Part shown: positions 1-44,934 of the stretch, piece after piece | How the letters are laid out: each line of letters opens with the position of its first letter | How positions within the stretch are numbered: position 1 is the first letter of the stretch | DNA from: a virus | Direction: 5' to 3' (one strand) | Virus record (IMG/VR): IMGVR_UViG_3300017613_003143 | Location: 1 to 44,934 of that record | DNA length: 44,934 nucleotides | Notes under the pieces: generated by a model | What the model was told of the DNA's origin: nothing | Databases searched by the model: none | The model's input: only the letters and a program-made list of their open reading frames with translations | Program-made: the position numbers and the translations under genes

Positions 1-132
1 ATCATACCTGCCTACTTTATTCAATGCTTGCCGTCTTAATAGTGATCTAACCGCTTTAGCTGAATATGCATATGCATAATAAAAACTACCTAAACTAAAC
101 CCTCTATAACGTGTTTTTCTTGTTAAAGACAT
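1..132 (-). CDS. Small basic protein, partial (runs off window)
   Basis: An open frame starts with ATG at 132 and stays open for 44 codons to the window edge, so the C-terminus is missing. The visible part begins MSLTRKTRYRG and is rich in Arg, Lys, Tyr and Ala. No domain is recognisable. It overlaps the end of the small upstream gene (104-268) by 29 nt in another frame, as in a compact phage operon. The upstream sequence has GGGAT about five bases before the ATG, which is only a moderate ribosome binding site. The coding call rests on position and on the open frame. The function is unknown. Confidence 0.45.
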   Translation of the reverse strand, partial: MSLTRKTRYRGFSLGSFYYAYAYSAKAVRSLLRRQALNKVGRYD

Positions 133-268
133 TTTTAATCCCGTAATATATACTTTTAGCTTTTAACATTATAAAGGCAACGGGCCCAAATACTAACAAA
201 TCTAATAAATTAAAATGTGCTAAATGATCCGGGCAAATGCCTAATACATGTAATATTGTTTCCCACAT
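104..268 (-). CDS. Small putative membrane protein (54 aa)
   Basis: A 54-residue frame starts at ATG 268, preceded by AGGA with good spacing; this ribosome binding site lies over the last codon of the exonuclease gene. The protein begins MWETILHVLGICPDH. It then has a hydrophobic stretch, roughly residues 20-36 (LLDLLVFGPVAFIML), that could be one transmembrane segment, followed by a Lys-rich tail. This layout fits a small inner-membrane protein. No family is recognised and no function is proposed. It is the next gene after the exonuclease in the same transcript. Confidence 0.55.
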   Translation of the reverse strand: MWETILHVLGICPDHLAHFNLLDLLVFGPVAFIMLKAKSIYYGIKNVFNKKNTL

Positions 269-275
269 ATCATTC

Positions 276-1253
276 CTAAAATAATAAAAAATTATAAGGT
301 CTAATTTCAGTCATTTCATATTTATCAAAAATAGGTTCAGGCGATGAAGATAACGACGCAAGTTTATTCTCACGCCCTTTAAAATCTAATTTATCTAGAG
401 GAGCATCGTAAAAATCGTTCAGTGTGACTAATCTTTTACTTATTACCATATTTTCCCGATTGCCTATTAATACACTTTTAATATACGCACTTGTAGTAAT
501 ATCACGTATGTTAGCAAACCAATCTCTGATCCTGCCGTTATCATTAAGAAGTTGTACTGCAGTTTTAGGACCTATCCCTGCAACACCAGGTACATTATCA
601 CTGCTGTCTCCTACTAAACAAAGATAGTCAGATAAGAAATCTGGAGTTATTCCAAATTTCTCTTTTACTTTTTCAGTTGTGTATTCTACGTAATTACTAT
701 GAGAAGGTGTACATACTGTTACGCGCTCATTAACCAATTGTAGCATATCCTTATCATTAGATATTATTACAATCTTAAAATCTTCAATTGTATTTTGTTT
801 CTTCTCTAATATAGATTTCACAAGTGATGCTATTACATCATCACCTTCATATCCTTTATCACTAGTATATTGAACCCATCCTAACCTAGAAATTGCTAAT
901 TGGATATCTTCTATTTGATCATCTAGCCCTTCTCTTGTGTTTTCATTTCTATGAGATTTGTACCCAGAATAGAGTTGCTTGCGTAATAAATTCTCTCTCT
1001 TATCACCCCAACAAAAATAAAGATCAACAGGGGAATGTCGTTCTATTTGATTTTTTAACATCAAAAAGAAACCATGAAATGCCCCTTTCAATAAACCTGC
1101 AGTAGTCCTTAAAGTATTCTTTTCACATGTAAAAGCATGGTAACCTATATGAGCTAAACTTTCAGCGTCAATAACAAAATATACATTTTGTGGATTACCT
1201 ACTATTATCTCAGTTCCGGAAGGCTTGTTATTATTGATCTTGATGACTGGCAT
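276..1253 (-). CDS. 5'-3' exonuclease / flap endonuclease (Pol I N-terminal type)
   Basis: This 325-residue protein belongs to the PIN/FEN family that includes the N-terminal domain of bacterial DNA polymerase I and T4 RNase H. It removes 5' flaps and RNA primers during replication. The visible metal-binding acidic motifs are VIDAES near residue 29, YEGDDVIA near 137 and ISNDKDM near 168. They are followed by the helix-hairpin-helix DNA-binding signature GDSSDNVPG...GIGPKTA near 215-235. The polymerase in this genome has no 5' nuclease domain of its own, so this separate gene presumably supplies it. It overlaps the upstream 127-aa gene by 23 nt and shares a transcript with polymerase and dpdA. 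Confidence 0.93.
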   Translation of the reverse strand: MPVIKINNNKPSGTEIIVGNPQNVYFVIDAESLAHIGYHAFTCEKNTLRTTAGLLKGAFHGFFLMLKNQIERHSPVDLYFCWGDKRENLLRKQLYSGYKSHRNENTREGLDDQIEDIQLAISRLGWVQYTSDKGYEGDDVIASLVKSILEKKQNTIEDFKIVIISNDKDMLQLVNERVTVCTPSHSNYVEYTTEKVKEKFGITPDFLSDYLCLVGDSSDNVPGVAGIGPKTAVQLLNDNGRIRDWFANIRDITTSAYIKSVLIGNRENMVISKRLVTLNDFYDAPLDKLDFKGRENKLASLSSSPEPIFDKYEMTEIRPYNFLLF

Positions 1254-1614
1254 CTTTTTCTATCTCATCATGAATTATTTTATTTTGGCTATCTAACTCT
1301 TCAATTGTTTTATCTAATCTTCTAGCCAGTTCTGCTTTTATCATCAATTGCATCTTGCCGAGAAAATCTGCATCTTGGTTAGCTAAAAACTTGTCCCAAT
1401 AAATATTATCGAAATTATATATCTTTTTCTCCATTGCTTCCTGCATACGTAATACCATCATCAAAGGCCATCCAATAATATCATAGAACTCATCATTGAG
1501 CTCTTTAGTCATATTATTGACTACATAAGCATCTTTATATTTGTCAGCAGATACTTTAAGCCTATTAAGTACCTCTTCAATAACTTCTCTTGCTTTATCT
1601 TCATTAAACGCCAT
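1231..1614 (-). CDS. Hypothetical protein (127 aa) between polymerase and exonuclease
   Basis: The protein is mostly charged and predicted helical, starting MAFNEDKAREVIEEVLNRL, with a Met- and Trp-containing middle segment (IIGWPLMMVLRMQ) and a Glu/Asp/Lys-rich C-terminal helix. No enzymatic motif is visible. The start is well supported by AGGAGAAATA immediately before ATG. Its place between DNA polymerase and the 5' nuclease, overlapping the latter by 23 nt, suggests a replication-associated accessory role, but that is inference from context only. Confidence 0.75.
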   Translation of the reverse strand: MAFNEDKAREVIEEVLNRLKVSADKYKDAYVVNNMTKELNDEFYDIIGWPLMMVLRMQEAMEKKIYNFDNIYWDKFLANQDADFLGKMQLMIKAELARRLDKTIEELDSQNKIIHDEIEKDASHQDQ

Positions 1615-1667
1615 TATTTCTCCTATACTTGCGCTATATGCGCTTTGTTTATTAAATGTGCTATAAT

Positions 1668-4325
1668 CTATGCTAATAGTCCATTTGCGACTATTTCTCT
1701 ATTTTTCATGAGATTATTATACACGACATTCCAGTCATCTGTAATATCTATTTCTTCTAAAGATCCCCAATGTGTACCTACTTGAAGTTCGGCAAGTAAA
1801 GGTACTATAATAGGTTCAAATGCTTCATCTTCAGGTTTTCTTTTCATCTCAACATGTATCAAAGCAAGTACTTCCTGAAGTTCATTATCCGGAATATTAA
1901 ATATCAAAGAATCATATACTGTAAGTACTAATCGTGTCTTTAATTCTTTTGCCCATAAATATCTATGTATTCTAATAGCTGCCATAAACGTTAAATCAGA
2001 TGCAGCAGATTGGATAGGGGCGTTGATGCATTGTCTTTCAGCTTCTGCCATCTTATTACTATCCGAAGAAAGTATATCTTTTAATCTTCTTTTTCTTCCA
2101 AATAAACTTTTTGAATAACCATCTACTCTAGTATGCGCGGTAGTAGTTCTAATCCATTTATATGCAGAAGGATATCTTCCAAAGAAAGCATTTATAATAA
2201 CTTCGGCCTGTGTTTTTGAAATGCCTAACTGTTTAGCAACACTAGCTGAACCTCTTCCATACATCAATCCAAATACTACATTCTTAGCTGCCTGTCTTTC
2301 AGGTTTTATAACATCTGCTATAAGTTCTTCGTATACGTCGTCTGGGAGATTACCTTCGGGAATAACTTTCCCCTTCCCCGCTGCTGCCATCAACTTATGT
2401 ATATCAATGCCCATATTCAAATCATAAAGTGCTTGCTTATCTTTAGCATAATCTATCCACATACGAAATTCCGCTTGTGCTAAATCCGCTTCACATAACC
2501 AATTTATAGGCTGTCCAGGGATATCAGGATCACAACAAAAAATATCTTTAATATCATCAGCTGTTCCTGTGCGTGGGATATTATTAAGATTAGGATCTCT
2601 TGAAGAAGGTCTTCCAGTTACAGTACTATGTAACAAATAATTTGTATGTACTCTATTCTTTTCAGTTAATCTGCCTCTTATACCATCCAAAAAAGTACTT
2701 TTAAGATGGCTCAATGTCCTATACTTTGAAATAGATGCACAAAATTCATTCTTCTTAGCATATTCCTCTAATACTTCAGCATCTGTACATGCTCCTCCTG
2801 ACTTTGTCTTTTTAATTACAGGTAATTTCATCCTATCAATCAATAACTCTTTGAGTTGTTTAGGAGAATTAATATTAAATTCAAAATCAAGTAACTTTGG
2901 TTTCTTCGATAACCTCATACTAAGATAATCTTCAAATGTAGGATGTCGTTTAACAAGCGTTTTTGATCTACTCCAATGTGCTTTTATTTCTTCCTTTACC
3001 TGATGTATACAGTCATATTCATATTGACGTACTTGAGGAACGTTTTTCACTACATCTAATTGAATTTCCATTCTGTCAGTGTAACTCTCGATAGTCTTTT
3101 CTAAATAAGGTACATCAATTGATACACCATTGTATTCAGTAGTTAATAAAACTTTACTTGTAGGAATCATAACCTTATTATGTACAAAAGATAATCCTTC
3201 TTCTTCAATTAAAGGATTCATCGCCAAATATGCTCTTAATGTTACATCAGCATCAGCCGCAGCATAAGGATGTATCACATCCATTGGGATATCTTTATAG
3301 TTATCAATTTTATTTTCGTTCTTGTATTTTTCTAAAGGAGCATCATAGCCTCCTATATCAGTATATTCCCATGCCAATAATTCTAATCCATGTTTTTCGT
3401 TTTCATTGAGTAAATAATGCATTAGCATAGTATCTGCAATAAAATTTCTAACATATATTTCATGTGTTATAAAACATTGTATATCATAACTGCCATTTTG
3501 AAATACCTTGCGACTTTTATTCTCCATGACTTCTTTTACTTTAGACCAGAAATAATATGAATCATCTTTAAAATATCTACTATCCAATAATACTGCGGAA
3601 TGAGTCTCCCAAGAAAATGAAATAATAAAAATCTCAGCTTCTAATGGATTCAATGATGTTGTCTCAGTATCGCACGACCATAAATCATGTGTATGTAATT
3701 TGTTTACAACCCAGTCTAATTGTGCTCTATTAGTTACGATGTGATAATCGACTGGCTCAGGTTTATCAACTGTTATTTTACCATCAATGAAATCCGCGAC
3801 TTTCTTCATATCCTTTACTATTTTAGATCTTTCAATTGGATTCACTTCAAGATATGAAGGAGAAAATGTAGGTAATACTTGGCATTTAAGTTCTGGATGT
3901 GTAACCATCTCTCCTCTTGCTTGGGTAATAGCGCCAAGAGCAGGGAATATAGTTTTAAGTGCAATACTTCCTAACGGTACTATCAATTCAGGTTTTAATT
4001 CCTCAATTTCCTTGTACAAATATTTTGTACATGTATTTATTTCTTTTTTGCTAGGTGTTTGATTATCAGGAGGTCTACAATTTACAATGTATGCAATTCC
4101 TACAGTAGATAAATTAATATTTACTTCTGTGCATATCTGTCTAAATTTTTTACCTGCAGGCCCACAAAAATAAGATTGTTTACTACTATCTTCTTTACCG
4201 GGCTTATCATCTATTAATAAAACCTTTGCACCTTCAGGCAATCTAGAAGGAACAACTCTAGATAATTCATTACCTAGTTTACAATCCCGGCATGCACGAT
4301 CATGGTGTGATTTAAGTAACTCCAT
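1668..4325 (-). CDS. DNA polymerase family A with N-terminal uracil-DNA-glycosylase-like domain
   Basis: This 885-residue replicative polymerase has three parts. Residues 1-180 resemble family-4 uracil-DNA glycosylase, with four cluster cysteines (C12, C15, C83, C99) and a CRPPDNQTP motif, but the usual GExPG reads DDKPG and the HPS motif reads SPS (155-157). Residues about 195-370 are a DEDDy 3'-5' proofreading exonuclease (D219/E221, D281, Y354/D358). The C-terminal part is a family-A polymerase: motif A DLAQAEFR (614-621), motif B RQAAKNVVFGLMYG (677-690) and motif C VYDS (803-806), where E. coli Pol I has VHDE. UDG-PolA fusions are known in SPO1-like phages. The ATG overlaps the dpdA stop by one base (TAATG), with GAGG upstream. 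Confidence 0.95.
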   Translation of the reverse strand: MELLKSHHDRACRDCKLGNELSRVVPSRLPEGAKVLLIDDKPGKEDSSKQSYFCGPAGKKFRQICTEVNINLSTVGIAYIVNCRPPDNQTPSKKEINTCTKYLYKEIEELKPELIVPLGSIALKTIFPALGAITQARGEMVTHPELKCQVLPTFSPSYLEVNPIERSKIVKDMKKVADFIDGKITVDKPEPVDYHIVTNRAQLDWVVNKLHTHDLWSCDTETTSLNPLEAEIFIISFSWETHSAVLLDSRYFKDDSYYFWSKVKEVMENKSRKVFQNGSYDIQCFITHEIYVRNFIADTMLMHYLLNENEKHGLELLAWEYTDIGGYDAPLEKYKNENKIDNYKDIPMDVIHPYAAADADVTLRAYLAMNPLIEEEGLSFVHNKVMIPTSKVLLTTEYNGVSIDVPYLEKTIESYTDRMEIQLDVVKNVPQVRQYEYDCIHQVKEEIKAHWSRSKTLVKRHPTFEDYLSMRLSKKPKLLDFEFNINSPKQLKELLIDRMKLPVIKKTKSGGACTDAEVLEEYAKKNEFCASISKYRTLSHLKSTFLDGIRGRLTEKNRVHTNYLLHSTVTGRPSSRDPNLNNIPRTGTADDIKDIFCCDPDIPGQPINWLCEADLAQAEFRMWIDYAKDKQALYDLNMGIDIHKLMAAAGKGKVIPEGNLPDDVYEELIADVIKPERQAAKNVVFGLMYGRGSASVAKQLGISKTQAEVIINAFFGRYPSAYKWIRTTTAHTRVDGYSKSLFGRKRRLKDILSSDSNKMAEAERQCINAPIQSAASDLTFMAAIRIHRYLWAKELKTRLVLTVYDSLIFNIPDNELQEVLALIHVEMKRKPEDEAFEPIIVPLLAELQVGTHWGSLEEIDITDDWNVVYNNLMKNREIVANGLLA

Positions 4326-5086
4326 TAAACCTCACATAGCTCTTTTAAATATAGGATATTCTCACCTGCTAATTTCTTAATCTCTGTAGGGGCTATCCAA
4401 TCAATTGGAGCACGTACTCCAAGAGGCCAATCGTTCTCTATCAATGCCATTCCTTTATGTGCTGCTGATATTGGTAAAGATGTATCAATTGAAGAAATCT
4501 GATTGAACTTCATAAGGTCTAAAATTTCATAAGGATTAGGTAATCCTAATATATGGATAAGTAAATCATGTTCTTCGCACGTTTCAATAATATTAGTCTT
4601 TCTAAAAAGTGTAGGGCGGTAAAACATATGATAAGGAACCCCAATTGTTCTAATTGGATGTTTTTTAGATTGCCTTATATAATATTCCAGGCAAAATAAA
4701 TAATCATTTATACTCTCACCTTGTAATACTCCCATATAACTAGGTACATTCAATTCTGTTAATGCCCTATGTAAAAATTCATCTGACATTGCAATAGTTG
4801 TACGCGCATCGTTTATAGCATCAGGTAATACTACTTGGTCAGGCTTTAATGATTTAACTATCTCAGAATAATCAGCAAACTCCATGCTTTTACCATTTTC
4901 GAATGCTCCATTATCTAATATCATGAAACGTGATTGTTCACTTTTTCGAAGTTGTTTATAAAAAGCATCGTACGAATCATTATCCTCACAATAACTTGCT
5001 ATAACAAAATCATAGTCTGTAAGGCAGAATTGATGAAATAAAGATACTGGCAATTCTACAGCTAGTGGTAATGCGGATTTTCGCAT
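4325..5086 (-). CDS. dpdA: DpdA-like 7-deazaguanine DNA transglycosylase (TGT-related)
   Basis: This 253-residue protein resembles the tRNA-guanine transglycosylase-like DpdA proteins that exchange guanine in DNA for a preQ0-type base. Visible TGT-fold signatures are LDNGAFE (57-63, first catalytic Asp), LPDAIND (87-93), VLQGES (120-125), HILGLP (178-183) and SSIDTS (198-203, likely nucleophile Asp201). It lacks the tRNA-recognition extensions of longer TGTs. The frame is open 27 codons further upstream, to 5167, but I place the start at ATG 5086: AGGAG lies just ahead of it, and the extension would run through a promoter-like element and a terminator. It is translationally coupled to polymerase. 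The genes folE2, queE and queC in this window could supply its substrate. Confidence 0.82.
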   Translation of the reverse strand: MRKSALPLAVELPVSLFHQFCLTDYDFVIASYCEDNDSYDAFYKQLRKSEQSRFMILDNGAFENGKSMEFADYSEIVKSLKPDQVVLPDAINDARTTIAMSDEFLHRALTELNVPSYMGVLQGESINDYLFCLEYYIRQSKKHPIRTIGVPYHMFYRPTLFRKTNIIETCEEHDLLIHILGLPNPYEILDLMKFNQISSIDTSLPISAAHKGMALIENDWPLGVRAPIDWIAPTEIKKLAGENILYLKELCEV

Positions 5087-5110
5087 ATTAACTCCTATTA
5101 ATTTAATAAA

Positions 5111-5123
5111 TTTATAATACACG
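5111..5123 (-). promoter_or_regulatory. Promoter-like motif before dpdA
   Basis: Minus-strand CGTGTATTATAAA lies between the terminator at 5127-5157 and the dpdA start at 5086. It matches a motif family seen in other gaps of this genome (GTGTAT followed at once by TATAA). No clear -35 box is visible, so it may depend on a phage-encoded sigma factor. The assignment rests on sequence and position only. Confidence 0.55.
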
Positions 5124-5126
5124 TAT

Positions 5127-5157
5127 AATAAAAAAGCCCAGTACAATACCGGGCTTT
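5127..5157 (-). terminator. Rho-independent terminator after the 209-aa gene
   Basis: On the minus strand, the sequence AAAGCCCGGTA, loop TTG, TACTGGGCTTT forms an 11-bp stem with one G-U pair, followed by a T-rich run. It begins about 20 nt after the stop codon at 5180, and a promoter-like motif for dpdA follows directly. It therefore separates two transcription units. Confidence 0.85.
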
Positions 5158-5179
5158 CAAAGGTCAATAAATAGAATGT

Positions 5180-5809
5180 TTATTTAGATGTTTTTTCTGT
5201 CAGGTGTGCAGGCACTTCTTTTTTATCTTTTTCCAATTTCTTAATCAAATTATACTTCCTTGGTCCTCTGATCTGACGTATAAGATTTACTCTCTCAGGT
5301 GCGCCCACCCCTATATCATCATGAGCTGTTATAACAGCATCAGCTATATCTTCTGCGGATTTCCCTTCCATAAGTAATGGATTAATAATCCCAGACATGT
5401 TGATCTTTTTTGATTTGTCCATCTCTTCTGCTTTCTTTATTGTTGTTTTCTTTTCTTCTTTAATTTCTGTTACAGATGTTGTTTCAGGAGATTCAGTAAT
5501 AGTTTCAGGAGATTCAGTAATAGTTTCAGGAGATGCAGTTTCTACTTTTGCAGAAGGTATATGAAGATTTTTATCATATGCAATAAGCTCAGTAGTACCA
5601 GATATATTCAAATGTTTATTCTCGTCATTAGTTTCACTTTCAACGGTAACGCTTGTGCATCCTAAATTAGTTCCGTTCACTTTAACTACCTTTATCTTAT
5701 ATAGCATACCTACAGTTAAATATTCCTTACCGACTTCTGCGTCTCGCGCCATCAAACGTGGGTAAGTGTCTGACATTTTTAAACGATCCGCTTTTTCTTT
5801 TTCATCCAT
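5180..5809 (-). CDS. Hypothetical protein with Ser-Pro-Glu-Thr repeat linker (209 aa)
   Basis: The N-terminal part (about 1-95) contains a compact beta-rich segment (VGKEYLTVGMLYKIKVVKV). A Pro/Glu/Thr/Ser linker of tandem 7-residue repeats (SPETITE) follows at about 113-132. The Lys-rich C-terminal region (about 145-205) contains a small helical segment, MSGIINPLLMEGKSAEDIADA. This looks like two small domains joined by a flexible linker. No catalytic motif is recognised. AAGGA lies ten bases before the ATG, a promoter-like motif lies just upstream, and a strong terminator follows, so it may be a single-gene transcript. That would suggest high or separately timed expression. The function is unknown. 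Confidence 0.8.
   Translation of the reverse strand: MDEKEKADRLKMSDTYPRLMARDAEVGKEYLTVGMLYKIKVVKVNGTNLGCTSVTVESETNDENKHLNISGTTELIAYDKNLHIPSAKVETASPETITESPETITESPETTSVTEIKEEKKTTIKKAEEMDKSKKINMSGIINPLLMEGKSAEDIADAVITAHDDIGVGAPERVNLIRQIRGPRKYNLIKKLEKDKKEVPAHLTEKTSK
5481..5543 (-). repeat. 21-bp tandem repeat, three copies, coding
   Basis: The plus-strand unit gtttcaggagattcagtaat(a) occurs exactly twice (5481-5501 and 5502-5522). A third, diverged copy follows at 5523-5543. It encodes the SPETITE linker of the 209-aa protein. The near-identity at DNA level points to recent slippage or duplication. Confidence 0.85.
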
Positions 5810-5835
5810 GTTTTATATTTCCTTAAATTTCATTA

Positions 5836-5850
5836 ATAATTATATACACG
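5836..5850 (-). promoter_or_regulatory. Promoter-like motif before the 209-aa gene
   Basis: Minus-strand CGTGTATATAATTATT lies in the 52-nt gap between the genes ending at 5862 and starting at 5809. It contains a perfect TATAAT with TG four bases ahead, and matches the motif found before dpdA and in other gaps. No -35 element is obvious. Confidence 0.6.
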
Positions 5851-5861
5851 ATAATTCCTGT

Positions 5862-6869
5862 TTACGAGCTCCCTACTACTTGCATAAGATTTTGGCGTAA
5901 TCTTGATGGCTGCATATTTATACTCTTAGCAGCTGCCGTGAGTGACTCTCCATCAAGAATCATGCGTATAGATGCGCGTAATTTAGATTCTTGCTTTTTT
6001 AAATGTTCAGGCATTTGTAAATGTTCTAAATCAATATCAAAATCCTGGAGAACGCCTGTCGAATCATCTGACAACACATCAAGTAATACACTCTCTTCGC
6101 CGCTCCCTGAATTTTTACTAATCGGTGCAAAAATACTTTTAGCTTTATGATTAGTCATTGTTCTTGCACAATTCTTATTACTCCATACAAATACAGTGCC
6201 ATCTTTCAATTTATCATGCGCTTTACGTGCTTTTAATATTGCTTGTTTATCCTTCTTAAAGAATAGATCTAAAAATTGGTCATACATAAAATCTATAAAC
6301 ATTGGAGGGCGTTTCATACCTTCAATTTTATCTTGATAAGCATCCCAAAATCTTTCATCATAATTATTAGTATCTAACCAATTCGTAAAATCTCCCTCTT
6401 CTTTATAAACACCTCTTCTTCTTGCGGAAGTTGTTAATATATTATTAACAATTAATTTAAAGAAAATTGAAAATTTCTGACCACTAGGTTTCGGCCCCCA
6501 AAACCTTAATACGAAAAAACTCTGATATTTAATATCAGCTACATCATTCTGTACTTCGAAATCCTGAAAGTTATTTGACTTATGACTATACATAGATGCT
6601 TTTGTAGCATACATCACTAAGTGCTTCCATAATTTTTCAAATATTAAACCATCAACTTCATAAACTGTTTTTGTCTGTCCTTTTTTAGCTCCCTTATAAT
6701 AAGTGCGCACAGGAGATGCATATTTCTTTTTTAAACCCTCTTCCGAAGATATTCTATCTTCTTGGTATTTAAAAAATCTATTACGTTCGGCGGGTTTCAT
6801 TTCGCGGCAGGCTTTAAGAGATAAGATATCAATTTCGGTCATTAATAAAGCTATCTGTTCTGGTTGCAT
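5862..6869 (-). CDS. Possible divergent sigma-70-like transcription factor (335 aa)
   Basis: No catalytic motif is visible. Residues about 110-160 (VLRFWG...KFSIFFKLIVNNILTTSARRR) resemble sigma region 2 in pattern: an aromatic-rich helix, then an amphipathic helix ending in Arg. The last 45 residues (LRASIRMILDGESLTAAAKSINM...RLRQNL) look like a helix-turn-helix of region 4 type. The middle is lineage-specific and basic. The call is a structural-pattern inference; the protein could instead be another DNA-binding phage protein. It is followed by a promoter-like motif and lies downstream of the zinc-ribbon gene and queC, with a 119-nt gap before its ATG. Confidence 0.45.
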   Translation of the reverse strand: MQPEQIALLMTEIDILSLKACREMKPAERNRFFKYQEDRISSEEGLKKKYASPVRTYYKGAKKGQTKTVYEVDGLIFEKLWKHLVMYATKASMYSHKSNNFQDFEVQNDVADIKYQSFFVLRFWGPKPSGQKFSIFFKLIVNNILTTSARRRGVYKEEGDFTNWLDTNNYDERFWDAYQDKIEGMKRPPMFIDFMYDQFLDLFFKKDKQAILKARKAHDKLKDGTVFVWSNKNCARTMTNHKAKSIFAPISKNSGSGEESVLLDVLSDDSTGVLQDFDIDLEHLQMPEHLKKQESKLRASIRMILDGESLTAAAKSINMQPSRLRQNLMQVVGSS

Positions 6870-6902
6870 TAATTACGCCCTTTCTTTATTTGTTATTTTA
6901 AT

Positions 6903-6923
6903 CATTGAATTAAATATACAAAC
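6903..6923 (-). promoter_or_regulatory. Weak promoter-like variant before the 335-aa gene
   Basis: Minus-strand GTTTGTATATTTAATTCAATG lies 35-55 nt before the ATG at 6869. It resembles the GTGTAT-TATAA family but lacks the first GTG and an intact TATAA. I list it because it sits in one of the few real intergenic gaps. Confidence 0.3.
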
Positions 6924-6941
6924 ATAGCACTGAAAAGTCCC

Positions 6942-6955
6942 GGCAAAATTTTGCC
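6942..6955 (-). promoter_or_regulatory. Perfect 14-bp palindrome (operator candidate)
   Basis: GGCAAAATTTTGCC is an exact palindrome in the 119-nt gap between the zinc-ribbon gene (ends 6989) and the 335-aa gene. As a hairpin it has only a five-base stem with an AATT loop and no proper T-run, so a dimeric protein-binding site fits better than a terminator. Confidence 0.35.
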
Positions 6956-6988
6956 CCAATATATGAAATTATATGTGAATATGCGGAA

Positions 6989-7201
6989 TTATGCGCTTAT
7001 TTCGCTATCATCTAAATGCGCATCTTTAAGCGCCATATATTCTTCTGCCCTTTTTACTATTTCACCACATTCCGTACAATATATTCGTACCTCAAGCTTT
7101 AGAGCATTTATCCATCCGCTAAGTTCGCAGGGTATATTTTGAGGATGTAAAATTATCTTACGGCATTTATCACAAATGTACCCACTCATTTTTAAACCCA
7201 T
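6989..7201 (-). CDS. Small zinc-ribbon protein (70 aa)
   Basis: The protein carries two CxxC knuckles, CDKC near residue 10 and CTEC near residue 42, about 30 residues apart. This is a typical four-cysteine zinc ribbon, followed by an acidic tail (LDDSEISA). The start is firm: AAGGAG lies eight bases before the ATG. It sits just after queC (16-nt gap) and probably on the same transcript. Small zinc ribbons in phages often bind nucleic acid or host proteins, but nothing specific can be assigned here. Confidence 0.75.
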   Translation of the reverse strand: MGLKMSGYICDKCRKIILHPQNIPCELSGWINALKLEVRIYCTECGEIVKRAEEYMALKDAHLDDSEISA

Positions 7202-7216
7202 AATGTTTACTCCTTC

Positions 7217-8050
7217 TTATTTTAACACTTCTTCAACATGTGCTTTTGCTACATCCCAAGTAACAGGTCCTTTTTCATCAGCATAATCAACAGGATCCGG
7301 AACCCCTAATTTAATAAACGCTTCAATGCGCTCAACGGAAGATCCAGATTTATAATCGGAAAATATTCCTGTATATCCCCTCTGGTCATCCACTTCGATA
7401 TTATGGAATATGGGTTTATAAGAAGTATTTGTTCTCTTATATACTTCATTAAAATCTATTCCTAAACGTGCACATGCAGTTTGTCCATCTTGTAGTATTC
7501 CGAATTTATCCATTTCAAGATATGGCATATAAGGAAGTATTGAAAAATCAATCCAATTACCTTCTACAAAAGCTTGCCAATCTGCGCTAATAAACTCTTT
7601 TCTACAATCTGGGTAAATAGCGTGATCTCCTGAATGTATGCCTAGTGCTATAACTACGCCACATTTTTTAGCATTAGATATACTTAATGCAGTTGCTTGC
7701 AATATCGAAGAAAATATCTTATTACGATTAGGTACGACAGTTGCTTTCATATTATCTTCTGCATAATGTCCTTCAGGAACATCGTCACCACCTTTAACTA
7801 GTGTAGAACCTAATAATTCTGTAAGACCGTCTAGTTTGATTACATGATGTTTTATATCTGGGTAATCCATGTTAGAAGAAGCTTCGTTTAAATACATTAC
7901 TAATTGCTCGGCTCTATCTAATTCAATATTATGTTTCTGCCCGTAGTCAAAAGACAGTGCGGTAACTTCAAAACCTTCAGATAATAAATGAATTAATAAA
8001 GTAGAGGAATCCATACCCCCTGATAAACTTAATACAGCTTGTTTACTCAT
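7217..8050 (-). CDS. queC: QueC-like 7-cyano-7-deazaguanine (preQ0) synthase
   Basis: QueC converts 7-carboxy-7-deazaguanine to preQ0 using ATP and ammonia. The PP-loop ATP motif SGGMDS is at residues 10-15. FDYGQKH (34-40), VPNRN (107-111) and YPDCRKEF (146-153) match the family. At 277 residues it is longer than typical QueC (about 230). The four C-terminal zinc cysteines are absent: the TCY position reads TSY (209-211), and the CGxCxxC segment reads YKSGSSV (233-239), although the ERIEAF sequence after it is kept. It may therefore bind no zinc, or make a different product such as the amide. Its ATG overlaps the stop of a 50-aa membrane protein by one base. Confidence 0.88.
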   Translation of the reverse strand: MSKQAVLSLSGGMDSSTLLIHLLSEGFEVTALSFDYGQKHNIELDRAEQLVMYLNEASSNMDYPDIKHHVIKLDGLTELLGSTLVKGGDDVPEGHYAEDNMKATVVPNRNKIFSSILQATALSISNAKKCGVVIALGIHSGDHAIYPDCRKEFISADWQAFVEGNWIDFSILPYMPYLEMDKFGILQDGQTACARLGIDFNEVYKRTNTSYKPIFHNIEVDDQRGYTGIFSDYKSGSSVERIEAFIKLGVPDPVDYADEKGPVTWDVAKAHVEEVLK

Positions 8051-8202
8051 TATATAACTCCTGATAATCGTAAAATAAGTGCTATTGTTAAAGATCCCAT
8101 AGCGATTAAATACGCGGGATCATGAAAAGCTCTTGTATAAGATTCCTTAACTGAAAGCCCTTTTGCAGATTTTAAACTTCCAAACCATTCCCATTTACTC
8201 AT
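8050..8202 (-). CDS. Small putative membrane protein upstream of queC (50 aa)
   Basis: A short frame begins at ATG 8202, inside the end of the phosphoesterase gene, with GGGGGTGG just ahead as a ribosome binding site. It ends in TAATG, so its stop overlaps the queC start by one base. The protein begins MSKWEWFGSLKSAKG and has a hydrophobic C-terminal helix (YLIAMGSLTIALILRLSGVI), consistent with one membrane span. The tight coupling on both sides is good evidence that it is translated. The function is unknown. Confidence 0.65.
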   Translation of the reverse strand: MSKWEWFGSLKSAKGLSVKESYTRAFHDPAYLIAMGSLTIALILRLSGVI

Positions 8203-8818
8203 TACCACCCCCTATTACTTCGTAAAAATGTTCCCAGTCTTTTGTAAATAATTGCTTATCTCTTATTTCTTTTAATTCTTCTAAAGTTCTCGGTATATAA
8301 TCTAAATGTTCAACACAAATATTTATGAATTTCTTCTTACCCGCTACTACAGGAGCATCTAACAACTTCCTATGTACATGCCCATATAAAACATAATCAG
8401 CTTCATTAATTTGTTGACATAGTCTATCCCACTGCTTCATTAAGTCATGTACTACTAAAACCCCATCCTTAAAATAATAAGAATGCGTTTCATCAAAACC
8501 TATGGCACGTGATGTTTTTTGAGATCTTTCGTGGTTCCCTTTGACTAATATTTTCTTACCGTTTAAAGATGCAACTAAAGGTGTTATTCTCGATTTATAC
8601 CCCCTTATACTCCCTAAAGCTAAATCGCCACCATAAATTACGGTATCCTCAGGAGATACAGTCGCATTCCATGCGCTCACCATAAAGGTATCCATGTCAG
8701 AAAGATTCTCAAAAGGTCTGCTCTCATACTCTATTATATTGGCATGGTGAAAATGATGATCACTTATGTAATAGGTTTTACTCAAAAGCCCTTCTTCATT
8801 AACGACTCCAATTCTCAC
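8195..8818 (-). CDS. Calcineurin-like metallophosphoesterase
   Basis: All the metal-binding signatures of this superfamily are present in order: DHH (D20, H22), GGD (63-65), GNHE (94-97), VVHD (H124) and GHVH (146-149). The length, 207 residues, suits a compact phosphodiesterase of the type common in phages. The substrate cannot be told; such enzymes act on nucleotides, RNA ends or 2',3'-cyclic phosphates. The start overlaps the 3' end of folE2 by 20 nt. A CGTGTATATAAT sequence inside the folE2 end (8862-8873) could act as an internal promoter, but it also encodes an ordinary peptide. Confidence 0.88.
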   Translation of the reverse strand: MRIGVVNEEGLLSKTYYISDHHFHHANIIEYESRPFENLSDMDTFMVSAWNATVSPEDTVIYGGDLALGSIRGYKSRITPLVASLNGKKILVKGNHERSQKTSRAIGFDETHSYYFKDGVLVVHDLMKQWDRLCQQINEADYVLYGHVHRKLLDAPVVAGKKKFINICVEHLDYIPRTLEELKEIRDKQLFTKDWEHFYEVIGGGNE

Positions 8819-9713
8819 TATGTTGATAACAAGCTACGTCATAAGGATGTATTGATTCCTCATTATATACACGCAGTGCCCACGATTCGATATTATCAAG
8901 CCCTTCTATTGCGAGTTGTACATCTCTTGTAATGTCTTCTGAAAATTTAGCATTATTATAAGCTTGTTCTGTAACAAACTTCTCATCAGCCCGTTTAAGT
9001 ATAGGATAGACTGGCGCAGATGCCTGCTTCTCCACAAGATCAATAATATCTTCAATCCAGACTATTTCCCCAGGCTTAGTTAATAATTCAACTCTAATAT
9101 TAGATCTTTGATTATGTGCTCCCATTCCTATTTGTTTAGCTGCATCTTTTTTTCCTAGTTTTTCAAATAATTCCTTATCCTCTTTTCCAAAATCCCCTTT
9201 AAGATCTTTCCAGTCTAATTCTTTAAGTAAACTCATACCTCTTGAACATGGGCATAAACTCGCAGCAATTACATTGACTTCTATTATAAAATCATATGTA
9301 CCATTCTTTTTAATGCCGGTAAATGCGCAACGATATCGCTGAGGTGCAACTTTCTTTGATACAGGGGCTTTGCGGTCTACATAATAATCAAACTCAAAAC
9401 GCGCATATGCATCTTTGCTTTTTAATCTCTTCCTTAACAAATCTAACAACTTAGGCATCGACTGTGCAGATATGGTATGTTGATTAAATTCCATCAGGCA
9501 TTCCATAAAGCGTGACATATTGACACCCTTAAATTCTTTTGGTAATCCTACAAATATTTTAGTAAGTGCAGACACTTGTCGGTATTCATGCTTATCCTCA
9601 TCTTTTAATCGCACCTTTATTGGAAAATAAACGTTGGTAATGCCTACTCTGTCAATAGCAATATTGCGTAGGTCTTCTTCATTTTGTAAATCGGGGAGTG
9701 TCTTTTCGCTCAT
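8799..9713 (-). CDS. folE2: GTP cyclohydrolase FolE2 (type IB)
   Basis: FolE2 turns GTP into dihydroneopterin triphosphate, the first step towards both folate and 7-deazaguanines. The family signatures are clear: KGVNMSRF (62-69), YYVDRKAPVS (110-119), SLCPCS with catalytic Cys154 (152-157), GAHNQRS (198-204), and ILKRADEKFVTEQAY near 238-252. About 35-40 extra residues lie between CPCS and GAHNQR, where the bacterial enzyme has a short loop. Next to dpdA, queE and queC, it most likely feeds the DNA-modification pathway. It overlaps the primase zinc-domain gene by 4 nt (ATGA). Confidence 0.95.
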   Translation of the reverse strand: MSEKTLPDLQNEEDLRNIAIDRVGITNVYFPIKVRLKDEDKHEYRQVSALTKIFVGLPKEFKGVNMSRFMECLMEFNQHTISAQSMPKLLDLLRKRLKSKDAYARFEFDYYVDRKAPVSKKVAPQRYRCAFTGIKKNGTYDFIIEVNVIAASLCPCSRGMSLLKELDWKDLKGDFGKEDKELFEKLGKKDAAKQIGMGAHNQRSNIRVELLTKPGEIVWIEDIIDLVEKQASAPVYPILKRADEKFVTEQAYNNAKFSEDITRDVQLAIEGLDNIESWALRVYNEESIHPYDVACYQHSENWSR

Positions 9714-10240
9714 AATAAGTTTCCTAATTGTGTTGTGAATACGGAATATATGTTTAAAATACTTTTTTCTTCAAGTGTTGCCTGTGCCGTAGGTCCTCTA
9801 AGAAATGTTATTATAGGTAACCACTCCTTCACGAATTTATACTTAGGATGCTTTTTTGATATGGAATATAACATTCTCGTACAAGTGGTATCTAATATTT
9901 TTAAATTATCCTGGTTAGCCAACAATCTTTTCTTTTTTCTTTCAATGTTGCCTACTATGATTTGCACACTGTAGGTCTTCTTGCCTTCTTTAAAATCACT
10001 ACTGAGGAGTGCTTCCGCCTCTTGTAAACTACATCCTTCCAACTTGCTCACAAATTGAAATTTATTGCCTCCGGCCCCGCAACTGAAACAATGAAATGCA
10101 TCTTTGTCTTCATTATACTTCGCACTGCCAAAATTCAAATCGTCATGGAAAGGACATAATACATCTATGTCTCTGGCGCCAAACTTCTCTTTGAATTCTA
10201 TATTATAGTGATTTAATATTTCCCTAAAATCGTCTATCAT
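9710..10240 (-). CDS. Primase-type CHC2 zinc-finger protein without TOPRIM domain
   Basis: The N-terminal 80 residues match the zinc-binding domain of DnaG-type primases: CPFH (C29, H32) and CFSC (C51, C54), followed by GAGGNKFQFVSKLEGCSLQEA. That domain recognises the template for primer synthesis. The remaining 95 residues are basic and helical and carry no TOPRIM catalytic motif, so this is not a complete primase. It may partner a catalytic subunit encoded elsewhere, or act as a helicase-associated accessory. It directly follows the DnaB-like helicase gene with a 4-nt overlap. Confidence 0.8.
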   Translation of the reverse strand: MIDDFREILNHYNIEFKEKFGARDIDVLCPFHDDLNFGSAKYNEDKDAFHCFSCGAGGNKFQFVSKLEGCSLQEAEALLSSDFKEGKKTYSVQIIVGNIERKKKRLLANQDNLKILDTTCTRMLYSISKKHPKYKFVKEWLPIITFLRGPTAQATLEEKSILNIYSVFTTQLGNLL

Positions 10241-11571
10241 ACGCCTTCTACTAATCCTTCTTGATAGGGTACGAATAGTTTCTTATCCCCTACATAATTG
10301 AGGTCACCACTGCAAAATGTAGTAAAACCAACGTGCTTAGGCCCATATCTATTTTTCTTGATATTCCAGTGTAATTGATTAGTTGCTTCATCAATGCCTT
10401 CAGCATCTTGGTACAAATGCATCATCAGATGACATACATTTAGAAAATAATGACTTTCAGATATGTGCTCTGTGCCAACTTTAGCTTTATCTTTTATCTT
10501 TTTGCCTTCTCTGTTCTCCTGCATGCTTGTAAGAAATCCAATCTTATACATCCTTGCAATTCTTCTTATCTCAACGCCTACATTTTTAAATTTTTCACTT
10601 GTATTATTCCAAGATTCAACAGGGCTCATTTCATTTAAATAATCCAATACTAGTACGTCAGGATATCTGCCCTGCACTGTATAGTATAATTCTAGTTCAG
10701 AAATTAAATCCGCAGTTGTTGCATCTCCCGGAATATCAACAAGATACATTTTTGGTTTTGTTTTTTTATTCTGTATTAAACGCTGTCTATAATGTTCTCT
10801 ATTACCTTCTAAGCTGCCTCCTAAAATATCCCCAAAAGATAATAACGCATCTCTACTATCAACAATTAGATTATAATCCTGAAAGGGAACTTCTAGAGTA
10901 ACAACCATTACATGCTTTCCCCCTATATAAGAAAAATTATAAGCAAGGTTAGCTTTTGTCTTGGTTTTATATCCTCCACTCTCTGCATACAATCCTACTA
11001 CATGAGATTTTCGCATTCCTCCTGTATGCTTATCTAATTCTTCAATATGATAAGGCATACCTTCTTTCATGTTAGGATTAGATTCAACCTGTCTATACCT
11101 AGCCCATCGCGCGGATGCACTTTCATAAATAAACCCTCTCTCACGTTGTCCTACTTCAAATGGGTTTACTAATTTTGAAAGATCATATATTTTAGCTCTT
11201 ACTACTTCTTCAATACGAGATCTTTCCATTTCATTAGGAACTCTCTCAATAATATCAAGAACTGTACGAGATGCGTACATTTCATATAAATCATAAAGTT
11301 TAGTATTAGTTAACTTCGTATCTACCGTCATTGTAGCTATTTCTTGAGTAAACAACTTTACTTCAGTATCTAAAGATTTAGATATAACTAATTCAGCAGT
11401 AGGATATGTGGAATAAGGAGGGGCTAAAAATCTCTTATATTCTTTATAAGCTTTTCTACACAAATCATCTTGTAGATAACTATCTGGAATATTTTTCCAA
11501 TGTTCTGGCCCTCTTAAACAACAAGCTAGAAAATATTGTTCGGTATCCGTATCTTGGAATTTTAATGCCAT
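10237..11571 (-). CDS. DnaB-like replicative helicase
   Basis: This 444-residue RecA-fold ATPase has the DnaB arrangement: a helical N-terminal domain (about 1-140), then a C-terminal motor starting at HTGGMRKSHVVGLYAE. The Walker A region reads ESGGYKTKT (197-205), with Tyr where a Gly normally precedes the Lys. Walker B is VLVLDY (Asp310), and later motifs include TSMQENREGKK and a HISESH segment. Its neighbours are a DnaC-like loader on one side and a primase zinc domain on the other, which supports the replisome role. It probably unwinds DNA 5'-3' at the fork as a hexamer. Confidence 0.85.
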   Translation of the reverse strand: MALKFQDTDTEQYFLACCLRGPEHWKNIPDSYLQDDLCRKAYKEYKRFLAPPYSTYPTAELVISKSLDTEVKLFTQEIATMTVDTKLTNTKLYDLYEMYASRTVLDIIERVPNEMERSRIEEVVRAKIYDLSKLVNPFEVGQRERGFIYESASARWARYRQVESNPNMKEGMPYHIEELDKHTGGMRKSHVVGLYAESGGYKTKTKANLAYNFSYIGGKHVMVVTLEVPFQDYNLIVDSRDALLSFGDILGGSLEGNREHYRQRLIQNKKTKPKMYLVDIPGDATTADLISELELYYTVQGRYPDVLVLDYLNEMSPVESWNNTSEKFKNVGVEIRRIARMYKIGFLTSMQENREGKKIKDKAKVGTEHISESHYFLNVCHLMMHLYQDAEGIDEATNQLHWNIKKNRYGPKHVGFTTFCSGDLNYVGDKKLFVPYQEGLVEGV

Positions 11572-12342
11572 TTAATCTTTCATTATCTTATTTAACGCTA
11601 TTGATGAACTTCTGAAACTCTCTCCTACTAAAATTATATCTACTAATTCCTGTAATCTATCTACAATGTTAAATGCATGTACATGTCTAAGATCTGATTT
11701 AGGCACATTTGCAGTTACTATTAAAGACTTCTGGTTATCATACAAATACCCAAAGAAATCATTAACCTGTGATCCCATAAACTTGTTAGTATCTCCTACT
11801 GCAAAATCTTTTTCTACTTCATCAATGAACAATAACTGTGTTTCCTTTTTAATAAAATCTAGAAAATCCCTCTTTGAATCATCTTGAGTACTTTCATACA
11901 TAAGCTTAGTAAGTTGAGATAGCCGTAAACTATAACAGGATATTCTCTTGTCTAATGCTTTTTTCATAATATAAAATGCAATCGCGGTCTTTGCTACCCC
12001 AGAAACCCCTTGTAAATATACTCCCACTCCGTCATCTACCATTTTCTCAATCTTATTACAATAATTATTTATTATCGTAAGCGATGTATCATTTTCTTGT
12101 GTAAATTTTTCTGCCAATACAGTTAAATCAAACTCCCAATATTTTTTAGGTATACCTGCGCCAATATAAGAAGTATGCTTCTTAAATACATCAATGCAAT
12201 CACAATCTTTTAATGTTTTTGTGGTTGCAGCAGTGTCTAAAATTACACCTGTTCCTTTACAAGTATTATTACATACTACACCAATGATAGTTTCTTTTAA
12301 TTGTAATACTTTTTCTTCTGATATAAAATGTAATCTATTCAT
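11572..12342 (-). CDS. DnaC-like AAA+ helicase loader
   Basis: This 256-residue ATPase has Walker A GVSGVAKT (112-119) and Walker B LLFIDE (170-175), with the overall pattern of DnaC/IstB-type loaders. An N-terminal four-cysteine element (C24, C28, C47, C49) could bind zinc. Its stop directly abuts the start of the DnaB-like helicase gene, which points to loading of that helicase on single-stranded DNA. The start overlaps the upstream 131-aa gene by 4 nt. Confidence 0.85.
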   Translation of the reverse strand: MNRLHFISEEKVLQLKETIIGVVCNNTCKGTGVILDTAATTKTLKDCDCIDVFKKHTSYIGAGIPKKYWEFDLTVLAEKFTQENDTSLTIINNYCNKIEKMVDDGVGVYLQGVSGVAKTAIAFYIMKKALDKRISCYSLRLSQLTKLMYESTQDDSKRDFLDFIKKETQLLFIDEVEKDFAVGDTNKFMGSQVNDFFGYLYDNQKSLIVTANVPKSDLRHVHAFNIVDRLQELVDIILVGESFRSSSIALNKIMKD

Positions 12343-12734
12343 GATTTTTTAAATAACATAACGTCTCTGTAAAGCTGCTCTCTTAATCGTGTAAATTCAT
12401 CATTACTATATTGATCGAGCGCATGATGCTTTAATATATTGTAAATTTTCTCACTTACAATAGTTCCAAACGTTGGTACATAATCCTTTGCAATGAATAA
12501 TTGTTGAAATACTTTATCAATAAAATCTTTATAATCAGTGTTGCCTAATCCCAGCTTCTTTCTAAAACCTTTTATACGCCCTAAAAATCCAGGCCAAGCA
12601 ACAGGAGGAATATCAAGACCTTTACCTGCCATCTTTTCTAATTCATTAGAAAAATGAAAAAGAAAATCCCTGTTAGTCCACTTATCTAAATCTTTAGTAA
12701 TTACATTATATGGAGATACCTTAATTATCGGCAT
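12339..12734 (-). CDS. Hypothetical protein in replication operon (131 aa)
   Basis: The protein is mostly helical and basic, beginning MPIIKVSPYNVITKDLDKW, with a Gly/Pro-rich stretch (GKGLDIPPVAWPGFLGRIKG) around 38-57 and a Lys-rich end. No domain is recognised. It lies between a SLOG-like gene and the helicase loader and overlaps both (14 nt and 4 nt), so it is almost certainly translated with them. A role in replication initiation is possible from context only. Confidence 0.75.
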   Translation of the reverse strand: MPIIKVSPYNVITKDLDKWTNRDFLFHFSNELEKMAGKGLDIPPVAWPGFLGRIKGFRKKLGLGNTDYKDFIDKVFQQLFIAKDYVPTFGTIVSEKIYNILKHHALDQYSNDEFTRLREQLYRDVMLFKKS

Positions 12735-13206
12735 GTGCTTCTCTAATAAATGCTTGTAATTCTTTTTCGTCTTCTTTATTAAATAAGTTATAAACTTTTA
12801 TGTCTTTAGAAATTGCAATTCTAAGACCTTGTGCTGTTCCTCCTTCTAAACCACCATTAGGAGTCCAGCATATAATAAAGTCTACAGGATCATCTAGCTT
12901 TTCTCCTAATACAATCATACTATTTCTTCCATGTAGAGCACGCGCCCATTCATTACATTTAATCCATGCCGGATGAAAATGCGCCGCATGATCTAATGCT
13001 TCTTCTGTAGCATCTTTAGCATAAAATATTTCTTTTTTACCTTCTACTTTATCACAACCAATTTCAAACATCTTATCAGCGCCTCTTGCCCCGCCACTTC
13101 TTAGTATGAAACCTTTTTCAGCGAGTGAAGTAGCCATGCGCTGCATATTTGCTAAAATTTCTGGAGGTGTCTTTCTTGAACCGATACCTGCATATAATTT
13201 TTTCAT
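12721..13206 (-). CDS. SLOG/DprA-like Rossmann-fold nucleotide-binding protein
   Basis: The 161-residue protein shows the single-domain pattern of the SLOG superfamily: LYAGIGSRKTPPEI at the N-terminus, SGGARGADKMFE (57-68), and a C-terminal GGLEGGTAQGLRIA segment (about 118-131). These motifs line a nucleotide- or ligand-binding pocket in DprA and LOG relatives. Stand-alone versions are frequent in phages and their role is not settled; ligand sensing or nucleotide hydrolysis are options. It overlaps the downstream 131-aa gene by 14 nt and the helicase gene upstream by 4 nt. Confidence 0.8.
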   Translation of the reverse strand: MKKLYAGIGSRKTPPEILANMQRMATSLAEKGFILRSGGARGADKMFEIGCDKVEGKKEIFYAKDATEEALDHAAHFHPAWIKCNEWARALHGRNSMIVLGEKLDDPVDFIICWTPNGGLEGGTAQGLRIAISKDIKVYNLFNKEDEKELQAFIREAHADN

Positions 13207-14660
13207 GTTATTTCCTCTAATGACTTTTTGCTTATATTTCTTAATACGACATTAAATTCTGGTTCTGATTTATAAAATCTTTTTCTATTATTGCTATGTT
13301 TTCTTAAATACTTACATTGAAATTCAAAATCAATGACACCACATACTGTTTTATCATCTTTAGCAGTCATTGAACGCATTCTCTGTATAGTAGGTATCCT
13401 TTTAGCGCCTCCTACCAAGTTAATCGTATAATTCAATGATGGTACATCTATACCTTGCTCTATTAAAGTAGATACAACGCATAAATGAGTTTTATCTCTC
13501 AACTCATTGATTATATCTTTTCTTTTTTCAGGTGCTTCATTTCCTATTAAATAAGGGCAGTCTAAAAACTTAGCAAGCTTTTTAGAATGTTCTCTAAACT
13601 CAGTCTGTACAACTACAGAATGCCCCTTCGCTACTATTTTGTCTACTATCTTTTTAACTAACCCTGTCAAAAATTCATTATCTGTTATAGCTTGTTTATA
13701 CACGCTCTGATAATTTCCATCAACTACAATCTTTGGCAACTTATACAAATAAATGGTTGGGGCGAGTAAATATCCTTCTTTTATAAGCTCAGAATATGTT
13801 ATTTTATGAATGACAGGCCCTACAAATTCTTCTACTCTCATTGCTTCTTCATCATCTTCTTCAAAGGGTGTTGCAGATAAACCAATCTTCATTGTAGCAT
13901 TAACGCATTTATCTAAAACCATTCTGCTAGTTCTGCCACTACTTTCATGAGCTTCATCATAAAATAAAGCTTTAGTACTTTCAAATAATACTCTTACTAA
14001 TTCCTTATTTTGTAAATCTTTTTCTTTATGTTCCCCTTTAGATGTTTTATACTTTTTATTATAAGCACTATAAGCACTTTGTACAGTTACTACTGTTATA
14101 TTAGTTATATGACATTTTCCATCTCCTACTATGCCTATTTCGTGCTCAGGGAAAATTGCTTGTGCAGCTTCTTGTGTCTGGTATGCCAAATCTAAACTTC
14201 TACATAATATGACTGCCGGGAATTGCCTGTCACTATCAATTGTGGCTAATGCTATAAGGGTTTTGCCGCTTCTTGGAGGGGATTGTAATATTCCAAATCT
14301 ATACTGTAATATCTTTGATATACAAATCTTTTGATATTCTCTCGGCACATACGTTGAATTACGTTGTTTATAATTAACAGCAACAGGTGTGTCTAATATA
14401 TTTACAAACAATCCTTCTTTTTCTAATAATTGTTTTACTCTATATATCAATCCTGGTCTAAATGAATGAGTGCGCTTACTGTATAATCTATTATAGCCAT
14501 CCCAATTACCGCTTTGAAACTTAGGAGAAAAGAAATAACCATCTGTTCTATACGAGAGCGCGGCATATAACATGGCTTCCACATCTTCTGGAAGCGGAGT
14601 AAGTATTCTACAGCGTACTGGAGAAAACTGAATATCTATTGTGGCGCTATTATTGTCCAT
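13203..14660 (-). CDS. UvsW-like superfamily 2 DEAH-box helicase
   Basis: The 485-residue protein has an N-terminal accessory domain (1-100) like T4 UvsW. The SF2 helicase motifs follow: PREYQ (Q-motif-like), SPPRSGKT (127-134), DEAH (235-238) and SATP (262-265). The second RecA lobe has VVQTEF, VVSTLIEQGIDVP and QRMRSMTAKDD. T4 UvsW remodels recombination intermediates and R-loops, helping the switch to recombination-dependent replication, and a similar role fits here. It overlaps a small gene upstream by 25 nt. Confidence 0.88.
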   Translation of the reverse strand: MDNNSATIDIQFSPVRCRILTPLPEDVEAMLYAALSYRTDGYFFSPKFQSGNWDGYNRLYSKRTHSFRPGLIYRVKQLLEKEGLFVNILDTPVAVNYKQRNSTYVPREYQKICISKILQYRFGILQSPPRSGKTLIALATIDSDRQFPAVILCRSLDLAYQTQEAAQAIFPEHEIGIVGDGKCHITNITVVTVQSAYSAYNKKYKTSKGEHKEKDLQNKELVRVLFESTKALFYDEAHESSGRTSRMVLDKCVNATMKIGLSATPFEEDDEEAMRVEEFVGPVIHKITYSELIKEGYLLAPTIYLYKLPKIVVDGNYQSVYKQAITDNEFLTGLVKKIVDKIVAKGHSVVVQTEFREHSKKLAKFLDCPYLIGNEAPEKRKDIINELRDKTHLCVVSTLIEQGIDVPSLNYTINLVGGAKRIPTIQRMRSMTAKDDKTVCGVIDFEFQCKYLRKHSNNRKRFYKSEPEFNVVLRNISKKSLEEIT

Positions 14661-14938
14661 CCTTCTTGTGTTAAGTGTTGTAAAATCTGTGATGATACAT
14701 TACTATCAATCATTAGTGGATGACCACTATCATCCACTATCCATTGTTGTAATACTTCTCCGAGCCGCATTGCGTGATTATAATCTATAGGGGCATCGGT
14801 AGGTACGATCTTATTATGTAAAAGAATAGCATCTACAATCCACTCATATAAAAATTTCGGCGGCATAGTGAGATTATTTTGTGTTAATTTTTCATTAACA
14901 TCTATTGTTACATTTTCTACTATAGCTTGTTTATCCAT
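14636..14938 (-). CDS. Hypothetical protein (100 aa)
   Basis: The acidic protein begins MDKQAIVENVTIDVNEKL and ends LTQEGWTIIAPQ. The pattern suggests an alpha-helical fold; no motif is recognised. It overlaps the UvsW-like gene by 25 nt and the upstream 76-aa gene by 8 nt, which supports translation in a compact operon. The function is unknown. Confidence 0.7.
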   Translation of the reverse strand: MDKQAIVENVTIDVNEKLTQNNLTMPPKFLYEWIVDAILLHNKIVPTDAPIDYNHAMRLGEVLQQWIVDDSGHPLMIDSNVSSQILQHLTQEGWTIIAPQ

Positions 14939-15161
14939 CTCCTAATGCCTCCTCTGTGAAAGGGTCGCAGTTTATTTCCCATATTTGATTTTGCCCAATA
15001 TACGCATCACTTGTTGCAATATTAGGATTGCCGGTTTCAATTGGATCTTCACCGCTATCAAACAATTTAAATATATCACCTTTTTTAAGTGACATGAACT
15101 TACAAGGTACCCAATCATTACCTTCTAAACGTTCTACTATTCGTTCTTCTTTATTTTCCAT
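14931..15161 (-). CDS. Hypothetical protein (76 aa), ATG start at 15161
   Basis: The frame is open to a TTG at 15167, but AAGGAG followed by six bases leads to the ATG at 15161, which I take as the start (MENKEERIVERLEG). The protein is small and acidic, with a segment FMSLKKGDIFKLFDSGE that resembles short phage proteins of unknown role. It overlaps the MT-A70 methyltransferase gene by 11 nt upstream and the 100-aa gene by 8 nt downstream. Confidence 0.7.
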   Translation of the reverse strand: MENKEERIVERLEGNDWVPCKFMSLKKGDIFKLFDSGEDPIETGNPNIATSDAYIGQNQIWEINCDPFTEEALGDG

Positions 15162-15750
15162 TATCAACTCCTTTTAAATCCTTAAATAACTCATATCCCC
15201 AAGCATCCCACCCTTCAGTATCCTCAGTCGCGAATAATTCAATTCGTTTTATATCCCCACACAATTTAATTATTCTATCTCTAGCTTCTTTAGGTTTTCT
15301 AGAATGCTTTGTATTTGGTACTACAAGTTCTGACGGCATTATGTCATTTGGTATAACTTGATGAACACCATGATTCATTACTTTTGGTTTTCCTTTAACT
15401 CCTAATAAACATATCTCACTATTAGCTCTTGTATAATGTCCAGAACCCCAAAATAAAGTTTCAGTAGCTTTCTTATTTGTTTTTACCCAAACAAAAGCCG
15501 CAGTAACATACCTAAATCCCCAACTTTCAATAGATTTTATACCTTCCGCTAACTTAGGCCAAGTTGCCCATAAAAAAAGAAAGCAATTATCATCTGCCAA
15601 TTCGTCTACATTAAGATTATACACGTCTTTATCGGACATCGTTGGATAAGTCTGTGCAGCCGTCCCTATATGCTTAGGTCCTCCTTTTCTTTTATAGTCC
15701 CAAGGCGGATCCACATATATAATTTCATACTTATTTACTACCGGAATCAT
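15151..15750 (-). CDS. MT-A70-family adenine N6-methyltransferase
   Basis: The catalytic motif DPPW is at residues 14-17, in YEIIYVDPPWDYKRKGG. The family pattern follows: FLFLWATWP, GFRYVTAAFVWVK, an H-x-RKP-x-E element (HSRKPKEARD) and an IELFA strand. Phage members methylate adenine in DNA; the sequence target cannot be read. At 199 residues it is a minimal catalytic domain with no recognition domain. It may protect phage DNA from restriction alongside the 7-deazaguanine system. The start is four bases after the stop of the 81-aa gene. Confidence 0.9.
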   Translation of the reverse strand: MIPVVNKYEIIYVDPPWDYKRKGGPKHIGTAAQTYPTMSDKDVYNLNVDELADDNCFLFLWATWPKLAEGIKSIESWGFRYVTAAFVWVKTNKKATETLFWGSGHYTRANSEICLLGVKGKPKVMNHGVHQVIPNDIMPSELVVPNTKHSRKPKEARDRIIKLCGDIKRIELFATEDTEGWDAWGYELFKDLKGVDNGK

Positions 15751-15754
15751 TTAT

Positions 15755-16000
15755 TTATAACCCTGCGTCTCTTAATCTTCTATTAATAAAAAATAACTCG
15801 TCTTCACAAACTTCTACTAAATTCATTTTATTTTTCTTATGAAATTTTTCTTTACGCATTTCAATAGCTTCTTTCACCTGATATAATGCCGTTAAATCGT
15901 CCATCCCATTATGGAAAGATTTTACAAAATTATCAAATGATTTATGCCAAACTTTACTGCCTTCTATAGTCTGATATTTAAGTCCTTCTTGTGTTGCCAT
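15755..16000 (-). CDS. Hypothetical protein (81 aa)
   Basis: The small, charged, probably helical protein begins MATQEGLKYQTIEGSKVWHKSF and has a Lys-rich middle (EMRKEKFHKKNKMNL). No motif is recognised. It overlaps the 3' end of queE by 23 nt and lies four bases ahead of the MT-A70 gene, so it is part of the same transcript. The function is unknown. Confidence 0.7.
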   Translation of the reverse strand: MATQEGLKYQTIEGSKVWHKSFDNFVKSFHNGMDDLTALYQVKEAIEMRKEKFHKKNKMNLVEVCEDELFFINRRLRDAGL

Positions 16001-16727
16001 ATAAAAAACATTGCAATCTTGGGGTTAACCTATAACCTAACGCTTTTATTTTATCTGCTAATTCTATCATCTTTATTGATAGCAAAGATGCGTCAGTGCC
16101 TTCTGGCATAATTATTATTTTATCTCTACTCAGATTGTATTTATTTTGAATTTGTGATACTTCTCCGAGATCTTCTTCGTCAACAACAACAAACTTAAAA
16201 TTAGAATTTGAGAAACTATCAATTGACTCTAATGCTGATTCCACTAGTGCCTTTCTTTCCTCATTGCCTGACTTGTGTAATTTAGGAGAACAATTGATTT
16301 GCACGTGTGCAAATTGTTGCAAACGAGCGTCTAATTCAATAGTGCCGTTTGTTTCTATCTCAATTTGATAATTTACCGGAGTCTTCTCCAAAAATGCGAT
16401 TATATGGCGTTGTTGTAATAATGGTTCTCCTCCTGTAATTACTAATCTCCTACAATTATTATTTTGCATATACTGCAAAACTTCAGAAAATTTTATAATA
16501 TGATGTTCATTCCAATATTCCTCAGTATCTGTTTTCCAAGTATACCAGGCATCGCAAATTTCTCCCCCATGATCAGACCAATCACATTTAAGATTACATA
16601 AATGTAAACGCAAAAAAACTGCAGGCATTCCTAACGTAGGGCCTTCTCCTTGTAAAGTATAAAATAATCCATCCCCACTAGCTAAGAATCCTTCTGTCTT
16701 CGGTAATTTAGGTACTCTTTTTTCCAT
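15978..16727 (-). CDS. queE: QueE, 7-carboxy-7-deazaguanine synthase (radical SAM)
   Basis: QueE rearranges 6-carboxytetrahydropterin to 7-carboxy-7-deazaguanine. FYTLQGEGPTLGMPAVFLRL (22-41) and the ITGGEPLLQQ segment are diagnostic. The cluster loop is unusual: C44 and C48 are in place, but the third cysteine of the usual CX3CX2C is Ser51. The next cysteine is C58, in CDAWYTW, which matches the CDTxxTW that normally carries the third ligand. A seven-residue insertion (SDHGGEI) has thus moved it to CX3CX9C. It follows the FolE2-like paralogue by 15 nt; both could be read from the promoter-like motif at 17463-17481. Confidence 0.9.
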   Translation of the reverse strand: MEKRVPKLPKTEGFLASGDGLFYTLQGEGPTLGMPAVFLRLHLCNLKCDWSDHGGEICDAWYTWKTDTEEYWNEHHIIKFSEVLQYMQNNNCRRLVITGGEPLLQQRHIIAFLEKTPVNYQIEIETNGTIELDARLQQFAHVQINCSPKLHKSGNEERKALVESALESIDSFSNSNFKFVVVDEEDLGEVSQIQNKYNLSRDKIIIMPEGTDASLLSIKMIELADKIKALGYRLTPRLQCFLYGNTRRT

Positions 16728-16742
16728 GTAGTTATTCCTTTA

Positions 16743-17432
16743 TTATAAAGTATTCCAAACATTTTCGTATTGGGTTGTATAAAAATTATACACATCAGGA
16801 TGTGTTATGTTAATTCTAATTGCACTTCCTAATTTCTTTATTGTTTTTTCTTGTGAAAGTGCATCCATATATTCTCCTACAGATTTGCCCGCATCTATCA
16901 TATTTACTGCATTAGTATTATCTTCTAAAGTAACCGGAGGATACATCTTAACTTCACCATACTTCTGTACATAATCTAAAATATCTTCAAAATATATTTC
17001 ATAAGGATCTATAACAGAAAAAATCATCTCCCCCAGCATAGTAAACGGCTGTTTAACCCTTATAGGTAAAGTTACACCCATTTCAAGTACAGGCCTAACA
17101 CCTTTCATACCTTTCACTTTATAAAAACAAGACATTTCATAAAATGAATCTTTAAATGTAGAAGATGCTCTATCCACATGATAAAGGAAATTCATTCTAA
17201 AAACTAAATCTTCCATATCTTCTATTTTCAAAATTTCCTTTAGTACATCTCTAGGCGTATGCACAAAACAAGTATTCTTTACTAAAGGTACTAAATGAGA
17301 CACAATATTCTCCATGTTCATAAATCCTTTAGTCTCTAAAGAACAATTGCACATTACTTCGTGATGCCCTTTATTACGCTTCGGTATAATCAAGGGCAGA
17401 TTGATATCAAATATCTTGGAAAATGAATTCAT
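16743..17432 (-). CDS. Divergent FolE2-like (T-fold) paralogue next to queE
   Basis: I aligned this 229-residue protein by eye to the canonical FolE2 at 8799-9713. LVFRMNFLYHVDRAS (76-90) matches ARFEFDYYVDRKAP. PVLEMGVTLPIRV matches the strand before the catalytic CPCS, and FEDILDYVQKYG (148-159) matches IEDIIDLVEKQA. The C-terminal HPDVYNFYT matches IHPYDVACY. The catalytic CPCS and GAHNQR motifs are absent and the protein is about 75 residues shorter. It keeps the fold pattern but not GTP cyclohydrolase chemistry. Being next to queE, it could supply the missing QueD step (also a T-fold), but no HxH zinc motif of QueD is seen. The homology is inferred; the function is unknown. Confidence 0.6.
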   Translation of the reverse strand: MNSFSKIFDINLPLIIPKRNKGHHEVMCNCSLETKGFMNMENIVSHLVPLVKNTCFVHTPRDVLKEILKIEDMEDLVFRMNFLYHVDRASSTFKDSFYEMSCFYKVKGMKGVRPVLEMGVTLPIRVKQPFTMLGEMIFSVIDPYEIYFEDILDYVQKYGEVKMYPPVTLEDNTNAVNMIDAGKSVGEYMDALSQEKTIKKLGSAIRINITHPDVYNFYTTQYENVWNTL

Positions 17433-17462
17433 AAATTATTTAACCATTTCTACGTTTGAGTG

Positions 17463-17481
17463 AATTTATAATATACACAAT
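17463..17481 (-). promoter_or_regulatory. Promoter-like motif before the FolE2-like gene and queE
   Basis: Minus-strand TTGTGTATATTATAAATTC begins two bases after the nrdJ stop, in a 50-nt gap, and shares GTGTAT plus TATAA with the motifs at 5111, 5836 and 40007. It would start a transcript for the FolE2-like gene, queE and the genes after them. Confidence 0.55.
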
Positions 17482-17482
17482 G

Positions 17483-19864
17483 TTAATCATCGCACATGCT
17501 ACCGCAACCACAAATTGTACATCCTTCTGACTCGTATTTAAGTTGTTGGCAGTCATCACAAATTTCTTCTGTGGCAGTAAGCTGTTTGTTATCGGCAGGA
17601 ATTGCATTGTATACTAGTTGTTGTGATTTATTTAAAAATTCTTCTAATACCTTACCTACTGCATCAGGTACACTTAATACCTTATGGTACTTTCCTACAG
17701 TATGGAATATTGGACTATTTCCTTGTATGCCTATTAATTGTTTTGAAATAACATCAGGTGAAACTTTATGTTGTAAAGCTATCGAAATTATTCTCCCAAG
17801 TGCTTCGGAATAAGCGTTTATACCTGAACCTGCTTTTCCTACTCTAATAAAAACTTCCGTAGGTTTGCCTTCCCCATTTTTACTTATATTAACAAAACAA
17901 GTACCATCTCCAGTTTTAACTTTCCATGTCAATCCTGCTAATTCTCCTTCTTCACGAGATACCGAAATTTCCATGGCTTTTTCATCTTCATCTTCAGGCG
18001 CATTCAATACTTGTGCATTTTTGCTACCATCTCTATAAATAGTAATACCTTTACATCCAGCATTATACGCAGCCTTATAAGCGCTATCAATATCTTCAAT
18101 AGTAGAAGTTGATGGCATGTTGATAGTTTTACTTATTGATACGTCTACATGTTCTTGAAATGCTGCCTGCATACTTATATGCTTCTCATAAGGTATATCA
18201 TTTGTTGTAATAAAATAATCTGGTACTTTAGCATCTTCCAAAACTGTATCATGCCATTTTTTATATAAATAATTCTCTACTGTATGTTTACCAGTTTCAT
18301 CTTTCCTTTCATAAGAAAAATAAAATACAGGTTCAATACTTTCATTGACCCCTGTTAACAAAGAAGTAGTGCCCGTAGGAGCTATCATCGTCCTATAAGA
18401 ATTTCTCAAATACTCTACTTTTGGAAATCCCCTTTCACCAGTCGCATAACAACTGTTTTCAAATAGGGGGAAATTACCTCTTTCTTTTCCTAAGTCTATA
18501 CTTGCTTTAAACGTATTGTTATCAATTGTAGACATTACCTGTTTTGCAATTTCAAAACTTTCATCTGACCCATACTTTACACGTAATTTAATTAACATAT
18601 CTGCCCATCCTAATACACCTATGCCTATTCTCCTTGTTGCGAGTGCATGTTCCTTAATGTAATCTGCAGGATACGTTGAAACCTCTAAAGAATCATCTAA
18701 AAATCGAACTGCTAATTGTGCTACTTCGGCGAGTCTTTGAAAATCAATAGGTGAATTGTTTTTATGGTATTCATCATTGCTTACAAAATTAGCAAGATTA
18801 ATAGAAGAGAGCATACATATGGAATTATCTTCCATAGATTCTTCACCACAAGGATTAGTTGCACGTATGTAATTCGGGTCATCAATATCATAAGTGTCTT
18901 TTATTAAACAATTTGTATAATTCGCAGTATCAATAAAGAATAATCCAGGATCCCCACAATTCCAAGCATTAAAAGTTATACAATCCCAAATATTTTGAGG
19001 TGTAATGTAAAAACCAGCTTCAGTAGTTGCATCTCCTACAGGTATTAATCTCCGAGGCATGTAATTAGGTATTTCATCCCCTCTAATATCAGTATGTGAA
19101 GATGTTAAGAATTTTACGACATCAGGAAGAGGAGTTTCTTTTTCACAAGGTATAAAAATACCATACTCCGCTTGCGTTTTAGGATCTTTTACTAACCAGA
19201 TATTATTAGGCGCTGTATTTAACTGCCCCATAAATTTTTCTGTCAATGCTACAGATATGTTAAAGCGCCTGTACTTCTGTGTTTTATCTTTTAAGAAAAT
19301 AAATTCTAAAATATCAGGATGATCAACTCTTAAAATACCCATGTTAGCAGCACGTCTAGTTCCTCCCTGTCGTATATTCTCCATTACAGCATCATAAGAT
19401 TTCAAAAAGGATACAGGACCTGAGGCAACCCCTTTACTTTTAGTTGTAGGTACTCCGCCACTGCGTAATCTTGAAAAATCAAAACCTGTTCCACCTCCAC
19501 CACTTGCAGTAACTGCAGCTAACGTGAGAGTATCAAAAATACCATCTCTCCCATTTGTTTTTGTATCTTTAATAGGATATACAAAACAATTTGGAAATTG
19601 TTGATTTTCATCCCCGGCATTTGCCCAAAACCTTCCGGCAGGTATTAAATCTTGAGTATATAATACGTCAAAAAATTTCCCCCAATATTTTTTTCTATCT
19701 TCTGGTGTACTCTCCGCATGTGCTACATTATTTGAAACTCTTAAACACATAGCATGATACGCTTCTTCTAATGATTGGGTATCTGCTATATTTCTTTCTT
19801 CTGCTGTGAAATATCTATCATATGCAATTCTTTTTGATGTGTCTGTTAACCTCGGTCCTGTCAT
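17483..19864 (-). CDS. nrdJ: Class II (adenosylcobalamin-dependent) ribonucleotide reductase
   Basis: The enzyme reduces ribonucleotides to deoxyribonucleotides for phage DNA synthesis. Residues expected in the active site are the redox pair C93 (FPNCF) and C350, and the thiyl cysteine in NPCGE (C339, E341). GGGGTGFDFSRLR (122-134), RQGGTRRAANMG and APTGTTSLL are typical of NrdJ. The last 30 residues hold CDDC and a CTICGCGSMC cluster, the usual regenerating Cys tail. Class II enzymes use B12 and work with or without oxygen, so the host must make or import cobalamin. AAGGAG precedes the ATG. The sigma factor gene lies 11 nt upstream. Confidence 0.95.
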   Translation of the reverse strand: MTGPRLTDTSKRIAYDRYFTAEERNIADTQSLEEAYHAMCLRVSNNVAHAESTPEDRKKYWGKFFDVLYTQDLIPAGRFWANAGDENQQFPNCFVYPIKDTKTNGRDGIFDTLTLAAVTASGGGGTGFDFSRLRSGGVPTTKSKGVASGPVSFLKSYDAVMENIRQGGTRRAANMGILRVDHPDILEFIFLKDKTQKYRRFNISVALTEKFMGQLNTAPNNIWLVKDPKTQAEYGIFIPCEKETPLPDVVKFLTSSHTDIRGDEIPNYMPRRLIPVGDATTEAGFYITPQNIWDCITFNAWNCGDPGLFFIDTANYTNCLIKDTYDIDDPNYIRATNPCGEESMEDNSICMLSSINLANFVSNDEYHKNNSPIDFQRLAEVAQLAVRFLDDSLEVSTYPADYIKEHALATRRIGIGVLGWADMLIKLRVKYGSDESFEIAKQVMSTIDNNTFKASIDLGKERGNFPLFENSCYATGERGFPKVEYLRNSYRTMIAPTGTTSLLTGVNESIEPVFYFSYERKDETGKHTVENYLYKKWHDTVLEDAKVPDYFITTNDIPYEKHISMQAAFQEHVDVSISKTINMPSTSTIEDIDSAYKAAYNAGCKGITIYRDGSKNAQVLNAPEDEDEKAMEISVSREEGELAGLTWKVKTGDGTCFVNISKNGEGKPTEVFIRVGKAGSGINAYSEALGRIISIALQHKVSPDVISKQLIGIQGNSPIFHTVGKYHKVLSVPDAVGKVLEEFLNKSQQLVYNAIPADNKQLTATEEICDDCQQLKYESEGCTICGCGSMCDD

Positions 19865-19875
19865 GTATACTCTCC

Positions 19876-20526
19876 TTATTGAGTGTGCGAAATTTGAGAT
19901 ATCAAATCTGTATTTAATTTATCTAATGCGGTATCTCTTATTTGTCGTACTCTTTCTATGTGAATATGTAATATGGATGCAATCTCTTGCAATGTTTTAG
20001 GTGTGTATGGTTCTTTTAAACCATAAAAATGTATTACTACTAATTTTTCTCTATCTTTAAGTACTTGTAGGGCATGTTTAATAATATCTTGTGATATATT
20101 AACTGAATAATTACCTTCTACTCTAGGTTGATTTGATACAAAATCTTCTTCCGGCAAAGGTACAAAAATCCCTCTTATAGTTGAATATCCGCTCAAGGCC
20201 TTTGTAATAAAAAACCTAATCCAATATACACAGTAAGTTGAAACTCTGCAAGAATATCTAGTAACATCAAATTTAGAGAGCCCATGTATAAGTCCTATGT
20301 TGCCTTCTTGAACGATGTCCATAACATCAACATCATCCGGTATTTTAAACTCTTTCAATATAAAAAGTACAAATCTTAAATAAGCATTTACTATTTTATC
20401 AAAAGCTTCTTTTGATCCCTGGCTGTGTGCTTGTAATAATTCTTGTTCTTCTACAATTGTTAAAGGTTTATATGTATCTGATGAAAGATTTTTTGTGTAC
20501 TTTACAAATCCTACACTGTACTGCAT
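19876..20526 (-). CDS. Phage sigma-70-family RNA polymerase sigma factor
   Basis: The 216-residue protein has sigma region 2 (about 30-110), including DVMDIVQEGNIGLIHGLSKFD and the -10-recognition helix RVSTYCVYWIRFFITKAL. It also has region 4 (about 155-210), LKDREKLVVIHFYGL...TLQEIASILHIHIERVRQIRDTALDKL, a helix-turn-helix for the -35. Region 1.1 and most of region 3 are lacking, as in alternative or phage middle/late sigma factors. It would redirect host RNA polymerase to phage promoters; the GTGTAT-TATAA motifs in this window are candidate targets. AGGA lies seven bases before the ATG. Confidence 0.9.
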   Translation of the reverse strand: MQYSVGFVKYTKNLSSDTYKPLTIVEEQELLQAHSQGSKEAFDKIVNAYLRFVLFILKEFKIPDDVDVMDIVQEGNIGLIHGLSKFDVTRYSCRVSTYCVYWIRFFITKALSGYSTIRGIFVPLPEEDFVSNQPRVEGNYSVNISQDIIKHALQVLKDREKLVVIHFYGLKEPYTPKTLQEIASILHIHIERVRQIRDTALDKLNTDLISQISHTQ

Positions 20527-20540
20527 ATGTTGTCCTAAAA

Positions 20541-20969
20541 TTATTCAGTGTAGTTGATAACCCAATTACCAAACTCTTCTACAAGATCGGCAGCTAAGCA
20601 ATCAACTTTTAAATCTATTCTTTCACCTAATTCCCCATTTATAATATTTTTAGCATTATTTCTTACGCCATTAATGGAGTGGGTTAATTTTAATAGCTTT
20701 TCTTGTTCTTTATTATTTCCTTCTTCACGTATCTTCGATTCATTTTCCCATATATATCTATTGGCTAACATCAATATCATCGTTGCATGCATTATTTTAC
20801 TTGTTAATTTTATGCTATTTTCTACAATCAGCAAGTCAATATCATGTTTAATGTCATTTATCTCTTGTTGATATTCTAATTTATATTCAGGTATAAAAAT
20901 ACATTTAAGTTGTGCAATACTCAAACGATCTAATAATTCTGCATATGTGTAATTATATTTTCTTTCCAT
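20541..20969 (-). CDS. Hypothetical helical protein (142 aa)
   Basis: The protein is long-helical and charged: MERKYNYTYAELLDRLSIAQLKC at the start, then IKHDIDLLIVENSIKLTSKIM, a Met-rich central helix, and an acidic end. It could form a helical bundle or oligomer. No family is recognised. It lies 14 nt before the sigma factor gene and 2 nt after the epimerase gene, so it links the sugar locus to the sigma/nrdJ block in one transcript. Confidence 0.75.
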   Translation of the reverse strand: MERKYNYTYAELLDRLSIAQLKCIFIPEYKLEYQQEINDIKHDIDLLIVENSIKLTSKIMHATMILMLANRYIWENESKIREEGNNKEQEKLLKLTHSINGVRNNAKNIINGELGERIDLKVDCLAADLVEEFGNWVINYTE

Positions 20970-20971
20970 AA

Positions 20972-21514
20972 CTACACCACGCCAGCATAAATAGAACGAA
21001 AATCATCAAATGGCCCATGTCTATCACGTTCAGATAAAATAGGATTATCAATAGGCCAGGGAATATGCAAATACCTGTCATTCCATTTCACAGTAAATTG
21101 TTTATAATCCCCATAATATGTAGACTGTTTATAGTGAAAAATTGTATTATCTTCTAATACTAAATGACCATTCCCAAAACCTGCTGGTACTAATATTTGT
21201 AAAGTATCTTCCCCTGATAATGTAAAAGTTTCATATTTCCCAAATTGCGGGGATTCTTTATGATAATTAACAACAACTAAATAAAACTTTCCGGATAAAC
21301 AGGATATCAACTTCCAAGTACCATCATCTCCATGTATTCCTCTTAATACATGTTTAGAAGATATGGAAATATCGTCTTGTACAAACTCTGGAGCAGCAAG
21401 ACCCGCATAAAATTGCTTGTTATAAATTTCAGCATATTTCCCTCTATAATCAATAAAATTACTGCATGTATCTATTATTTGTACTCCTGATAATGAAGAC
21501 TCTGTTACTTTCAT
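20972..21514 (-). CDS. dTDP-4-dehydrorhamnose 3,5-epimerase-like (RmlC cupin)
   Basis: The 180-residue cupin shows RmlC-family features: DYRGKYAEIYN, VLRGIHGDD with the base His61 (RGLH in canonical enzymes), the jelly-roll strands GKFYLVVVNYHKESPQFGKY and ILVPAGFGNGHLVLED, and the C-terminal PILSERD. RmlC epimerises C3 and C5 of 4-keto-6-deoxy nucleotide sugars. The exact nucleotide sugar is unknown, and no RmlA, RmlB or RmlD gene is evident in the window. Its start overlaps the upstream SDR gene by 4 nt, so the two probably act on the same intermediate. Confidence 0.85.
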   Translation of the reverse strand: MKVTESSLSGVQIIDTCSNFIDYRGKYAEIYNKQFYAGLAAPEFVQDDISISSKHVLRGIHGDDGTWKLISCLSGKFYLVVVNYHKESPQFGKYETFTLSGEDTLQILVPAGFGNGHLVLEDNTIFHYKQSTYYGDYKQFTVKWNDRYLHIPWPIDNPILSERDRHGPFDDFRSIYAGVV

Positions 21515-22509
21515 ATTTCATCCTCCACAAAATAATTTTTACGTTGCTTATATTCATCAGTATTTTCTAAAAACCACTCAATTGTTTCTTTCAAACCTGC
21601 ATACAAAGAAGTTCCAGGTACATATGATATTAAATTACAGGCGTTTGCGATGTCCATAACACGTTTAGGATATCCATTAGGTTTAGCAACATCAAAAAAT
21701 GCATTGAAACTTTTAAATTTTTGTAAAACATTAACTAACTCTGCAATCGTAATACCTATGCCAGATCCTATGTTCAAATAATCTACATTCGGCATATGGC
21801 ACGCGGCTAACATCAATCCTTTTGCTACATCTCTACTAAACACAAAGTCACGAATAGCAGTTCCATTGCCCCATATATTTACAGGATCATCTCCCCTTAT
21901 AATTTTCATTAAAAGAGAAGGAATGACCATCGCATTATCTGGATCAAAGTTATCACCAGGCCCATAAATGTTTGAAGGTCGAACTGCTATAAAGTTATTC
22001 AGTCCATATTGTAATTTATAGGATTTAATTTGCATCTCTGCCATTCTTTTAGCCCAACCTGCCCAACCATCCATTGGGGCGCCTTCTAATATATCAGTTT
22101 CTTTAAATACTTCATTAGAGGAATATGCTCCAATTGTACTTGTATAAACAACTCTTCCTACTTTATTAATTCTACATGCTTCTAATACATTTGTATTAAA
22201 TTGTAAATAAGGAACAAATACTGTAGATACATTTGAAGAAGTTACATCTGGATTGCCTTTAATGCCCGCAACATGAAATACTACATCCATATCTTTTGTA
22301 TAAATTAAGCAATTATTAAAATTGCGTAAATCTTCATTATGATAAACCACTCCTTCTTCAGGTTCTAACTTATCCAAAGATACAGAATGTACTTCTTTTG
22401 CAATAGGTGCAAGTATATGCAACAATTGTCTACCTACTAAACCAGTTCCGCCTGTTACTAAAACTTTCTTGTCATTAAAAAACTCAGGTAATGGATCTAT
22501 TATTTGCAT
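21511..22509 (-). CDS. NAD-dependent sugar epimerase/dehydratase-like SDR without catalytic Tyr
   Basis: This is an extended short-chain dehydrogenase of 332 residues. The NAD(P)-binding GGTGLVG is at 20-26, with YTSTIGAYS (122-130), VRPSNIYGPGDNFDPDNAMVIPS, and a C-terminal half like GDP-fucose synthase or UDP-sugar epimerases. The active-site YxxxK is broken: Lys154 is kept in GWAGWAKRMAE, but the position four before it is Ala150, with Trp149 beside it. The DNA reads cleanly, so this is not a frameshift. The protein may bind the sugar without normal oxidoreduction, or use another base. It is coupled to the RmlC-like gene (4-nt overlap). Confidence 0.85.
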   Translation of the reverse strand: MQIIDPLPEFFNDKKVLVTGGTGLVGRQLLHILAPIAKEVHSVSLDKLEPEEGVVYHNEDLRNFNNCLIYTKDMDVVFHVAGIKGNPDVTSSNVSTVFVPYLQFNTNVLEACRINKVGRVVYTSTIGAYSSNEVFKETDILEGAPMDGWAGWAKRMAEMQIKSYKLQYGLNNFIAVRPSNIYGPGDNFDPDNAMVIPSLLMKIIRGDDPVNIWGNGTAIRDFVFSRDVAKGLMLAACHMPNVDYLNIGSGIGITIAELVNVLQKFKSFNAFFDVAKPNGYPKRVMDIANACNLISYVPGTSLYAGLKETIEWFLENTDEYKQRKNYFVEDEI

Positions 22510-22510
22510 A

Positions 22511-23278
22511 TCACACTACTCCTTCATAAATAAAATAACTTACTCTAGATGCATGAGGTAATCTTTTAAGCCTTATTTCCCCTAAATTAAATACTTCTCG
22601 TAAAGCTTTTGTCTCGCCTGGAGAATCTCTATCGCAAAGTTCATCAAATGCTACTACAGATCCTTTAACTAATCTTTTCTTTATCATCTGCAAACAATCC
22701 TTCGTAGGCTGATAAATATCAAAATCAAAAAATGCTAAAGAGATTATAGTTTCTGGATATTTTATTAAATAATTAGCTAAAGTTACGGTGCTGTCGCCTT
22801 TTACTATTTCAAATTTCTTTATGTGAGATAATGGATTATCATTTTCTTGATACTCCATAATAGATTCTAAATACTTTTCATATGCAGGAGGGCATGAAAG
22901 TCCTCCTTCACGCATTATAGATGTACTAAGATTATCTGCATCTTTATTTAGCGATGGAAAGCCTTCAAAGGTGTCAAAGCCAATTATCTTACGTATCCTA
23001 TTAAAAGGCTCGTATATGCCTCTTAATGCTGAAAATAAAGCCAAATTTTGGCCGAAGCGAGTACCAAATTCCATTACTACACCATGTACATCTAATTGCA
23101 ATTTATAGATATGATCCATGAATAGCATCCTGGACAAATTCTTAGATGATATAAACAACCCTAAATTCTGTAATATGTCTTCATCAGGAATTGGACAATT
23201 CTTAAATACATTCACAAATTCTTTTCTTATTCTATCTTCTTTTTCGCTTCTATAAAGTTCTTGTGCATCTACTTCCAT
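22511..23278 (-). CDS. TylF/MycF-type O-methyltransferase
   Basis: This class I SAM-dependent methyltransferase has 255 residues. The SAM site is VVMEFGTRFGQN (67-78). GFDTFEGFPSL (100-110) and LAFFDFDIYQPT (181-192) are signatures of the macrocin O-methyltransferase (TylF) group, which methylates sugar hydroxyls using an Asp-bound metal. In this cluster it probably methylates a nucleotide sugar or a glycan residue. It lies one base from each neighbour, so it is part of the coupled operon. Confidence 0.85.
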   Translation of the reverse strand: MEVDAQELYRSEKEDRIRKEFVNVFKNCPIPDEDILQNLGLFISSKNLSRMLFMDHIYKLQLDVHGVVMEFGTRFGQNLALFSALRGIYEPFNRIRKIIGFDTFEGFPSLNKDADNLSTSIMREGGLSCPPAYEKYLESIMEYQENDNPLSHIKKFEIVKGDSTVTLANYLIKYPETIISLAFFDFDIYQPTKDCLQMIKKRLVKGSVVAFDELCDRDSPGETKALREVFNLGEIRLKRLPHASRVSYFIYEGVV

Positions 23279-23279
23279 G

Positions 23280-24248
23280 TTATTCTCCTAAAATTATTGC
23301 TGGCACTTGGCCAAAATGGGCATAAGCTAAAAATCTAGCTTTACCTTCTACTACATTAAATTTTTTCCCGTCCCTTATTACTTTAATAGGCTTCATTCTT
23401 ACGGCATTACTTATTGCTGTAGCTAACTCATCTGGTGTTGGGCAATAAGTCTGAGTATCTGCAAAAGGTGTAATTAAAGATGTATCTAACCATTCTACTC
23501 TTGTTCTTGCTATATCAGATAATGCTAGCAGATCATCTGCATGTATATTACAAGTACTTGCACTAAATGTTGCTAGGTTTTCTTTTATGTGATCTGGATT
23601 AGAAGAAGTAAATATAGGAATACAATTATGTTGGCTTGCAACCCAGCTCAACTGTACTTGAGAATATGTAAGTCCATAATCTTTTGAAAGTTTCCTTATG
23701 CAACTATGTACTCTTAAAGACATAGCCTTGTGTTTTAAGATACTATATGCTAAAAACTGCTTATATGGTAATGCTTGGGATAATGAAGTATTATCTATTA
23801 AATTAAATTCATCTTGTGTAGATATAAAATCATCCCCTAAGTATTTAGAATATTTCATATTCTGTGTTAACGAATGATTACATAATCCTATCTTTCTTAT
23901 CTTGCCAGCTTGAACAGCATCACGAAGTGTTGAAATAATCACAGCATCATCATGCATAGGATGAGACCAATGTACTTGATAAATATCTATATAATCAGTT
24001 CCTAGTCTTGTTAAAGAACCATTTATTGCTTCTTCAATTGCGTATCTACTAACAGTATGTTCTGGTGATATTTTAGTAGCTATTATTACACTGTTTCTTA
24101 TATCTTTAACTGCTTCTCCTAAAAATATTTCTGCATACTCATAATTCTCTGCAGTATCAAAAAAACGTATATCATTCTGCAATGCGCAGTCTAAAATCTC
24201 TTTACTTTTTATTCCGAATGTACCGAAACATACTTCAGGCAATCTCAT
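23280..24248 (-). CDS. Aldo/keto reductase fused to a C-terminal ParB-like domain
   Basis: Residues 1-250 form an aldo/keto reductase barrel with the full catalytic tetrad: D31 and Y36 (FFDTAENYEYAE), K59 (IIATKIS) and H93 (YQVHW), plus GKIRKIGLCNHS. Such enzymes reduce keto groups with NADPH. The last 60 residues (about 260-322) look like a ParB/sulfiredoxin-type domain: KPIKVIRDGKKFNVVEGKAR, then FLAYAHFGQVPAIIL. This follows the ParB pattern of ligand strand, V-x-GxxR, then VPxIxL. The fusion is unusual; the added domain may bind a nucleotide or lend ATPase/CTPase-like chemistry. It overlaps the transketolase C-subunit gene by 4 nt. Confidence 0.8.
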   Translation of the reverse strand: MRLPEVCFGTFGIKSKEILDCALQNDIRFFDTAENYEYAEIFLGEAVKDIRNSVIIATKISPEHTVSRYAIEEAINGSLTRLGTDYIDIYQVHWSHPMHDDAVIISTLRDAVQAGKIRKIGLCNHSLTQNMKYSKYLGDDFISTQDEFNLIDNTSLSQALPYKQFLAYSILKHKAMSLRVHSCIRKLSKDYGLTYSQVQLSWVASQHNCIPIFTSSNPDHIKENLATFSASTCNIHADDLLALSDIARTRVEWLDTSLITPFADTQTYCPTPDELATAISNAVRMKPIKVIRDGKKFNVVEGKARFLAYAHFGQVPAIILGE

Positions 24249-25129
24249 AATTTAATACCGGCAGCTTTTCTTAATTCTTCTCTGTTACCTATTTTTTTAA
24301 TAAATTTCTTAATTCCTATTTTCTTTACAGATTTTTTAGGAAATAGATTCATCACCATATCCCCTAAGCCTCCTACTACGGAATGCTCTTCAATCACTAT
24401 AATTTCTTCTACATCCCCTACAAAACTTTTAAATGAAAATGGTGGATGCAATTGCAATATATCTATTACCTGAACATCCGGATATTCTTTTTGGTATGCT
24501 AATGCAATATCAACGGTCACCCCTGTAGCTATAATTACTTTTTTAGGATCGTGCTCCTCTGAAATATAATTATGTATTTGTTGAAATTGATCTGCCTCAA
24601 AATCATATTTTCTAACAAATGGTCCCTTATCAAATCTTAAATAACAAGGCCCATTTACTTGTAACAATGCTCTTCGTAATAAAGACCCTGCCATATTATA
24701 ATCAGAAGGTGATAAAATAGTCATATTAGGTAATGTACGCATCAATGCTACATCTTCAGTAATCTGATGTGTTACTCCATCATGTGCGTAAGTAAAACCA
24801 GTACCTGATCCTAATATTACTACAGGTAAGTTCATGGCGCAGATATCTAATTTTATCTGTTCAAAACATCTAAGTGTTACAAAATTAGAAATACCATACA
24901 CTACAGGTTTCTTTCCCGCTAGTGCTAAACCTGCAGCTACCGACATCATATTTTGCTCGGCAACGCCAACATTATAGAATCTTCCGGGAAATTGCTTTTT
25001 AAAAGTTTCAAACTTAAAGGCGCCGGTATCACCACTTAATACTACGATGTTCTCATCTGCCATCATTAAATATTCTAATTCAGTAAATACGGCATCTCTT
25101 GAATCTGTATAATTTGTTGATTTACTCAT
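24245..25129 (-). CDS. Transketolase C-terminal subunit (split enzyme)
   Basis: The protein carries the pyrimidine-binding and C-terminal domains of transketolase: GVAEQNMMSVAAGLALAGKKPVV with the TPP-activating Glu, YAHDGVTHQITEDVALMR, and IVIEEHSVVGGLG. The frame is open to 25168, but AAGGAG eight bases before ATG 25129 marks the start (MSKSTNYTDSRDAVF, 294 aa), leaving an 8-nt overlap with the partner gene. With that N-subunit it would transfer two-carbon units between sugar phosphates, making an unusual ketose or branched-chain precursor for the glycan. Confidence 0.88.
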   Translation of the reverse strand: MSKSTNYTDSRDAVFTELEYLMMADENIVVLSGDTGAFKFETFKKQFPGRFYNVGVAEQNMMSVAAGLALAGKKPVVYGISNFVTLRCFEQIKLDICAMNLPVVILGSGTGFTYAHDGVTHQITEDVALMRTLPNMTILSPSDYNMAGSLLRRALLQVNGPCYLRFDKGPFVRKYDFEADQFQQIHNYISEEHDPKKVIIATGVTVDIALAYQKEYPDVQVIDILQLHPPFSFKSFVGDVEEIIVIEEHSVVGGLGDMVMNLFPKKSVKKIGIKKFIKKIGNREELRKAAGIKL

Positions 25130-25910
25130 CTTGTAAACTCCTTCTACATTTTTCAATATCTTCACCAACAGGTAAATGATGATGGGATTTAGGTGTACCT
25201 TCTAATGTTACAAGTCCTTTACCTTTTATAGTATCCAAAATAAATATAGAAGGTTGTAAAGCTTTCTGATACCAATTGCTCAAATGTAAATTCAGATCAT
25301 TAGTATTATGTCCATCTAGCTGGGATACATAATAAAACATACTTTCTAAACGCTCTTTTACTCCTTTATGGTTACAAGTATAATCTGTGAAGTCTTCACT
25401 TCCCAAAGTATTCTTATCAAGCACTACTAATAAATTAGATAAATTATGATGTCTTATGAAATGTAAAGCTTCCCAAGTTGATCCTTCTTGGAGTTCGCCA
25501 TCCCCAATTACACACATAACTTTATTTGGTTTATTATCTAATTTAAGTCCAAGAGCAATACCTGCAGCTATGCCTAATCCATGCCCTAATGATCCTGTTG
25601 TAGCTTCAATTCCCGGTATTTCAAAATCACAGTGACCTGATACACTGTCTAACTGCTCTTCTGTTATAACCCCGCTATCAAACAATATTTCATGAAAAAC
25701 ATTGCTTGAGTGCCCTTTACTCAAAATAAAATAATCTCGCTCTGCCCATCTTGTGTCTTCTGCTCTATACTTAAACAATCCTGAATAGTATAGTGTAACT
25801 AGAAATTCAGCACAGGAAAAACTTCCGCCTAAATGACCTCTTTTAAGGGTTATGGCTCTTTCAAAAGCTTTTAATTTTAACTCTTTTACTTTCTGTTGTA
25901 AATCCATCAA
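25122..25910 (-). CDS. Transketolase N-terminal subunit (split enzyme)
   Basis: The 262-residue protein has the thiamine pyrophosphate domain: GHLGGSFSCAEFL, LSKGHSSNVFHEIL, TTGSLGHGLGIAAGIALG, and the metal/TPP motif GDGELQEGSTWEA. It pairs with the adjacent C-subunit gene. Split transketolases are frequent in bacterial LPS and secondary-metabolite clusters, and the pair sits among sugar-modifying genes here. A role in pentose phosphate metabolism for nucleotide supply is a second option. It overlaps the upstream SDR gene by 4 nt. Confidence 0.9.
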   Translation of the reverse strand: MMDLQQKVKELKLKAFERAITLKRGHLGGSFSCAEFLVTLYYSGLFKYRAEDTRWAERDYFILSKGHSSNVFHEILFDSGVITEEQLDSVSGHCDFEIPGIEATTGSLGHGLGIAAGIALGLKLDNKPNKVMCVIGDGELQEGSTWEALHFIRHHNLSNLLVVLDKNTLGSEDFTDYTCNHKGVKERLESMFYYVSQLDGHNTNDLNLHLSNWYQKALQPSIFILDTIKGKGLVTLEGTPKSHHHLPVGEDIEKCRRSLQDE

Positions 25911-26848
25911 CTGCTCGCTTTTAATTGTTTATAGTATTCAATTGTCTTCTTTAAACCATCTTCTAATGATGTAAGAGGTAACGTTGGTACAGATCTCCTT
26001 AATTTTGCATCACATATTTTTTGTACTTTTCTTGTTATTGGTTTTGTAACATCAAAAGTAAAGGTTTTACTTGGATCTGTTAATCTGCATATCTCTTTAA
26101 CTAAGTTAAACATACTTATGGAATATCCATTACAAACATTTACTGTTTCAAATCCAATAGTAGTTGGAGTATCTATTAATTGTATTACAGATTGTACAAA
26201 ATCATTAACATAAATAAAATCTCTTAGTACATTTGGTGTACCATATACTGAAACCGCTCCACCTTCTCCTGTAGAAAATTTATCTATTAAAGCAGGTATA
26301 ACATGAGATCTTGTAGGATCAAAATGGTCATAAGGCCCATATAGATTGGAAGGCCGTATTACTAGCATTTCCATGCCATACTGTTGATAATAATACGCAC
26401 ATAACTTTTCACAATAGCGTTTCATCCAACCAGGTCCAAAAAATACAGAATCAGGATCCCCTTTAAATCCATCTTCTTCTTTTAATTCTTCTAAAGATGC
26501 GGGATACACAGCAGAGGAACTTATAAACACAAATTGTCGAACTCTGCCTCTTACACTACTGCTTAATAAATCTAATGTGAGTTTTGTATTCTCTGATATC
26601 AGTTTATCCGGCTGTGTTTTAATTACATCTACTCCTCCCGTAAAAGCTGCACAATGTATTACAGAATCATATTCAGATAAATCTAGATCTAAAAGAGATT
26701 TAATCGCAACACTTTCTTTCTTTTCGTCTTGAAAAAATACTTCTGTTGAAGAGCAGTAATCTACATGGATTCCTAACTCCCGCATAAACATAACAAAATT
26801 TGAACCTATAAATCCTGACCCACCTGCTACAAATACTTTTAATTTCAT
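25907..26848 (-). CDS. Nucleotide-sugar SDR (epimerase-like) without catalytic Tyr
   Basis: The start is ATG 26848, which forms ATGA with the stop of the previous gene and follows GGAAG (MKLKVFVAGGSGFIG, 313 aa). The Rossmann motif GGSGFIG is at 9-15. VFISSSAVYP (107-116) and IRPSNLYGPYDHFDPTRSHVIP resemble GDP-fucose synthase-like epimerases. As in the SDR at 21511, the YxxxK Tyr is missing: Lys143 is kept (GPGWMKRYCE), but the position four before it is Pro139. These two proteins may be related and share an altered mechanism. It is coupled to the transketolase N-subunit gene by a 4-nt overlap. Confidence 0.85.
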   Translation of the reverse strand: MKLKVFVAGGSGFIGSNFVMFMRELGIHVDYCSSTEVFFQDEKKESVAIKSLLDLDLSEYDSVIHCAAFTGGVDVIKTQPDKLISENTKLTLDLLSSSVRGRVRQFVFISSSAVYPASLEELKEEDGFKGDPDSVFFGPGWMKRYCEKLCAYYYQQYGMEMLVIRPSNLYGPYDHFDPTRSHVIPALIDKFSTGEGGAVSVYGTPNVLRDFIYVNDFVQSVIQLIDTPTTIGFETVNVCNGYSISMFNLVKEICRLTDPSKTFTFDVTKPITRKVQKICDAKLRRSVPTLPLTSLEDGLKKTIEYYKQLKASS

Positions 26849-27741
26849 AATATTTCTTCCTTTATTTTCCATGCAATAATATTCCACCCTTCATGCACTA
26901 TACTTCCAAATCTTACATGTTGTTTCTTAATAATTTCAATTTTATCTGAACTTTCCAAATATGGAAGAAACCCTTTAAGATACCCTCTGTTATTAATTAC
27001 CTGAGCCTGTGTTGAATCAAAAGAATTTTGTAAATCATAAAATTCATAAATTGGTTCCATATGAACATACACCTTTGCCTTACGCGCTACTAAAAATTCT
27101 ATAAAGGGAGTAAAAACTGCCCCTAGTTGTTCAAGTGCGCCTATTGTAAACACCCCCGAATTATCACTGAATAATACTTGAGGATCTGGATTTTTCATAT
27201 CAAAAACTTTACCTGTAGCATGAAGCCCAATAGTATGAAATTCATTAATAGTATCTGCAGCAGGTGCAGAATAATCATACCCAAAAAGATATGTAATATC
27301 CTCAATGGTTTGTGACAGTAAATACAAATTATATCCTGAACCACACCCAAATTCATGTGCAAAAATAATATTTTGAAAAAATTTCTCAAAAACATACATC
27401 CTTAAAATAGTAAATATATGATAATCAAACATTGGTACAGTACTCTTTATAAAACGCCCTTGATATCTATAATAATTCCCCATAGAAAAATATCCAGGAA
27501 TTAAACTATCTGGAGAAGATGTACTCTTAAACTTATTTAAAATATTTCGCCAACAGCCATCCCAATCAGCAAGTTTTTCTACGCCACCGCTCATAGTATT
27601 AATTAATTTATCAATACTTAATGTGTCTTTTTCTAAAACTTCCTCATACCCTAATGTTATAGATTTAAAATACCCCGCGGTCTTAGGAGGAAGAGTATCC
27701 CCTATCAACGCTTCTATGTCTGCCTGTTGTAACTTGTTCAT
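26845..27741 (-). CDS. Class I SAM-dependent methyltransferase
   Basis: The 298-residue protein has a 120-residue N-terminal part of unknown fold, then a Rossmann methyltransferase with the SAM motif AHEFGCGSGYNL (128-139), YLFGYDYSAPAADTI, and a late motif GVFTIGALEQLG. The acceptor is unknown; sugar C- or O-methylation would fit the neighbourhood. It is translationally coupled (ATGA) to genes on both sides. A 66-residue minus-strand frame inside it is a shadow. Confidence 0.8.
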   Translation of the reverse strand: MNKLQQADIEALIGDTLPPKTAGYFKSITLGYEEVLEKDTLSIDKLINTMSGGVEKLADWDGCWRNILNKFKSTSSPDSLIPGYFSMGNYYRYQGRFIKSTVPMFDYHIFTILRMYVFEKFFQNIIFAHEFGCGSGYNLYLLSQTIEDITYLFGYDYSAPAADTINEFHTIGLHATGKVFDMKNPDPQVLFSDNSGVFTIGALEQLGAVFTPFIEFLVARKAKVYVHMEPIYEFYDLQNSFDSTQAQVINNRGYLKGFLPYLESSDKIEIIKKQHVRFGSIVHEGWNIIAWKIKEEIL

Positions 27742-28748
27742 AAATTATTTCTCCAATGTTCTAATAAATCAGTAGTAATTTCAAATAATCCTTTTTGAGG
27801 TTCCCAACCTGTCATCTTTTTAAATTCAGTACAATCCGGTACTTGGAGTGTTATATCTGTTGGTCTAATTCTTGCAGGATCCTCCGTCACAATAAGCTTC
27901 TCTCTCGGTAGTGTACTTTTACATAATAAATCTTCTAAAGCTTCACCGACAGTACATGTATGATATCCTCCTATATTATACACGCCTCCTATTTCACCTT
28001 CGGTAGCGCATAACCAATACGCATCCACAGCATCATCGATATGAGCATATGTTCTTACAGAATCTAAATTACCTACCTTAATTTCATAAACTTTATCATA
28101 AATATCATTACGAAAATTTTCAGCTTCTTCTATTTCTGCCTTTACAATCTGATGTGCGAAACTACTTAATGCGAATTTGTTACCTCTTCTTGCACCTTCA
28201 TGAGAAAACATTCTAGTAGTAATAACTTTCAAGCCATATGCATCATAATAATATCTACCTATAAAATCTTGTCCTACTTTAGAAATAGAATATGGATTCG
28301 CGGCTCTTAAAGGGTTAGTTTCTTTGATTGGTACTTCATCTTCCTTAGGCATTCCATAAACTTCTGAACTTGATACGTTTATAATTATAGGATCACAAAG
28401 TCCTTCTTTCCCCGCTAATCTTAATTCATCAAAAAAGTTTGTTGTGCCTATTGTATTTGTTGTAAGTGTATGTACGGGATAAATAAAACTAGTCTCAGGA
28501 AAAGATTGTGCTGCAAAATGAAAAACCACATCAGGCTTAGAGAGTTCAATCAAGCGCGCCAATGAACCTCTATCAAGTAAATCTGCCTCAATAAATTTTA
28601 CTCTTTCATTACCATATAGATGCTTAATATTCTCATCTCTTGATCTCCACCTTCTAGAGCAGTAAATCATTGTTTGCTTTTTAAGAAGGAAATCAATCAT
28701 ATGAGATCCTACAAAGCCTGTTCCGCCTGTCAAAAGTACATTCATCAT
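27738..28748 (-). CDS. GDP-mannose 4,6-dehydratase-like SDR
   Basis: This is the only sugar SDR here with an intact active site: GGTGFVGSH at 8-16, SSSEVYG (126-132) and YxxxK at Y153/K157 (NPYSISK). TRMFSHEGARRG... matches the GMD-specific segment TRxFNHxGxRRG. GMD makes GDP-4-keto-6-deoxymannose, the precursor of fucose, rhamnose and perosamine-type sugars. The exact nucleotide specificity is an inference. It overlaps both neighbours by 4 nt, and its start begins ATGATGAATG. Confidence 0.85.
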   Translation of the reverse strand: MMNVLLTGGTGFVGSHMIDFLLKKQTMIYCSRRWRSRDENIKHLYGNERVKFIEADLLDRGSLARLIELSKPDVVFHFAAQSFPETSFIYPVHTLTTNTIGTTNFFDELRLAGKEGLCDPIIINVSSSEVYGMPKEDEVPIKETNPLRAANPYSISKVGQDFIGRYYYDAYGLKVITTRMFSHEGARRGNKFALSSFAHQIVKAEIEEAENFRNDIYDKVYEIKVGNLDSVRTYAHIDDAVDAYWLCATEGEIGGVYNIGGYHTCTVGEALEDLLCKSTLPREKLIVTEDPARIRPTDITLQVPDCTEFKKMTGWEPQKGLFEITTDLLEHWRNNL

Positions 28749-29434
28749 AAATCAAAATTCCTTTTTTGTCTTCCTAAAAAGACTTGCTCATTTTTTGCAA
28801 ATTCCCTAGCATTGTTAGTTTTTTCATATATCTGATCTTTTACTGCCAATCCTAATGAATAATGCTTATGTTGAAATAATAATTGGGGTGCATCGATTAG
28901 TGCACCTGTTTTCTTAGCTAATTGTGTCATATCATTATCTGCCCACATGCCATCGTATTCTGGACACAATACCCATCCGAATCTTTCATAGTGAGCTCTA
29001 TTAGAAATATAAAATACAAAAGTACCTCCGTAAGGATTCAATCCATCATTTACACCAATAAATTTAGGATCCTTAAAGTTATCTACCCCTTCTAAAAGTT
29101 TAAATATTTCTAAATCCCAATTCTTAGGGCATCCTTCATCATCTGATACACTCATTATAACTTCAGTGGTAGGTGATATTACTTTTGCTGCATTATTTAA
29201 TGCCTGTACACCATTTCTAGAATCTGTTACATTAAAAATAAAAGATTCGCAAGTAAGCCTATCAACATCAGAAAATACATTCTCATACTGCTGCAATGTA
29301 GGATCATCATCATCTACGCCCAAAATATATTCTACTTCTTTAGGGTTAGCACAATTTTCCATCCATTCTTTAAAACATTTTATAGCTAATGGCGCTCTTT
29401 GTCTTGATATATGTAATAACGAAATTTTAATCAA
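28745..29434 (-). CDS. Putative GT-A-fold glycosyltransferase (GT2-like)
   Basis: The 229-residue protein begins KISLLHISRQRAPLAIKCF, then has LGVDDDDPTLQQY and MSVSDDEGCPKNWD. The acidic pair could be the metal-binding DxD-type element of a GT-A fold. MWADNDMTQLAKKTG near the C-terminus is like the catalytic ED-x-ELxxR region. The donor and acceptor are unknown. It overlaps the GMD-like gene and the radical SAM gene by 4 nt each. Confidence 0.6.
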   Translation of the reverse strand: MIKISLLHISRQRAPLAIKCFKEWMENCANPKEVEYILGVDDDDPTLQQYENVFSDVDRLTCESFIFNVTDSRNGVQALNNAAKVISPTTEVIMSVSDDEGCPKNWDLEIFKLLEGVDNFKDPKFIGVNDGLNPYGGTFVFYISNRAHYERFGWVLCPEYDGMWADNDMTQLAKKTGALIDAPQLLFQHKHYSLGLAVKDQIYEKTNNAREFAKNEQVFLGRQKRNFDL

Positions 29435-30726
29435 GTTACTTTTCCTCCGGTTACTAAGTGTTCATCAAAAAATGACCATTTCTGTTTATGACTTGTTGGT
29501 TTATACATCTTCACTAATCTATCTCTTTCTTTTAATAATTCTTCAGATGTAAGTGCATTTGTTCTTACTACCGATTCAGTACTTCCTCCGCCTTGTCCAT
29601 ATGCCCCTAACCCTTCTCCTTCAAAAAATATACCAGCACTGCTACCTCTAGAATCAATCTCATCTCTTATTGTAGTTCCTTTATATGGATAATAAATTGA
29701 CAATTGAAAATCATCAGGTTGTGCTTCTTTAATAAACTTTTCAGTTAGGTCAATAGTTTCATGTGTTTCTCCTGGTAATCCAATCATTAAAAATGCTTTG
29801 CAAGCAATACCATACTTCTTACAAAGCTCAACAAATTTATAATTTTGTTCTACTGTGGTTCTTTTTTGAATATTATCTAATATTAACTGAGACCCAGATT
29901 CTGCACCGAATGCTATTTCCCTACACCCTGTCGATGCTAAAACATTTGCAAATTCTTCATTAAAATAGCGAGCTTGTCCATTGCATCTATATATCAATCC
30001 TCTTTTTTGTATTTCATCACATATAGGTCTTATCATTTTTAATGCAATTGCAAACAAGTCATCAAAAATATAAACTCCTTTATAACCTAAATTACTAATA
30101 TCATTAAGTTCCCCCTTAATATTATCAATGCTACTCCAACGTACAGCAGTTTGTGCATCCTCGCAAAACGTACATCTCTCAGGGCAGCCTACTGCAGTAA
30201 TCATTGTTGTAGATTTTACGCCATCTAATGAATAACTGTAATTTGAAAGTAAGTTAGTTGCTTCTTCACTTGTACGATCAGGTCTCGGTAAATTTTGCCA
30301 TTCATCTTTCGTTAAAGGATTAACTTCTAATCTATTAGCTCCTCCTTGTATAATTTTCAATAATGACTTAAAACCATCACCTGCTACTATATAATCCCAT
30401 TTTTCCTTTTCTACATCTTGTCTATAATGTAATGCATGTGGTCCACCTATTGCAACATCGCAATTATAATTATCTTTACAAAAATTTAAAAACTCTAATG
30501 ATGTTCTTCTCTGCGGTGTCATAACAGATGCCCCAAATAAATCAAATTCTTTATATTTATCTGGCTGTAAAAAATCAAAATCATCATCTATTGATACTTT
30601 AATATTATATTGCTGTAAAAAAGATTTTAAATAAAGTAAGCCCAATGGCGGATATACTTTGTCATCGTCTAAATAAGGACTTCTCATAGATGTTAAAAGA
30701 ACAGAATTGTACTTATTATTATCCAT
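29431..30726 (-). CDS. B12-binding-type radical SAM enzyme
   Basis: The 431-residue protein has a cobalamin-binding-like N-terminal Rossmann domain (about 1-130; SVLLTSMRSPYL, DLFGASVMTPQRRT) but lacks the DxHxxG B12 motif. A radical SAM domain follows, with the [4Fe-4S] motif CPERCTFC (C181, C185, C188), then IFDDLFAIA, FGAESGSQLILDNIQK and KAFLMIGLPGET. Relatives include methyltransferases and ring-modifying enzymes. In a sugar locus it may methylate or rearrange a sugar carbon. It overlaps the GT2-like genes on both sides by 4-8 nt. Confidence 0.85.
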   Translation of the reverse strand: MDNNKYNSVLLTSMRSPYLDDDKVYPPLGLLYLKSFLQQYNIKVSIDDDFDFLQPDKYKEFDLFGASVMTPQRRTSLEFLNFCKDNYNCDVAIGGPHALHYRQDVEKEKWDYIVAGDGFKSLLKIIQGGANRLEVNPLTKDEWQNLPRPDRTSEEATNLLSNYSYSLDGVKSTTMITAVGCPERCTFCEDAQTAVRWSSIDNIKGELNDISNLGYKGVYIFDDLFAIALKMIRPICDEIQKRGLIYRCNGQARYFNEEFANVLASTGCREIAFGAESGSQLILDNIQKRTTVEQNYKFVELCKKYGIACKAFLMIGLPGETHETIDLTEKFIKEAQPDDFQLSIYYPYKGTTIRDEIDSRGSSAGIFFEGEGLGAYGQGGGSTESVVRTNALTSEELLKERDRLVKMYKPTSHKQKWSFFDEHLVTGGKVT

Positions 30727-31447
30727 TAGTACTCGGTAAAATTAAATCAGCAATTGCTTTATTAAACTCGCTGATCAACTGCGTTTCAGTTTCAGCAGAA
30801 TGTGCTGCTCCATAAAACCTATCTGGATCTCCAGGATGTCCACCTTCCTCTGACATCCCTTCCTTATCTTTTTGACGCCTTTCTCCTCTATGCATCAACG
30901 CACTATCGTTTTTTATTCTGCAACTATTTTCAAAAATAGTAACAGCTCTGCAAACAGGAATGCCAGGTTTTTGACCGTCTAACAATACATGATATTTTCT
31001 CGTCCATTTAGGTCCTCTTTTATGCATTCTTATATTTACACCACGAGGCCATTTATGAAAGAAATGATAAGCGTCTTTGCCTGTAAAAAGTAATGGAAAA
31101 TCCCAAAAATCTCCTCTTTGAAAATAATTATCTTTAAATAGCCGGGGAAAATTAGTAGTCCATGTCATATCGGCATCAGGAGTAAATACATAATCGCCAC
31201 GACAATGCTTTAATCCATGATTCATTTGCGCAGCAGGATAATCCCACTCACGTTCTAATAAAATAATAGGTAAGTCTTTTTGATATTCTTTAATAATATC
31301 AATTGTTTTATCTTTACTACCACCATCAACTAAAACAATTTCCTTTAGATCATCACCTAATACAGAAAAAGTATGTTTACAAGATTCTAAAAACCATCTA
31401 ATAGGTTCTTCTTCATCTTGACAAATTGTACAAATAGAAAGTGTCAT
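30719..31447 (-). CDS. Family 2 glycosyltransferase
   Basis: A GT-A fold of 242 residues: LSICTICQDEEEPIRWFLESC at the N-terminus, EIVLVDGGSKDKTIDIIKEY (nucleotide-binding), MNHGLKHCRGDYVFTPDADMTW with the metal-binding DAD, and a C-terminal acceptor domain. It probably transfers one sugar in the assembly of a glycan. It overlaps the radical SAM gene by 8 nt and the DUF4406-like gene by 4 nt. Confidence 0.85.
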   Translation of the reverse strand: MTLSICTICQDEEEPIRWFLESCKHTFSVLGDDLKEIVLVDGGSKDKTIDIIKEYQKDLPIILLEREWDYPAAQMNHGLKHCRGDYVFTPDADMTWTTNFPRLFKDNYFQRGDFWDFPLLFTGKDAYHFFHKWPRGVNIRMHKRGPKWTRKYHVLLDGQKPGIPVCRAVTIFENSCRIKNDSALMHRGERRQKDKEGMSEEGGHPGDPDRFYGAAHSAETETQLISEFNKAIADLILPSTNG

Positions 31448-31821
31448 TCTTCACTCTTATCTTTAAAAAACCTTTTAATGTTGTCAATAGTGTAATCTTC
31501 AAGATCAAAAACTGGCAATTCTAATGAATCAGCAAGTTCCTTTTCTTTATTAGCACCATGAGAATTTTTCCAATTAGGTAATAATACAATACCATCACAT
31601 CTAGGTACTATATGCATATACCCATCTAAATAATCAGGTTCTGGAATGCCTCCATTATCTTCATTTTTAAAATGTCCTGTATTTGTATGAGGACATATAA
31701 CTGTAAATCCTGCATTCCACAATGCTTGTGCATAATTCGTAGCTGATGCAATGTTTTCTTCTATTGTACCATAACTTCCGTAAGGACCAGCTACATATAA
31801 TATAATACTTCTGTAATGCAT
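31444..31821 (-). CDS. DUF4406-like / nucleoside 2-deoxyribosyltransferase-like protein
   Basis: The 125-residue protein has the pattern of this small family: ILYVAGPYGSYGTIEENI (7-24), YAQALWNAGFTVICPHTNTGHF, then PRCDGIVLLPNWKNSHGANKEKELA. The fold binds a nucleotide or deoxynucleoside. Its role inside a glycosyltransferase cluster is unclear; it may act in nucleotide salvage or as a sensor. It directly abuts the upstream bifunctional gene and overlaps the next by 4 nt. Confidence 0.75.
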   Translation of the reverse strand: MHYRSIILYVAGPYGSYGTIEENIASATNYAQALWNAGFTVICPHTNTGHFKNEDNGGIPEPDYLDGYMHIVPRCDGIVLLPNWKNSHGANKEKELADSLELPVFDLEDYTIDNIKRFFKDKSEE

Positions 31822-33453
31822 TTATTCTCCTATCTTTTTTATAATTCCCCAGTAATCATTATCTGATACTGTATGTTCAATTATTGTTAAATCCCCTATT
31901 TCTTTTATAGTATCTTCCATTAACTGCAAAGAAACACTACAGCCATGAAATGTATTGCCGATGTTGAGGGCGTTTGGTGCTCCCTTATCGTTTGCACGCG
32001 CGTGCATTATGAAATAACCGCCTGTTTTGAGCACTCTTCTGATGTCTCTTAAATATGAAGCAATGATGTCAAAACTGCCAATATGCTGAAATACGATATA
32101 TTCAAAAGCAACATCTACGCTGTTATCTAGTATATTAGATAAAGTAGCGCCATCTAACTCATGATAATCTACATTATTAATACCAATTGCTTGTAACCTC
32201 TGCTCGGCTACTTTTAAAAATTCAGCACTTATATCTGCTGCAATAAGTTTTTCACAATGTCCTGCAATATATTCAGACATTCTACCTATGCCTGCACCTA
32301 GTTCTAAAATTGTACCTACTTTTGTAATATCTTCATATATGCTTTTAAAGCGAGATAAGAAATGTGTCTCATAATCATGTTTCCCAATATTACGCAGCCA
32401 TTCAGGAGAATGTTTTTCATTTCCAGTTATATAAAAGGGTGCGTCTTTAAGCGCACGTTTATCCCAATCATGTTTCATTCTTTTAGCATATTGATCCATA
32501 GTTGCAGGAGTTAACTTAGCATTTATACATTTATATATCCTATTTTTATCCTCTTCAGTAAGATCTTTATCATTTTCTTCTTTTTCTTTTTCTAACTGAT
32601 CTTTCATTTCAGATAATTTCTTTAAATCCAATGAATTATTAAATCTAGAAATAAACTGTTCATATCCTCCAGATTTAAAATTAGCTATTTTTTCTTTCAT
32701 TACTGCAGGATGTGTACCCGGATAATATCTTACTTCCCCTTTTTCTATAGCGCCAGAAAATATATAAACATAATCACAAAATTCTTCGCCAAATTTTTCT
32801 TTCATTTCCATCATCTTAGGATCCGGAAAACCAATATCCGTATACAGGTGTGTAAAATCCCATTCTTTCTGCCATCCCGTTTTACCTTCTTTAACTTTAC
32901 CATAATGGAATACTCTAACATCAGGTGTAAGTTCCACTAATCTACTAGGATCTCCACCACTTAATTCCGCAGCATCCCCACATAGCCACCAATTTGTACC
33001 ACGTCTTGCAATGCGTGTAGCTTTTGTATAACAAAAATCAAATTCAGTTTCATAATTCGCCATAAAATGATAATAATGAGTTTTAAAAGCATCTATGGGT
33101 TTATCTAAGGCATCTGTTAATGCTTTTCTTATAGTTTCATAATCTTTTTCATGTATCACTTCATCCGCTTGTAATTGCCAATGCCATTTAGTAGTAAGAT
33201 GTGGAATACATGCATTACCTCTCTGACTTAACTGGGAATGATGAGTAACCCATTCATCTCTTATAATTTTAATTTTATCAGGGTATTTCTCTTTTAACTT
33301 TTGAAGTATCTCTAATGTATTATCATCTGAACCACATTCATTTATTACAATTTGGTCTGCAATAGGGATGGCCGATTCAATTGATTCAACAAATGGATAA
33401 TCATATTTAACACCATTTCTAATAAAACAATAAATACCAAGTAAATTATCCAT
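31822..33453 (-). CDS. Bifunctional glycosyltransferase (GT-A) and SAM methyltransferase
   Basis: This 543-residue fusion has a family-2-like glycosyltransferase (1-250; IVINECGSDDNTLEILQKL, HWQLQADEVI as the DxD-like site). A charged Lys/Glu helix, likely coiled coil, follows (275-300). A class I methyltransferase (about 360-543) has SAM motif GTILELGAGIGRM (380-392), AADISAEFLKVA and a CSVSLQLMEDTIKEIG tail. It may add a sugar and methylate it or its acceptor, for example to cap a chain. No frameshift is apparent. It abuts neighbours by 0-2 nt. Confidence 0.85.
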   Translation of the reverse strand: MDNLLGIYCFIRNGVKYDYPFVESIESAIPIADQIVINECGSDDNTLEILQKLKEKYPDKIKIIRDEWVTHHSQLSQRGNACIPHLTTKWHWQLQADEVIHEKDYETIRKALTDALDKPIDAFKTHYYHFMANYETEFDFCYTKATRIARRGTNWWLCGDAAELSGGDPSRLVELTPDVRVFHYGKVKEGKTGWQKEWDFTHLYTDIGFPDPKMMEMKEKFGEEFCDYVYIFSGAIEKGEVRYYPGTHPAVMKEKIANFKSGGYEQFISRFNNSLDLKKLSEMKDQLEKEKEENDKDLTEEDKNRIYKCINAKLTPATMDQYAKRMKHDWDKRALKDAPFYITGNEKHSPEWLRNIGKHDYETHFLSRFKSIYEDITKVGTILELGAGIGRMSEYIAGHCEKLIAADISAEFLKVAEQRLQAIGINNVDYHELDGATLSNILDNSVDVAFEYIVFQHIGSFDIIASYLRDIRRVLKTGGYFIMHARANDKGAPNALNIGNTFHGCSVSLQLMEDTIKEIGDLTIIEHTVSDNDYWGIIKKIGE

Positions 33454-33455
33454 TA

Positions 33456-33875
33456 TTATCCCTTTTTGTTTTTTCTCTCAATTGCTTTTTGTGTAACTGT
33501 TTCTCTCATAGACGGAGTATTTTCATAACTATAGCCTGCATGTTTCTTTTTAAGTTCTTCATTTCGAGCTTTTACTTTTCTACCAATAGGAACACCGTTC
33601 CATTGCCCATCTATTACAAAAGAATGAGTATCATTTGGCGGTAATATTTCTAAAATACCATCTTTACAATCGGGACAATTAGGATGTGCTTCAAAATACT
33701 TTACAGTAGCCTCAAATTCCTCATCACAGAGATTACATACTCTCGGTACTCTATGTATTACTGATCCTTGTAATTCTACATCACACAAAGGGCATTTACC
33801 AGGAAAATCATATGAATTTCCATCTGTAGAACAAAAATATCTAGGTGTAAATTCCTCTTCAATTATTTTACGCAT
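33456..33875 (-). CDS. Multiple zinc-ribbon protein (139 aa)
   Basis: Seven cysteines lie in the first 70 residues: C15, then CPLC (28, 31), CNLC (47, 50) and CPDC (67, 70). They suggest two zinc ribbons. A basic tail (RKVKARNEELKKKH) follows that resembles the FmdB-like small zinc proteins encoded near phage structural genes. A nucleic-acid- or protein-binding role is likely; nothing more specific is visible. It overlaps the GT gene upstream by 8 nt. Confidence 0.7.
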   Translation of the reverse strand: MRKIIEEEFTPRYFCSTDGNSYDFPGKCPLCDVELQGSVIHRVPRVCNLCDEEFEATVKYFEAHPNCPDCKDGILEILPPNDTHSFVIDGQWNGVPIGRKVKARNEELKKKHAGYSYENTPSMRETVTQKAIERKNKKG

Positions 33876-34812
33876 TGTGATATCCTTTTAAAATTTTACG
33901 TAGTGTTTTAAAGGTAGAAAATGCATTGTACTTAATAGCAGTGCATTTACCATTAACTTTCAAATCAAATATATCTTTAGCTGTGAAATTTAATATAACT
34001 TGCGTTAAATGATCAGCTAACACTTTAACATCGCCATCGCGTGCTATAAGACAATTTACATTGTTTTCCATAAAATCTGATCCTCCTCCACCTGTATAAC
34101 CTATAACAATAGTACCTAGAGCCATAGCTTCTAATGGAGGTAAGCCAAAACCTTCTGGATAAGAATGTGCTATAAAGATATCAGTATTATGTAAAGCATG
34201 CGCGAATGTTGCTTCATCAGTATCACTATGAAATGTAATATTAATCTTTTCTTGTATTTCAGGCATTAACAATGGCTTTATTTTCTCCCAAACCCCCGCA
34301 CCATCTTTTCGAGATTGTATCAATACCTTATACTTATCTTTTTTATTTTCTTCATCTAATAAGGAAGGAGAAAAATCTGAAAATGTATTTGTAAAAGCTC
34401 TAGATAAATAAGGGCTGACTATCTCTCCTTCTGCTTTACAGAATTGCTTACAAAAATTACTGTTATACCAGAATTTAACGTGCTTAGCATAGTTACCTTT
34501 AAAAAATACGTGCCCTTGTATGTATGCAACCACATGTTTAGCAGGTACGGTATTCAATGATTCAATATCTTCATACCCTACTAAAAGAAATACTTCTCTT
34601 CCTGATGTTGTTAGATATGCTTGAAAAGCAGTAGTAGTCATTTCTTTACAATTATGTTTAAACCAACTTATCTCTGGGATTTTATCTCCCGGATATATCA
34701 TAAATACGTCATACCCCATTTGTTGCTCTAACATTGCAAGTTGATAATGTACCTTAATTCCTCCACATACATCAGTATTATATGGTAATGAATGTACAAT
34801 AATATCTTTCAT
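33868..34812 (-). CDS. GT4-type (GT-B fold) glycosyltransferase
   Basis: The 314-residue protein has a GT-B fold. The C-terminal lobe carries FIAHSYPEGFGLPPLEAMALGTIVIGYTG (about 223-251), the nucleotide-sugar-binding EGFGLPPLEAM element of family 4. The N-terminal lobe begins IIVHSLPYNTDVCGGIKVHY. The donor is unknown. It is one of several GT4-like proteins in the locus. It overlaps the zinc-ribbon gene by 8 nt. Confidence 0.85.
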   Translation of the reverse strand: MKDIIVHSLPYNTDVCGGIKVHYQLAMLEQQMGYDVFMIYPGDKIPEISWFKHNCKEMTTTAFQAYLTTSGREVFLLVGYEDIESLNTVPAKHVVAYIQGHVFFKGNYAKHVKFWYNSNFCKQFCKAEGEIVSPYLSRAFTNTFSDFSPSLLDEENKKDKYKVLIQSRKDGAGVWEKIKPLLMPEIQEKINITFHSDTDEATFAHALHNTDIFIAHSYPEGFGLPPLEAMALGTIVIGYTGGGGSDFMENNVNCLIARDGDVKVLADHLTQVILNFTAKDIFDLKVNGKCTAIKYNAFSTFKTLRKILKGYHNA

Positions 34813-34814
34813 CT

Positions 34815-35255
34815 TTACTCCTTTATTAAATCAGTATCCAAATACTGATAACCGCATGTAGGACAAAAAGAAATTGATCCGCCTGTTCTGAGCTTTTCTT
34901 TAAACTGTTTTGGATCCGTGCAAGGTTTCCCTGTACCAGGTGCACTATGAGGAGAAGATACTTTATCGTCATCAGCTTTTGAACGTAACAAATCATTTCT
35001 TTTTTGTATATCTGTGGGTGCCGTGTTTATTTCACTTTCATCATATTGTTCTTCAGGAACAACAGTAGCAACGGCTTTTGCAAAGTTCTCTTCATATGAT
35101 GTACGATTGGTAAGATCCCGTATAGTGAACTTATGCGCTTCCTCTTCTTTATCACTAAATGCCGCGCCTAAGATCACCTCAAGATTATTATCATTAAGCC
35201 AATCCTTTTCAGGTTCTTCAAAAGTAATTTCAAAAAGTTTTGTTACTTGTGGCAT
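34815..35255 (-). CDS. Hypothetical protein with C-terminal CxxC (146 aa)
   Basis: The acidic protein begins MPQVTKLFEITFEEPEKDW and has a charged, probably disordered middle (SPHSAPGTGKPCTDPK). It ends with SFCPTCGYQYL, half of a zinc ribbon. No enzymatic motif is visible. It lies two bases from each glycosyltransferase neighbour, so it belongs to the operon. It could be a regulator or small structural protein; this is uncertain. Confidence 0.65.
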   Translation of the reverse strand: MPQVTKLFEITFEEPEKDWLNDNNLEVILGAAFSDKEEEAHKFTIRDLTNRTSYEENFAKAVATVVPEEQYDESEINTAPTDIQKRNDLLRSKADDDKVSSPHSAPGTGKPCTDPKQFKEKLRTGGSISFCPTCGYQYLDTDLIKE

Positions 35256-35257
35256 AA

Positions 35258-37171
35258 TTATTCTCCAAATATTAATTCTTTTGCTTGTCTTCCAATTAAA
35301 TTCATATCAAACTGTTTTGCTTTTTCAACAGATTTTTTACCTTTTTCTTTTACTTGATCGGGATGTTCAAAAACATAACGTAAAAGCTTACGCAAATGAG
35401 ATACACTAGGTTTTGCCCATTTACCCCCTATAAAATTCTTATAGTAAGGTAAATATTGTAAAGGAATGTCTTCTAAATCATAATCAATAAGCCACCCGTT
35501 AGTATCGTCAACTAAGTCCAAAGTACCACTATACCCAGTAACTATTGGAGGTTTACCACATGCCATGCCTTCCAATATAGGCAAACCAAACCCTTCTGCA
35601 CGAGTAGGTAATACAAATACATCAAAATTATTTATTATGTTAGGAAAAATTTCATCAGGAATGCCACCAGACGTAACAAAAGTAGCTGGTCTTTTCTTGC
35701 CAGGTACAAATGCATTAAACCATGTTTCTACATCTATATTATTCCTTTTCAGATTAAATAATAAAGAAGGACATTGAAGAAATAATCCTACTTTTTCATC
35801 TATATCAAATTCCTGTATAAAAGCTTTTAATAATATATCGGGGCCTTTCCTGTCAGAAAAACTGAACACAGAATAAAACATGAACTTGTCTTGCATTTCT
35901 TCTTGCAAAGGGTATGGTTTAACATCTGGGCTATAATGTTCAGTATCTACGCAGTTAGAAAGTATGGTAACAGGCACTGTTACGCCCCCTTCAACTAATA
36001 CGTTTTTAACAAAAGTGGAAACAGCAAATACTTGATCTAAATGATTTAATTGATCTACCCATAACGGATTTAATTTACTACTTTCTAATGCGACATATCC
36101 AATTCTCTGATTACCAGGAGGCATCATATACATGTGATCACCTTCACTATGTCGTATTACTGTTCTATTCCAATAGTCATTGGGTTTCAATATCATTTTC
36201 TTTATGCGCCAATCCTGCATATTAGCTGTTTCATGGTATTCTTCAGGTGCAATAGATACATCTACACCCGCATTCTCTAAACCTATTGCGAGTCTGCGTA
36301 GTGAACCGCTGAATGACCAATCCCCATATATTTTACCATGTAATAAAACCTTGCATTTGTTGTTAGCAGTTTCAGGAAACTCAAAAGGTTTTCCATACTT
36401 CTGATAAAATTTAAGTTGATTCTTATCGCTTATCTGTTTTTTCAATGCATCTTGGTCTTTGTAAATACTTTTACCAGTAGTGTTTTCATAATGTATAGCT
36501 TTTGCAAGAGGGCAATATATTACTTTATAACCAGCTAAGTGGGCTCTGTAACAATAATCAGTTTCCTCAAAAAATGCAGGAGAAAATTGTTCATCAAATA
36601 ATCCTAATTCCTTAACAGTTGCATTCTTAATAAAGAATAACGCGCCTGTAACATATTCTTGTTCCCCTTCAGTTAAAACGAAAAAAGGATCATCCATTTT
36701 AGCAGATGTTCCTTTATGTTGTCCCCATCCCAGCATATTAAGCCACGCACCTGCATGCTGAATCCTACCATCCGGAAAAAGTAATTGACCTCCTACAATA
36801 CCAACGTCTTCACTTTTATATGCGGTGTTCCTTAATGAATCCCAACAATCATCTAAAAATTCTATATCATTATTAGTAACTAGAATATCTGTAATCTCTT
36901 CCGACTCTAATGCATACTTTATGCCCTGATTTACAGCTTTTGAAAACCCAAGATTTGTTTCATTAGTAATGCAATAAAATTCTACGGCATCACTACTTTC
37001 TAGCCCTGCTAGATAATTCTTAGTATCAATATCTGAACCATTATCTATAAATATAATTTGCGTTTTAGTATAATTTTGTACTTTTTGTGCTAGAACTGAA
37101 TTAACAAACTTCTGTGTGAACATAAGTTGATTTAAAACAGGTACGATTATTGATAATATATTTTCGCCCAT
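35258..37171 (-). CDS. Bifunctional GT2-GT4 glycosyltransferase
   Basis: The 637-residue protein has two catalytic units. Residues about 1-255 are a GT2 with LSIIVPVLNQLMFTQKFVNS, FIDNGSDIDTKN, ILVTNNDIEFLDD (DxD-like site) and FSPAFFEETDYCYRAHLAGYKV. Residues about 270-637 are a GT4 with FYSVFSFSDRKGPDILLKAF and FVLPTRAEGFGLPILEGMACGKPPIVTG. Such two-domain enzymes often build alternating linkages of a polysaccharide. The ATG at 37171 follows AGAGAG. Confidence 0.88.
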   Translation of the reverse strand: MGENILSIIVPVLNQLMFTQKFVNSVLAQKVQNYTKTQIIFIDNGSDIDTKNYLAGLESSDAVEFYCITNETNLGFSKAVNQGIKYALESEEITDILVTNNDIEFLDDCWDSLRNTAYKSEDVGIVGGQLLFPDGRIQHAGAWLNMLGWGQHKGTSAKMDDPFFVLTEGEQEYVTGALFFIKNATVKELGLFDEQFSPAFFEETDYCYRAHLAGYKVIYCPLAKAIHYENTTGKSIYKDQDALKKQISDKNQLKFYQKYGKPFEFPETANNKCKVLLHGKIYGDWSFSGSLRRLAIGLENAGVDVSIAPEEYHETANMQDWRIKKMILKPNDYWNRTVIRHSEGDHMYMMPPGNQRIGYVALESSKLNPLWVDQLNHLDQVFAVSTFVKNVLVEGGVTVPVTILSNCVDTEHYSPDVKPYPLQEEMQDKFMFYSVFSFSDRKGPDILLKAFIQEFDIDEKVGLFLQCPSLLFNLKRNNIDVETWFNAFVPGKKRPATFVTSGGIPDEIFPNIINNFDVFVLPTRAEGFGLPILEGMACGKPPIVTGYSGTLDLVDDTNGWLIDYDLEDIPLQYLPYYKNFIGGKWAKPSVSHLRKLLRYVFEHPDQVKEKGKKSVEKAKQFDMNLIGRQAKELIFGE

Positions 37172-37209
37172 ATCACTCTCTTTTATAATGTTAAATTTAT
37201 TACTATTCT

Positions 37210-37491
37210 TTACTTAGGGTCGACTTTAAACTTAGGATCCAATACTTCCAATGCATCCTCTATTAATAAATGTCGAAGGATATTCTGCGTTTCTAAATAT
37301 TCTAGATCGCTTGAATATATTCCAGGTTTGCCAGATGTAAACAAAAAAGGAAGCAATAAGCACAATTCTTGTACTGTAATGTCTTCCTCAGGTTTGAAGG
37401 TCCATTTACGGGGAACAGGCCTTTTTATTTTTTCTACAATAAACCCCATCACCTTTAATGGAACTTTAATTGGTTCTTCTGTTGACGTCAT
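37210..37491 (-). CDS. Hypothetical protein (93 aa)
   Basis: The small protein begins MTSTEEPIKVPLKVMGFIVEK, with a hydrophobic helix-like stretch (ITVQELCLLLPFLFTSGK, 48-65) and a C-terminal helical part. It could be globular or membrane-associated; the hydrophobic stretch is too short to be sure. No family is recognised. It overlaps the upstream glycosyltransferase gene by 4 nt (ATGA) and is separated from the next gene by a 38-nt gap. Confidence 0.65.
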   Translation of the reverse strand: MTSTEEPIKVPLKVMGFIVEKIKRPVPRKWTFKPEEDITVQELCLLLPFLFTSGKPGIYSSDLEYLETQNILRHLLIEDALEVLDPKFKVDPK

Positions 37492-38696
37492 GTTTTCACT
37501 ATCCTTAATCCTGGTGTTGCTTCTACTGCGCCAGGTGTAATTTCTATTATTTTTTGAATTAATAGGTCATAAGAATTTTTAAATCCAAATTTTTCTTTAA
37601 ATATAGGTACATATTCTTCTGCCCTTGCTTTATACGCGTCATAATTCATATGACATTTCTTTAATTCATTTGAAACATCGCCAGGTGTAACCATTGCCCA
37701 CCTAGAGCCTGTAGGAAATATCCCTTTATATGATTGTATTACTTCTGCCGCTATTTTTTCCATTTTAACGGGTAATAAAGTTGAATATTTTTTATTTATA
37801 AAATCTTTATAACTAGACCAATCAGGAGCAATCACAGGAACACCACAGGCAGCAGCTTCTGCTAAAGACCTTCCCCAACCTTCTCCACTAGTTAATGTAA
37901 TGAATGCCTTAACTGTTGGATGTGTATACATTCCAGCTAATTGTTCATCACTTAAATCGCCATGTACAAAATATACAGGAGGAACACCTTCATCACCATT
38001 ATTTTTAATAAGGTCTTTAAATCTCTTTAATGTAAAATAAGAATCGGGAGTCTCCGTATTCATTGAATACGTTTTTATAATCAATCCCACATCTTTAGTA
38101 TATCGGAATGTATCAATAAACTGCTTTATTAAAAACCCTATTTGTTTCCTGTCTTTATAAATATCGTAAGGAAGCCATTGCCCCATTGTGAGGAAATTAA
38201 AATTTGTAGTAATATCAGGTATTTCAAAAGGTGGAGCTTTATCATTATAAATATCAGTTTTAACACCTTCAGGACAAACTAATATAGGAACTGATACTCC
38301 AGATCTCTTAAAAAGCTGCATCCCAAAAGTAGAAGGTACGACAACTAAATCCATAGTATTACATTTCTTAACCCATTCTTCCGGCATAGTCTCACTTTCA
38401 AGCCCTGCAGAAATGCCTACATTATATTTTCCTAATTTTTCAAATTCAGAAGGCAATCCCACATGTATAAAAATTGAATCTTTCTGTTCTACTTTATTCT
38501 GTGAGCAAAACCTCAATATATCCAACATTTGTGTATCAAGATTTGAAGTTAAAGAAGATTCTCCCCAACGCGTTGGATGGATATTTATATTAAAAGATCC
38601 TGCGTCCCATAACGCTTTTAATATATCGCGAGAATGTTCCCCATAACCACTGCGTGAATATAAGGATGCTCTTAAAAATACATTACGCTTTAACAT
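37488..38696 (-). CDS. GT4-type glycosyltransferase
   Basis: The 402-residue GT-B protein begins RNVFLRASLYSRSGYGEHSRD. Its donor-binding region reads VKAFITLTSGEGWGRSLAEAAACGVPVIAPDWSSYKDF (about 265-302); the EGWGRSLAEA element corresponds to the EGFGLxxLEA of GT4 enzymes. Related proteins are found in LPS and capsule clusters. It overlaps the upstream GT4 gene by 14 nt. Confidence 0.85.
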   Translation of the reverse strand: MLKRNVFLRASLYSRSGYGEHSRDILKALWDAGSFNINIHPTRWGESSLTSNLDTQMLDILRFCSQNKVEQKDSIFIHVGLPSEFEKLGKYNVGISAGLESETMPEEWVKKCNTMDLVVVPSTFGMQLFKRSGVSVPILVCPEGVKTDIYNDKAPPFEIPDITTNFNFLTMGQWLPYDIYKDRKQIGFLIKQFIDTFRYTKDVGLIIKTYSMNTETPDSYFTLKRFKDLIKNNGDEGVPPVYFVHGDLSDEQLAGMYTHPTVKAFITLTSGEGWGRSLAEAAACGVPVIAPDWSSYKDFINKKYSTLLPVKMEKIAAEVIQSYKGIFPTGSRWAMVTPGDVSNELKKCHMNYDAYKARAEEYVPIFKEKFGFKNSYDLLIQKIIEITPGAVEATPGLRIVKT

Positions 38697-39945
38697 TATT
38701 AACCTCTTCTTTATGTGGTAATGAGAAAAATCTATATGGTTTAAAATTATAATTTTTACCTTTTACTTCCTTCAAAAAAGAAGTCCATTTAGCAATAGTA
38801 CCAGTAACATTATAATTTTTAGAAATGTGCTCTCTTCCTATCTTCCCCTTCTCACTAAGGGCGCCAGTTTTTTTATCTGCATATGCTGTTTCAAATGATT
38901 TTACAATTTGATCATGTGATACAAGATCTTGATATATATAAGAATTTCCTGGAACCCCTAATATTTGTTGGATTATAGGTTCTAATAAATATCCAGCATT
39001 TCCTTGTTCTGTTATTACCTGTTCTGTCATTCCGCCAGTATTTGTTACAATCACTGGAGTTTCTGTAAGTAAAGATTCCCCTGTAGATAATCCAAACCCT
39101 TCATTATAGGAAATATTAACTGTAACATCTGCTACATTATATAATTTCTGTAATAACTTTGAAACATCTTTTTGAGAACTAAACACTATAGGAATATCAG
39201 GTGAAGGAGTTAAATCGTCATGTACAGACAATAAATCAAACCCTCCTTGGGCTATTGGGTCTGTATGCATAATTAACATGGTATTTTGATTATTACCCCA
39301 AAAATCATGAAATGCCCTTATGAGATCAGCACCTCTTTTACGATGTAAATTTCTATTATTCCATAAAAATATAAAATCAATATTATCTCTTTTAGCACTT
39401 CTCAATAAATCGTCTTTTAAACTACCATAATCTGCTTCTTCTGTTTTTACAAATTCTTCATCGTCATATCCATGAGGGATCCAAGAACATTCCCAGCCAC
39501 TTGATTTATACATATCATATGCAAACTTTGTTATCAAAACAAGTTCATCACATGCTTTATACCAAGGAGTATTGAATTGCGGAAAAGGATAATTATCCCA
39601 AAGATGATAATATACAAGAGGTGAGTTTCTACGAATATCAGAATCCATAGAAAATAAATAAGTAAAAAATCTAGGATCCCCAAAAGGAATTACAATATCA
39701 GGTTTTTCATATGCTATTACTTCCCTTAAAATGTTTGAATCACCATAATCAAAACGTGGGTATATCCTAACTCCTTCGAACATTACAGGTCTAGGATCTT
39801 GCGCAAGTATACCTTGCCCAATTTGTACTACTTCAAAATCAGGATTCTTAGCTAACGCGGTTAATAACTTGCGTGCTTGTATCCCTACGCCTGTATACAT
39901 TCTTATATCATCTGAAACCATCAAAATTTTAATTTTTGAATCCAT
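38683..39945 (-). CDS. GT4-type glycosyltransferase, first gene of the glycan locus
   Basis: The 420-residue GT-B protein begins KIKILMVSDDIRMYTGVGIQARKLL, a typical N-terminal acceptor lobe. The C-terminal lobe has FLWNNRNLHRKRGADLIRAF (about 194-213) and VTVNISYNEGFGLSTGESLLTETPVIVTNTGG (about 285-315). GAGG lies five bases before the ATG. It is the first gene after the virion-gene terminator and probably the first read from the promoter-like motif at 40007-40018. Confidence 0.88.
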   Translation of the reverse strand: MDSKIKILMVSDDIRMYTGVGIQARKLLTALAKNPDFEVVQIGQGILAQDPRPVMFEGVRIYPRFDYGDSNILREVIAYEKPDIVIPFGDPRFFTYLFSMDSDIRRNSPLVYYHLWDNYPFPQFNTPWYKACDELVLITKFAYDMYKSSGWECSWIPHGYDDEEFVKTEEADYGSLKDDLLRSAKRDNIDFIFLWNNRNLHRKRGADLIRAFHDFWGNNQNTMLIMHTDPIAQGGFDLLSVHDDLTPSPDIPIVFSSQKDVSKLLQKLYNVADVTVNISYNEGFGLSTGESLLTETPVIVTNTGGMTEQVITEQGNAGYLLEPIIQQILGVPGNSYIYQDLVSHDQIVKSFETAYADKKTGALSEKGKIGREHISKNYNVTGTIAKWTSFLKEVKGKNYNFKPYRFFSLPHKEEVNNVKA

Positions 39946-39969
39946 GTAAACCTCAAGATATGTTTAAAT

Positions 39970-40009
39970 TAAAAAAAAAAGTAGTAATTGCGGCATAACA
40001 TTACTACTT
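39970..40009 (-). terminator. Terminator hairpin at the end of the virion genes
   Basis: On the minus strand AAGTAGTAAT (40009-40000) and ATTACTACTT (39988-39979) form a perfect 10-bp stem with an 11-base loop, followed by a run of about ten T. It lies about 70 nt downstream of the tail fibre stop and separates virion from sugar genes. Confidence 0.85.
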
Positions 40010-40018
40010 ATATACACG
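40007..40018 (-). promoter_or_regulatory. Promoter-like motif overlapping the terminator
   Basis: Minus-strand CGTGTATATAAG lies just upstream of, and overlaps by three bases, the hairpin at 39979-40009. It matches the motif family of the other gaps. A start six or seven bases after TATAAG would fall near 40000, after the first arm of the hairpin, so its transcripts would not form the terminator. Confidence 0.55.
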
Positions 40019-40076
40019 AATAAATATAATTCGGAACATTTGCCCTTCTTATGAATGTGCTATAAAAAAAATCTTA

Positions 40077-42086
40077 CTATGCGTCAATAGATGCCGAAGG
40101 AAAATCATATGTCCTAAGTGCTAAAAGTGACCCTGGAGTATAATACCATTTATAAAAAAATCCGGGTGGAATAACCGCAAATATTGATGCATTACCAGAT
40201 GATGGTGCTGTCTGCTTTTGTATATGTACTTCATTATCCCCACCCGCTGCAACTGACGCAGATGTTTCTCCCATATACAATGATAAATTCCCTCCAGTAC
40301 CATTATCATGCGCCCAGCCAGTTGCATATATAGGGGAATTTGTTGGATTTTGTTTCATTTGATTATGCGCGTAACCATTTACAAAAGATCCAGATGCTGG
40401 ATGTGCATGTGTATGCCATGCATCAGCAACAGAAGCAGACCCGTTAGTAACTGTTGGAATACCAGCTGCATGTCTAGCAAAAATCAAATTACCCGCAACA
40501 CTTATAGCACCCATAGAACCCGTAGCTAACATTGCAGTAGTTGGGTTACTAGCTCCTGAATAATCTGAGACTAAATGTAATACAGTCTGGCTCATATTTG
40601 TGTGTACCATCATTCCAGCTTTTTTACCACTCCACTGATTTATATAATACCCAACATTTGACCATATGCTCTGATCATTAATAGTGAGAATATATGGAAA
40701 GGATGAATGATAATGATAATCATCTGCAAGCCCTGTAGTATGTCCTGCAGTTAAAGGATTACTTCCAGCCCATGCTGAACCTACGCCTGACAAAGATAAT
40801 CCTAATTGATACCTTATTCTATTTAAATTACTTTGTAATGAAGATACACTATTAAGCGTATCTAGTGTAGCTTGTTCCGTTGAATCTACCGCAATACTAG
40901 CTTGAGATGTTCCATAAAATCTTCTCAAATCTACAAAATTAGAATAATCACTACCCCCATTTAATCTTGATATCTTACATAATAATAATTTATCAGCAGC
41001 TTTATACGTATCTAAACTAACTGTGGTTGCTCTTGTGTTATAAACACTTGCACTAGTGTTATCAAAATAAATCCAATATGTACCATCTCCTCCAGCTGTC
41101 ATATCAGGGTGGTTTACCAAGCTAAATGTAACAAGTGTTGGTTTATAAGTTGTACCATTTACCATCATATAAGCATTTGCATTTGCACCAGTCCATCCAA
41201 TTTCTACATCCGCTCCCACATCAGTAGGTGTACCTAAGTAAGAATCTCTAAAAGCAGCAGAATTTAAATACTCTCCTGTAACATCTATAATACCTGGTGT
41301 ATGTGCTTCTTTTCTATGAGGTTCTACAGTATCTGTTATTCCTAAATCAGTTCCAGTAATACCATGCGGATTTACAGTTGATGGAGTACCTGTTCCAACT
41401 GATGTTATATGGTCTTCTACAGTATAATGTGATCCTACAGGCGCAATAGAACTATCAAGAACTACAGCGTTCGCAGGAGTCATAACTCTTACAAAAGCTC
41501 TTTCATCTACTATACTTCCAGAAATATTACCAGAGGCATCACTTAAAAATGAAGTTAATAATATTTCTTCTGCGGTAGGTGCAGTGTAATCTACTTGTAT
41601 TAAAAAATCATCTGTATAACGCGTAGGATAAGAAGTACCTGCATCGTTAGCTTTAAAAGACCCACTAGCAGCAGCATATAATAATTTTACATACCATAGT
41701 TGAGGATATCCTAATCCTGCTGTAGACCAATCATAATTAGTGCCTGTGCTACCTTTCGTCATATCAATTGTCGCGGGATTTATAAGTACTTCGCCCCCGG
41801 CATCTAATGCGGCCCCTTCTAAAATTCTAATCGATGTAGATGATAAGGCAGAAGGATAAAAATAATTTGAATAAGTAGGAGGATCTGTAATATATCCGCC
41901 CATATTAAAATATATTCCCCCTCTATCTATGGAGGCAGATCTAGCAGGGGTTGCTTGGTTAACTCCTCCTGAAGCTCCGAGCATGTATTGAGCTCTATAT
42001 TTTAATTGGTTCCCTTTAGAGGTTTCAATGTTATTTAAGTCTTCTTGTAAGACATCTTGATCCGTAAAAAAATTAGATCTTTCCAT
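40077..42086 (-). CDS. Tail fibre protein (receptor-binding type)
   Basis: The 669-residue protein begins MERSNFFTDQDVLQEDLNNIE, a short helical N-terminus for attachment to the baseplate. A long Gly/Ser/Thr-rich beta-type region without enzyme motifs follows. His-rich spots DYHYHSS and AWHTHAHPASG (HxH motifs) near the C-terminal third recall the metal-binding HxH sites of trimeric phage fibres such as those of T4. The end is SGNASIFAVIPPGFFYKWYY. It presumably contacts the host surface. It is third in a J-I-H-like order after baseplate genes. Confidence 0.75.
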   Translation of the reverse strand: MERSNFFTDQDVLQEDLNNIETSKGNQLKYRAQYMLGASGGVNQATPARSASIDRGGIYFNMGGYITDPPTYSNYFYPSALSSTSIRILEGAALDAGGEVLINPATIDMTKGSTGTNYDWSTAGLGYPQLWYVKLLYAAASGSFKANDAGTSYPTRYTDDFLIQVDYTAPTAEEILLTSFLSDASGNISGSIVDERAFVRVMTPANAVVLDSSIAPVGSHYTVEDHITSVGTGTPSTVNPHGITGTDLGITDTVEPHRKEAHTPGIIDVTGEYLNSAAFRDSYLGTPTDVGADVEIGWTGANANAYMMVNGTTYKPTLVTFSLVNHPDMTAGGDGTYWIYFDNTSASVYNTRATTVSLDTYKAADKLLLCKISRLNGGSDYSNFVDLRRFYGTSQASIAVDSTEQATLDTLNSVSSLQSNLNRIRYQLGLSLSGVGSAWAGSNPLTAGHTTGLADDYHYHSSFPYILTINDQSIWSNVGYYINQWSGKKAGMMVHTNMSQTVLHLVSDYSGASNPTTAMLATGSMGAISVAGNLIFARHAAGIPTVTNGSASVADAWHTHAHPASGSFVNGYAHNQMKQNPTNSPIYATGWAHDNGTGGNLSLYMGETSASVAAGGDNEVHIQKQTAPSSGNASIFAVIPPGFFYKWYYTPGSLLALRTYDFPSASIDA

Positions 42087-42100
42087 GGTAATCTTTCCTT

Positions 42101-44143
42101 TTATAATTTCTTAAACAAAGGTAACACATACGGATAATTGTAATATGGATTTAAATATTTCGCAATTGACCCTGAATGAACTCCTCTGATACTAAATTGA
42201 TGTAATTCAATATCTCTTACATTATAGCCATTGAATACAAATTTAGCTTGATGATATCTTTCTACACTGCCAGATGGAATACCTGTACCAGTTATTCTTG
42301 GACGTGTACTTAAAAAATTCTCTTCTGCGGTATTCTCATCTAAATATCCTTCTGAAAGTAAAATTTCATCAATCCCTATCTCCGCGATAGCCGTAGAAAT
42401 ACTCTGAGTACCTAGAGGTAATGAAGGAATACTTGAAGGTGTTGTTATACTTGCCGTACCTATTTGTGTACCATCCGCATAAAAGAATACACTGCCGGAT
42501 ACATAAGATACTGCGAAATAATGAGGATAGTCTGATACTCCTAAATCCAAATAATCTGATATATCAGCAGATGCGTAGCCAGTACCACTTGAATCTTTTA
42601 TTTCAAATTCTAAGTTATACCCACTTGAATCTATTGATACTTTATAATAATCTGTTCCTTGCGTACGTTGTACTACAAGTGCATCAGCAGCAGTAGCAAA
42701 ACCACTAGCATTTAATCTTAATAGCCACATTTCTAGATACATTGAATCACTAAAATCTAATTCAGGATGCCCTCCTGCGGTAGCCTCAAAAGTTATACTA
42801 CTATCATATAGAAAACAATATCTTCTAGGATCTCTTGAAAGTATATTTGTATATGTAGGTACAGATGCTGCTTCAAGAGGATTAAGACCATGTGCATCAA
42901 ATATAGATCCTGATTGTACATTAAACCAATGCGCTCTCATAGACCCAGATATTTCGGGCAATATTGGTGGTAACGCATCTTCAACATCTACAATAGGAAT
43001 ATAATAAATTCCATCTGGAATAACTTCTTCAGAATATTGACGTACTTCAACTGCATAAGATCCATATTCTCTTGTGTTTACCATCCAGTCATAAGACCAT
43101 CTATATTCCTGAAATACAGTTTCTATTTCCTCATCAATTGGTTGTGCAGGTTCTAAATCAATGACAGGTGTAATATGTACCGAACCTGTTGCATGTAATC
43201 TTCCTACATTATATAAAAAACCATCAGGATGAATAGCAAAATCAGATGTTAAATCTGGTATTGATCCAGATACTCCTACCCCAGATCCTTCTAAGCTCAC
43301 GGATTCAGAATATGCTAAATATGGTCGATAATACTCAAAATCTGAACTATAAAGTGCTCTTAATTGTTGATCTGATCTTATTTGTCGTAAAGTTTGAAAT
43401 TCTATTTGTGATGTAAGATTCTCCGCAGAAGAAGTACCAAGTCCTGCAAGATCAACATAATAAGTATTAACAATACTATTATAGTATAAATCTTCTCCAG
43501 ATAATTTAGTATTAGATCCTAAATGTGAAAATGACATAGTAAAGTCATCTCCAGGAGAAAAGATACTTACGTCATTTACAGGAAGTACATTACCAATTCT
43601 TGGAATATGCGTGTTTACTACTACAAAATCTTCACCTACTGTTAATATAGATCCAGTAAAGGTAGTTAATATCCATCTTGGATTTGCCTTAATGTGCTGT
43701 TCTATTGAAGGTGCCATTCCTGTAAAAGATCTGCCTAATGTCTCTAATCCCGCAACGCTCGTACCTTCCAAAAATGCAAAACTTAAAAATCTTAATTGTT
43801 GTCTATAACTTTGAACAACGGATCCAGATTTAAATAATTCGAAGTCTTGATTAAATCTTCTAGCAGATTTTACTAAAACTCCAAAATTATCGTACATTTT
43901 AGGAGTACTTCTTGTACCTATAATTGCGGATCTTACAGTTTCAACAGACAAGTCATCAAATATTTGTTGCGTTTCATCATACAAATCTACAAGCTCATCA
44001 GCATACATGCCTAATATATCATAAAGTCCTGATCCTAATACATTTGTAGGATAGTATCTAGGTGACAATGTTGAAAACATTGATATCAAAAGTTGTTCTT
44101 GCGAACCTTTTGAGGAATCAGACCATCTAAGAAAAATTGCCAT
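42101..44143 (-). CDS. Baseplate/tail protein with LamG-like domain
   Basis: The 680-residue protein has an N-terminal helical region (1-150; STLSPRYYPTNVLGSGLYDILGMYADEL) like tail protein I-type baseplate components. Beta-rich segments follow. Residues about 430-615 (HPELDFSDSMYLEMWLLRLN, YYKVSIDSSGYNLEFEIKD, HYFAVSYVSGSVFFYADGTQIG) fit a LamG/concanavalin-like lectin fold. The lectin domain may bind carbohydrate on the cell or within the tail. It lies between a baseplate J-like gene and the fibre gene (14-nt gap), matching the J-I-H order of contractile tails. Confidence 0.75.
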   Translation of the reverse strand: MAIFLRWSDSSKGSQEQLLISMFSTLSPRYYPTNVLGSGLYDILGMYADELVDLYDETQQIFDDLSVETVRSAIIGTRSTPKMYDNFGVLVKSARRFNQDFELFKSGSVVQSYRQQLRFLSFAFLEGTSVAGLETLGRSFTGMAPSIEQHIKANPRWILTTFTGSILTVGEDFVVVNTHIPRIGNVLPVNDVSIFSPGDDFTMSFSHLGSNTKLSGEDLYYNSIVNTYYVDLAGLGTSSAENLTSQIEFQTLRQIRSDQQLRALYSSDFEYYRPYLAYSESVSLEGSGVGVSGSIPDLTSDFAIHPDGFLYNVGRLHATGSVHITPVIDLEPAQPIDEEIETVFQEYRWSYDWMVNTREYGSYAVEVRQYSEEVIPDGIYYIPIVDVEDALPPILPEISGSMRAHWFNVQSGSIFDAHGLNPLEAASVPTYTNILSRDPRRYCFLYDSSITFEATAGGHPELDFSDSMYLEMWLLRLNASGFATAADALVVQRTQGTDYYKVSIDSSGYNLEFEIKDSSGTGYASADISDYLDLGVSDYPHYFAVSYVSGSVFFYADGTQIGTASITTPSSIPSLPLGTQSISTAIAEIGIDEILLSEGYLDENTAEENFLSTRPRITGTGIPSGSVERYHQAKFVFNGYNVRDIELHQFSIRGVHSGSIAKYLNPYYNYPYVLPLFKKL

Positions 44144-44934
44144 TTATATAACCGTATTAATAGTTATTGTTCCTACCGCAGGATATCCATTAGCAGGAAT
44201 TGCTAAATTATTTGCAGCATTAGGTGAAAGACTGCCATCAGTTGCAACAAAAGTAGAAAATGGTAATAACACATCATCTACACCTGCTGTATTTAATATC
44301 TCTCTCGCAACATCTGCCATTTGTAGCTCTTCTCCAATAGTTAAACTATCTAAAAAGACTGCTATATTATTTTGAATCTCTAATGATACATAAACACTAT
44401 CAAAACCACTTAATAAAGTAATATCTAAATCCATGTCAATAAATATAGCGGTTGCTGTTTTTACAAGTACATCAACATCTAAAAGATCTTTATTAGTTTT
44501 TGAAAATACTGTTTGTAAATCTTCGGATAACGCATTATATGAATAAGTTACATATACTGTTCCATAAGTAGTATCCAATGGATCTTGAAAAGATAATTTA
44601 TCTAGCCCATAAATAGAGCCCCCATATACCCCTTCATCTTTTACAAATGAATAAGGATTAGCCGACCCTATTATAGACCCAGTTGACCCGAATACCACCG
44701 CGAGAATACTTCCTGATATTACAGGCTGTTTAGTAAAAACAAAATCTCTAATATCAACACCTTCAGGTACAGCAAATACATCTGTATAAGTTTGTACTTT
44801 AATTCCTTTATAATATATGTCTACTGCATTCTGTGTTTCTCTGCCAGTAGCACCATGCCCTACTACTGTAGCAGCAGTAACAGTGTCTTCATTTAATACT
44901 TCAGTAAGATACCCATCTTCTGTGCCTAATGCTA
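44144..44934 (-). CDS. Baseplate J-like protein, C-terminal part (N-terminus outside window)
   Basis: The frame is open to the end of the window with no stop, so a GTG at 44698 is not the start. The visible 263 residues include YLTEVLNEDTVTAATVVGHGATGRETQ, VQTYTDVFAVPEG, and a C-terminus (LDITLLSGFDSVYVSLEIQ, FLDSLTIGEELQMADVAREILNTAGVDDVLLP) matching the end of phage baseplate J/gp47-type proteins. In contractile tails this protein forms the baseplate wedge. Its stop abuts the next gene. This suggests a myovirus-like tail. Confidence 0.75.
   Translation of the reverse strand, partial: ALGTEDGYLTEVLNEDTVTAATVVGHGATGRETQNAVDIYYKGIKVQTYTDVFAVPEGVDIRDFVFTKQPVISGSILAVVFGSTGSIIGSANPYSFVKDEGVYGGSIYGLDKLSFQDPLDTTYGTVYVTYSYNALSEDLQTVFSKTNKDLLDVDVLVKTATAIFIDMDLDITLLSGFDSVYVSLEIQNNIAVFLDSLTIGEELQMADVAREILNTAGVDDVLLPFSTFVATDGSLSPNAANNLAIPANGYPAVGTITINTVI

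Follow-up and report, generated by a model that had tools for sequence, protein, structure and literature searches.

A probable viral pathway for 7-deazaguanine DNA modification with FolE2 at its entry, a zinc-less QueC and a FolE2-like protein encoded where relatives have queD

The phage represented by IMG/VR record IMGVR_UViG_3300017613_003143 very probably synthesises a 7-deazaguanine base and inserts it into its DNA, with one biosynthetic step coming from the host, from an unseen gene or from an orphan protein encoded next to queE. Such replacement of guanine in DNA is a known kind of protection from host enzymes. The analysis covered positions 1 to 44,934 of the record (44,934 nt, hereafter the window), in which the minus strand holds nearly all likely genes. 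An earlier note on this DNA had named folE2, queE, queC and a DpdA-like gene; all four are real minus-strand genes whose coordinates stand (Table 1), with support from Pfam, NCBIfam, PHROG, tblastn and fold comparisons. Fold, catalytic residues and conserved gene company in many viral loci support the route that the note drew from them, from GTP to a preQ0-type base that is then inserted into DNA, and the note's statement that the window has no recognisable queD was borne out. It overlooked both the FolE2-like protein encoded ahead of queE and the missing zinc site of QueC. The former, an ORF that lies within the note's interval (4325-17432) but went unnamed there, is its most informative additional part. 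This kind of system is already known (PMC6884629); the combination found here is new.

Table 1. Features of the window, with positions counted from its first letter.
Feature	Position	Strand	Basis
polA, DNA polymerase of family A with a 3'-5' exonuclease and a UDG-like domain at the N terminus	1668-4325	-	PF03167, PF01612, PF00476
dpdA, TGT-fold DNA guanine transglycosylase candidate, 253 aa from ATG	4325-5086	-	AF2 model, PDB matches, invariant Asp, profile alignment
Terminator-like hairpin, 12 pairs then a T run, just upstream of dpdA	5132-5158	-	strongest of 12 such sites
queC, catalytic motifs present, all four zinc cysteines gone (TSYKPI...YKSGSSVER)	7217-8050	-	PF06508, E = 2.6e-36
folE2, GTP cyclohydrolase IB type, with CPCS, HNQRS and KRADE	8799-9713	-	PF02649, E = 3.3e-74; alignment
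queE, radical SAM CDG synthase, CX3CX9C	15978-16727	-	phrog_2076, E = 2.5e-53; alignments
Orphan, 229 aa, divergent FolE2 paralogue (probable T-fold) without the FolE2 active site, where relatives have queD	16743-17432	-	hhalign, AF2, alignment

In the route that we infer from these genes, FolE2 would convert GTP to dihydroneopterin triphosphate, the CPH4-forming step that is normally QueD's would come next, QueE would yield CDG, and the zinc-less QueC would give ADG and/or preQ0. DpdA would then swap guanine in finished DNA for the base by double displacement, with Asp201 as the nucleophile by analogy, working with Asp58. The CPH4 step would most likely be supplied by host QueD or by a gene outside the sequence seen; the FolE2-like protein is a candidate third, less likely source. 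No QueF, Gat-QueC or ArcS was noticed among the genes, and the expected product is therefore dPreQ0 or dADG, which may protect the DNA from restriction. Phage pathways of this kind have been established for 9g and CAjan (PMC6884629), and in Campylobacter phage CP220 all dG has been reported to be replaced by dADG (PMC8306585). Scans with QueC and FolE2 return loci that carry dpdA, queC, queD and queE together with folE or folE2. Three observations count against this account: the gap in the pathway, no QueD being found in the 60.8 kb in hand; the loss of the zinc motif from QueC; and a tyrosine at residue 291 of FolE2, where 97% of relatives have histidine.

The viral record is probably an incomplete contig, a fragment. 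An overlapping contig (L001/G001) is 99.99% identical to the window over 6,963 bases and reaches 15.9 kb beyond window position 1, bringing the total sequence in hand to 60.8 kb; an exact-match search beyond the right end of the record found no contig. The window is thus part of a larger phage, for which a tail sheath domain encoded in the overlapping contig suggests a contractile tail.

Profiles of 106 phage QueDs searched against 540 six-frame segments of the window gave nothing better than E = 0.5. The earlier note had proposed extending the hunt to the rest of the genome; queD is also absent from the 15.9 kb past window position 1, and the negative result thus covers 60.8 kb of a genome that is probably incomplete. 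In the first two successful scans, 51 of 51 related loci whose queE has 5 kb or more of sequence to either side carry queD; the window does not. Where the two genes share a strand, queD precedes queE in 180 of 187 loci and does so directly in 76. The latter include the loci with the nearest QueEs, L224 (42% identity) and L225 (40%), where the 3' end of a queD-like frame and the 5' end of the queE frame overlap. Phages that have DpdA without some or all of the preQ0 genes are known, and supply by the host has been proposed (PMC6884629); QueD is therefore not strictly defining for DpdA systems. The phage QueDs themselves (L004, L033-L191) have CxxxHGY and FRQ instead of the canonical CxxxHGH and AAH, with HGY in 123 of 134, so that zinc ligands have possibly been lost in these proteins as well. 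Just downstream of queE, an MT-A70-type adenine methyltransferase (15151-15750) could possibly provide a second DNA modification.

The position occupied by queD in relatives is taken in the window by the orphan, whose stop lies 15 bases ahead of queE. Family profile searches with this protein matched no family. Using hhalign, it scored 35.2 against the FolE2 profile, whereas none of 150 shuffles exceeded 23.1 and none of 300 natural ORFs exceeded 22.2, and it was the top non-FolE2 scorer among 1,913 ORFs; three motifs align, in order. An AF2 model made without an alignment was of low confidence (39.5). Its best PDB match was FolE2 (2r5r, DUF198), followed by QueF, GTP cyclohydrolase I and PTPS, none of them significant alone (best E = 0.4). 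In the FolE2 alignment, the orphan keeps the structural P31, L57, K62, G63, M66, Y127, E221, D243 and D260, and lacks the catalytic CPCS, HxQRS and KR, E244 (the last Glu) and the His of ESxH. Taken together, the alignment and the model point to a protein that is homologous to FolE2 overall, probably with a T-fold. It can hardly act as FolE2 does because the catalytic columns are lost. Directly upstream of the orphan gene are genes for a B12-dependent class II ribonucleotide reductase (17483-19864) and a sigma-70-like factor (19876-20526).

What the orphan does may be read in two ways. It could be a non-catalytic partner of FolE2, a pseudo-subunit in a mixed oligomer, with QueD supplied by the host or encoded in a stretch of the phage genome beyond the sequence seen. 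The retention of structural positions and loss of catalytic ones would fit such a role, as would the intact FolE2 encoded in the same genome. The two genes are 7 kb apart, however, and other FolE2 phages manage without such a partner; we consider this role possible but doubtful. It would refine the preferred explanation and does not exclude it. Alternatively, a FolE2-derived T-fold enzyme replaced QueD and performs its step, making the pathway self-sufficient. The placement directly before queE speaks for this replacement, given where queD stands in relatives and its absence here, as does the T-fold-like order of elements in the low-confidence model, QueD being a T-fold protein as well. Against it, the orphan contains neither CxxxHGH nor CxxxHGY, and its scores as a divergent QueD were no better than chance against the 106 phage QueDs or a second set of longer QueDs. 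Moreover, searches of about 240 loci, of the phage collection and of viral contigs and bacterial genomes gave no relative of the orphan, so its conserved residues are unreadable. This replacement is, on balance, unlikely. If the orphan does make CPH4, the first committed step of 7-deazaguanine synthesis would have been solved in a second way; if it does not, the virus may depend on its host for one step of the modification pathway.

Phage 7-deazaguanine pathways have been described as starting with FolE. The GTP cyclohydrolase of the window is FolE2, not FolE, and exceeds the NCBIfam cut-off for FolE2. It carries an insertion of ~34 residues (162-195) between CPCS and HNQRS that is absent in 98% of relatives. 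Among 239 viral loci, folE occurred in 78 and folE2 in 100, with neither in view in 61 and both in none, as expected if the two do the same job. Twelve loci of >15 kb have folE2, queD, queE, queC and dpdA together, and FolE2 thus commonly serves as the alternative entry enzyme in viral loci. In the literature covered, no paper was found that ties FolE2 to a phage 7-deazaguanine pathway. In a phylogenetic tree, the window FolE2 groups with bacterial FolE2 and outside the main phage FolE2 clade with 100/100 support, so that it was probably recruited separately from that clade, although its branch is long and its exact placement unsure. A calcineurin-like phosphoesterase (8195-8818) overlapping folE2 was rejected as a part of the pathway, as it is not conserved in relatives.

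QueC of the window retains the motifs of canonical QueC (PF06508 cluster 1), SGGxDS, YxQxHxxE, VPxRN and YPDC, at residues 10-15, 36-43, 106-110 and 146-149, respectively. The zinc motif C(x)8CxxCxxC is absent: cysteines occur only at 130, 149 and 193, and YKSGSSVER stands in its place. The protein shares 59-67% identity with QueCs of a large phage clade (best 80 of at least 552 relatives in one scan), and CxxCxxC is likewise lacking from 108 phage QueCs of the TNTSY form, most of which read SDYKSxSSVER there. The motif is kept in the QueCs of Youna2, BSP7, StAshley and CP220. Zinc-less bacterial QueCs were sought in a sample of Verrucomicrobiota, in which 30 of 30 had the motif and 0/30 were zinc-less; Bacteroidota are perhaps likelier hosts. 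In E. coli QueC, YxQxHxxE, VPxRN and YPDC matter and the zinc motif is a hallmark; the exchange Y189A, within the zinc-motif region, abolishes function (PMC13329287). The window QueC keeps a tyrosine at the Y189 place (TSY). By analogy, the zinc-less QueC may not make preQ0. Its zinc loss as a sign of an ADG product is not supported, as CP220, with dADG, keeps the motif. Zinc-less QueCs, like FolE2-based versions of the pathway, are common in environmental viruses.

A bolder proposal is that a FolE2-derived T-fold protein took over the QueD reaction and that the base is made without any canonical zinc enzyme: FolE2 would stand in for FolE, the orphan for QueD and a zinc-less QueC for the usual one, with a DpdA that lacks the TGT zinc motif. 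We judge this distinctly improbable. The relatives' FolE keeps apparent metal-site residues, so zinc loss would be complete only in lineages like this one. A fully zinc-free pathway across the clade is not supported: FolE of the relatives retains CxHH and CRG, and the window itself has a gene for a CHC2 zinc-ribbon primase. The primase appears to be split between distant genes, the CHC2 zinc ribbon at window 9710-10240 and a DnaG-N/Toprim protein at 7705-8502 of the overlapping contig (L001).

The identity of the window DpdA as a TGT-fold transglycosylase is well supported. Its gene starts with the ATG at 5086, preceded by a good ribosome-binding site. The protein matches no Pfam family, including no TGT family, and matches phrog_19058 (E = 2.1e-8). 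Using tblastn, it hit the annotated DpdA of Flavobacterium phage immuto (4e-11), and homologues of 24-32% identity were found in immuto phages, Youna2, BSP7, CP220 and StAshley. About 100 viral relatives were gathered from the scans with QueC and FolE2. The AlphaFold2 model, based on a 58-sequence alignment, had a pLDDT of 91.3, and all of its 20 best PDB matches were tRNA-guanine transglycosylases (best E = 4e-8). Residues D58, N59, D89, Q122, H178, G181 and D201 are invariant in the 58-sequence alignment; D58, D89 and D201 are also invariant in an 85-sequence set. In a profile-profile alignment with 15 bacterial TGTs, LPD (D89) of DpdA is matched with FDE of TGT, and VLQGE with IVQGS. Judging from their order along the sequence, D58 and D201 would be equivalent to the catalytic aspartates of TGT. 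The protein presumably resembles group DpdA3 of Cui et al. 2023, to which we do not assign it. The CP220 homologue, gp056 (L003 6016-6792), is still annotated as a 'hypothetical protein' although the phage is fully dADG-modified. Near queE-folE in L224 (3103-3906) and L225 (3391-4278), phages with a queD-like gene, are proteins with DSGAFSAW and DSGAHSFF, respectively, which may be a further TGT/DpdA-like branch.

The homology of DpdA to TGT, and the precursor genes held in common with the queuosine pathway, could instead mean that the genes raise queuosine in host tRNA with no modification of DNA. This is very improbable: no QueA, QueG or QueF was noticed among the annotated ORFs, the CxCxxC motif of TGT is absent from the DpdA family (0/101 relatives), and a DpdA of this kind is present in CP220, whose DNA is fully modified. 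That the genes are decayed remnants of a pathway no longer running, as the missing QueD and QueC zinc ligands might indicate, is scarcely credible, since all reading frames are intact, zinc loss is common to the whole QueC clade with the other motifs kept, and the dpdA frame recurs unchanged in two near-identical contigs of other records, one of which also has queC and folE2.

The earlier note had described dpdA as fused into the polymerase operon through TAATG, with modification and replication made together. The overlap is real: read directly in the sequence, the dpdA stop and polA start share one base. The terminator-like hairpin, however, separates dpdA from the genes upstream of it; it is the strongest of the 12 terminator-like sites in 4000-20600, as compared to a shuffle mean of 6.7. 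This hairpin indicates that transcription of dpdA-polA probably begins separately from that of queC, folE2 and queE. Among 96 dpdA loci, polA directly follows dpdA in six (the window, its two copies, Youna2, BSP7 and StAshley); queC is directly downstream in 26 others and queF in 4. The arrangement is thus recurrent without being the rule, dpdA before queC being more usual, and the coupling alone does not show joint production. TGT-type exchange works on the finished polynucleotide, as established for TGT, and the coupling therefore need not mean insertion during synthesis. The earlier interpretation accordingly holds for the pathway and the lack of a QueD gene, while the coupling to the polymerase is not special. 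The polymerase coupled to dpdA bears its UDG-like domain at the N terminus.

Each of the closest known systems shares some features with the window. The cluster of phage immuto (L004, L032) has a homologous DpdA and a QueC that is about 61% identical and also without the zinc cysteines; unlike the window, it has FolE, queD and queF. In Weizmannia phage Youna2 and Bacillus phage BSP7, polA comes directly after dpdA, and the region also holds queC and queE; these clusters differ in possessing FolE, QueD and a QueC with the zinc motif. In CP220, gp056 is homologous to the window DpdA (tblastn 2e-7), whereas QueC has CxxCxxC and the dpdA homologue is beside genes for an ATPase and thymidylate kinase. 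Viral contigs of the type folE2-queD-queE-queC-dpdA (for example L113, L123, L132 and L134) resemble the window in combining FolE2 entry with the rest of the pathway, and several share the zinc-less QueC; they differ in keeping queD and in their FolE2, which belongs to a separate clade.

Finally, a run of sugar genes of ~19 kb (20972-39945) seems unusually large for a phage. It encodes a dTDP-sugar epimerase, several NAD epimerase/dehydratases, a GDP-mannose 4,6-dehydratase, an aldo-keto reductase, two transketolase halves, a B12-binding radical SAM protein, methyltransferases and many glycosyltransferases, including a GT2-GT4 fusion.
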